Shown piece by piece: positions 1 through 64,000 of a stretch of DNA of 64,000 nucleotides (position 1 is the first letter of the stretch; every line of letters begins with the position of its first letter). The stretch is from Diploptera punctata (lineage: Eukaryota; Arthropoda; Insecta; Blattodea; Blaberidae). Where the stretch lies: assembly GCA_030220185.1 (NCBI GenBank), contig JASPKZ010007250.1:1401001-1465000 (forward strand). Direction: 5' to 3'. The notes beneath the pieces are model-generated. The model saw only the letters and a list, made by a program, of their open reading frames with translations, searched no databases and had not been told where the DNA came from. Made by a program: the position numbers and the translations under genes.

Positions 1-235
1 GTACAAGATTAAATACCTCACCTCATATCCAATCCTCTAAGTAGACCGTGGTTTCAAACTCTAGGGAGCTTCATCTTCAATATTTTCTTGTTGACTGAAA
101 GTACTGAACATGAAGCCGCCAAGGCTTTGAAACTGCAGTCTAATTAGAAGACTGGATATGAGGTGAGGTATGAAGCATTTTAATTAAATCTTAAATTAAA
201 CCTCATAGTGATTTTTTCCTATAAAAGTTCAATTC
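1..235. mobile_element. Penelope-like foldback copy, CTCATATCCA-arm family
   Basis: Palindrome: the left arm (tacctcacctcatatcca) is the inverse of ggatatgaggtgaggta at 154-170. The right-hand tail runs through cctcatagtgattttttcct and ataaaagttcaat, the 3' end shared with copies at 21.3, 30.0, 50.3 and 61.7 kb. No coding sequence lies between the arms. The left end is at the window edge, so no TSD can be read. Confidence 0.7.
100..146 (+). ncRNA. Hammerhead-like motif, degenerate core
   Basis: Core 104-110 reads CTGAACA, with C at the conserved G8. Stem II is GAAGCC/GGCTTT (112-117/123-128), then GAAA. Stem III is ACT-GC-AGT, with predicted cleavage after C140. Probably inactive, but stem III covaries with sister copies (ACC/GGT, ATC/GAT). 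Confidence 0.55.
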
Positions 236-432
236 ACAATACAGTTGGCTTGTTCCTAAATCAGGAACATTCGAGTTTTGAATTTTAAAATCCATTGATT
301 GGACTGAATTTTAACCTATGATCTTAAAGTCCACTGAGCTATGCACATAAGCAGTAAAAAGACAGTAAATAGTAATAGTAGTAGTAGTCCTGGTCACTCC
401 ACTGGAAAACAGAGGGCCTTGATAAAAGCTCG

Positions 433-745
433 GGTCCCGCACCTTAGCCGAGTGGTTAAGGCAGGAAGCCTTGACGCAGAGCTATGGGACTTGCGCTGAT
501 TAGAGTCTCCATGGGGGAAGAAATTTTCTCATGGTATTTCAGCCAGTATGGGACCGGTGCCCACCCAGCATCGTGAGGCATTTGGGTAGCTACAATAAGT
601 AGTGACTTCAGGTTGAGAAAACCAGCTATAACAGCTGGGGGACTTGACATGCTGACCACATGTCAACCCTACACTGGCTGGATGATCATCTACCTATGTG
701 ATTGACACATGCGGATGTGAGGCCAGCAGCCAGCTCTCAATCTTT
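433..745 (+). mobile_element. tRNA(Leu/Ser)-headed SINE
   Basis: Begins with a tRNA-like head: A-box TAGCCGAGTGGTTAAGGC and a B-box-like segment near 495-510. The body has conserved ccacccagcatcgtgaggca and acatgctgaccacatgtca. The same element is at 27891 (+), 35669 (-) and about 47915 (-). Confidence 0.75.
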
Positions 746-902
746 GGGGGCTCCAATCAAATGCCATTTTTGTGATGCTATCATTCTCTCTCCTTAACAT
801 TTCCATTTTCTAAATTTGATTTCTTTACAAATTTCATTTTGATTTGTTCTTCTCCAATGTTCTTTATTTGTTAAGTAAGACAGTAATGAAAGTCTTTTCT
901 TT

Positions 903-1340
903 TTCTTCCTTCCAAGTATTAGGCCAAGGCCTGTTACGATTCTATAGAAAATTTTCCCTCCAGCGTTTCATAGGACGGCCCAGTGATCTTCGCCCTCTTG
1001 GTATATAATTATAAACAGCTTTGGGGATCCGAATTGAACTCATTCTTTCAAGATGATGTTTCCAATTTAGTTGGTACTGTTTAATATATTCCAAAATTGG
1101 CATAGTCTTCAATTCCTTTAAGATATCGGTGTTTCTTTTCCGATCCCATCTGGTGTAACCCGCTGTTCTGTGCATGAATCTCATTTCACAAGCCGTTATT
1201 CTGCTTTCATGTTGTCTTTTTAGTGTCCATGCTTCACTACCATAGGTCAACACTGGTCTAGCCAAAGTGTTATATAAACGTAATCTGGTGTTTTTTTGTA
1301 CAAGGGATGGTTTCATAACTTGATTAATAATTCCCAAACT
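903..1340 (-). mobile_element. LINE family A, 5'-truncated 3' fragment
   Basis: The minus strand is open for about 140 codons (1364-942), containing [40 protein letters not shown] and [19 protein letters not shown], the conserved tail after reverse transcriptase in an arthropod non-LTR retrotransposon. It ends with the family's 3' end (ccaagtattaggccaaggcc in + orientation). Other copies: 9082-13392 and 50897-51062. Confidence 0.8.
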
Positions 1341-1571
1341 TAAGTATAAAATATATTTGAACATTTAAAACAATAAAAAATTGTACCTTTGATGGCATTC
1401 GTCCTCAACAAATTAAAATTGTTTATAATAATCAGCAGGCCTTTTGGAACTAGTTCCATTTTCAAAGTTGTTCTATAGGGTACTAATTGTGTTTTGTGAG
1501 CATATTGTATAATGGATTGATCTGATTTTTAAAAGTATTAAAATATATTTGATTTTATATTTTTTATTTAG

Positions 1572-1779
1572 ATGAAAGAAATGGTTTTGCTGCAGCATAC
1601 AAACCAACAATTGTTGAAACAAATTGGTATGATTGGTGGGAAAAACAAGGTTACTTTCAGCCAAACCCATCAGCTGCAGGCAGTGTATTCAGCATGGTTC
1701 TGCCTCCACCCAATGTTACAGGCACGTTACATCTAGGTCATGCTTTGACGTGTACCATTCAGGATGTATTGGCTAGATG
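1572..1779 (+). CDS. VARS2: ValRS exon 1 in window (catalytic core, HIGH motif)
   Basis: Preceded by ttttatttag and followed by gtaaga. It enters with the last two bases of a split codon and reads through [11 protein letters not shown] and [15 protein letters not shown], the HIGH-type ATP-binding signature (HLGH). It ends two bases into a Trp codon. Confidence 0.95.
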
Positions 1780-4700
1780 GTAAGAAGATATATCTATAAT
1801 TTGCATTCTTTGTAATATATCAAATAAAAAAATGAAAAAAAAATTGTAGAAGTATGTGAATAATTACCTAAGAAAAAAAGTGTGTTTATGTTTTTTTAAT
1901 TTAAAAAAACACCTGAAAATTGAATGGGAGATTGAGGTAGAAACAACCTAAAATATGCCATTCCTAGAACAGAATATCAGACTTACAAAAAATCTGTTAC
2001 AAAACAGTGAAGGTTGCCAAACATGTACCTTATCTAATTTAACCTACCAAATCTATTCTCCGTAATCTACCAAATCTAAATCTGAATAAAATGTTGGGAA
2101 CTGGCTACAGTGGAAATGTAAATAAACATTTTTTTAATTTAATATATGTAGAAGGTGATAAGCCAGATGAAAAAAGTACCTTGGTCGAATGAGTGACGAT
2201 CTTTTACTGTAAAAATACAACCGTCAAGAAATGCGGACATGGGTTCAACTGGGGTAAAATTTTCCGGAGGGAAAATGCCTAGTTGGTAGACCAAGAATGA
2301 GGTGGGAGAATAACAATAACTATGATTTGAGGGAAGTAGATTATACAGGGAATGATTGGAAAGCATTAGTTCAGGATAGGGATGTATGGAGAGCTTATGT
2401 CTGCGTGGCTATGAACCTACGGGTTCGATAGTGCCAGAGAGTTAGTTAGTTAGGAAATAGCACTATGAGGTTTTTCATATTTGAAGATAAAAATATTACG
2501 CTCAGACCAGGGCTTGAAACCCGAGACCTTTGGTTTTCTAGACCAAGTGCTCTACCGACTGAGTTATTGGAGCAAGTGCTGATCTAAACACAAATTTTCC
2601 TCTATAAACGTTGTAATTCCCGTGCACCAAATGCTATGAAACCTTTGCTTCTATCTTTGCAAATGGTGGCTTCTTTATTAAGAAGACATACGGTATGGGA
2701 ATTATTCATTACATTATAAAGCCAGTACGGCTTCTTTCGATGTTTTTTTTTATTCATTTCATACATCTTAATGATGGATAAATCATATTTAAAGAGAAAA
2801 ATATTACGCTCAGAGATACGTATTTGTATTTTAAGAACCAAATTTTATTTGTAGGCATAGGATGAGAGGTGAACCAGTGATATGGATTCCTGGAATGGAT
2901 CATGCTGGAATAGCAACACAAGTTGTAGTTGAGAAGAAGCTCTGGCAGGAACAGAAACTAACAAGACATGAGATAGGTCATGACAAATTCATTCAAGAAG
3001 TTTGGAAGTGGAAACATGAGAAAGCAGATTGCATCAGAAACCAACTACGGAAGTTAGGTCTCTCTCTTGATTGGACAAGAGAAATGTTTACAATGGATCA
3101 AGTGAGTCCTCTTTAATAATTTTATTTTGTTCTTGTTTTCCTTGAAAATTATTGTTTTGTGTCTGCTCTTCTTCATCTCTATTTTCTGCCTTCCGGTATC
3201 AGGTCATCCATTCATTTGTATAGCTATCTCAGCCCTTCATCATTGTCCCTAATTCTTGAATATTCTTTTCTTCTCACATCATTAACATATTGTCATGTGA
3301 TGTTTTTATTATTAATTTAACACTTCTCACTGAAGAATAGTTGGTAGAGCATTTGGCCCGGAAAGCCAAAGGTCCCGGGTTCGAGTCTTGGTCTAGGCGA
3401 AAATTTTTCTTTTAAAATATAATATTGTCATATGTTGCGTTTATGTTTGAACAGGCCAGATTTCTTTAATTATGAATGAGTCAATTCTCATTTTATCTTA
3501 CCTCATAAGTATGAGGCAAGATAAAATAAGAATCGACTCATGCATAATTGAAGAACCTCATAATGTTATTTCCCATAATAAATTTATGAACAGATTTCTT
3601 CATCATCATCACCTTCCTTCCATGTATTAGGCCTGGTGGCTCATTACGGTGTCTTGACATCTTTTGAGTGGTCTTCCCAAAGATCTCCTTCCTCAGGGAT
3701 GATAATTCAAAATCTGACGAGGGATGCGAGATCGATCCATACTCTAAAGGTGTTGTAACCAATTATTTCTATATGTAGTTTTATGGTCCATAACCGAAGT
3801 AATTTGAAGTTCATGAAGGATAACTTCATTCTTCTTTTTGTCTAACTTTGTGTATCCAGCTGTTCTTCTCATGAACTTCATTTCTCTAGCTGTTATTCTG
3901 CTTATATCTCTTTTGCATATAGTCCAAGCTTTGCTTTCATAGATTCCTTTAATTTAAATTAACTCCAATTTTCACAAAAATTCCAAATCTTCTTTATTTC
4001 TTCCACAATAATTCACTTTATACACACATATAAATTTCTGCTATAAGAATATTATACACATAACCTCTTGCATCCCGAAAAAATGTTTAACAAGGTATAT
4101 ACTCATTTTTATGCTTAATGGGTTTCTAGGGAATCAAATAAAAACATTAATTTTTTTTCGGGATTAAGAAAAATGTTTGGGGCTTTTATGGGTTCCTAAA
4201 TTGAGATTTTGTCAATTATAATTTTATTTTCATGTTTAATGGATTCATAGCAGTCAAAATAAGAGATTTTCAAGAAACAAAAGAATTAGATTTTTTACCC
4301 TCAGAACAAGAGTTTGGTACTCATTTCCATTTCCATGAGTGGCTGAGTGGCCATGGTGCTGCCAGAAGGTTTGATACAGTTAAAAATCCTGACCCCACAG
4401 GACTTAAACCACCGACCTTCCAACTTTTAGCATATTGCCTTAACCAATTACGCTACGGTGTGTCCCCTTCACCATTTTTGATGGGTCCAAAATTTTTTTT
4501 TATTACCTTTCTTTCTCATACATTTAGGGTCGGTTTCACCAACATAGGTAACTGTATTATGCCATTTTTCTCATGTATAATGCATAGCTTAAACTGGCGT
4601 AATAAAGTTACCTCTGTTCGTGAAACCGACCCTTATTTGTAATATTACATCTTTCTTGTTAACCTTTTGTACGCCATGCCCGGCATGCGCCAGTGAAAGT

Positions 4701-7700
4701 GTGTGTACAGTGGTATGCCATGCCTGGCAAGCTCCGGTTTTCAATCTCATTATTTTAAATATTTTTTCCCGAAGTTTTTACTTCAATAAACTAAAATTAT
4801 TTTTCGTTCTGTGTTTGTACATCCTTTCTTAGCAATACTTTGCACATCCCTTACAGAATAACGGTACAGGCTGGTTGTAAATGGGTTTTCTAAAGGAGGG
4901 TGTACATTCATGTTTCAAGGTTTTTTTTTTTTGGCAATGGAATGTTGCAATTTCAGGATTTTCTCTTTATTTATTTTATTTTTAGTTGAAAATATACCTG
5001 GCCAAGGGGTAGGTCATGCTGTGAAACACAGTGATTCATGTCTAAGTTGACGAAAATACAATACGCGAGTTTATTGTGTCAGTTTTATCAGAAGATGAGA
5101 GTGACAGTAACAGTTCATCAAATGGTTATTCAAAGTTAAAATTGGGAAACACATTATGAGGTTCTTAATTAATAAATTAATGAGTCATTTTAACATCTTA
5201 CCTCATATTTCATGTTTTTTCAAACACGGTAACTATAGTTTTCAAATGATCTTGTCATTCATTTTCAACCGCCATTATGACTATTGCAGCACATAGTTTG
5301 TTGGAAGGTCATAGAATTGAAAAAGAAGCTAAACTTCTAAAACATTTGGAAAAACCTTTGGATTTGACAGTTTGGGAGAAAATATTTATACAGAAGAACA
5401 AATTTAAATCTATGAATTTCGACATTCCGGATGAACGTGACCTCATCTCGAAGTTCATCGAATCAACACCAGATGGCAACGATATCTCGAAGTTCGTCAA
5501 ATCAACACCAGATGGCAACGTTATAGAGGGGATTCCAACGAATATCCGGTAGTCATAATGGCGGTTGAAAATGAATGACAAGATCATTTGAAAACTATAG
5601 TTACCGTGTTTGAAAAAACATGAAATATGAGGTAAGATGTTAAAATGACTCATTAATTTATTAAATGGTTATTCGTTTGACAAATGTGATAGTAGTCCTG
5701 TTTCTAAGAGAATATTATTACAATCTAAGGCTGTAAATAGTAAAGCAAGTGATGTAGACCTAAATGAACAGGGTGTGAGTGACAGTAGTGGGTGTGTCGC
5801 GCCAGACGAAACACGTGGCACAAAACAGCTCTTTGACTGGAACTGATTCGAACTCAGGACCATAAAAATGTTCAACAATATTTAATATTATAAGTGTTTA
5901 GTGATAATGCCATCAAAATTATTCAATAGGATAAATGTTTTAGTGATAGTGATAACAAATTTCAATAAAGACACCGTGCTGAATTCGTACCTGGGATCCT
6001 TACAAGTGAAGCAACACTGCCTAACCTTCAAATAAATGTATAATAGTGAGTTTAAATTCAATTTAGCATGACATGTAGACAGTAAGTTATACTTTATATA
6101 GGTTTATATTATATAGTATGGTGTAGTACTTTACATTTAAAAAACCTGGCACCCACAGCCCAGCTGGCAAAAGGGAAACTCGGCGGTCAAAAGGTCAAGG
6201 GACCAAGTTTCACTGCCTTTTGTAACTAGTGCTTTAAATGAATGTTTTTATTATGTCATATGGATGTCATATTTAATTTGTATTAAATTTCAGATGCAAT
6301 CAGCTGCTGTTACAGAGGCATTTATTAGATTGTTTGACGATGGGCTCCTCTACCGAGCAAACTCCCTTGTGAACTGGTCATGTGTATTGCAGTCTGCAAT
6401 CTCTGATATAGAAGTAGAGTTTAAAGAAATTAATGGTACCACAGCGATAGATGTTCCTGGTTATTCAGAGCCTGTTGAATTTGGAGTTCTTACTGATTTT
6501 GCATATAAAGTTTGTGATACAGGTATGATCAAGGAAGTGCACTATTTCCTCTTCTATTCAATTTCATATTATATATGCAATCGGGTTAAAAATAAAAAAA
6601 AAAGGCTTGCAACTCAATGATATGGCACAGAAAAAATTTCCTAATGTAACATCACTTTAGCAGAAGCAACCCTATTGTAATGTGAATAAAAGTTCACTAA
6701 AAGTGTGCATGGGAATTTCAAATAGAGAAGGATTTGATCTACTCCTGGATTGCGTAGGTAGGATAATTGGTTAGTGTGCAAGTACATAAAGCTGGCAATA
6801 TTAGGTTCAAATCCCAGTTTAAGCAGAACACCTTTTCTTTTTAGTTTTATTAATTATTTAATCGGCTGTGGTGGACTAGTGGTTATGCTCCTTGCCTCTG
6901 GTCCTGAGGATCGCGGGTTCAAACCCGGCTGGGGTCGATGGATTTTTTTAGAATGGAAAAATCCAAGGAGCAAGTCCTCCAGGAGGGACTTTAAGCCATG
7001 GGTCCCAAGTCTGAAGATTTTCAGGCTCATAAAAGATCCTTAAGCCTGAATGAAAAGGCCTCTAAGCAGAATTTATCTAATTTTCCCGTCCTAGTACTAC
7101 CTTGGTTTCCTAGATGTCAGTATGAGGCGGAACGCTGACCATGGACCACTCAAATGACATATATACGAAAACAAGTGTAACTAAATTAGCGCCTAAATCT
7201 CTATTAAGGGAAACATGGGTTTACAAGATACAAGAAGATTAATTATTTAATTTTGAGTTGTATTTTGACTCACCTCATATTTCTTGATTTTTATGCAGAC
7301 TTGAGTTTCATCACGGAATCCGTGACATTATCGATGCATCACTACAGTGGTAATGCATCAATAATGTCACAAATTCAGTGACGAAACTCGAGCCTGCATA
7401 AAAATCAAGAAATATGGGGTGAGTCAAAATACAACTCAAAATTAATTAAAATAAATCTTGTAGTGTTATTTTCTTGCTACATAATTTATTAATTATTGTA
7501 TGCGAATATCAAGCATGAGTGCATTAATTTCAGTATTATATTAGTATTAATCATCATCATCTTCTTATCTTGTCCTCCTTTCGGAAGGTTGATTCTAAAT
7601 ATGCCTCCAACCATCTCTATCTTCCCATGCTTTCCTTCTTTTTTTAGTTCTTCTCAGTTGTATACTCTCTCTTGTAAACTTTTCTTCACCTGGCTAATCC

Positions 7701-10700
7701 ATCTTTCTCGTGGTCTACCTTGTAGTTATTTTCCTTGTATCTTGAGATTTAACAGTCTTTGTGGTAGTCTTTCCTTTTCTATTTTTTTAAATGTCCAAAC
7801 CATTTTAGTCTATTTTTTCTATGTCTGTTATTAATTGAATGTAATAAAAATATGATATAAATAAAAAAATGAGTAAGTTTAATATAATAAATATTTAATT
7901 TTAGGAAGTTATATTTTGAGGTTATTTTAATTACATTATTTTTGGTCTGGACATCTTACCTCAATATTAATGTTGATTTGTTCTTGGACATGTTTCAAAA
8001 CAATTCTGTTTTATCGTCATCTTTCCCAGACTGGAAGAACAGAAACAGAGTTATGAATTTTGATATTCCGATGGAGGGTGACCTTGTTTGGAGGTTCTTT
8101 GGCCAACCACAGGATGGAGCTGACATCGACATCCAGGTGGTGCAACATAATGCAACATAAATAAAACCAGTCTGGGAAAGCTGACGATAAAACAGAATTG
8201 TTTTGAAACATGTCCAAGAACAAATCAACATTAATATTGAGGTAAGATGTCCAGACCAAAAATAATGTAATTAATATAATAAATTTGGAAATTTTTAACA
8301 TTATGAGGTTTTATTAATAAGAATCAAATGAATTGTGATTTCTTCTTACCTCATACTTCTATGTTTTTTTAAACACAGCACTGCAGTATCGGCGACCATC
8401 GTCACCATCATCAGCTGTTTTCACGACTGTCAATTTTTTCTTTTGCCAGTAATTATCCAACTAGATGGCAGTTTGGATAATTACCGGCAAAAGAAAAAAT
8501 TGACAGTCGTGAAAACAGCTAACAATGGTGATGATGGTCGCCGATACTGTGGTGCTGTGTTTAAAAAAAACACAGCAGTATGAGGTAAGAAGAATTCACA
8601 GTACATTTGATTCTTAAAATGAGTAAGTCCTTACATTTAATTTGCCAAGCTGTTCCTATCTGTTACAGTTTATAATAACTAAAATGTTTTAAGTTTTGCA
8701 GACTTGGTCATGTTTAAGGATGTTCATGTGATATATTTTAACTAAATTATCTTTTTGATTTTCAGATAAAGAAATCATTGTTTCTACAACTAGAGTGGAA
8801 ACAATGCTAGGAGACTCTGGTGTAGCAGTTCATCCTGAAGATAAACGTTACAAAAGCTTGCATGGAGGATATGTCTGGCATCCTTTCAGAGAAGAGAGAA
8901 TTCCTATAATCTGTGATGAGTTTGTAGACCCAGATTTTGGTACAGGTAAGAGAAATATTCAAATATGTTAAGTGTTAAAACTATTATCTTATATACAGAG
9001 TTTTCATTTAAATAGCACTTTAACAAAATAAATTATGTAGAAGTGTAATTGATAGACCAGTTAAAACAGAACATAAGTTAAATATCTTCTTCTTCCTTCC
9101 AAGTATTAGGCCAAGGCCTGTTACGATCCTATAGAAACATTTCCCTCCAGCGTTTCATAGGACGGCCCAGTGATCTTCGTCCTCTTGGTATATAATTATA
9201 AACAGCTTTGGGGATCCGATTTGAACTCATTCTTTCTAGATGGTGTTTCCAATTTAGTTGGTACTTACTTACTTACTTACTCACTGGCACTATCGAACCC
9301 GAAGGTTCATGGCCGCGCGGACATAAGCTCTCCATACATCCCTATCCTGAGCCAATGCTTTCCAATCATTCCCTGTATAATCTGCTTCCCTCAAATCATA
9401 GTTAATGTTGTTCTCCCACCTCAATCTTGGCCTACCAACTGGGCGTTTTCCCTCTGGCTTTCCTACAAGAAGCTTCCATGCACGTCTTTCATTCCCCATA
9501 CGCGCAACATGTCCTGCCCATCGCAGTCTACGAGACTTAACTGTTCTTATTATATCTGGCTTCCTATAAAGACCATGTAGTTCATTGTTATGTAGTCTTC
9601 TCCATTCACCTGTCTGTTCATCTCTCTTTGGTCCAAAAATTTTCCTAAGAACTTTATTCTCAAATACTCGTAATCTCCTTTCCTCCCTTAAAGTAAGAGT
9701 CCATGTTTCGCACCCATATAATATAACTGGTAGAATAATAGTTTTATATATTTTCAGCTTAACGTTTTTTGAAAGGAGTTGGGACATCAAAAGTCTCTGC
9801 AATGCATAATAGCATGCATTTCCAGAATTGAGCCTATGTTTAAATTCTTTGTGCATCTCATTCCTATTTGTGATTATTGTTCCTAGGTATTTGAATTCAG
9901 CCACTTCCTCAAAATTTCCCTCATTTGTCATTAGCTGTCCATTTCCATTATATACTGAATTTCTATGTGTGACCATATATTTAGTTTTACTGATATTTAC
10001 CTCCAGTCCTAATTTCTTAGTGTTACTCAATAGTGTGTGCGTGTTGGCCTTTAGTATCTCCTCGCTATCGGCCAGTAGTACTACATCATCAGCATAAACT
10101 AACAGCTTATTAATACCATTGAGTTGCAAGCCTTCCTCATTCTCTAACGATTTAATTGCATGCTCTAGTACAAAATTAAATAGTAGAGGAGATAGTGCAT
10201 CTCCTTGCTTCAACCCATTCTGGATTTCAAAAGTGTCTGAAAACTGTTTGCCTACACGCACCCTACTCTTTGAGCCATTTAGACACATTCGTATAATGTT
10301 TTTATTATTAATTTAACATTTCTCAATGAAAGATAAATTAAATTTGAAGAGAAAAATTTTCGCCTAGACCGGGACTCGAACCCGGGACCCTTGGCTTTCC
10401 GGGCCAAGTGCTCTACCAACTGAGCTACCGAGGCCTCGGTCTAGGCGAAAATTTTTCTCTTCAAATTTAATTTATCTTTCATTGAGAAATGTTAAATTAA
10501 TAATAAAAACATCATTAGAAGCCTTACTGGCTTTATAAAGTAATGTTAAAATTCCCAATAAATGTCTTCTTAACTAAGAAGCCGCCATTTGCAAAGATAG
10601 AAACAATGGTTTCAAAAGCATTTGGCGATAGGGAATTACAACGTATATAAGAGAAAAATTTGCGTCTAGATCGTAACTCGCCTCGGTAGCTCAGTTGGTA

Positions 10701-13700
10701 GAGCACTTGGCCCGGAAAGCCAAGGGTCCCGGGTTCGAGTCCCGGTCTAGGCGAAAATTTTTCTCTTCAAATTTAATTTAACATTCGTATAAGTCTAACT
10801 AACTTTTTAGGAATTCCGAACTCCAGCAGGATACTATATAACTTCTCCCTCTTAATTGAATCATATGCTTTTTTGAAGTCTACATATAGTTGATGTACAG
10901 TACCATTATATTCCCATTTCTTCTCTAAAATCTGTCTTATACTAAAAATCTGATCTGTTGTAGACCTGTTTCTTCTAAATGCACATTGATGATCTCCTAG
11001 AATGTCATCAATATAGGGAGTAAGTCTGCTTACTAATATATTTGTTAGAATTTTGTACGAAGTTGAAAGTAATGAGATGCCCCTGTAGTTGTTGCAATCA
11101 GTTTTATCTCCTTTCTTATAAATTGGTATGATAATTGATTCCTTCCATTCATCTGGAAGAGCTTCTTTTTCCCAAATCTTACTAAGCAACCAGCGTATCT
11201 TGTCCATCAATTTTTCTCCCCCTGATTTTATCAGTTCTGCTGGGATCTCATCTGAACCTGATGTTTTATACATCTTCAATGTTTCAATCGCCATTTCAAC
11301 CTCTAATGCACTTGGCTCTGCGACCAGCATTTCTGCTGTCTGTAACTTATCCTCCTCAATGTCCTGTTCTGTATGTACATTTAATAGCTGATTAAAGTAA
11401 CCTTTCCATCTATTTAATATACTCCTAGAATCTGCAATCATATCCCCTTTTTCATTCCGAATTATGTTTGTTCTAGCCTGAAAACCCTTCTTCTCTATAC
11501 TAATTCCCTCATATAATTCTCTAATGTTCCTATTTTTTGCATTCATTTCAAGATCATTAATCTTCTCTCTCAAATATTCCCTCTTTTTACTCTTTAGTAA
11601 CTTGGTGGTTTCATGTCTAACACTACCCAATTGCTCTAAATTTACCTCATTTGGCTCGTGTAACCATTTCATTTTTGCTAGCTTTCTTTTCTTTACAATG
11701 TCGGCACATTCCTCATCAAACCATTTCTTGTTTTGCCTCTTTTTTAAACAACCAATGCTTTCTGATGCTGACAATTTAATAGTATCTCTTATAGCCTCCC
11801 ATTCTTTATTTATATCAGTTTCTTCTTCGTTTGCCACATTGTCATATGAAGATTCCAGTACTTCAAATCTATTAGCAATTTTGATTTGGTATTCTTGCCG
11901 CAATTCATCATTTTTCAAGTTTTTTAATTCATATTTTACAGAATCATCTTTAGCGTTCGTTCCTCTCATAAGCGATAGCCGTTGTCTGATTTTCACTGTG
12001 ACCAGATGATGATCCGAATTGCAGTCTGTCCCTCTAACTGATCTAACATCAATGATGCTACTGTGCCAGCGTTTATCCACTAATACATGATCTATCTGGT
12101 TCCGAGTTTCTCCATCTGGGGACGTCCAGGTGTATTTATGAATATCCTTATGCTGAAATGTTGTGCTCTTAACAATGAGATTCTTTGAGGTGGCAAATGT
12201 GACTAATCTAACCCCGTTGTCGTTACTATCTTCATGAAGACTGAATTTGCCTATTGTTGGTTTGAATATATCTTCCCGCCCCACTTTTGCATTAAAATCT
12301 CCTAAGACAATTTTCATATGATATCGTGAAAGGCTATCAAATAAGCATTCTAATTCTTCATAGAACTCATTCTTGATCTTGTCATCTTTATCTTCTGTGG
12401 GGGCATGTACATTTACAATTATAAAATCATGTCGTTTACCCTTTAGAATTATGTATGATATCCTATCACTAACAAATTTAATATCTCGGATAGCGGATAG
12501 GATCCTCCTTCTGACTAAAAAACCCGTTCCAAATGCAGGTCTTTCTGCACCCCCATAGTATAATGCAAAGCTTCCTGATTCCTGACTACCTTCTCCTGGC
12601 CACCTAACTTCCTGTAAAGCGACTATATCCAAGGGCGATTTATCCAATTCCCGCGTTAATATCTCTAGTGCCCCGCTATTGTATAAAGTCCTAACATTGG
12701 TACTGTTTAATATATTCCAAAATTGGCATTGTCTTAAATTCTTTTAAGATGTTGGTGTTCTTTTCCGATCCCATCTGGTGTAACTCGCCGTTCTGCGCAT
12801 GAATCTCATTTCACAAGCCATTATTCTGCTTTCATGTTGTATTTTTAGTGTCCATGCTTCACTACCATAGGTCAACACTGGTCTAGCCAAAGTGTTACAT
12901 AAACATAATCTGGTGTTTTTTTGTACAAAGGATGGTTTCATAACTTTATTAATAATTCTCAAACTTTTATTTTATCTCTTGGTTAACTCTTGTTTTTTCG
13001 ACCCCGACGCTATTAGGGCATCCGAGGGCTAGGGAGTTTTTCCTTTCTTCCATTTCTTCTTTCCTTTATTTTCTTTTCTTCTCCAGAAAAGCCTGACCAG
13101 AGGCTATAAGATGGCAGCCCCATCACTGGCCTTGCCTTCCTTTGGCCAGCAACCAATCGAAGGGACTCTTATTATGCTTTCAAGTCTTATGCGAGAATTT
13201 CCCGGGAGGATCAAACTAATGACAACCAAAGCATTAAAAAGGACATCTCTTGGAAGAAAAAAAAAATTTGCTTTTTAGCACATGGAATGTACAAGGCATT
13301 AACTATAAAGATGATCAATTAGATGATATATTGTGCAAAAAGGGGATTTCATTAGCTGTAATATCAGAAACAAACAAGAAATTACAAGGCACCATAAGTT
13401 AAGTATGGGAAATAATATTATGAGGTTCTTAATTCAATGAATGAATGGGTTAATTCTTATATTACCTCACATTTCATGTGTTTTTAAACATGGGAACTGC
13501 AGTTTTCAAGAGGAGTCCCTCTCATCCTCAGTCGATAGTATGACTATCGGACTTTAATTTGAATCAATGTTTTTATTATTCATTTCATACATCTCACTGG
13601 AGCATATGTTTGAGATGTATGAAATGAATAATAAAAACATCGAAAGAAGCCATACTGGCTTTATAATGTAATGTAAAATTCACCAAATAAATATCTTCTT

Positions 13701-15034
13701 AAAAAAGAAGTTGCCATTTGCAAAGATAGAAGCAAAGGTTTCATAACATTTGGTGCGTGGAAATTGACAACATATATAAGAGAAAAAGTTTGCATTTAGA
13801 TTAGAACTCGCCCAGATAGCTCAGTCGATAGAAGCTACTTAAGCTTTGAAACCTGTTTTATTAGAAGACTGGATACCAATATGGGGTGAGGTATATAAAG
13901 TATTTTAATTTAAATCTTAAATTAAACTTCACAGTAATTTTTCCTATAAAAGTTCAAACCTCTCTTTTGTTGCCATTCTGTCATCTGTTCTGTTTGTATT
14001 ACTACAGTAATTAATTTGTGCTTCAGAAAACATTTCAAGAAGTCTTCTATTTCCGAAGATTGAAAAGAATTTTACTTATTATATTATTTTTGGTCTGGAC
14101 ATCTTACCTCAATATTAATGTTGATTTGTTCTTGGACATGTTTCAAAACAATTCTCTGTTTTATCTTCAGCTTTCCCAGTCTGGGAAAGCTGAAGATAAA
14201 ACAGAGAATTGTTTTGAAACATGTCCAAGAACAAATCAACATTAATATTGAGGTAAGATGTCCAGACCAAAAATAATATAATTAAAATAACCTCAAAATA
14301 TAACTTCCTAAAATTAAATATAGAATTTTACTTGTTTTTCAGGTGCTGTGAAGATAACTCCTGCACACAACAGTGTAGATTTTGAAGTTGGTAAGAAACA
14401 TGGATTGAAGACAATTCCCATCATCACAGAACAAGGTCATCTCAATGCAATGTGTGGAAAATTTGCGGTGAGTAATAACCAAATTGTACTCATATTCTTC
14501 TCATTATTTAAATTTTACCAAACATCAAATTTCAAAAGAAAATGTTACCAGGAAAAACTATTAGGAGTTTAAGATAAATTAAAATGTTTCATACCTCTCC
14601 TCATAATCAATATTCTAAGTAGATCACGATTTCAAGGTCTTGGCGACCCCATCCTCAGTACACTCTTGACGACTGATGTTATGTCGATAAGACATGTAAT
14701 ATTGATACATAGAGAAAACATTCCAAAGAGGATAAATATACTGGAGGAAATTGCAATCCTAAGAGAAATTGACAACAACCTGATTCTTAATGAGAATATA
14801 CTCAGTTCACACAATCCTCTATACAAATTTTTAACAACTAAGTCAGTGCTTCAACAAGGGTCAACAAGTACAGACCTAATGCATTCTGCTGATGATGGGA
14901 CTAGTCCTAAAAGGCCTACAGAGTTTTAAAACAACTTAAGTTGAGGAGACGGACTCACAACGTCTTACTATGAATAAATACCTCAACGGAAACTTACCAT
15001 GAATTTTATTAGTATTGACTTTGCAGCCAATCAA

Positions 15035-15066
<32 letters not shown>

Positions 15067-18000
15067 GATTAGGGCAAGGCAATTAATGATTTTGCATCTT
15101 TTCTTATGAAGGTTGAAACATTGCTTGCACTACCAAACATTGCACTACCAAAACATCTGGAAAGGAATGGGAAAATCTACAAGCTTATGACATTACTACA
15201 TTACAAAGAAAATCTGCAGTAGCAACATTCAGACTGCTAACGGGACATGACTGCTTGAATAAACACCTACACAGAATTGGCATAACAGATTCACCTAAAT
15301 GCCCTTTTTGCAATTTAAATGAAGATATGGAAAGAAACCATCTCCTCCGTTGTCCAGCTTTTGTAGAAGAGACCAGCCTTTCTGCTAAATATTGGAGTGC
15401 AAGAGAGCGAATGATTTCATTATCAAGTGCTCGACATTAGATACCAACCAACCAACCAACATTGCTTGCATATATGAAAATGTATGGCATTAAAAAACGG
15501 ATTAAATAAAAGCAATTCGTTAGGGCATTTTTTGCATTTTTTTTAACTTTCTTAGGGATAGGTAATTTTTTGGCAATTTTTAGGTCATTTTGAGCATTTT
15601 TTACACTTTTCCGGAAGGCTGTGACATTATTTGTATTTGATTTAAGATTTTTATTATAATTCAGTATTTTTCTTTGTCAATATAATTTCTTGGAATTAAG
15701 TAGTTGTTTTGCTAACTACTACCCCTATTTTTCAAGGTATGTGCATAATGAACTTGTCCACTTCTAGGAATTTTATTCAATTTATTAGAGCTTATGCTAG
15801 CTTATACCCTTATTCTGGTTGTTAACTGCAATTCAAATTTGCTGTAAAAGTGCACTGTGTAATTGAAATGGATTTTCTGCAATAAAAGGTACTGTAATAT
15901 GTATGTTTTAAATACTTTTCTTTTAATATTTTGACGTTAAGTTAAATTTTATGTAATTCAGTAATAAGTGAGTACTTAATCTAATAAATAGTATTTTTAT
16001 TGGTAATTCTTAACTTTTTATTCATCTTTTTTTTAATTCATCATTTTTTGCATTTTTTAGGTCATAAATGTATTTTTTATTTTGCATTTTTTACCAATTT
16101 ATAGGTCATTAAATGCCTTGCCCTACATATGATATATGATATATGATATATATCAGTATTACAGTTTCTTTGAATGTTTAAATTGCAGGGAGTAAGGAGA
16201 TTTGATGCTAGAAAACTTATAATGCAAGAGTTAGAATCTTTAGGTATGTTACGTGGAAAAAGATCTCATTCCATGCAAATTCCTCTGTGCAGTAGATCAG
16301 GAGATGTAGTGGAACAACTTCTTAAACCTCAGTGGTGAGTTTATTTACTATTATTTTTATAAATTAACAAAATTTCTTATCACTAAAATTATTTTCATAT
16401 AAATAAGGTGAGTTTGTTGCATCTTACCTCATAAAAGTTGAGTTCTTTTAGGACATGTTTCAAAACAATTCTGTTTCATCGTCAGCTTGTCCAAACTGTT
16501 GATTTTTATGTTGTCATCCCTGGATGTTGACTCCTATTCCATCTTTTAGTGGTCCAAAGAACTTGCATATCAAATCCCTCTCCCTGGGAATTTCAAAATT
16601 CATGATTCTATTCTGGATGTTGGTCTTCTCCCAAATGGTGAATTCTTTAGTATTTTCTGTTTTAATATTTTTGTGTTCACATTGATTTTATGTTTTTCTG
16701 ACCAAATGTGAGCAGCTACTGCTGATTTTTCTACTTTTCCTTTTTATACATTTCTAATGTGTTCCTTAGTTCTAATGGTTAAATTTCTCTCTTTGTTTTC
16801 TCTATGTATATCTTATCAGAATCAACACACTTTATCTGGTATATTCCTGATTTTTTGCTATCATTAATCTTTTCATTTTTATTGGTTTTGATTAGTTTGT
16901 TTAGGCTGTAAACAATTTGAAAATTTAATATCAGATTAGCACCAAAAATTGTTTACAGTTTAAATAAACTGATAAAAACCAACAGAAATGAAAAGATTGA
17001 TGGCAAAAACAAAAAAAAAACAGGAATGTACCAAATAAAGTGTGCAGATTTTGATAAAATGTACATAGGGAAAACAGAGAAATTTAACCGCTTAAATTGT
17101 TATGGAATGGATCGCAATGGAAAGGAGGAAGAGAGGAAGACCGAAGAAAACTTGGATAGAAGAGGTACAAGCAGCTATGAATATCAGAAGTTTGGAGGAA
17201 GATCAATGGATGGACAGAGAGGAATGGCATTTGGTTTCCGGAAGACAGCGGCAGCTGCCATGATACCACATGATGATCATAATGATGATCATGATGATGA
17301 TGAGAACTAAGGAACACATAAGAAATGTAAAAAAAAGGAAAAGTAGAAAATCAGCAGTAACTGTTTACATTTGGTCAGAAAAACATAAAATTGATGTAAA
17401 CACCAAATTATTAAAACAGTTAGAAAACACAAATGAACTTGCCATATGGGAAAAAGCTACATTCAGAAGAACAAGGAGAGAATCATGAATTTTGAAATTC
17501 CCAGGGAGAGAGATTTAATATGCAAGTTCTTCGGACCACAAAAAGAGGGAGCAGGAGTTGACATCCAGGGCCGACAACTTAAAGATCATCAATATGTACA
17601 AGCTGATGATAGAGCAAAAAATGCTCTGAAACATGCCCTACAAGAAACAACCGATATGAGAATTAAGTGAATCGTGATTTCTTCTTACCTCATATTTCTA
17701 TGTTTTTTTAAACACAGCACTGCAGTATCAGCGACCATTGTCACCATCCTCAGCTGTTTTCACGACTGTCAATTTTTTTCTTTTGCCGGTGAACAGCTGA
17801 GGATGGTGTCAATGGTCACTGATACTGCAGTGCTGTGTTTAAAAAAACATAGAAGTATGAGGTAAGAAGAAATCACGATTCACTTGATTCTTATGAATTA
17901 AACCTCATAATGGAAAAATTCCCAAATTTATTATATAAAAATCCTGTATTAATAGTTCACAAATGAGATTCCTCCGATCACTAACTGGAGTAACTTTAAG

Positions 18001-21000
18001 GGATAGAATGAAGAGTGATGAGATAAGGATGCAGTGGAATAGTAGGGAAATGGTTGAACATATACAAAATTATCAGATTAAATGGTTCCAACACGTCCAG
18101 AGAATGTCAAATTCCCGTTTACCAAAGATGATTTACCAACCCAACCCTAAAGGCAAAAGAGACCTCGGAAGACCCTTCAACCGATGGAAAGATCAGTTTT
18201 TGTAGTCGCAGAACGGGCATGATCACCCAATACTGCATATGGAAGAAAAAGAAGAAGAAGAAGAAAAAACCAATATGAGGTAAGATGACAACTGTCTCAA
18301 CTTATTTATTATCTGTTATCTTTCTGTTCTAGGTTTGTTGACTGCCAAAAAATGGCAGAGAAATCTATGGAGGCTGTACAAAATGGTGATTTGACATTAG
18401 ATCCAGTCAGCTTTGAGAAGACGTGGTTTATATGGCTTAATGATATCAGGTAAAATTTTCATCTTGTTTTTTTGTCACTACTGTATTTTGAAAAAACTTG
18501 AATAAACACAACTGTGAAATGAAAAGAAAAACATTTATATGATGCTCTTAGTAAAACAGTTGCTAGAAATAATTTTTGCTAAAAGTTCAGGAAAAAAAAA
18601 GTGTTATATTTAAATTAATATTGGGAAGTTATTTAGGTAGGATAACACTATGAGGTTTATTTTAATATTGTTTAGTTGTTTCTTCACTCACCTCATACTT
18701 CTTAACTCACAAGCAGATTCGAGTTTCTTCACTTCATTTGTGACATTCTCAATGCTGTATTACGTTCACAACTGAGAATGTCACAAATGAAGTGAAGAAA
18801 CTTGAGTCTGCTTGGGAATTAAGAAGTATGAGGTGAGTGAAGAAACAACTAAACAATATTAATATTGGGAAGTGAACATTATGAGATTATATCATTAATA
18901 GTGAGTGGAGAACATATCTTTAACGACTCACCTCATATAATTTCAAATTTCTTTGAAACTGGCAGTTTCAGACAATACCTTGCCCCTCTTCAGTCATGGC
19001 TTCCACTGATGAAAATCTCTGGTTGTTGATCTCTCCAAGGACATCACCTCTTGTGCTGTCCTTGGAGAGATCAACAACCAAAGAATTTCATCAGTGGAAG
19101 CCATGACTGAAGAGGGACAAGTTATTGTCTGAAACTGCCAGTTTCAAAGAAATTTGAAATTATATGAGGTGAGTCGTTAAATATATGTTCTCCACTCACT
19201 ATTAAAAAAAATGTTTCTTTTTTTAAATAAAAATTAATGGGAAATGACACCATGAGATGAAGCAAGTGTGTATTCCATGCTGCCCACATGACACTTTAGA
19301 CACAGTTTGTCACCATCCAATTGAATGGAAAAAGGAGTCAAGTATCTCAACACTGTGATTGTTTGAATTGAGATATTAATACCAGTATTTCTCCTGCCAT
19401 CTGGTGAAGATGAAAGAACTCTGAGATACTCATATTGAATTGAGACATTAATTAAGGTAGAATATTTTTTATCACTCACCTCATATTGTTCTTCTTATTT
19501 GATTATAAACTAGTTTCGGAACATAGTTTCTGTTCCATCCTCAGTATCGTCACGACCATTGTTCTGTCGTCTTGAAGAGCTGTCCTTCTCTCCTTCCATT
19601 GGCTGACTGAAAACCTCGAAACCAGGTCATTCTCACCGGGAAATTCTAAGTTCATTAATTTCTTCTTTTCGCTCTTTTGAATGTAGATCTTTTCCCAAAC
19701 AGTAAGTTCTTTTGGTTTTTCTATTTGTTTTAATAATTTAGCTTCTTTCTCGATAAGATGTTTTTCAGACCATGCATGGGCAGCCACTGCAGATTTTTCT
19801 ACTTCCCCTTTTTTGACATTCCTGAGATGTTCTTTCACTCTAGTTTTCAAATTTCTCTTAGTTTTTCCTATGTAGAACTTCTCACATTCTTCACATTTAA
19901 TTTGATAAATCCCTGATTTGTTTTCTTCTTTAATTTTCTCATTCTTATTACGTCTAATCAGTCTACTGATGCTGTAGTCATTTTTGGGTGCTAACCTTAT
20001 GTTGAAATCTTTACATTTTTTTTTTTAATTTGTGGTGTTTTAATGGATGATATGTGAATTTTCTAAATTTTACATTATCTTCTTTAACTTTTAGAAGAGT
20101 GCTTTGATTAATAAATTTTTGTCTTTTGTATTTGTTTATTTTTTTGAGTATCATTTTTATTGTAAAACCATTTTTTTGTGGCTACGTTGATTATGTGTTC
20201 TTTTTCTTTTTCATAATTTTCTTTGTTCATTGGTATGTTCACTAATCTATGTGTCAAACTATTGAAAACTGCTTCTTTGTGAGCTATGTGATTGAAATTT
20301 AATACCAGTACTCCTCATGCAATCTGGTGGGGGTGGAATTAGCTTTGAGATACTTGTACTAAAAAACATTTAAGGGATATTAAAAATGGTGAAATTTATA
20401 AAAATTGGCAGTAGCAGCTCATCATTTGATACAGAAACACATAATTGAAAAATAAACTAAACTATTAAAACACTTAGAAAAACCAACAGAACTCACAATA
20501 TGGGAAAAGACATATAGAGTGATTCAGAAATATGGCTATACGTTTGATCGCATTTTGTGACGAAAATATTATTATTAAAGGAAATATGATGTTATCATTG
20601 AAAAGGGAATCCTTCAAATTACAACAATAGAACAAAACAAAACAAATCACTGCTCACGTGCAGCTTGGCGGGTTGATTTTTGTGGGCTAGCGTCGAACAC
20701 CTCCACAATTCTCTTCGTTGTTTCTGCATCCGTGCTAATGCGAGGCCTTCCAGGAGGTTTGATTTTCTGCATCCTTCCCGTTTCCAGCAGTCATTTTCTC
20801 CACTTCCCCACAGTCGACGGCTGCAATGCTATCTTAAACTCACGTCTTGCCCGTCTTGCAGCCTCACGATCATTAGCGTACGTTACTGCCCATGCAGCAA
20901 TTGTAATTTGCTGTTGCATATTCAACACCATTTTTACTAATGACGTAAGTTCTATACTGTTTTGTTTTATTCCATTGTTGTAGTTTGAATAATTGCCTTT

Positions 21001-24000
21001 CTAACGGTAATTTCATATTTCCTATTTTCATCACACAATGCGATCAAACATATAGCCATATTTATGATTCACTCTGTACATTCAGAAGAACAAGGACTAA
21101 CCAACTAATTAACTGACCAGCACTATGAACCATTAGGAAGAAGCAGTTCTTCTGATCCACATAACATCAGTCAACGAGAAATTACTGAAGATGAAGCAAC
21201 TCAGGTTTCGAAACTGATCTAGGTAGAAGTCTGGATATGAGGTGAGATATGAAACATTTAAATTTAATCTTGAATTAAAGCTCATGGTGATTTTTTCCTA
21301 TAAAAGTTCAATACAAGTTATGGTATTACTTAGGGACTGGTGCATATCTAGACAACTGTGGTGGGGACATCAGATTCCAGCTTATGAGTGTCACACTAAG
21401 TCTGGCTCCAGCACTTGGATAGCAGCTCGAGATGAAGATGATGCAAGACATAGAGCTGCAGTTAAGTTGGGCGTCAAATCATCAGAAATCAGTGAAATTA
21501 GCAGAGATTCTGATGTACTGGACACTTGGTTCTCTTCTGCTTTATTCCCTTTCTCAGTAATGGGATGGCCACATAAGGTATGCAAAGTGGATTATATTAT
21601 TTTTAGTCTGATCATCTTACCTCAATATTAATGTTGATTTGTTCTTGGACATGTTTCAAAACAATTCTGTTTTATCGTCAGCTTGTCCAGACTGGTTTGA
21701 TTTATGTTGCATCATGTTGTAAACCTTGGATGTCGATGTCAGCTCTATCCTGTGGTTGGCCAAAGAACCTCCAAACAAGGTCACGCTCCGTCGGTATTTC
21801 AAAATTCATAACTCTGTTTTTGTTCTTCTGAATATAGATTTTTTTCCCAAATAGTCAGCTCTTTTGTATTTTCTAACTTTGGCTAACCACAGGATGGAGC
21901 TGACATTGACATCCAGGTTGTGCAACATAATGCAACATAAATCAAACCAGTCTGGACAAGCTGACGATGAAACAGAATTGTTTTGAAACATGTTCAAGAA
22001 CAAATCAACATTAATATTGAGGTAAGATGATCAGACTAAAAATAATATAATTAAAATAACCTCAAAATATCACTTCCTAAAATTAAATATTAAATGCAAA
22101 GTGGATGTTTTATTGAGATTCAAGGTGATACAACAAAAATAATCAGATAATGAAAAAATTAGATGAAGTATTAAACTTAGTAGGAAACTACGAGTATTTC
22201 TTAGGAAAATTTTTTAACCAAAGAGAGATGAACAGACAGGTGAATGGAGAAGACTTCATAATAGTGAACTACTTTATAGGAAGCCAGATATAATAAGAAT
22301 AGTTGAGTCTCTTAGACTGTGATGGGAAGGACATGTGGTATGAATGGGGAATGAAAGACATGCATGGAAGCTTCTTGTAGGAAAACCAGGGGGAAAATGC
22401 CCAGTTGATAGACCAAGAATGAGATGGGAGAATAACATTAACCATGATTTGTGGGAATTAGATTACACAAGGAATAATTGGAGAACATTAGCTAAAGATA
22501 GCGATGTATAGAGAGCTTATGTCCACGTGTCCATGAACCTATGGGTTCGATAGTGCCAGTGAGTTAGTTAGAAAATAACACTATGAGGTATTAATAATTT
22601 AATTTTAAAAATAATCACCTCTACTCATATTTTTATAAGATTCATGATGTATTCCATTGAGGTATTATTCAAATTAAAATATATAATTATGGAATATTCA
22701 CCTGAAAGGTCCATCTCCTCAACTTAATTAGTTATTTAACTGTAGTGCTTTCGGGACTTGTCCCATCATTGGCAGGATTCAAAACTGGTGTTTCACTGAA
22801 GGTCTGGTAGAGGGGGTTACATGTATTGGGTTCGTTTTCGTTTATCAGATTGTCGTTGTTGTGAGATGATTTCCATCTTCATGATTTCCATCTCTTCGAG
22901 TATGTTTATCTTCGCTGGATTATTTTCTCTGTGCATTACTGTTAGGGTGTTTTCAATGTTTAACATGCGATGTCCTTCATGGATAACGTGTTTTGCATAG
23001 CTTGATTTTCCTTCTGCGTGAATAAAGTCTCAAATGTTCTTTAAATCTGTTTTTCGAGACTTTATTCATGCAGAAGGAAAATCAAGTTATGCAAAACACG
23101 TTATCCATGAAGGACATCACATGCTAAATATTGAAAACAACCTAACAGTAATGCACAGAGAAAATAATCCAGCGAAGATAAACGTACTCGAAGAGATGGA
23201 AATGATGAAAGCAGCTCACAACAACGACCATCTGATAAACGAAAATGAACCCAATACATGTAACCTCCTCTACCAGATCTTCAGTGAAACACCAGTTTTG
23301 AATCCTGCCGATGATGGGACAAGTCCCGAAAGCGCTACAGCTAAATAAGTAATGAAGTTGAGGAGATGGACCTTTCAGGTGAATATTCCATAATTTTATA
23401 TTTTAATTACTCATATTTTGTTTTCTATTCAGATCGGTTTTGGAATAATTATTCCATCTTCAGTATTTTCACAACTGTTGTTCTGTCGTGGTGATGCACT
23501 GCTTCTTCCTGTATCTGTAACCTTCAAAGCAAATCACATTCCTTGGTAATTTCAAAATTGATTAATTTTTCATTATTTATTATAAAATTACAATCCGAAG
23601 TAACATATGAGTATTAATGAGTTGGTTATTTTGATTCACCTCATATTTCTTGATTTTTATGCAGACCTGGTTTTGTCGCTTCTGTGCAACATTCTCGATG
23701 CATTCCAACTGTTGCCTTGCTGTTCTCCATCCTGCAAGTTGATTTCTGCTCCCTCTGTTGGCTAACCAATGATCTCCCAAATCAAATTTTTATTCCTTTT
23801 CTCCGGGAATTTCAAAATTCATGGTTTTCTTTTTATTCTTGCAAATGTAAATTTTCTCCCAAATTGTGAGTTCCTTAGATTTCTCTAACTGTTTTAGTAA
23901 TTTGGCCTTAGTTTCAATTTTGTGTTTTCTGACCATACATGTGCAGCTATTGCAGATTTTTCTATTTCTCCATTTTTAACATTTATAATCTTGTATTTAA

Positions 24001-27000
24001 GTTCTTTTTGTTAACTGCACATTACCTCGAGACCACTGTGGTGGACATATATTCATAAGTTAATTATGGGAAATAACATTAACTTACATACATTAATTAA
24101 TATACATCACATGCATATTGTCCTATACAAGAGCAGGTCTTTCACTGCAAACTCATCATTCTCCACTCTTTCCTTAACTCAGCTTTCCTTTTTGTATCCC
24201 CATACAAATCATTTATTTTAATATTGTCTATCATCTGATGTCTTTTTCTGCCTCTAATTCCATTGACCATTCCTTCTAGGGCATCCATCAGCAGGCAGTT
24301 TCTTCTTAGCCAGTGGCCAATCCAATTTCTTTTCCTCTTCTTTATGAGTTCTAGCATTGTTCTTCCTTCACCCACTCTGTCTAGCACATCTTTATTTTTT
24401 ATTTTGTCTGTCCATTTTATATGTTCCATCCTTCTCCATATCCACATCTCAAAAGTCAATGCCACACTCCACACAAAGCACTTCACTAGCCTCTTCCGTA
24501 ATTATTTTGCCATAGGTCCGCAGAAAATTCTTCTCTTCTTGTTAAAAGCTTCTTTTGCCTTTGCTATCCTCTGCTTTACTTCTTGACCGCAGTTCATGTT
24601 ACTACTGATAGTACAACTCAAGTATTTGAAGCTCTCCACTTGCTCAATGGTCTCATCTTCAATCCTCATGTTTATCTTGCTATGACAACACAGACTCAAA
24701 TGTTGAACTGTCAGAATTCCAAAAATCCATTAATTCTACTGTAGCTTACTTAATTTGCAGATCTTCAGCTTTCTCCCAATGCTTTCCCTTTGCTGTTTCT
24801 TAGTTATTGTATTGTGTTTCATGAACTCAAGTTTTCTTCACTTCTTCCATTTTCCTTCTAAGATATGGCTCAGGATTTAGTGGTATTTTAATCTTGTTAC
24901 AGACAGAGAAGTTCTATCCATTGACACTTATGGAAACAGGTCATGACATTTTATTCTTCTGGGTGGCTCGTATGGTGATGCTTGGCACTCAACTTACTGG
25001 ACAACTTCCTTTTAAGGTAGGGAATATTTAAGTTACTTTAATTCTATTTCAGTAATGTTTTATATGACAAGAAATAAATCTCTATGTAAAAATAATAAAT
25101 TTGTGATTTTCAGACATATTTTCTAAAGGAAATTGCATCTTAAAATGTGATACATTTTCCACCCCCCCCCTTCAGTGTTTTATGTGTAATACATCAAAAT
25201 TTGTGATGTTTATGTAAATTTATACACTCAATTTAATCAAATTACAATGGAAATAACACTATGAGGTAATTTACAATAATTATTTAAAAATGTTTTTACA
25301 TTTTACATCATAAAGTTCTGTGTTTTCACGATATTGGTTTCAAAGGTACCTTCATCATCAGTCAAACTCCATCTGTTGAAATTTTGCCATTACCACCATC
25401 TTCTGAACTACCATCTGGTGTTGATTTTGTGAACTTGGAGATTAAATTTTGCTTGCCAGGAACTTCAAAATTCATGGTTCTATATTTGTTCTTCTGAATG
25501 TATATCTTTTCCCAAACTGTTAATTCCAAAGGTTTCATGAATTCCACCCTAAATGTTTAAAAAATGTGATTTCTCTTCCAATTATGTAATTCTCTAAGAA
25601 AGGATGAGGTGCAATTTCCAATATTTCAATTTCACCATTTCTAATATTTCTAAAATGTTCTTTTGTCCGAATTTCCAAATTCCTTTTTGTTTTTCCTATA
25701 TAAACTTTATTGCAATCTTCACAACTTATTTGATAAATTCCAGATTTCTTACTGTCTGGGACATTGACTTTTTTATTGGTACTTAGAAGATTACCCAGAT
25801 TAAATTTTCTTCTAAGTACCTTTGGAATTGACAATTTGGGAAAAAAATATACATTCAGAAAAATAAAGATAAATCGATGAATTTTGATATCCCTAACGAA
25901 ATTACTTTGATGGCGATAATAGAACAGTTGATGGCCAAAGAATTTCGTCAGTCGGAGTTATGGCTGAAGATGAACACAATTGTGTTTGAAACCGTGATAT
26001 CATGGAAGCATGAATCCTGTGAAGTGAGTTGTTTAAACAAAATGTTCTCCTGATGTTTTTATTATTGATTTAACATTTCAAATATAAAATGTTCTCCGAT
26101 TAATTATTTTCTTGTCTTCCTTGTTTCTCTTTGTCAAGCTGTTTACATTGGAAAAGGAGATCTCTATCCATCAATGAGCTATGTTAAGTTATGTAGGTAG
26201 GAAATAACACTATGAGGTTTATTTTAATTTATGTTGAGTTGTTTTTGACTCACCTCATACTTCTTAACTCCCTCGCAGACTCAAGTTTCTTCACTGCATT
26301 TGTGACATTCTCAATGCTGTATCACGTTCACAACTGACGTCCAACGGCCTCCTCTCCTGCAGACTGACCTCCCTTGCCATCTGATGGCTGACCGACGAAC
26401 TTCCAAATCAATCCCCTCTCCTTATCACCGGGTATTTCAAAATTCATAGTTATGTTTTTATTCTTGCATATGTAAATTTTTTCCCAAATTGTGAGTTCCT
26501 TCGGTTTTTCCAATTGTTTAAGTAATTTTGTTTTCGTTTCTATTCTAAGTTTTCTGACCAGGCATGTGCAGCTATTGCAGATTTTTCAGTTTCTCCATTT
26601 TTAACATTTCTGAGGTGTTCCTTTAATCTTGTATTTAAGTTCCTTTTTGTTTTTTCTATGTATATCTTTTCACAATCTTTACAATTAATTTGATAAATTC
26701 CTGATTTTTTGCAGTCTTCAATCTTTTCATTTTTGTTGGTTTTTATTAAATTACCCAAACTGTAATCGTTTTTTGGTACTAATTTAATGTTGAATTTGTT
26801 GAAGATTTTTTAAACTTGTTAAATACTAAGGGGTGGTATGTGAATTTCCTAAAAAAAAAAGAGCTATGTGTTTATCCCATTTTCCCCAAAAGAAGAGCTA
26901 AATCAAATTAATAAAGTAGAGTTGCTTATTAAAATCAGAAGCTACAGAGAGCTGTTGTTTCCTTAATGATCTTTGTGTTTTCATTTTTCTTCTCAGAAAA

Positions 27001-30000
27001 TATTACTACATGGAATAATATGTGATGCTCAAGGAAGGAAGATGTCCAAGAGCCTGGGAAATGTGGTTTTCCCTGAGGATATCATCTCTGGAATTACATT
27101 GCAGGTATGTGTTTACAGAGTGTGATATCTTATATTATTATTCATTTCATACATCTCAATGATGGATAAATTATATTTGAAGAGAAAAAATATATGCTCA
27201 GACTGGGGTTTGAATCCACGACCTTTTGCTTTCTATGCGAATGCTTTACTAACTGAGCTCGTGATCACCATGCACTATCAATCACTTTCACTGTAACTTG
27301 GCACAGCCATTTTCCTTATGAGAAAAATATGAATCAACAGAAGATATCCCTTTGAATGATGTAATCATATATTCCAGTTGTTTTCTAATGGCTGCGTTTA
27401 GAATAATTTAATATATTTTGGTTCTTGTTTCCCAATAGCATAGAAATAAGATTTATTTTAATTAATTTGAGTTGTGTTTTTGACTCACCTCATTTCTTGA
27501 TTTTTATGCAGACCTAGGTTTCGTCGTTATACTTCGCAACGTTCTCGATGTCACACAACTGCCATCTTGTGGTTGTCTCTCTGCAAGACAGCAGTTGTGT
27601 GGAATTGAGAATGTCGCGAAATATAGCAACAAAACCTGGTTTATTTTAATTATATTTGAGTCGTGAATTTTGACTCACCTCACATTTCTTGATTTTTATG
27701 CAGACCTAGGTTTCATCACTAGGTCTGCATAAAAATCAAGAAATATGAGGTGAGTCAAAATTCACAACTGAAATATAATGTGAGATCGTGTTGAAACATT
27801 GGAACCAGAAGCCAACCTAAAATATTTGATGCAGAAAATCCAAGAAACATTTTTTTTTCATATATATATATATTTACTGTATATATAATGAGTCCCACAC
27901 CATGGCCGAGTGGTTAAGGCAAGAAGCCTTGGTGCAGAGCTATAGGACTTGCGCTGGTTTGAGTCCCCATGGGGGGGAAGAAATTTTTCTCATGGAATTT
28001 CGGCCAGAGTGGTACCAGTGCCCACCCAGCATCATGAGGCATTTGGGTAGCTACAATAAGTAGTGACTTCAAGTTTGAGAAGACCAGCTATAATGGCTGG
28101 GGACCCGACATGCTGACCACATGTCACCCCTACACTGGCTTATGATCGTCTACCTCTGTGATTAACACATGTGGACATGAGGCCAGCAGCTGGCTTGTAC
28201 GCCTAGGGCTTTGAAGGCTTGTTGCGCTTGGAGTTTTGGAGAGTATATATAATGTATTTTACAGTTAGACCTATTATTTGTATTGTTTAAATTGGAATTA
28301 TAATTATTAGAGATTTTTCTCTTTTGTTATGACATTAAAATTAGTATTCTCATATTTTATAATTTAGCACTCATATTCTAGAATTACAGTTAATTTCTCT
28401 TTGTTTTGTAGGAATTACATCAGCAGGTACAGAGCAGTTTTGAATCTGGTCTCTTGTCTAGTTCTGAACTGAAGAAAGCTTTAGAAGGACAAAAGAAATT
28501 GTTTCCAAAAGGAATTGCAGAATGTGGGGTGGATGCCCTCAGATTCACTCTCTGTTCAATGAATGTGAAAAGTAAGTTCCTGTTATGCATCTATATATGT
28601 TCCATTGCACTTATAGGGTCGAATCTTTGAACACATTGGACCGTAAAAGGCGTTCTCTGCTGAGAAAGTTTTATCCTAATACGATTTTGCTTACTCAGAA
28701 ATCTATTCATGTGATAATAATTGTAAGCTACCTGACGAGGTAACTTAAGATCATATCTTAAGATAGAAACTTATCGTGAGAATCCCGAAGGGAACCGATT
28801 TAGTTTGAAACCTTGCCGCTTTATCCAAGATGTCGGACCTTGAAGACTTTGATCATGTTTTCGGTATATGCGGAGAAGAGGAATTTGATAGAGTCTACCA
28901 AAGAATTCAACTGGAAGAACAGGAGAATCGGCGTAATATTGCATGATGCAGACATCGTTGTATACGGCATTATTTGCGGGACGCAAGCGTAAATGCATTC
29001 CTCTATAGCAGACTAAAATAACGGAAGTGGTTTTATCGCGGAGAATTCTGGGTAATTTCTTGCCAATATTACGGAAACGACGACTTTCATGCATGACCAG
29101 TTTGTGGGTAGCTAATTTGATCTTTGCACTTGCTCACGGTGAGTCAGCTCACCAGTGATTGGAAGTAATTTGAGTAGAGACTAATGTATTTGCATGCAGC
29201 CCTTAATGCTTTGGGGCTAGTTGCTCTAATGTAAAATCAATACAATAAATAAGATGAATCTGTTTCATTTTACCTAATAAAACATGTTTTCTGGATATGT
29301 TTCAATACTTAATAAAAAGTGTTGTCTATATTATTCTTACCTCATATCGTTCTTTCTGCTAGACATGTGATTCAAATGATAAAATCAAATGTTTCCTACC
29401 TCTCCTCATATAAATCTTCTAAATAGATCGCGATTTCGAGACCATAACGGTCTCATCTTCAGTACAATCTTGATGACTGATGTTATGTCAATCAGAAGAA
29501 ACTCTTCTTCTACTCTCTGTTGGTGGACCGATGAACTTCTGGATCAGGTCAGTATACGCGGGAATTTCGAAGTTCGTAGTTTTCCTTTGTTTTTCTGAAT
29601 GTGGATTTTTTCCCAAACCGTGAATTCCTTTTGTTTATCTATTTGTTTAATTAGGCTGGTTTTGATTCAATTAAATGTTTTTCGGACCAGTATGAGCAGC
29701 TACTGTTGACCTTTCCACTTCTCCATTTTTGACATTTCTAAGCTGTTCTTTCACCCTTGTTTTCAAATTTCTTTTTTTTTTTTTTTCAATATAAATTTTG
29801 TCACAATCCCTGCATTTGATCTGATAAATTCCTGATTTGTTTTCTTCTTCAATTATCCTGACCTGATCCAGAGGTTCATCGTTCCACCAACAGAGGGAAG
29901 AAGAAGTGTTTCTTCCGATTGACATAACATCAGTCGTCAAGATTGTACTGAAGATGAGACCGTTACGGTCTCGAAATCACGATCTACTTAGAAGATTTAT

Positions 30001-33000
30001 ATGAGGAGAGGTAGGAAACATTTGATTTTATCATAAATTAAACTTCATAGTGATTAATTCCTATAAAAGTTCAATATATGATTCAAAGCTTGTTAGTTAT
30101 AGACTGGTTTTTCTCAAGTTGTCGGCTCTGGTTCTCGACTTCTGTTCCCTCTGCCTGTGGTCCAAAGAACTTACTAATCAGGCTCCTTTCTCTGGGAATT
30201 TCAAAATTCATAATTCTCTCCTTGTTCTTCTGTATGTAGATTTTTTTCCCATATGGTGAGTTCATTTGTTTTCTAACTGTTTTAATAATTTTGTGTTTAA
30301 ATCTATTTTGTGTTTTTCTGACCAAACGTGACCAGCTACTGCAGATTTTTCTACTTCCCCCTTTTTTACATTTCTTATGTGTACTTTGGTTCTAATGGTT
30401 AAATTTCTCTTTGGTTTCCTTATGTATATTCTATTCGATATATACATGATTTTTTACTATTATCAATCTTCTCATTTTTGTTGGTTTTTATTAGTTTTGT
30501 TTATTTTTTATTATTTCACTCACCTCATACTTCATAATTCATAGCAGACCCTGGGTTTCTTCACATCTTTTGTGACATTCTCAATGCTGTGTCACGTTCA
30601 TAAATAATAAAAAATAAACAATATTAAAAAACCTCATAGTGTTATTTCCTATCTACATAACTTTTATTAGTTTGTTTAGGTTATAATTATTCTGTGGTGC
30701 TGATCTGATATTAAATTTTTCAAAAATCTTTTGTAATTTATTGTGTGCCCATGAGTGATATGTGAATTTCCTGTATTTCACTTCTTTTCGTTTATCAATT
30801 TGAAGAGTACTTTCATTCCTTAATTTTTGTTGTTTGTATTTATCAATTTTTTTGTGTATAATTTTTTCCTCAAAACATTTTCTTTTGTCACTTCAATTAC
30901 ATTTTTTTTTCTAACTCATAATTTTCTCTGTTCATGGCTATGTTTACCAATTACCAATTTGTGTGAAATATAGTTGAATCCAGTTGATTTAGGGTCGAAT
31001 GTTTGAACGCATTAGACAGTAAAAGGCGTTCTCTGCTGATAAAGTTTTATTCAAACACATTTTTCTTACTCAGAAATCTATTCACGCGGTAATAATTGTA
31101 AGCTACCTGACAAGGTACCTTAAGATCATAGCTCAAGATATAAACTTATGTGAAAATCCCGATGGGAACCGATGGTAACCGATGTAGTTTGAAACTTATC
31201 CAAGATGTCGGACCTTGAAGACTTCGATCATGTTTTCGGTATATGCGTAGAAGAGGAATTTGATAGAGTCTACCAAAGAATTCAACTGGAAGAACAGGAG
31301 AATCGGCGTAATATTGCGCGTCGCAGACGTGTTTGTATACGGTATTATTTGCAGGATGCAAGCATAAATGCATTCCTCTATAGCAGACGAAAATAACGGA
31401 AGTGGTTTTATCGCTGAGAATTCTGGGTAATTCGTTGCCAATATTACGAAAACGTCAACATTCATGCATGACCGGTTAAGGCGGCCGTTAATTCGATCTC
31501 AGCTCACCAGTGATTGGAAGTAATTTGAGTAGAGAGTAATGTATTTGCATACGACCCTAAATGTTCTGCTATAGACGAAAGACATAAAATACATGAATCA
31601 AAACACCTGTCGTGAAAGTCTACAATTTTACGTAAACCTGTCACAGTTCTCTGAAACATATAGTACTATTATCGGTCTTGTGATCTAAGGGTATGTTTCT
31701 TGCCTCTGGTCCCAAAGGTTGTGGGTTCAAACCTGGCTGGACTGAATGTATTTTTAGGATGGAGAACTCCATGGGAAAGTCCTCTGGGAGGGTCTTTAAG
31801 TCATGGGTCCCAAGTCTGAAATTTTCAGACTTGTAAAAGAACCTCAAGGCTAAATTAGAACTTCTTGGCTAAATTTAATCAGTCTTTCCCATCCAAATAA
31901 TAGCTTATGTTAAATTAATATTAAGAAGCTAAAGCTGTTACTATGATTGAAATAAGTATATTAAAGTACACAACTAAATTATTGTAATCAAATGGTAAAG
32001 AGAAAAATTTATGCCTGAACCGGGAATCGAACCCCAAACCTTCAGCTTTCCGTGCTGATGCTCTAACCAGCTCTAACCATTGAGCTGATCCAGGCGGCCG
32101 TTAATTTGATCTCAGCTCACCAGTGATTGGAAGTAATTTGAGTAGAGACTAATGTATTTGCATACGAACCTTAATGTAGTTATCCGTGTGTGAATCTTTT
32201 CTGTGAATGCCAAATTCTATTTTCTTTTTTTTTCTCATTTCTATGTAATTTCAGATGTATAAATGGTATTTGTTTATTTTCTTCTGTTTTTAATGTGAAT
32301 TTGATTGTTTTCTTTTGAATATTCAGGAGTTTTAAAGAATCTTCTATGTGTTTTTGTTTAATTATAGTGATAATGATGTTTTTATTATTCATTTATTTCT
32401 CAATGAAAGATAAATTATATTTGAAGAGAAAAATTTTCGCCTAGACCGGGACTCGAACCCGGGACCCTTGGCTTTCAGGGCCAAGTGCTCTACCAACTGA
32501 GCTACCGAGGCGAGTTACGATCTAGATGCAAATTTTTCTCTTATATACGTTGTAATTCCCTATCGCCAAATGCTTTTGAAACCATTGTTTCTATCTTTGC
32601 AAATGGCGGCTTCTTAGTTAAGAAGACATTTATTGGGAATTTAACATTACTTTATAAAGCTAAATGAATAATAAAAACATCATTGGAAGCCTTACTAGCT
32701 TTATAAAGTAATGTTAAATTCCCAATAAATGTCTTCTTAACTAAGAAGCCGCCATTTGCAAAGATAGAAACAATGGTTTCAAAAGCATTTGGCGATAGGG
32801 AATTACAACGAATATAAGAGAAAAATTTGCGTCTAGATCGTAACTCGCCTCGGTAGCTCAGTTGGTAGAGCACTTGGCCCGGAAAGCCAAGGGTCCCGGG
32901 TTCGAGTCCCGGTCTAGGCGAAAATTTTTCTCTTCAAATTTAATATAGTGATAATATTGTACACATATCTGCACCAGAATTTGAACATGTGAGGGTGTGC

Positions 33001-36000
33001 TTTTGTAATTTTGCATTCAAAATCACTCATGAATAAATTCTCAAAAAAAAGGGGTTTACCCATTGATAGTCCCGACTTTTGTATGTAAAAATTTCCTTTA
33101 TAAATAAAAAACTATTACAAACTATTACTGAGTAGTTTTTAATTACATTTCAGATCACTCCAATAGTTTTGATATGCAACAGTGCTTTGCTAACAAGCTG
33201 TTTTGTAACAAGATCTGGCAGGCCAGCAAGTACGTAATGATGTGCGTGGACAAGGTACCAAGTGCTCTGAACTGTGACCTGGTCGAGCGCAGAGCTGCAC
33301 TTAGCAGTTTGGATCGCTGGATATTAAGTCGTGGTGCCCACATGGTGTCAGAGGTACAGAGGGGTCTTCACCACGCTGACTTTCATATCTCCACCTCAGC
33401 ACTAAGAACATTTATATACAGCGAGATATGTGACTTCTACCTTGTAAGTTTCCAATTTTAATTTTAGTCCTTTCTAGAAAATTCTGAAGGAATGAAGCTA
33501 TTGAGGTTGTTCTCATGAAAGGATTTTTTTCTTAATTTACAGGTCTTCACCTTTCCTATCTAGTAGACATCGAAAACGATCATAAACAAATTTATATATA
33601 TAATAGGGTATCTCAAAATAAGTATTATAGACTTCTAGGGTTTATGGAGGTGACTTAATAGATAAAGTTTTGATAAGGAACCCATGTCCGGAAACATACC
33701 ATTTTGATATTTGAGTTTGTATTCTTTAACATGGAGAAGAACTAAAACCTAGTATTGAATGCACTTATTTAGGAACAAAATTAGACCATTCAGGCGATAA
33801 CACAGTGGAAATTAAAAATAGAATCGCACAAACAAAACAAGCACTAAATGCTTTAAACTCTGTTTGCTGGAGCAAAAATATTACAAAAAATAGAAAATTA
33901 CAAATATATCAAACCATAATTCATAGCATTTTAACATATGGTGCTGAAGTCTGGCAAATTCCTACCAGGGAAATGAAAAGAATTTTAAGTACAGAAATGG
34001 ATGTTTTAAAAAGATCAGCTGGAAAATCTAGAATGGATAGAATACGAAATAAAGAAATAAGGGAAATTATGGGTGTACAAGAGGAGAAGGACATCCTAGA
34101 CATCATAGAAAAGAAAAGATTGCAGTGGTATGGTCATGTCAAACGAATGCCAGAGCAAAGATTGCCAAAAATTGTTATGGAATGGAACCCAATGGAAATG
34201 AGGAAGAGAGGAAGACCGAAGAAAACTTGGATAGAAGGGGTACAAGCAGCTATGAATATCAGAGGAATGGAGGAAGATCAATGGATGGATATAGAGGAAT
34301 GGTGTTTGGTTTCCGGAAGACGGCGGCAGCTGCCATGATACCGGATGATGATGATTCTTTAACATTCTTACCTCATATGTTTATTCTGTTGGACGATCAT
34401 TTCAAAGCTATTGCTCCATCTTCAGCTTGTTCACAAACTGGTTTTTTCTTTTCTTCAAGTTGTCGGCCCTGAATCTGTGTTCCAAAAAACTTGGTAATGA
34501 GGCTTCTTTCTCCGGGAATTTCAAAATTCATAATTTTCTCCTTGTTCTTCTGTATATAGATTTTTTTCCCATATTGTTAGTTCATTGGTATTTTCTAACT
34601 GTTTTAATAATTTTGTATTTAGATCTATTTTATGTTTCTCTCTCCAAACATGAGCTGCTACTGCAGATTTTTCCACTTCTCCCATTTTTACATTTCTTAT
34701 GTGTTCTTTAGTTCTAATATTAATATTTAATTTTAGGAAGTGATATTTTGAGGTTATTTTAATTATATTATATTCAGTTCTAATGTTTAAATTTCTCTTT
34801 GTTTTCCCTATGTATACTTTATCACAGTCTGCACATTTTATTTGATATATTCCTGATTTTTTATTATCTTCAATTTTTTCATTTTTGTTGGTGTTCGTAA
34901 GTTTTTTAAAACTATAATCATTCTTTGGTGCTAATTTGATGTTGAATTTCCCAAAAATGTTTTGGAATTTATTGTGTACCCATGGGTGATATGTAAATTT
35001 CTTGTATCTCCTTTCCTTTGGCTTTTCTATCTGAAGAGTGCTTTTATTTTTCAATTTCTGTTTTTTTGTACTTTTAAAATAAAATACCATTTTGATGTAA
35101 AATAAGTTTAAAGGTCAAAACACAATGGGTTGATATTGTGTGTTTTGTGTTTCAGAATAAGTATTACAGACTTCTAGAGGTTGTACTATACCTGTTGAGT
35201 CAGAGGAAGATCTTCTTGCACAAATTCTGGCAGCAGGAGAAATAATTAAGCACACACCAGTCATTTAGGGCCTGTGTATGATCACAGGTACACTTTGTGC
35301 AATGAACAACAGGGTCACTACATGGAACCACATTTGTACAACCCCTAGAAGTCTGTAATACTTATTCCACAATATCAGGCCATTGTGTTTCGATCTTCAA
35401 ACCTATTTTACATCAAAATGGTACGTTTCCAGACATGGGTTCCTCATCAAAACATTATCTACTAAGTCCCCTCTATAACTCCTAGAAGTCTGTATTACTT
35501 ATTCTGAAATACCCTGTATATTGACGTTTTTATTATTAATTTAGGGTTGCAAGGGATAGTGACATGCATTTCATCACCTCTCCTATCCAAATCTCATCCT
35601 CAACCTGCTCGTGGTGCAACCTGCTATTACAAATGAGGCTCTGAGGACCAAGTACTGGCGGTATAACCGATTCCGATTGAGGGTCTTTCCACTTTTCAGC
35701 GGTTGCCCTTTTACCAGCCGGCTGCTGGCCCTTCACATCCACATGTGTCAATCACAGAGGTAGATGATCAACAGCCAGTGTAGCGGTGACATGTGGTTAG
35801 CATGTTGAGTCCCTCAGCCGTTATAGCTGGTTCCTCAACCTGGAGCCGCTACTTATTGTAGCTACCCAATTGCCTCACGATGCTGGGTGGGCACCGGTCC
35901 CATACTGGCCGAAATACCATGAGAAAATGTCTTCCCCCATGGAGACTCGAACCAGCGCAAGTCCCGTAGCTCTGTGCCAAGGCTTCCTACTTTAACCGCT

Positions 36001-39000
36001 TGGCTACGGCACGGTATAACCACATCACCTTAATGTAGAGGAAATGCTACATTAGTAGGAACCCCACAATAATACCCCTCTGGGCCAGCAACCCACAACA
36101 AAATATGAGATGTAGTTTTAATTTTGATTCATTTACTGACAGTTTAACTATTGGCTCATTTGTTTGTCATACTTAAGAGAGTATTTATTATTTGCAGGAG
36201 ACTTCGAAGCTAGTACTGAAGAATCCAGAGGATGAAGCTGCCATGTTGACGTGCAGGACCTTGCTTCATGCGCTGGAGACAGCTCTCCATGCTCTAAGTC
36301 CCTTCATGCCATTCCTTACCGAGGAGTTGTATCATCATCTGCCTCGTTCAAGTGACCATCACAACAGTGAAAGCATCATGGTTGCACCATTTCCACAAAC
36401 TCAGGATGTTAGTATCATTCTATAAAATTTATTTGTGTTTAACTATTTTTTGTTATTTCTGTACTAATTTATCATGAATTTTATCTCTTTGCTATTCTCA
36501 GTCTTCATCTAACTCGATTTAGATGTGATCTGTATTCAACAGTTTAGAAATACTCATTGAACTCAATATCATCATCATCATCATCCTGCCAGGTATTAGT
36601 CCTAGAAGAACTGTTACGGCCTGAGAAAGCAGTTTTCGTGCCATCTTTTCATAGGTCGACCAAGTGACCGTTTCCCATTTGGACAGTAGTTCATTATTGC
36701 CTTTGGGATCCTGGATCTAGCCATTCTTGAGACATGTTCCTTCCAGTTTAGCTGATATCTGGAGATGTAGTCCAGTGTTAGTGACACATTAAGTTCTTGA
36801 AGGATTTCTACATTTTTCTTTCGATCCCATTTGGTGTAGCCAGCTGTTCGGCACATAAATTTCATCTCACAAGCTGTTAGTCTGCTTTCATCTCTCGTCC
36901 TTATAGTCCACGCTTCACTCCCATAACATAGGACTGGTCGAGCCATTATTTGATAAAGACAAGTACGAGTTGATTTTTGCACTAATGAAGGTTTTAAAAC
37001 TCTATTAATGATTCCCATTGATTTGCTGAATTTCACAATTTTCTCTGATAAATCCAAATTTTCAACAAAAGAGAGTTTATATCCTAAATAAGTAAACTCA
37101 TTAACTCTCTCTAAAATTTTGTTATTTAAACAGATTTTGCTTGGTATTGGGGATTAGCTGTAAAGCAAAATTAGTAACAAATTTTAATTATTTGGATTGT
37201 AATTTTACTATAAACACAAAAACTGAAAGAGACATAAATATGAAACTGTTGAAATTTCAAATGATACGTGGAACTATACATAAAACATTTGTTGCGACAA
37301 GAGTCGCTCTCTCTGTCGGTAATAGCAGACACCTGCCGTCAGTTATTACGCTAATGATGTAGTTCATCTGACTTCCACTAGTAGGCATCTGAATACAGTA
37401 ACGCTGAATTGTGTTGGTAGCATTTTGTTGTATACTGTTGCCAACTTTTGCGTATTGCTCAGGTCTGTAGATGACTACAACACTCTCTCTCAGTGTGTGT
37501 TAGGCTATCGCCGTGTGCGTTGGGCACTCTCATCAGGGACGATAGTCCTTACGAAGTAATTGTATATAGAGATTCGTGGGAGATGGATCTTCCCCAGCTT
37601 ACAACTGGCTATTGACGAATCCTCCATCTTCACCTTTGGTTTATCGCCATCGAAGGTGATAATTGAACGTTGTGAGTTTTGGAATTCTTCAAACTTATGT
37701 GGTTATTGAGGACCACGTGCTGCCTGTTCCGAAGTTAATACACTTCGAGACCCCTCTAGTCCTAGGAACGGACTTCGATTCAAACATTTGATCCTGTTTT
37801 AATTGTATCTACGTAGTAAGTTAGCGCAAAACTAAACTTGACTTTTCACCGATTACATGTGTTGTAATAACTAAATTTACCTTCATAAAAATCCAGCACC
37901 CCAGAGGAATATTAGGAAAGGGATTCAAAATTGGACCGTGTTGGCATGCAACAACATTAAAGAATAAAACAAGAAGAGATACTAGATTGAAGTTTTATAA
38001 AACATTGGCAGTTCCTGCATTACTTTATGGGAGCAAAACTTGGGTAATGACCAAGAAATTGCAAAGTAGAATACAAAGCGCAGAAATGAACTTCCTTAGA
38101 AGAACAAAAGGCTGCACAAGATTGGATCAGATAAAGAATGAAGATATAAGAACAGAGTTAAATATATATCCATTGGATGAGAAAATCAGAGAATATAGAG
38201 AAAAATGACTTACACATGTGGAAAGAATGAATGTAACAAGATTACCAAGAGCAGCATTCAACTACAAGCCAAGAGGTTCAAGGAATGTAGGAAGGCCAGT
38301 GAAAAGATGGACAAAACAATTGTGAGACAGAACAGGCAATTTGCCTAGCCTGTGAAGTGAAGAAGAAGAAGAAGATGAAGCAAAATATATAGATGTTTTA
38401 TTTTAGGAAGTAATATTTTGAGGTTCATTTAATTAAAGACTGGGCAAGATGCTGAGGATGATTAAGAACTAATCGAAACATGTTCAAGAACAAATCAACA
38501 TTAATATTGAGGTAAGGTGAAGAGTATATTTGAAGAGAAAAATTATACGCTCAGACCGGGACTTGAACCCGGGACCCTTGGTTTTCTAGTCCAAGTGCTC
38601 TACAATTTGAGCTACCTGAGCAAGTACCGATCTAAACGCAAATTTTTCTCTATATACATTGTAATTCCCGCCCACCAAATGCTTTGAAGCCTTTGCTTCT
38701 ATCTTTGCAAATGGCGGCTCTTATATTAAGAAGACATATTTGGGAATTATACATTACATTATAAATGCCAGTATGGGTTTTTTCGATGTTCTTATTATTA
38801 ATTTCATATATCTCAATGATGGATAAATCATATTTGAAGAGAGAACAGACAGGTGAATGGAGAAGACCACATAACAATGAACTACATGGTCTTTATAGGA
38901 AACCAGATATAATAAGAACAGTTAAGTCTCGTAGACTGCGATGGGCAGGACATGTTGCACGTATGGGGAATGAGAGACTTGCATGGAAGCTTCTTGTAGG

Positions 39001-42000
39001 AAAGCCAGAGGGAAAATGCCCAGTTGGTAGACCAAGAATGAGGTGGGAGAATAACATTAACTATGATTTGAGGGAAGTAGATTATACAGGAAATGATTGG
39101 AAAGCATTAGCTCAGGATAGGGATGTATGGAGAGCTTATGTCCGCGCGGCCATGAACCTACGGGTTTGATAGTGTAAGTGAGTAAGAGAAAAATTATATG
39201 CTCAGACCGGGACTTGAACCCGGGACCCTTGGTTTTCTAGTCCAAGTGCTCTACCATTTGAGCTACCTGAGCAAGTACCGATCTAAATGCAAATTTTTCT
39301 CTATATACGTTGTAATTCCCACCCACCAAAAAGAGACTCATAATAATTAAAAATATATAGATGTTGCATTAATATTCAAAAAGCAAAAGCTTTTCATTCA
39401 TTCTTCATCATGTGTATCCAGCTGTAGCTGATGACATGAATCCATTGCATACTTATGCTTATTTCACTTTAGAAGAATCCATATTGTGTGTAAGTTGCAA
39501 TGGAGCTGCATTGATGCACATGCAGCTTATTTGGGCATTTTTTTTAGTTCCTTGTTTATCTAATATGTCAATAACCCTTCTCATTCATCAAGGTGAGTGC
39601 CCACGAGGTTGCAAGAATTAGATAGAACAATAGAGAGGAATGAAAGTAGGAAAAGATTTCCTAGGCCTCAAATGCTCTAATATCATCTGAGTTGACAAAA
39701 AAACAAGAATTAGCCAAGAGAGGCTATATACAGAAAAGATAAAAGTAAGGAGCAAAACACAAGTAAGTGGAAGCAATTAATATTTAATTTTAGGAAGTGA
39801 TTTTTGAGGTTATTTTAATTATATGCAACATGAATCAAACCAGTCTGGACAAGCTGACGATAAAACAGAATTATTTTGAAACATGTTCAAGAACAAATCA
39901 ACAAAAATAATATAAGTGGAAGCAATGTTTTGCTTAGCTTGGACACCGTGTGGTCACCATCCACATATTCCCTAGATGAGAATGCCTGAAGAAGCAAAAG
40001 CCTTTATAATCAAAATTATATTGGGAAATAACACTATGAGGTAACTTGCAATTTATAAAAAAAGTCTTGTTTCTAACACCAATCAAACCATTTATAACTC
40101 AATAGCAAATTACCTTCAAAGATCATCATCATCATAGCACATTCACGAATTTAGGCCATTTGTTGACCTGTTTTGGCCTCAAGAGAAACACCATCCAAAA
40201 GTCTTTTGAGTGGACGTCCTGGTCTTCTTCTTCCTGCAGGTTGATATCTTAACATTTGTTTGGGTATTCTGTGATCTTCCATTCGATGAACTAGCGTCGG
40301 GCCAGTAACCTGTCCTAAGGAACTTCAAAACTACTTTCAAGTCTCAACCTTCGAAAATCAACAACTGAAATTGTAGATGATTTTATATACTTGTGAATTT
40401 GTGTATAGCTACCAGTAACAGAGTTGTTAGATACAAACAAGAATTCTAATGGCTAATAGAACCTTTTGTCATGCCGTAGCATAGTTGGTTAAGGTAATAT
40501 GCTACATGCTGGAAGATCAGGAATTTAATAACACCAAGTTGAAAACTAGAGGTTTTGGGTTCAAACCCCAGTCTAGATGTATATTTTTCTTTTCAAATAT
40601 AATTTGTCTTTCATTGAGATATGTTAAAATTATAGTAAAAACATTGATTTTATGTAAATTTCTTGTATTTTATATTTCTTATTTTCTAGTTAATCATGTT
40701 TTCTTCAAAGCCATTCTCTATTGCTATATTTTTATATATATTTTCTCTCTTTTTTTTTTTTTTTTTTCAAATATTCTCTGTTCATGGAAATATTTACCAT
40801 CTATGTGTTAAACTACTGATGATTAAGATAAATTAAAATGTTTCATACCTCTCCTCATAATTAATCTTCTAAGTAGATCGTGATTTCAGGGTCTTGCAAA
40901 GCCCCCATCCTCAGTACACTTATGCCGACCGATGTTATGTCGATCGGAAGAACCACTTCATAAAAGTTCAATACTGAAGATTGCCTATTGGTGTGCAATG
41001 TGGTTGAATCCTGAAGTTTTAATATAATTACCAGTGTGTTTCTGTCACTTTTGTGCCATTCGCTCAGGGTAGAATATGGTAACTCAGGGATGCTTATATT
41101 AGAAACTCATTAGTTCAGTTTATTGAATAATTTTGCATATATAATTATAGAATTACAATGTTTTATACCTCACTAATTTGGAGTGGAGTTGATGAATTTA
41201 CTTAAGCCCATGTGTTTTTAATATCACTTTTACTAAAGGTCGCGAACGGTCGCTGTAGGACTTGTTTCTTGTAGAACATATGAGCATGAGAGAATTTTCA
41301 CACGCGTCCTCGCCTTATAAGGGTGATGACTCCTCCCATAAAGTCACCATCCCCACTCCAAATGCACATGTTATTCATTACACCTTAGAGGGGTAGATAC
41401 CATTCGTTTCTGGTTCCTATGTTGGTAATAGACTCATGTGCACGTTTGTGCGCCTTCCAGTTATTACTATTAATCTATGTTTTAGTACTTAGAGTCTATT
41501 ATTTCTTGCCACACTTTTTATTTGTTGGTTTAAAATTTCTTACTTTAGTGTATTGTCTCAAAACTAGGGCCAGTCTTTCATTTTTTTAGCTGCTGTTTTA
41601 TACTAAGATAACTTTATTTTTTTTATGTTACAGTGGGAACATTGGAGGGATACACATTTAGAAAATGAAGTACACAATATCATTAATACAATCTCTGCAA
41701 TCCGTCATCTCAAAACCAGATCTGGTGTGACCAAAGAAAAACCTACAGGTAATTGATTCTCTTTTTTTAATAAAAATGAATAAAAGTGATAGCGAGAGAT
41801 AAATTATCAATAGAATATGAATTGGAAACTTTTTAGGAAATAACACTATGAGGTACTATTTATTTAAGTAAAATTTTTCACTTCACCTCATAATCTTCTT
41901 CTTAGACTAGAACTGGAACTGAAGAAGAATGTTCCGAAACTGTCTAAGAAGAAGATTATGAGGTGAGGTGAAAAAATGTTATATTAAATTAATGTTGGGA

Positions 42001-45000
42001 AGTAAACATTATGAGGTATAATCATTAAAATTCATCGGAGAACATATTGTTTAAACAACTCACCTCATAGGATTCATGCTTCCATGATATCGCAATTTCA
42101 AACATAGTCATGTTCATCTTCAGCCATAACTCCGACTCCGAGTCGGAGTTATGGCTTAAGATGAACATGACTATGTTTGAAATTGCGATATCATGGAAGC
42201 ATGAATCCTATGAGGTGAGTTGTTTAAACAATATGTTCTCCGATGAATTTTAATGAAAAAATGTTACTTAAATGAATTAGAAACTTCACACTTCACCTCA
42301 TAAAATATGCTTTTTTCACCTGACATGGAATTTTCAAGTTCCCAGCAAGCAAGATTTGATCTCAAAGTTCATTCAAGGAATGCTGGTGTTCATAGTTATA
42401 TGTGGGAAATAACATTATGGTTCTTAATTTGTAAACTAATGAGTCTTTTTTTACAGATGATCAAATAATTATTGCAGGGGATGAAGATGATATGAAATAT
42501 ATGATAAATAAACTAATGGAAGAATATAAAAAATGGGGACTGAATATAAATTTACAGAAAACAGAATATATGTGTTTGGGAAAGGATGTGGATTACCTCA
42601 TACTTGAAACAGGGAACATAAAAAAGTGTGAATTTTTTAAATATCTTGGGTCAATCATTACAAGTTTAGGAACCTGTGAGAGAGATGTACAGACTAAAAT
42701 TGCAATGGCAAAAAATGCAACTAAGACATTACATGGAATAATTTGGAATAAAAATATTACAAAGGAAACTAAAATGAAAATTTATAAGAGCATAATACAG
42801 AATATTTTGTCATATGAAAGTGAAACTTGGTCTTTGATGGAATTACAAAAGAATAAAATTAGAACAGTTGAATTTGATTATTTTAGAAGAAGCCTCCAAA
42901 AAACAAGACAGGACAAAATAAGAAATGAATTCCTTTGGAGAGAAATGAATGTCACCAGATCTGTTGTTAAGAGGATTGAAAATCAAACTCTTAACTGGTA
43001 TGGCCATGTACAAAGAATGGAAAATGAAAGATGGCCAAAAAAATAATACCAATGGTCACCCCCTGGAAGAAATAAACGTGGCAGACCAAGATAGAAATGG
43101 AAAACCTACGTCAGAACAATAATGGATGATAGGAATTTGGAAGAGGGAGATTGGAATGTTAGAGATAAATGGAAACTGAAGACGGCAAACCTATAAGTGA
43201 GGGAAAGCCGAAGAAGAAGAAGAAGATAACCTCATATTTTATGTTTCTTTAAACACAGGAACTAGTTTTCAAGAGAACCAACCATCTCTCTCATTTTCAA
43301 CCGACATTATGACTACTGGATTTTCATTGGAATCGTGGCAATATTATCGATGGAGATTCAAACAATTCCAACGAAAATCAGGTAGTCATAATGTTGGTTG
43401 AAAAGGAGAGAGATACTTCTCTTGAAAACTAGTTCCCATGTTTAAAGAAACATAAAATAAGAGGTAAGATGTAAAAAAGACTCATTAATTTACAAATGCT
43501 GGTGTTAATGACTCAATTCAAATAGTCAGAGAATAGCAGACGATGAAAGCAAAGGTAATCAAAAGATGTCAAGTGACAAAACATATTTAATGAGGTGAGA
43601 TGTTAAGTTTTTCATTCATTAATAAATTAATGAGTCATTTTAACATCTTACCTCATATTTTATGTTTTATCAAACACGGTAACTATAGTTTTCAAATGAT
43701 CTTGTCTTTCATTTTCAACCGCCATTATGACTACCGGATATTGTTTGTATATTCATGTTATATTCAATTGATTCTCTGCTGTTTTGCTCGCAAGGAAAGC
43801 ATCAGTGTTCTCATATTAAAACATACCTTGAACTTTTTCTGACAACAACTCTTCTAATGATGTTTTTATTATTGATTTAACATTTCTCACTGATAGCTGA
43901 TGGACTTGCCAAAAAGGGTACCAAAATACAGATAACAACCCACCCCAATTCGAACCTCCACAGAAAGATCGAAGAAATTAAGAAAGCATTCCAAATGGAA
44001 AACATGAAAGAAAACATTGCAACAGCCAGAGGGAAACCATGGGAAAAAATTGATGAGCTATACACAGAAATAAAATATAAAGGCCGCAAGGAAGCAGTAG
44101 CAAAATTCAGACTGATGTCAGGACACGACTGCCTGGCTCACCACCTCCACAGAATAAACGTTTTCCAATCCGACAGATGTGTCATATGCAAAGACCCGGA
44201 CCTCATCATGGACAAACACCACCTTCTAGTCTGTCCAGCTTTAAATCCAACTGCACAACACTCTAAGGACCTTGTTCGCTTGTACTGGGAAGCCAGAGAG
44301 AAAATGACTTAAGCGTCAAATCTCGCCATTAGAAAACAACAGCATTTCTCACTGAAAGATAAATTATATTTGAAGAGAAAAATTTTCGCCTAGACCGAGA
44401 CTCGAACCCGGGACCCTTGGCTTTCCGGGCCAAGTGCTCTACCAACTGAGCTACCGAGGCGAGTTACAATTTAGACGCAAATTTTTCTCTTATATACGTT
44501 GTAATTCCCTATCGCCAAATGCTTTTGAAACCATTGCTTCTATCTTTGCAAATGGCAGCTTCTTAGTTAAGAAGACATTTATTGGGAATTTAACATTAGA
44601 AGCCTTACTAGCTTTATAAAGTAAACAGTGAAATTTAAACATTGTTTAAATTAACCCTTAACTTCACAATGTATCTTTTAAGATACATTGATTTCATTTA
44701 TTTATTTATTTATTTTGTTTATAAAACAATAAAAAACAAATGATTATAAATTACTTAAGTTTGTGTCAAATTACGTAATAATGTAGCCTACAATAATAAT
44801 GTAGAGTTTACATTATTTTGTTTTCTTTGCGGTCCGAAACATTTGAATAACTGGCACGAGATATTATTGTTTTGCCAATTTAAGGGTTAAGAGTAATTGA
44901 TCCTTTAAAAAAATTGTCCTTTGTATGAACTATTGTCCCAAAAACTTTGTCAGTGAGGTCTGTAAACCCCTATTATTTTGACAATTCAGTTTTACATGCT

Positions 45001-48000
45001 TAAATGTTTTCTTTTTTTTCAGCGCACATTGTTACAACGAAGACTGATATGTACTGTAATTACATTAATGTTATAAGATCACTGACTGGTTGCCATAATG
45101 TCTTGATGTTATCGAGCGGAGAAGAACTGAGGAACTGCTCTGTTTCTGAGGCTGTGGGACCTCACACAACAGTTCATATCATGAATAAGGTAAAGAACCA
45201 TTATTTTTAAAACTCATTTTGAATCACTGTTGAGGTTACCTCATAAAAGATTAAAAATGATAAAACTGTACCTGAGATCTCAGTCAACTAAAACTTTGGT
45301 TAAAAAATTTGTTTAAAGAATTTTTTAAAGATTTATTAAACACACTGTGTACATTAGGATACAATTATTGAAAGTTATTATCATCTGTGTAGAATTTTAC
45401 TAATATTTGAAGAGAAAAATTATACGCTCAGACCGGGACTTGAACCCGGGACCCGTGGTTTTCTAGTCCAAGTGCTCTACCATTTGAGCTACCTGAGCAA
45501 GTACCGATCTAACCGCAAATTTTTCTCTATATACGTTGTAATTCCTGCCCACCAAATGCTTTGCAGCCTTTGCTTCTATCTTTGCAAATGGCGGTTCCTA
45601 TATTAAGAAGAAATATTTGGGAATTATACATTACATTATAAGTGCCAGTACGGCTTTTTTCGATGTTCTTATTATTAATTTCATACATCTCAATGATGGA
45701 TAAATCATATTTGAAGAGAAAAATTATACGCTCAGACCAGGACTTGAACCCGGGACCCTTGGTTTTCTAGTCCAAGTGCTCTACCATTTGAGCTACCTGA
45801 GCAAGTACCGATCTAACCACAAATTTTTCTCTATATACGTTGTAATTCCTGCCCACCAAATGCTTTGAAGCCTTTGCTTCTATCTTTGCAAATGGCAGTT
45901 CCTATATTAAGAAGACATATTTGGGAATTATACATTACATTATAAATGCCAGTACGGCTTTTTTCGATGTTCTTATTATTAATTTCATACATCTGAATGA
46001 TGGATAAATCATATTTGAAGAGAAAAATTATACGCTCAGACCAGGACTTGAACCCGGGACCCTTGGTTTTCTAGTCCAAGTGCTCTACCATTTGAGCTAC
46101 CTGAGCAAGTACCGATCTAACCGCAAATTTTTCTCTATATACGTTGTAAATTAAAAATATTATAGATATAACAAATAAAAGGACAAGAAAAATAAACCGA
46201 TTAATATTTAAATCTCCATGGGCTTTCTTCTTGATATACAGTTGATTAGGTGGTATTGTTCACATTTTTGGTCACATAGCTTGCAGAGGCACTGGTTCAA
46301 TGTGAGGTGGAACCCTTTTTCGGTACATATTCTGTAATGGAATCCATGTGTGGCGGTCCTCGTGAACACGTGTCTTAGGGAGAAGTTTGGTTCCTTCCAT
46401 TCTTCGGTGTTCATCGCTGTGGTCAGGAAGAATCCGCGGTCTATATCCTCTGTTTTTTCTGATCTCTCTCTTATGTGTGCTTCATAGGCTGGGGTGTGTG
46501 GCAGGTTTTATTTTGACGCTATTTCTCTGATGAAGAAGTCAGTCTTGGTTAGATGGTATATTAGTCTGGAGCTTGTTGATCTTGAAACCCTAAGTACTCT
46601 TCAGAGGTAGGTAATTTTGACCATTTTTAGTCTTTTCAGATTTATATTTAAATTAATATTGGGAAGTATGATTTGCTATGTTTAATCGAGTCCAGAATAT
46701 GGTGATTGTGTAGCATGCTATTGGGGACATCTTGATGTGAAATAGTCTTATAGCTGTTAATATTATTCGTTTTTAAACATCTTAATGATGGACAAATTAT
46801 ATTTGAAAAGAAAAATATACGCCTAGACTGGGGTTTGAACCCAGGACCTTTGACTTTCTATGTCAATGCTCTTCCATCTGAGCTATCTAGGCCTCCAATC
46901 TAAACGTGTATTTTTCTCTTACACATAATTAATTCCCTAACCCCAAACGCTACGAGCCGTTGATACGATTTTTGCAAATGGCGGCTTCTTTATTAAGAAG
47001 ACTTTTTGTTGGGAATTTAAACATTAGTTATAAAGCCAGTAGTGCTTCTTTCAATGTTAATATTATTCGTTTTTAAACATCTTAATGATGGACAAATTAT
47101 ATTTGAAAAGAAAAATATACACCTAGACTGGTGCATATTTTTCTTTTCAAATATAGTCTTATAGCTGTTTCGACTGACAGCTTTTATGACATTTCGAATG
47201 TCAAAAGTGGCCTTTATTGCTGCATTGCATCTTTCCTGGATGTGCTTGGTGAATGATTTTTCTGTGACTTGCAACGTTAGACCGAGATACTTATAGCAGT
47301 TGACTAGAACCCTAAACAGGGTTCTGTTTAAAGACTTTTGAAACATGTTTGATATTCAGTTGTCGATAAATAAATATTACTTTTTCATTAGCTGTCGACC
47401 ATAGTGATCTTGTGGTTATGTTCCTCGCCTCTATTTCCAATGGTCGCAGGTTCAAACCTGGCTGGAAAAATCCAAGGACAAGTCTTCTGGGTAGGGAGTT
47501 TAAACCTTGGATCCCGAGTGAAGATTTTCAGGCTCGTAAAAAAACCACAAGCCTGAATAAAAAGGTGTCTGTGTAAAATTTAACTGACCTTCATTCATCC
47601 AAGTAATACCTTAGTTGTCTACTAGATGTCTCATTGAGGCGATGTGCTAACCACATGTCACTCAATAATAAATAAGGTGAATCTGGTATATCTTACCTCA
47701 TAAATATTTGTGTTTCATTCGACATGTTTCAATATGCTGAAATATGATATGAAATGTAAAAAATGGAGAAGTAGAAAAGTCTGCAGTAGCTCCTCATGTT
47801 TAGTCGGAAAAGCATAAAATCGATGTAAACACAAAAATTATTAAAACAGTTAAAGAATACAAAAGAACTCGGCTTTTGGGAGAATATCTACATACAGAAG
47901 AACAAGAACTCCAAGCATGACAGGCCTAGAAGGCCCTTGGCCTACCAGCCAGCTGCTTGCCTCACATCCACATGTGTTAATCACAGAGGTAGACGATCAT

Positions 48001-51000
48001 AAGCAAGTGTAGGGCGACATGTGGTCAGCATGTCGGGTTCCCCAGCCGTTATAGCTGGTCTTCTCAACCTGGGGCCGCTACTTATTGTAGCTACCCCAAA
48101 TGCCTCACAATGCTGGGTGGGCACCGGTGCCATACTGGCTGAAATACCATGAGAAAATTTCTTCCCCCATGGGGACTTGAACCAGTGCAAGTCCCGTAGC
48201 TCTGCACCAACGCTTCTTGCCTTAACCACTCGGCTATGGCGCAGGACAAAGAACGAGAACAGGATTACGAATTTTGAAACTCCCAGGGAAAAAGATTTGA
48301 TTTACAAGTTCTTTGGTCAGCCAGAAGATTGAGTGGGAGCCGACATCCAGGACTGACACATAAAATTCAATAGTCTGGAAAAGCTGATGATGGTAAAGCA
48401 TGGCATGTTGAAACATGTTCAAATAAAACACAACAATTCATGAGCTAAGATGACTCAGGAATCACCTTATTTATTAAGAAGAACCTTATAATGTTACTTT
48501 CCATTGTAATCTATCTATCTATATATATATATATATACATATATATAAACAAATGTATATCTATTGATGTTTTTATTATTAATTTCAGTTCTCACTGAAG
48601 GATAAATTATATTTGAAAAGAAAAATTTTTGCCTAGACCGAGACTCAAACCCGGGACCTTTGGCTTTCCGGGCCAATGCTCTACCAACTGAGCTACCGAG
48701 GCGAGTTGTGATCTAGACACAAATTTTTCTCTTATACACGTTGTATTCCCTCGCGCCAAATGCTATGAAGTTTTTAAGTTTTTGCTTCTATCTTTGCAAT
48801 TGGCAGCTTCTTAGTTAAGAAGACATTTATTGGGAATTTAAACACTACTTTATAAAGCTAGTAGAGCTTCTATTGATGTTTTTATTATTAATTTAACACT
48901 TCTCACTGAAGGATAAATTATATTTGAAGAGAAACATTTTGATAGAAGCAAAGGCTTCATAGCATTTGGCACGATGGAATACAACGTATATAAGAGAAAA
49001 ATTTGCATCTAGATTGCAACTCACCTTGGTAGCTCAGTTGATAGAGCATTGGCCCGGAAAGCCAAAGGTCCCAGGTTCGAGTTTTGGTCTAGGCGAAAAA
49101 AAAAAGTTTCTCTTCAAATATAAATAAAATGTATATCTGTCTGTTCTTTATAGACTTCTAAACCGTTCAACCAATCTTTGTGAAAATTTGTATATACAGG
49201 TGTTTTTAGATGCGGCGAGTGTTTATCCATTTTCTATTATGTGTTAAAATCATTAGGTGTAGGAGTTCACCAGAAATGAAAATTTAAAAACCGCTCTAGC
49301 GATCGCAATTTTTGATGTTTCACAACAAATTCACATAATAAAGTTAGGAATTTTTACATTACGAGGTTTTGATGATTCATTTGATTTTAATTTCACAACA
49401 AAACTTGGAATATCCTATTAAAATAAACCGAGGTATGTATTATCTAAAAATAGTGAAATCCAACCGTTAGAAGTGGGGGTTTATCTGAAATTTGAAATTG
49501 AATTTTACTCTAGCAACCGCCATGTTTCGTTCATTGCAGTGTATACCATATAATTAATTAACGCTCAACATTTCATTTATTTAGACGTAGCAGTGCACAC
49601 CGGATATTAGTTAGTCTGTTAATAAAATTTTGTTGGTGGACACATTCCAAGTCTTGTTACCATTTTGAGTACCCAGCCACTGATTTTCCGGCCCTGACGT
49701 TTTCACGACAATGTTGCCGATATGGATATTCAGTGGGAGGGGCCGCTTTATGTATGCGATTAGCAGATATACGCTGACGACATCTCTGCAATTTCAAACT
49801 TACTAGCACGCTATAGTTGTATCAAGAGCAGTGATTGGTTGTGGCAGACATCTACTCTCACTACACCCATATCCTTATTGGCAGTAGAGGGCGAATTCTC
49901 CCTTTACCCCTCGTATAACCTAAACTTCAAAGCCGGAGATATGACGGCTCGAGTATAGTTGTGTTTATGGTGAAATTAAATGTTTCTTACCTCTCCTCAT
50001 ATAAATCTCCTAAGTAGATAGCGATTTTGAGACCATAACGGTCTCATCTTCAGTACTTCTTTGGCGACTGATGTTATGTCGATCGGAAGAAACTCTTCTT
50101 CTTCCCTCTGTTGGTGGACCGATGAACCTATGGATCAGGTCAAAATTTGCAGGCATCCAGAGGTTCATTGGTCCACCAACAGAGGGAAGAAGAAGAGTTT
50201 CTTCCGATCGACATAACATCAGTCGCCAAAGAAGTACTGAAGATGAGAACCTTATGGTCTCGAAATCGCGATCTACTTAGAAGATTTATATGAGGAGAGG
50301 TAAGAAACATTTAATTTCACCATAAATTAAACCTCATAGTGATTAATTCCTATAAAAGTTAAATAGTTGTGTTTGTTTGGTTGCAGGTAGTACCTGAGAA
50401 CAGAGGATTGGAGGATGAGAGGCTGAAGAAGAAAGAAGAGACGCTGCAAAAGGAACTGGAGAAGTTATTGAAAGTGAGAGCATCAAGTGGATACCAGAGC
50501 AAAGCTCCACAACATGTGCAGGAGGCTCATGCCATCAAGGTAATTGTCTTACAGATATTACATTTGACAATTAGGATTTCTTAATATTTTTCTGAATAAT
50601 GTATTGTGCTACCAAACATGGCCTTAATTTACAACATAATTATATCTTCAACAAAAACCCTAATTTTCCAGGAAAAAAACTAAAAAAAGAAATTGTCACT
50701 CAGGAACTGCATAAACTAAGGACATGACTCAGCATGTCAAATTTATGGTCCGATTTTGCTGGTTTATGGAACACATCCTTTTGTTAACCTATAAATTATG
50801 CACCTATATCTATCTATCTATCTATAATTGCATAGCCTATTGTTGAGCCATACCCTCTCCTTTGTTGGGAGTTTTAAACCAAGTTACTTTTTAGTTCTTC
50901 TTCTTCCTTCCAAGTATTAGGCCAAGGCCTGTTACGATCCTATAGAGAAAATTTTCCCTCCAGCGTTTCATAGGACGGCCCAGATGGCAGCCCCATCACT

Positions 51001-52274: not shown

Positions 52275-52539
52275 TAAAGTTTGATAAATGTGTTTTGTAA
52301 ATAATATAAACTGCAGAGGCATGCACTAAGCAATCAGACAGCCAAAGCACTGAATGTTATAATTTTTAAATGAACAATGGTAAATCGAGGAGTAGGTTTC
52401 CATCCATTCATCTTATTTCTCTACAACCAAAGTCAGGCCTTGGCCTCTCCAATCCTCCTCTTCCATTCTCTGTTCCTAGCCACCATCTTCCAATTCCAAA
52501 CTCCTAAACTAAAAGTTTGCACATTTCAAGTTCCAATTA

Positions 52540-53045
52540 GAATTTAAATTAAAATGCTTTATACCTCACCTCACATCCAGTCTTCTAATTAAACTGGTTT
52601 CAAAACCTAGGTGGTTTCATCTTCAGCAGTATCTCGACCGATAAATTATATTTGAAGAGAAAAATTATACGCTCAGACTGGTGTTTAAACCCAGGACTTT
52701 TGGCTTTGTAGGCCAATGCTCTGCCACTGAGCTGCCTGAGAAACTCCATTCAATCTAAATGCAAATTTTTCTCTTATACATTGTTAATTTCTGGCAAAGG
52801 TCCCCAAACCCCAGTGTGAGCATATAATTTTTCTCTTCAGATATAATTTTCAATCTATAATTGAGTTGGATAAAATGTTTTTACATCACTTCATAAAGTT
52901 ACATGTTTTCACAATACTGGTTTCAGGTTTGAGTCGGAGTTTTACTGAAGATGAAGGCCCTTTGAAACCAGTATCATGGAAACTTGGAACTTAATGAGGT
53001 GGGATGTAGATATGTTTTGTCCAACTCAATTATAGATTGACATGT
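52540..53045. mobile_element. Penelope-like pieces with a tRNA-like repeat between
   Basis: 52540-52630 is a left arm (tacctcacctcacatccagt). 52630-52860 is a minus tRNA-like sequence (tgctctgccactgagctgcc) and an inverted scrap. 52861-53045 is a foldback (ttttacatcacttcataaag and inverse) with CTGAAGAT-GAAGG-c-CCTTT-GAAACC on the plus strand. Confidence 0.65.
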
Positions 53046-53081
53046 AGTTACTAAATTGTCTCAAAGAAACATCTAATAGGC

Positions 53082-53435
53082 AACATAAGCTATTATTTGG
53101 ATGGGAAAGACTGATTAAATTTAGCCAAGAAGCTCTAATTTAGCCTTGAGGTTCTTTTACAAGTCTGAAAATTTCAGATTTGGGACCCATGACTTAAAGA
53201 CCCTCCCAGAGGACTTGTCCCATGGAGTTCTCCATCCTAAAAATACATCCAGTCCAGCCAGGTTTGAAACCACAACCTTTGGGACCAGAGGCAAGAAACA
53301 TACCCCTAGATCACAAGACCGATAATAGTACTATATGTTTCAGAGAACTATGACAGGTTTATGTAAATTGTAGACTTTCACGACAGGTGTTTTGATTCAT
53401 GTATTTTATGTCTTTTGTCTCTAGCAGAACATTTA
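53082..53435 (-). repeat. Inverted copy of 31558-31925 (with SINE)
   Basis: Reverse complement of the 31.6-kb block over about 350 bases, including the tRNA-headed SINE and about 100 bases of flank (ttttgattcatgtattttat). Confidence 0.78.
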
Positions 53436-53850
53436 GTGAATAACAAAGAACATGCCATAAAATTTGAAGAAACACAAGTTTTGTCCAAAACACAACATTA
53501 CTACACCAGACTTCACAGAGAGGCTATTGAAATTTATAAACACAGAAATTCCTTTAACAAAAAAAGAAGAAACTATGAAGATTAATAAAATTTGGATTCC
53601 GGCATTATATAACACGAGAATAAAATCTATGACTTACGCCAGTGACAACCAATAAAAAATTAGCTGCAAAGTAACGGACCGTGTAGAAAACATCACCACA
53701 CAATACTCAACTATAAATAAGGACACGATTTCCAACGCACAGCCAGTCTGCAGCCGACATTTGAAGAGTTAGGAGGTCAAAGAGCATGCAGAATCTCCTG
53801 AGGATATTTACCGCAGTAGTAGACGAAACATTGAGTGTTAATAAAACCAG
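53436..53850 (+). mobile_element. Penelope-like 3' end, third GIY-YIG family
   Basis: EHAIKFEETQVLSKTQHYYT, RLHREAIEIYKHRNSFNKKR then stop; frame shifts to NKIWIPALYNTRIKS. This is the classic Penelope endonuclease C-terminus. The 3' UTR carries a hammerhead-like CTGAGGAT...GACGAAACATTGAGTGTT (53798-53838), stem III ACA-ttgag-TGT, stem II decayed. Confidence 0.75.
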
Positions 53851-53859
53851 ACCACGGCC

Positions 53860-54300
53860 ATTTAGCCCAAAAGACATAAAATACATGAATTATGACAGGT
53901 TTATCAATATATTACTGAACTATCATGTGATCGATAATTGTTATCGAATTAGTGCTTTGGTTGTTTCCCCTGAATGCATGCCACTGATAAAATGTAAAGC
54001 TATTTTGTAGAGAAGAAATGTTTTATTCTTTGGTCACTAATACTAAATTATATATGGGCTCATTTAATTTAAGCCCACTGATAATTTATTACTTTTTTTA
54101 TGTTTGTTGAAAACTTGTTCTGTAGTGAATGGAATAAACTAGATTTTGGTAAACATATTGTTATTAAAATGGTTACCAACCATAACAACTCTATGGCATA
54201 AGTAACCATTCACTTATTACCTATTTCCTAAGGCCCTCCACTAATGGTTAAGTGAATGCAATTTATGTCCCCGATATCCAGTTTCCTAAAATCCATTTTA
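53860..54300. other. No feature recognised
   Basis: AT-rich, with a stray open frame at 53786-54010 that starts inside the PLE 3' UTR and has no recognisable similarity. No repeat or palindrome seen. Confidence 0.35.
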
Positions 54301-54314
54301 ATATTGTCCTCTAT

Positions 54315-55346
54315 TCAAAGTTAAAAATGGGAAACACATTATGAGGTTCTTAATTAATAAATTAATGAGTCATTTTTAACATCTTACCTCATATTTCATG
54401 TTTTATTAAACACGGTAACTATAATATTTAATTTTAGGAAGTTATATTTTGAGGTTATTTTTAATTATATTATTTTTGGTCTGGACATCTTACCTCAATA
54501 TTAATGTTGATTTGTTCTTGGACATGTTTCAAAACAATTCTGTTTTATCGTCAGCTTTCCCAGACTGGTTTTATTTATGTTGCATTATGTTGCACAACCT
54601 GGATGTCGATGTCAGCTCCATCCTGTGGTTGGCCAAAGAACCTCCAAACAAGGTCCCCTGACGATAAAACAGAATTGTTTTGAAACATGTCCAAGAACAA
54701 ATCAACATTAATATTGAGGTAAGATGTCCAGACCAAAAATAATATAACGGTAACTATAGTTTTCAAATGATCTTGTCATTCATTTTCAACCGCCATTATG
54801 ACTACCGGATATTCGTTGGAATCTCCCTCTATAACGTTGCCATCTGGTGTTGATTTGATGAACTTTGAGATATCGTTGCATAGGAAAAAGAAAAAGAAAT
54901 TTGGACACTCGCACAAAGGAACACTTTAGAAATATTAAAAATGGTGAAATTGAAAAATCAGCTATTGCAGCACATAGTTTGATGGAAGGTCATAAAATTG
55001 AAAAAGAAGCTAAACTTCTAAAACATTTGGAAAAACCTTTGGATTTGACAGTTTTGAGAGAAAATATTTATTCAGAAGAACAAATTTAAATCCATGAATT
55101 TCGACATTCCGGATGAACGTGACCTCATCTCGAAGTTTATCAAATCAATACCAGATGGCAACGATATCTCGAAGTTCATCAAATCAACACCAGATGGCAA
55201 CGTTATAGAGGGAGATTCCAACGAATATCCGGTAGTCATAATGGCGGTTGAAAATGAATGACAAGATCATTTGAAAACTATAGTTACCGTGTTTAATAAA
55301 ACATGAAATATGAGGTAAGATGTAAAAATGACTCATTAATTTATTA
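54315..55346. mobile_element. Penelope-like inverted dimer containing a second PLE
   Basis: TSD attgtcctctat (54303-54314, 55347-55358). Close relative of 5132-5662: same arms (aattaatgagtcatttttaa, cttacctcatatttcatg) and a longer plus-strand gene tail ([49 protein letters not shown] then frameshift). Confidence 0.88.
54424..54746. mobile_element. Nested Penelope-like foldback
   Basis: TSD acggtaactata (54412-54423, 54747-54758), lying inside the left arm of the outer element. Family of 7893-8270; its right half is shortened so the palindrome is asymmetric. CTGACGAT-AAAACA-gaat-TGTTTT-GAAACATGTC at about 54658-54692. Confidence 0.9.
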
Positions 55347-55357
55347 ATTGTCCTCTA

Positions 55358-55465
55358 TATTTGAAGAGAAAAAATTATATGCCTAGACTGGGGGTTGAAC
55401 CCAGGACTTTTAGCTTTATATGCTAATGTTCTATCTGAGCAACCTAGGGCTCCAATCTCAATATC
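55358..55465 (-). mobile_element. tRNA-like repeat, partial
   Basis: Starts atatttgaagagaaaaaatt; T-arm gggggttgaacccaggactt; D-arm half missing bases (gttctatctgagcaacctag). Directly abuts the right TSD of the PLE. Confidence 0.6.
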
Positions 55466-56235
55466 CTCTAGATATTGTTCTCTATTGTTATTTAGGCATT
55501 TCTAATGATCTTTTCTGTAAAGGTTGCACAATAAACATTTTAAAATAATTTCTATAATTACACTGGTCAACATGATTTTTGTCTCATGAGTACCAATAGT
55601 TGTACTTAATGCAGTTTTTTATTGTTTTCGAATATGTATTTGGAATTTCTCCATCACCCACAATTTTTTTTATTTCAATTTCAATTAATAGATTTAAATA
55701 ATTATTTTTTAAATAAACATTTTTTCATCCATTTATTATCTTGGCGCAGTGAGCAATGAGCACGGGGAACACTTTCATCAGAATATTTAAGCTATGAAAA
55801 AGAGATATCAAGGCAAATGGAATCTTAATATGCGGGCCGATTATTTATTGTTGGAACCATCAAGAGGGATGCTCTACAGGCAAAATATAGCAGGAAATCG
55901 TCATTTCTTACTTTCTAGGTGAGTCCGAATGTTCGAATATTGTGTAGTTACGAATGTAGAAAATATTAAAGTGTTTGAAATTAAAAATTCCTGTCTCTCG
56001 GAAACCTTGCATGATGGAGAAAAACCGATATCATATTTGAATTTAGGAGAAAAAATACTATCAGAATCACATATTTTTCTTTCTGAGACAAAAAAAAAAG
56101 TTTCTTTTTTGTTGCTCAGTGTTATCCATTCAAACTACATGACCTGTCCCTCCATCTCCAGAATTTACATTCAAACTCACTAACTATACAAACATTTCAG
56201 GACTTTTTACACGCTTTATATTAGCTTGACCTGTA
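55466..56235. other. No feature recognised
   Basis: AT-rich with a stray open frame at 55929-56183 lacking similarity. Ends in an (atct)n microsatellite at about 56236-56250. Confidence 0.35.
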
Positions 56236-56249
56236 TCTATCTATCTATC

Positions 56250-56770
56250 TACGTAACAGAATCTTTCAACGCGATTTTCACCCACTTAAAATCATCGGAT
56301 CGACTTGAAACTTTGTATACTTGTAGACGACCCGTGACAATACAATAATTTCATATTTATTTTCTAAAATCCTGGCCATAATCATCAGAAAATCAAAAAA
56401 AGTGTTTTTGTATCAATGTAACGGTATCTTTCAACGTGATTTTCACCCACTTAGAAACATTGGATCGACTTGAAACTTTGTATACTTGTAGAGGACCCGT
56501 GACTATACAATAATTTCATATTTCTTCTTCTTCCTCCTTCCAAGTATTAGGCCAAGGAAATTTATTTTCTAAAATCCTGGTCATACTCATCAGAAAATCA
56601 AAAAACGTGTTTTTGTATCAATGTAACGGAATCTTTCAATGCGATTTTCACCCACTTAGAAACATTGGATCGACTTGAAACTTTGTATACGTGTAGAGAA
56701 CCCGTGACAATACAATAATTTCATATTTTGTTTCTAAAACCCTGGCCAGAATCATCCGAAAATCAAAAAA
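56250..56770 (+). repeat. Three tandem copies of a unit of about 165 bp
   Basis: Each unit starts gtaacRRtatctttcaacg or close, then gattttcacccactta, ggatcgacttgaaactttgt, gacccgtgacaatacaataa, and ends aatcaaaaaa. The second carries a short insertion with the LINE A 3' end (ccaagtattaggccaagg, about 56520-56560). Origin unknown. Confidence 0.75.
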
Positions 56771-56821
56771 ATTAAAACTGGTATAATAGGTTGCGGACTT
56801 GTCGAGTTTTTAGTCAATCGT

Positions 56822-56912
56822 TGTAAGAGCTCAGTTGGTAGAGCAGTGAACTCTTAATGGTATATAATTTCAGTAATCCATACGTCGCTGGTTCAAATCT
56901 GGCTGGGTGGGT
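56822..56912 (+). repeat. tRNA-like sequence with CTT loop and apparent insert
   Basis: D-arm AGCTCAGTTGGTAGAGCAG, anticodon loop-like CTCTTAA, about 20 extra bases (tggtatataatttcag), then B-box GGTTCAAATCTGG. The middle resembles tRNA-Lys(CUU) with an intron, but the acceptor stem is not convincing. Confidence 0.4.
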
Positions 56913-57016
56913 TTCTTTTTATAGAAGAGTATTACTTTTAGCTCATACTACAATAGTATCGAATTTAAAGATATTTACATTTTTATCTTATTCTGTAAAA
57001 TATTAAAACTAAAAAA

Positions 57017-57490
57017 TAAAAAATAAATAATAGTTTTAAAAAACTAAAAGAACACGCTTTATTAGAAAACTAAAAAATGAAAAATAATTTTAATTTCCAA
57101 TACGCTTGGGATAAAATAAAGTGGTCAACAAAAAATCATCTCCAACACATATAGAATAAAATTAGAGTTATCAACAAAAAGAAAATAATTTTACCATCAA
57201 AAGCGTGGGGTGCATTTTATGATTTTTACATTTTCTTCTTAGAGAGCTTACTTTTACCAATATCTGTTTATTATCAAATATATTAATTGATATAGAGCAC
57301 CCCACGCTTTTGATGGCAAAATTATTTTCTTTTTGTTGATAACTCTAATTTTATTCTACATATGTTGGAGATGATTTTTTTGTTGACCACTTTATTTTAT
57401 CCCAAGCGTGTTGGAAATTAAAATTATTTTTCATTTTTTAGTTTTCTAATAAAGCGTGTTGTTTTAGTTTTTTAAAACTATTATTTATTT
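57017..57490. repeat. Large inverted repeat, arms about 195 bp
   Basis: Left arm (aatagttttaaaaaactaaa ... catcaaaagcgtggggtgc) and right arm (gcaccccacgcttttgatgg ... ttttttaaaactatt) are near-perfect inverses around an 80-bp AT-rich spacer. Different from the PLE foldbacks: no TATGAGGT boxes and no ribozyme core. Possibly a foldback-type DNA transposon. Confidence 0.75.
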
Positions 57491-57737
57491 TCATTATGTT
57501 ACTATTACAACATATTATTGTGTGCCTAATAAAATTAATCAAAATCTCGTAATTTTAAAAATCCTAAATACAGTGAAAAAGCAATCTACAACCTGTGTTC
57601 AGATATTTTGTAAGCAAAAATTTGATGTAGAGTTAACATTTTTTAAAGTTTTTTTTTTCCCCGTACAAACACAGAGGGTCTATTTAAAAAAAATTATATA
57701 CCATATTTTGATTGTTCCAGATTTCAATCTCAGTGGT

Positions 57738-57777
<40 letters not shown>

Positions 57778-57895
57778 CTAAATTATTTCAAATTTCAATA
57801 ATTTATTTTTTGTCAAATATTTCTGCAAGGTGTTTTGATAAAAAATCTCATAATTTTAAATATACTAAAAACTGCAAGAAAGCATTATATACTGT

Positions 57896-58039
57896 CATAT
57901 TTGAAGAGAAAACTTATATGCTCAGACTGGGTCTGAACTCAGGACCTTTCACACTCTAGGCGAATGCTCTAATCAAGTGAGCTATCTGAGCAAGTTCCAA
58001 TTTAAATGCAATTTTTTCTTTTATATACACTGTTAATTG
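57896..58039 (-). mobile_element. tRNA-like repeat monomer, 144 bp, 8-bp TSD
   Basis: TSD tatactgt (57888-57895, 58040-58047). Only the tRNA-like module between its inverted ends (catatttgaagagaaaactt ... ttttcttttatatacactgt). The shortest complete insertion of the family with a tRNA-like part. Confidence 0.82.
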
Positions 58040-58615
58040 TATACTGTGTTTGAATTTGCTGTAAAGTCAAACTTTTTAAGATTTTTTTAACAAAACTGAA
58101 ACTAAAAATGTGCATATATGGCATATAAAAAACTTAATGTTACATTTTCAATGATCAGATTTGAATCTCGGTGTTGTATATATAACATTTTATCAACATC
58201 AAAATTTATTTTTTGTAAAAAATTTCTGCGAAGTTATAATAATGATAGATGTTTTGACAAAAGAATCTTAATAAAAATCCTAAAAAAACTGTGAAAAACC
58301 ATTCTACAGGATGTGTTTATGTTTTCTCTATCAGAAAATTCAATACACAATCAGATTTTAATAAAATAAAATAGTTTTTCAACAAACAGGAATCTAAAAA
58401 TTTCCATAGAGGGCATGTTAAAAAGGACTTTTGTGCCATATTTTGAATTTTCCAGGTTTGAATCTCAGTGGCCTACATTTTTATACTTTTTTCCAAAATT
58501 AATTTTTTTTTTAATTTCTGCAAGTCTATATAAAGCCTAGGTTTTTTGACGAAAAATATCATAATTTTAGGTATCCTAAAAAATGCAAAATAATTCCACA
58601 GTATGTGTTTGAATT

Positions 58616-59232
58616 CCCTCCATGGTATCTTTACGTTGTCGTGGTGGAGTGGCTTGCGTGCTTAAATGATCCTGAGAGCTATGCCGGCGGTAGCATTGCT
58701 GCCGATAGGGTTACCCATGCCGGACTGGTCGAAGATGATAAGCCAAACGAAATAAGTACCTTGGTCGAAAGAGTGACGATCTTTCACCGTAAAAATACAA
58801 CCGTCAAGAAATGCGGACATGGGTTCTACTGGGGTAAAATTTTCCGGAGGTCAAATAGTCCCCCATTCGGTTCTCCGGGCGGGGACTACTTCAGGGAACC
58901 CATGCCAAAGGCTCAAACACAGGGACATGTTCCTAGGAACATGGAATGTTAGGACTTTATACAATAGCATGGCACTAGAGATATTAACGCGGGAATTAGA
59001 TAAATCGCCCTTGGATATAGTCGCTTTACAGGAAGTCAGGTGGCCAGGAGAAGGTAGTCAGGAATCAGGAAGCTTTGCATTATACTACGGGGGTGCAGAA
59101 AGACCTGCATTTGGAACGGGTTTTTTAGTCAGAAGGAGGATCCTATCCGCTATCCGAGATATTAAGTTTATTAGTGATAGGATATCATACATAATTCTAA
59201 AGGGTAAACAACATGATTTTATCCAGTGAGTA
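58616..59232 (+). mobile_element. Internally deleted RTE element, 16-bp TSD
   Basis: TSD agtatgtgtttgaatt (58600-58615, 59233-59248). 5' leader (gtcgtggtggagtggcttgc), endonuclease start ([52 protein letters not shown]), then at about 59222 a jump to the last bases of the element (cagtgagta). This gives the family's 5' leader, missing from the 9.3-kb copy. Confidence 0.9.
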
Positions 59233-59989
59233 AGTATGTGTTTGAATTTTCTGTAACCAAAAATTTGACATATCAAGCTTTTTTTAAATACTTTTTTTTT
59301 TTCTTCAACGTAAAAATTTGCATTAAATAAGCTGTATGCCACATTTTTTATATTCTTGCAGTGTATATATTTGTAAGTTTTTTTTTAAGTTTATTCCTTG
59401 TAAAAAATTTCTGCAAGGCTATAATAAAAAGGCTTTGGTGCTTTGATGGAAAATCTCATAATTTAAAAAAAACAAGTTCTAAAAACTGTGAAATAGCAAT
59501 TCTACAAAGTGTATTCATATTTTCAGTATCCAAAAGTTTGACATGCAGTAAAAAATTATTGAAAAAAACATTTTTTTTAACTGTTTGAGGTTTAATTTCT
59601 CTTTCAACTTTACTTTTATATTAACTGCTTAAATATGTTCACTAAATAAGACCTAAAAATTTGCATAGAGAGCAAATTAAAAAAAGTATGCAATATTGTT
59701 GTTTTCCAGGTTTGAATCTTGGCAGTTCATGTTTTTACACTTTTTTTTTTCTTCCCCCAAATTCAAAACTTTTTTAACATTTCTGAAAGCCTATATTATA
59801 TAGCCTTGGTGCTTTGACCAAATCTCATAATTTTAGAAATTATGAAATTTGCAAAAAAAAAATACAGCATTCTACAAGGGATCATATTTTCTGTAACCAT
59901 GATGTGAGAAAAAATTTAATTTTTTAAACAGACAGGAACTTAGAAATTTGCAAAGAGGATGGTATATTAAAAGAAATTTTATTTTAAAA

Positions 59990-60280
59990 TACAAAAGGAA
60001 GTAACATTAAGAGGTTTATATTTCATTGAGAAATGTTAAATTAATAATAAAACATCATTAAGAGGTTTGTTTAATAATTAAAACATTTTGTCTGTTCATT
60101 CTTATCTCTTAGAGTTGTTTTTGTCGAACATACATTTCAGAGCCTCTTAGCCCCATCATCAGCGATTACAGACGATGGGGCTAAGAGGCTCTGAAATGTA
60201 TGTTCGACAAAAACAACTCTAAGAGGTAAGAATGAACAGACCAAATGTTTTAATTAAGAAATTTTATTGTTACACCTTTT
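59990..60280. mobile_element. Penelope-like foldback (cttatctcttagag family)
   Basis: Left box aagtaacattaagaggttta, then arms tgttcattcttatctcttag and ctaagaggtaagaatgaaca around gattacag. Here TATGAGGTAAG is replaced by TAAGAGGTAAG. Minus-strand hammerhead core in the left arm. A scrap of the tRNA-like repeat (gagaaatgttaaattaataa) sits in the left box. Confidence 0.75.
60124..60170 (-). ncRNA. Hammerhead-like ribozyme, CUGAUGA core
   Basis: Minus: CTGATGA (60162-60156), U, stem II GGGGCT-aag-AGGCTCT with wobbles, GAAA (60138-60135), then tgtatgttc. Core canonical; stem III short and ambiguous. Confidence 0.55.
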
Positions 60281-60457
60281 TTCAAAAGTTGTATTTTACA
60301 GTTTTTTAGGATATTAAATTTTTTTTAGATTTTTGGTTAAAATACCGAAATTCATACTTGGAACATTCAAAATATAAAATAAAGTTACTTTAATATGCCC
60401 TCTTTAATTATTTAGATTTCGGACAAGTTCTATAGGTAAGTAAGTAGTATTTTATTC

Positions 60458-61619
60458 AGATATAATGAGTATTATATTTGAAGAGAAAGATTATTCGCTC
60501 AGACTGGGGTTTGATCCCAGGGCCTTTGGCTTTCTATGCCAATGCTCTACTAGTGAGCTATCTGAGATATTCAAATCTAAATGCAAATTTTTCTCTTTTA
60601 TGCTGTTAATTCCTGTTGCTGAATGCTATGAGCATTTGCTCGATCACATAAATGGCGGCTTCTTGTTTAAGAAGACATTTATTGGGAATTTAAACACTAC
60701 TTTATAAAGCCAGTAAGGCTTCTTTTGATGTTTTTATTGTTAATTTAACACTCCTCACTGACGGATAAATTATATTTGAAGAGAAAAATTATACACTCAG
60801 ACTGGGGTTTGAACTCAGGACCTTTGGCTTTCTAGGCCAATGCTGTACCACTGAGCTACGCGACAAACTCCAATCTAAATGCTAATTTTTCTCTTATACA
60901 TTGTTAATTCCCAAGCACCGAATGCTACGTATAAATTTTCTCTTCAAATATAATTTATCCTTCAGTGAGAAGTGTTAAATTAGTAATAAAAACATCAAAA
61001 GAAGTCCTACTGGCTTTATAAAGTAGTGTTTAAATTCCCAATAAATGTCTTCTTAAACAAGAAGCCACAGTTTGCATGATCGAGCAAATGGTTGTAGCAT
61101 TCAGCGCTTGGGAATTAACAATGTATAAGAGAAAAATTTGTGTTTAGATTGGAGTTTTAGCGAAAGTATGGACGTTGAAACAGAAGGATATACAGAGACT
61201 TAGATCTGCTGAAATGAGATATCTTCGGAGGACTGCAGGATACACACTACTAGATCACAAAAAAAATGAAGACATCTTAGAAGAATTACACATGGAATCT
61301 TTAGAAAACAAAATTTCTGATTATAAGTCAAGATGGGTACAACATGTTCATCGAATGGAAGATCACAGGATACCCAAACTAATGTTAAGATATCAACCTG
61401 CAGGAAGAAGAAGACCAAGGACGTCCACTCAAAAGACTTCTGGATGGTGTTTCTCTTGAGGCCGAAACAGGTCAACAAATGGCCTAAATTCGTGAATGTA
61501 CTATGATGATGATGAGATTGGAGTTTCTCAGATAGCTCAGTGGTAGAGCATTGTCCTAGAAAGCCAAAGGTCCTGGGTTCAAACCCTAGTCTGAGCATAT
61601 AATTTTTCTCTTCAAATAT
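60458..61619. mobile_element. tRNA-like repeat multimer of at least three units, 16-bp TSD
   Basis: TSD aagtagtattttattc (60442-60457, 61620-61635). Two minus units (60470-60730; 60731-60930), inversion at about 60945, then a plus unit to tctcttcaaatata. The plus tRNA-like part (61526-61600) is split by the LINE at 61158-61515. One insertion event with several unit copies in both orientations. Confidence 0.88.
61158..61515 (+). mobile_element. LINE C-terminal fragment, 12-bp TSD
   Basis: TSD agattggagttt (61146-61157, 61516-61527). Plus frame: [60 protein letters not shown], then a frame change near aagaagaagacc. 3' end atgatgatg. Confidence 0.87.
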
Positions 61620-61665
61620 AAGTAGTATTTTATTCTGATATACTATTTTAAGATGTTACGAGTAT

Positions 61666-62643
61666 TGAACTTTTATAGGAAAAAATCACTATGAGGTTTA
61701 ATTTAAGATTAAATTAAAATACTTCATACCTCACCTCATATCCAGTCTTCTAATTAGACCGCGGTTTCAAATCCTTGGCAGCTTCATCTGCAGTACTTTC
61801 TCGTCGACCGATGTTATGTCGATCAGAAGAACTACTTCTTCTTCCCTCTGTCGGTGGTCAGATAAATCTCTGGTCCAGTCAGAATCCGCGGGAATTTTAA
61901 AGTTCATAAGTTTTTCTTTCTTGTTTTTTTAATGTGCATTTTTTCCCAAACCGTGAGTTCTTTTAGTTTTTCTATTTCTTTATTACTACTTCTTCATCAC
62001 ATGTATCCAGCCTTAGCTGATAACATGAATCCATTGCTTATGCTATAAGTTGCATTGCGGCTGCATTTGAACTGCAGCTTATGTGGGCATTCAAGGTGAG
62101 TGTTCACAAGGTTAAAAGAAAGAGATATAGGAAAGACAGAAATGAACCCTTCGACCTCGAATACTCTAATACCATCAGGATCGAAGATAACTAGAGGTCA
62201 GGCAAGGGAGACTGGGTAGGAAAGGAAAAAGAGGGATCTGGTACTAGAAAAGAAAGAAATACCAGATCGGTTAAAGATAAAAGTAAGGAGCAAAACACAA
62301 GTAAATGGAAGCAATGTTTTGCTCAGCTTGGGCACCTTATGGTCGCCATCCACATATCCCCTAGATGCGGACACCTGAGGGTATTGTATTTGTTTAATTA
62401 GACTGGATTTTGATTCAATTAGATGGTTTTTTCAGACCAAGCATGAGCAGCTACTGCTGACTTTTCCACTTCACCATTTTTGACATTTCTAAGATGTTCT
62501 TTCACCTTTGTTTTCAAATTTCTTTTCATAACATCAGTCAACGACAAATTACTGAAGATGAAGCCGCCAAGGCTTTGAAACCGCGATCTACTTAGAAGAC
62601 TGGATATGAGGTGAGGTATGAAGCATTTTAATTAAATATTTTA
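61666..62643. mobile_element. Penelope-like inverted dimer, 10-bp TSD, with repeat insertion
   Basis: TSD ttacgagtat (61656-61665, 62644-62653). Left arm atacctcacctcatatccag; minus-strand gene tail scraps; right arm ggatatgaggtgaggtatga. An unclassified repeat (61988-62388; relative of 39360-40010) is inserted in the gene segment. Confidence 0.83.
62546..62596 (+). ncRNA. Hammerhead-like ribozyme, GAAGCC/GGCTTT stem II
   Basis: CTGAAGA 62552-62558, U, stem II GAAGCC-gccaa-GGCTTT (62560-62576), GAAA 62577-62580, stem III ACC-GC-GAT (one mismatch; ACC-GC-GGT in the sister copy at 61.77 kb), H17 = C62588. Preceding AATTA would pair with TAATT found after cleavage in sister copies; here TACTT. 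Confidence 0.66.
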
Positions 62644-62659
62644 TTACGAGTATGCCTAT

Positions 62660-63585
62660 TTAAAAGCTTATGTGATATCACTCGCATCTGCATTGATACC
62701 GGGCATAAAATCGGGGGAAAACAAGTTATGAAAAAATGAACCAAGGTTGTAGTTTATTAACAATATTATGTAACCTTTATTTAGACGATGTGCTGAGTGA
62801 GTGGAACCAACAAGTACGGGTAAACCAAGTACCCAGAGGAATAAATGTTAACAGAAACAATACATCAATACACTGCTGTTCGGGGATGACCAAGTTCTCA
62901 TTGCAGTATCTGAAGACGAATTACAATAGAGCATACATAGGCTACACTAAGCAAAGTGGCAGAAGCATATAATTGCAAGATTTCAACATCTAAAACTGAG
63001 ATAATGGTTTTCAGAGGAAACGATCCTGTAAGATCAAAAATTGTAGTAGATAATGTTTTACTTAAACAAGTATCACACTTTAATTATCTGGGAAACAACA
63101 TACCTTACTATTACGACAAGAACCTTCAAACAAAACTTTCCAGATACCACCTTAAGTGTGGTACAATTAGGCGAACACTTGGAAATAAATCGAGAAAGGA
63201 AAACAGTTGAAATTTTACAAGATTATGGCAGTCCCTACTCTATTATACGGCAGTGAGAACTGGGTCCTGAGACAGAAAGAAATTGAGAATATCCAATGGA
63301 CAGAAATGAAATTTTTACTTGCAGTTAAGGGATGTACATGACGAGTTCATAAAAGAAACGAAAGTATAAGATAAAAGTTAGCAGTAATGCCAATTACACA
63401 TCAAATCTATAATTACAAGAAGCTATGGACTGAACACCTGCAACGAATGGATAACAACAGACTTCCGAAGTAGGCTTGGATGTACAAACCACGAGGGAGA
63501 AGAGATCCTGGCAGACAAAGAAAGCGATGGAGTATTGAGTCGGAACAGGCCATGGAGCCTATACCGTGAAGATGATGATGATGAA
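62660..63585 (+). pseudogene. LINE reverse transcriptase, heavily decayed
   Basis: QGCSLLTILCNLYLDD (RT motif QGcxLSPxLFNLYLDD), then out of frame LLFGDDQVLIAVSEDELQ, YNCKISTSKTEIMVFRGNDP, QVSHFNYLGNNIPYYYDKN, GTIRRTLGNKSRK, then shifts to ILQDYGSPYS. Several frameshifts and stops. gatgatgatga 3' end. Confidence 0.75.
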
Positions 63586-63639
63586 TATACCACTTTTGTC
63601 ATCCCAATTTTATTAAAAAAAAGATTAAAATAAAAATAT

Positions 63640-63815
63640 AACATATTTTTAGTTTTTGGAGTTATATGGATGCGAAACATGATGTCTTAAGATGTCACTT
63701 TATCAACCGTGAGAAACTGTTAGGAGTATTTGAGAATAAAGTTTTTAGGGAAAATTGTTGAACCAAAGAGAGATGAATAGATAGGTGAATGGATAAGACT
63801 TCATAACTGTGAGCT
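63640..63815 (+). mobile_element. RTE 3' region fragment, decayed
   Basis: Resembles the RTE stretch [20 protein letters not shown] and [20 protein letters not shown] (ttatatggatgcgaaacatg; accaaagagagatgaataga), with stops and indels. Stops at about 63815, where an aat-rich repeat begins (ataataataatttatttaag). Confidence 0.65.
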
Positions 63816-64000
63816 ATATAATAATAATAATTTATTTAAGCTGGCAAAGTTAAGGCCTCAAGGACTTCTCTTACACTCAACCAGCGAATAATAAAAAAAT
63901 ATATATACTTATTACAATTTTGAAATATTATTGAAGTATGAACTAATCCACAATACGAATGTAGTGTAATATTAACACTAACAAAACATAGAATAAGATA

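Follow-up and report, generated by a model that had tools for sequence, protein, structure and literature searches.

The 64,000-nucleotide stretch of Diploptera punctata DNA analysed here (the window) harbors several kinds of mobile sequences. LINEs and tRNA-bearing elements occupy part of it, so that the original prediction, according to which hammerhead-bearing elements fill the window, was overstated. The pattern CTGANGA...GAAA is found at 41 sites on both strands. When CUGANGA must be followed by one nucleotide, a stem II hairpin of at least 4 bp and GAAA, 30 copies are obtained on the two strands, the hammerhead core CUGANGA/GAA(A) being a requirement for their selection. With a mean of 0.45 and a maximum of 2 such copies in 40 dinucleotide shuffles, the repeated hammerhead-like pattern is real. 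Among the 30 copies, hammerhead position 7 is A in 14, C in seven, G in five and T in four, in line with the variability announced for this position. The core and stem II were also correctly described, but an extra nucleotide between A9 and stem II, present in 30 of 30 copies (U in 28, G in two), had been overlooked. The copies form 14 clusters at 75% identity and ten at 65%, close to the "at least a dozen" families first claimed. Their flanks are homologous and multi-copy, and the length of the stem II hairpin ranges from 11 to 19 nt in steps that are not multiples of 3. All eight stem II pairings quoted from the window exist, seven of them among the 30 copies; GGGAC/GTCCC occurs at 22749-22764(-) and 23316-23331(+), in copies whose cores read CCAATGA and CCGATGA. 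The three sites put forward for cleavage assays are genuine copies (50237+, 29948+ and 19544-).

At E<0.02, a covariance model built from these sequences recovers 46 copies, including its 20 training rows. In contrast, the Rfam hammerhead models had no match in the whole window at any threshold used, nor in 50195-50300 or 18850-19560 searched alone. At the gathering threshold, Rfam returned tRNA matches only and, below it, mostly microRNA-type matches on palindromes. Formally, the Rfam result is the negative outcome that the original prediction had named as counting against it. We read the Rfam miss, without a positive control, as models that do not cover the minimal hammerheads of Penelope-like elements (PLEs).

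Covariation bears on the fold itself. Over all helices, 83.3% of the alignment cells are paired, with 62 double-change cells, as compared to 62.8% and 24.6 in shuffled alignments and at most 40% paired when the register is slid. Stem II has 93.9% of its cells paired and double changes in five of six pairs, but its covariation is partly built in, the rows having been chosen with a stem II of at least 4 bp. Stems I and III alone are paired in 74.0% of the cells, vs. 61.2% shuffled and 24-37% slid. Since stem II pairing comes in part from selection, the independent test is stem I, which was not used for selection. Its three inner pairs, in 20 sequences, are formed in 78.3% of the cells, vs. 53.3% with shuffled partners and 23-48% after a shift of 1-3 columns. 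This helix, which adjoins C3 and H17, has 18 double-change cells and shrinks to 0-2 bp in the most frequent subfamily (8181 type). Stem covariation exceeds that of shuffled alignments, as had been anticipated, and gives the hammerhead fold good support.

In stem III, the A15.1-U16.1 pair is kept in 19 of 20 sequences and the helix has 1-4 bp, often palindromic. The corresponding segment is of even length in 12 of 14 representatives, and nine of these 12 are fully self-complementary (p 0.009 for the central pair at 6/16). The minimum free energy (MFE) dimer of copy 50237, calculated with RNAcofold, is the double-hammerhead fold; for the other 13 copies cofolded, none had all three hammerhead helices in the MFE dimer, as judged by reading the structures. 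The short and often palindromic stem III suggests cleavage as dimers. Indeed, most families have too few stem III pairs to hold a monomer stably, so that activity, if there is any, would probably be dimeric.

Many copies lie behind pieces of endonuclease genes. A same-strand match to a GIY-YIG homologue ends within 60 nt of the core in 14 of the 46 copies, whereas random placement, repeated 500 times, yielded 2.6 on average and never more than 8, and the opposite strand gave one of 46. For two of the links (43398+ and 54789-), the match is confined to the last 30-odd residues of P0010 and may reflect end sequence rather than endonuclease. The PF01541 domain scored above its cutoff in three of ten ORFs tested. 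The features concerned are the following.

19506..20024 (-): GIY-YIG catalytic domain in an open stretch (33.1 bits, cutoff 22.6); among PDB sequences, intron-associated endonuclease 1 matches weakly (E=0.0015)
19499..19552 (-): hammerhead immediately following an endonuclease fragment (covariance model, homologue match)
25538..25957 (-): GIY-YIG endonuclease fragment followed by a hammerhead at 25323-25369(-) (domain search, covariance model)
26543..26809 (-): GIY-YIG endonuclease fragment, no hammerhead detected behind it (domain search, covariance model)
34521..35090 (-): PLE GIY-YIG endonuclease ORF with 61% identity to a protein of Diploptera punctata; Pfam assigned it to no family at E 0.001, the GIY-YIG score for 34524-35114 being 16.0 bits, below the 22.6 cutoff
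34383..34433 (-): hammerhead copy behind the preceding ORF (covariance model)

No PLE-type reverse transcriptase was found in the 15 ORF pieces scanned (two of which overlap), RVT_1 being present only in two LINE ORFs. No full-length PLE copy was recognised in the window. No tandem or direct pLTR arrangement was seen in it either, an arrangement that fragmentary copies could not show.

The copies are, in large part, arranged head to head. Among neighbouring motif matches within 700 bp, 14 of 23 have this orientation, vs. 5.7 expected for random strands (0 of 10,000 trials reach 14), and a single one of the 23 has the same orientation. Well-placed flanking repeats of 9-14 bp bound nine head-to-head pairs out of 21 candidate pairs, the longest shared repeat sitting at the ends in these nine; repeats of at least 12 nt are found in seven of 17 pairs vs. 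five of 272 mismatched pairings. In the nine mapped pairs, one end lies 86-100 nt from the core and the other 126-142 nt, and the element continues past the cleavage site. The additional tail, detected by leave-pair-out local alignment, is carried by exactly one arm in 12 of 17 pairs, by both arms in none and by no arm detectably in five. This one-tail rule is moderately significant (P=0.034 over all 17 pairs under independent tails). The pairs and arms are listed below.

7978..8223: head-to-head pair (8020-, 8181+), 14-bp flanking repeat, tail on the left arm
14126..14234: head-to-head pair (14170-, 14190+), 12-bp flanking repeat, tail on the right arm
18948..19152: head-to-head pair with a 3-bp stem III, G in place of the extra U and a left tail; no flanking repeat found
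21639..22003: head-to-head pair, 13-bp flanking repeat, tail on the right arm
22672..23408: palindromic pair, from a diverged family, whose ends are hammerhead-like and whose core is mutated (CCAATGA/CCGATGA), 12-bp flanking repeat
29417..29470 (-): hammerhead, left arm, tail not detected; endonuclease fragment 29853-29512(-) upstream
29940..29993 (+): hammerhead, right arm, tailed (covariance model, flanking repeat, tail alignment)
42079..42199: head-to-head pair, 13-bp flanking repeat, left tail; stem I of the left copy has 6 bp (G-U included)
50008..50061 (-): hammerhead, left arm of the pair with 50229..50282, AAAA in place of GAAA, flanking repeat ATAGTTGTGTTT
50229..50282 (+): hammerhead (core 50237), right arm, with a 5-bp stem I, stem II and a palindromic AUCGCGAU stem III
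54512..54697: head-to-head pair, 12-bp flanking repeat, tail on the left arm
60118..60213: head-to-head pair, no tail detected on either arm, 13-bp repeat of odd geometry
61748..62597: head-to-head pair (61793-, 62552+), 10-bp flanking repeat, tail on the left arm

Among the candidate pairs, the flanking repeat was unconvincing or absent for 80/104, 13531/13831, 14658/14889, 16485/17603, 17753/17797, 18993/19107, 25361/25964, 43300/43398, 52626/52945, 54789/55248, 60162/60169 and 8414 with its guessed partner.

GIY-YIG fragments upstream, the head-to-head inversion of copies, their flanking repeats and the tail restricted to one side argue together for a PLE origin of the hammerhead-bearing elements, which, judged from sequence, is well supported and was part of the original prediction. 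It is very likely that we are dealing with GIY-YIG PLE insertions of many subfamilies, fragmentary as seen, whose end region behind the endonuclease gene is a predicted minimal type I hammerhead. Cervera and De la Pena reportedly described PLEs with minimal type I hammerheads in pseudo-LTRs in 2014. The same feature is mentioned, by citation, in PMC6155905 and PMC7761336. As in the published cases, the motif is of minimal type I, has no proper helix III and terminates a GIY-YIG PLE. Palindromic stems III fitting dimers also appear in PMC6466107 and PMC7761336. The overall picture matches these PLEs, and the elements, as far as their sequences tell, are of a known kind. Two particularities are nevertheless apparent. 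The present copies are largely head to head, with no tandem pLTRs seen, and all 30 have the extra nucleotide after A9, a trait that published forms may share.

Two other systems can be compared. In PAc, the Poseidon PLE of Anolis carolinensis, the ORF begins at stem II, its start codon being preceded by C3 and G8, as here, and the cut site lies 26 nt downstream, vs. 28 nt between A9 and the predicted cut in our 8181 copy (PMC11167929). According to the same source, PAc cleaves and extends both target strands and has two adjacent reverse-transcription start sites, matching the tailed and untailed ends found here. However, the start site used in vitro is apparently equal on both strands, whereas the arms differ in 12 of our 17 pairs. 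In Adineta vaga, Penelope also has inverted pLTRs, mostly head to head, with 8-10 bp TSDs and a 31-bp tail that is optional on one inverted pLTR; its copy number is low, in contrast to the many short copies of the window (PMC3846280).

From these data, we propose the following mechanism. Tandem PLE transcripts would self-cleave at UH|stem I, for the most part in the form of dimers held by the palindromic stem III. Insertion would be two-sided, both nicked target strands priming reverse transcription of separate RNAs, each time from either of two sites separated by about 40 nt. The resulting two cDNAs would then be joined at their 5' ends. As the elements of the nine mapped pairs pass the cleavage site, their templates were presumably not cut there. 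A head-to-head pair holds one sense and one antisense hammerhead, and because cis-dimers cannot form in such pairs, these copies are probably ribozyme fossils.

The main competing explanation is that the motif is a conserved 3'-terminal RNA hairpin of PLEs, used for binding of the PLE protein or for the start of reverse transcription, whose likeness to a hammerhead is ancestral and which no longer cleaves. We give it a lower but appreciable probability. It would account for the mapped insertions that pass the cleavage site uncut and for stems III too short for stable monomers. Moreover, hammerhead mutants of the Anolis PLE insert normally in vitro and no RNA-seq read was seen to start or end at the cut site (PMC11167929). 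The same source reports, however, that the Anolis hammerhead cleaves in vitro, and in the window the catalytic letters and the helix register are kept while stem I changes in pairs, which is the trace expected from selection for cleavage.

Conservation of a protein-coding sequence is far less probable. CTG ANG ATG would then close the endonuclease ORF or provide a following ORF with its start codon. In favor of this, P0001 ends with ...ALRMSQKM and its match continues through the motif, A9-U-G forms an ATG in 20 of 30 copies, and the Anolis ORF has its start codon at the corresponding place (PMC11167929). We reject this cause because the hairpin lengths break the frame between families; in addition, most frames opened by the ATG stop within the motif region (read by eye), and coding could explain the extra U alone but leaves the covariation of three helices unexplained. 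Equally improbable is that the elements are animal non-LTR retrozymes, that is, small hammerhead repeats in tandem, and not the ends of PLEs. They are similarly short, AT-rich, dispersed and hammerhead-bearing, but retrozymes are tandem units of 150-450 bp (PMC7229834), and this identity was rejected because such arrays are lacking in the window. None of 16 tandem-repeat rows overlaps a hammerhead match at E<0.02, and inverted pairs prevail over the one same-orientation neighbour. Pieces of the endonuclease gene are attached as indicated above, and stem III is minimal as in PLEs, whereas most invertebrate retrozymes reportedly form a stable helix III (PMC7761336). Finally, an artefact of chance or composition in AT-rich DNA is refuted: the loose pattern alone does average 16 matches in shuffles (85 observed), but the excess obtained once stem II is required and the homologous multi-copy flanks make this practically inconceivable.

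The tRNA-bearing elements have a related organization. Their 304-bp units are found both in tandem and as head-to-head pairs, as in the following examples.

10293..10786: tRNA-bearing head-to-head pair with a piece of LINE ORF on either side, a 12-bp flanking repeat and a single tail
45403..46149 (-): 304-bp tRNA-bearing units arrayed in tandem

The pairs have flanking repeats of 10-17 bp in five of five cases. Their 3' ends fall at two discrete positions, separated by about 40 nt, and in four of the five pairs the insertion has one of each. In three head-to-head pairs, about 24-68 nt separate the tRNA from the 3' end, and no microsatellite or poly(A) 3' tail was seen by eye at the mapped ends. 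The layout of a tRNA-derived SINE, with a 5' tRNA head and such a tail, does not apply. At 13831 and 52640, tRNA and hammerhead elements meet in nested loci of complex structure, and these junctions are not used as proof of a shared machinery. Because the insertion signature is the same (head-to-head pairs, flanking repeats, two 3' ends), a Penelope-type machine may mobilise this unrelated short element, with a tRNA in the hammerhead's place; we consider this proposal tentative, its chances falling slightly short of even. Literature searches on PLE-mobilised SINEs, Penelope tails and cockroach PLEs, with most subscription papers outside their coverage, brought up no description of such a tRNA element and none of a strict rule of one tail per pair.

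What the minimal hammerhead does in PLEs is described as still a mystery (PMC7761336). In this respect, the window supplies 14 sequence clusters with rewritten helices, and the ends of many inserted pairs keep a trace of the way reverse transcription was initiated. The pattern of a single tail per insertion, on one arm of the two, constitutes a testable statement on PLE priming. If the proposal on the tRNA elements is true, a tRNA element that relies on a PLE instead of a LINE would be new, PLEs would be a second helper class for tRNA-derived short elements, and two-sided insertion with two start sites would be a general mark of the PLE machinery.

The pattern CTGANGA...GAAA occurs at 41 places on the two strands of the window. 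Restricting the scan to sites whose stem II has 4 bp or more leaves 30; 40 dinucleotide shuffles averaged 0.45 such sites and never gave more than 2. The CUGANGA-hairpin-GAAA pattern of the original prediction is thus borne out, and all eight stem II pairs that it quoted are present in the window. The scan tolerated zero or one extra nucleotide after A9; one is found in 30 of 30 sites (U in 28 copies, G in 2). In 20 of the 30 copies, A9, the extra nucleotide and the first base of stem II make an AUG, and the extra U may be a remnant of an ancestral AUG. Clustering the copies at 75% identity gives 14 groups, and at 65% it gives 10. By eye, many copies show a conserved TGAGGTRAG, resembling a 5' splice site, roughly 50-65 nt past the hammerhead core; in tailed copies an ACCTCAT lies downstream and could base-pair with this sequence.

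Covariation was measured on 20 of the 30 copies. Under an imposed hammerhead structure, the paired share of cells is 83.3%, as compared with 62.8% after shuffling of partners and at most 40% when the structure is slid. Because stem II had served for the selection of copies, the other helices were tested separately. Stems I and III alone are 74.0% paired (61.2% shuffled, 24-37% slid), and stem I, over its three inner pairs, reaches 78.3% (53.3% shuffled, 23-48% slid) with 18 double-change cells. The paired positions adjoin C3 and H17, as a hammerhead demands. The observed total for stems I and III was matched in none of 2000 trials shuffling the 20 nt behind GAAA, and in 46 of 5000 permutations of the upstream arm among 14 representatives. 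Stem III measures just 1-4 bp. Its segment has an even length in 12 of the 14 representatives, one odd-length copy and one that has lost U16.1 being left out of the count, and 9 of these 12 are fully self-complementary, centre included. For copy 50237, the double hammerhead is the minimum-energy dimer in a two-copy cofold; among the 13 further copies cofolded in this way, we read no dimer with all three helices. The covariance-model check suggested in the original prediction, run with the Rfam hammerhead families, gave no match in the window. R1, a model built from 20 aligned copies, gives 56 matches at E<=10 and 46 at E<0.02, of which 20 are its training rows. A hammerhead fold of the copies is well supported by the covariation.

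The proposed origin from Penelope-like elements (PLEs) is upheld by linkage to the GIY-YIG endonuclease. Indeed, in 14 of 46 copies a same-strand endonuclease homologue match ends within 60 nt of the core, against a mean of 2.6 and a maximum of 8 in 500 random placements, and 1 of 46 copies has such a link on the opposite strand. For two of the 14 links (43398+ and 54789-), the match covers no more than the final 30-odd residues of the homologue P0010. Another homologue, P0002 of Diploptera punctata, and 20012-19710(-) share 97% identity over 101 residues, which suggests a close cockroach as the source; the ORF at 34521-35090(-) shows 61% identity to a GIY-YIG protein of D. punctata. Pfam GIY-YIG scored above cutoff in 3 of 10 window ORFs tested. 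No PLE reverse transcriptase was found among 15 ORF pieces scanned; the RVT_1 matches belong to two ORFs of a LINE, one with an Exo_endo_phos domain.

Of the 23 neighbouring R1 matches lying no more than 700 bp apart, head-to-head orientation accounts for 14, tail-to-tail for 8 and same-strand for 1; when strands are assigned at random, the head-to-head count averages 5.7, and 14 was attained in none of 10,000 trials. The outer flanks of 17 hand-chosen pairs were compared, some joining arms of different subfamilies (25361/25964, 52626/52945) and three arms standing outside the E<0.02 list (22772, E 0.23; 43300, E 0.12; 8520, placed by palindrome symmetry). Exact repeats of at least 12 nt flank 7 of 17 true pairs vs. 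5 of 272 mismatched pairings, and those of at least 9 nt 9 of 17 vs. 42 of 272, these controls being raised because copies have end sequences in common. Nine pairs have their longest repeat at the ends; in these, the distance to the core is 86-100 nt for one end and 126-142 nt for the other. When tails are scored in each pair with a score derived from the other pairs, exactly one tail is found in 12 of 17 pairs, two in none, and none is detected in five; an 18th pair, one arm of which runs off the window, is outside this count. In 22772/23308, which is among these five, the ends nonetheless differ by 39 nt. Were tails to occur independently, at the frequency seen here, at least 12 one-tailed pairs would arise with P=0.034, so that a rule of one tail per pair is suggestive, short of proof. 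A diverged PLE-like family forms a 737-bp palindrome at 22672-23408, with hammerhead-like, core-mutated ends.

Fold, endonuclease linkage, pairs, flanking repeats and tails are the observed part of an insertion mechanism, which would also involve two-sided priming from two start sites, joining at 5' ends and, as we propose, self-cleavage of tandem transcripts as dimers. In a head-to-head pair one hammerhead is sense and the other antisense, which precludes a cis-dimer within the pair; mapped insertions extend beyond the predicted cut site, hence their templates were presumably uncut there. PLE minimal hammerheads and dimeric cleavage are already published (cited in PMC6155905, PMC7761336, PMC6466107). 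In the Anolis PLE, the ORF begins at stem II and the cut falls 26 nt inside the ORF, cleavage and extension take place on both target strands, and the optional tail is explained by two adjacent start sites (PMC11167929); Adineta vaga has inverted pseudo-LTRs, mostly head-to-head, with target-site duplications and a 31-bp one-sided tail (PMC3846280). The window copies are therefore further members of this already described PLE type.

A second element, of 304 bp, bears a tRNA: 19 tRNA-like sequences exceed the Rfam threshold in the window, and all 19 overlap matches to the unit.

Arrangements of the tRNA-bearing element in the window
45403-46149: tandem array of the 304-bp unit
10293-10786: head-to-head pair 10361/10753, 12-bp flanking repeat
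32371-32947: head-to-head pair 32438/32920, 12-bp flanking repeat
48562-49123: head-to-head pair 48630/49095, 12-bp flanking repeat
3299-3423: fourth, tiny pair, left arm consisting of the tail only
60471-61619: fifth pair, 60471/61619, tailless on both sides, 17-nt flanking repeat, right arm interrupted by other sequence

In the three pairs with 12-bp repeats, the ends lie 24-32 nt and 64-68 nt from the tRNA. Repeats of at least 10 nt flank 5 of 5 pairs vs. none of 20 mismatched pairings. Of 25 BLAST 3' ends, 21 belong to two groups, 13 of them at unit positions 252-267 and 8 at 302-306; the others are at 177, 278, 288 and 297.

By eye, a run resembling a Pol III terminator, AATTTTTCTCTTC, comes after the tRNA in the array and other copies, exact in 12 of 19 copies and similar in the rest. 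AAGAGAAAAATT, its inverse, precedes the tRNA in many copies, so that a long hairpin bearing the tRNA could form. At 13823-13866 and 52640-52793, junctions of the tRNA unit with hammerhead PLEs are possible template switches or nested insertions. The head-to-head insertion at about 10290-10772 apparently splits the ORF of a LINE with Exo_endo_phos and RVT_1 (9290-12647(-)). Elsewhere, 6141-6617(+) matches class I tRNA synthetase (PF00133) and is probably an exon of the host, and an identical 39-bp tandem duplication (one consensus unit) at 5445-5524 and 55127-55206 sits inside two copies of one repeat (5281-5667, 54962-55350; 96% identity).

German cockroach tRNA-derived SINEs are described with a tRNA at the head and a microsatellite or poly(A) tail (PMC9191728), a layout from which the window element differs. 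In its tandem and head-to-head copies, its flanking repeats and its two discrete 3' ends, spaced by about 40 nt, this element has the same insertion signature as the hammerhead PLEs. Tentatively, and with slightly more doubt than belief, we suggest that a PLE-type machine may mobilise the 304-bp tRNA-bearing element.
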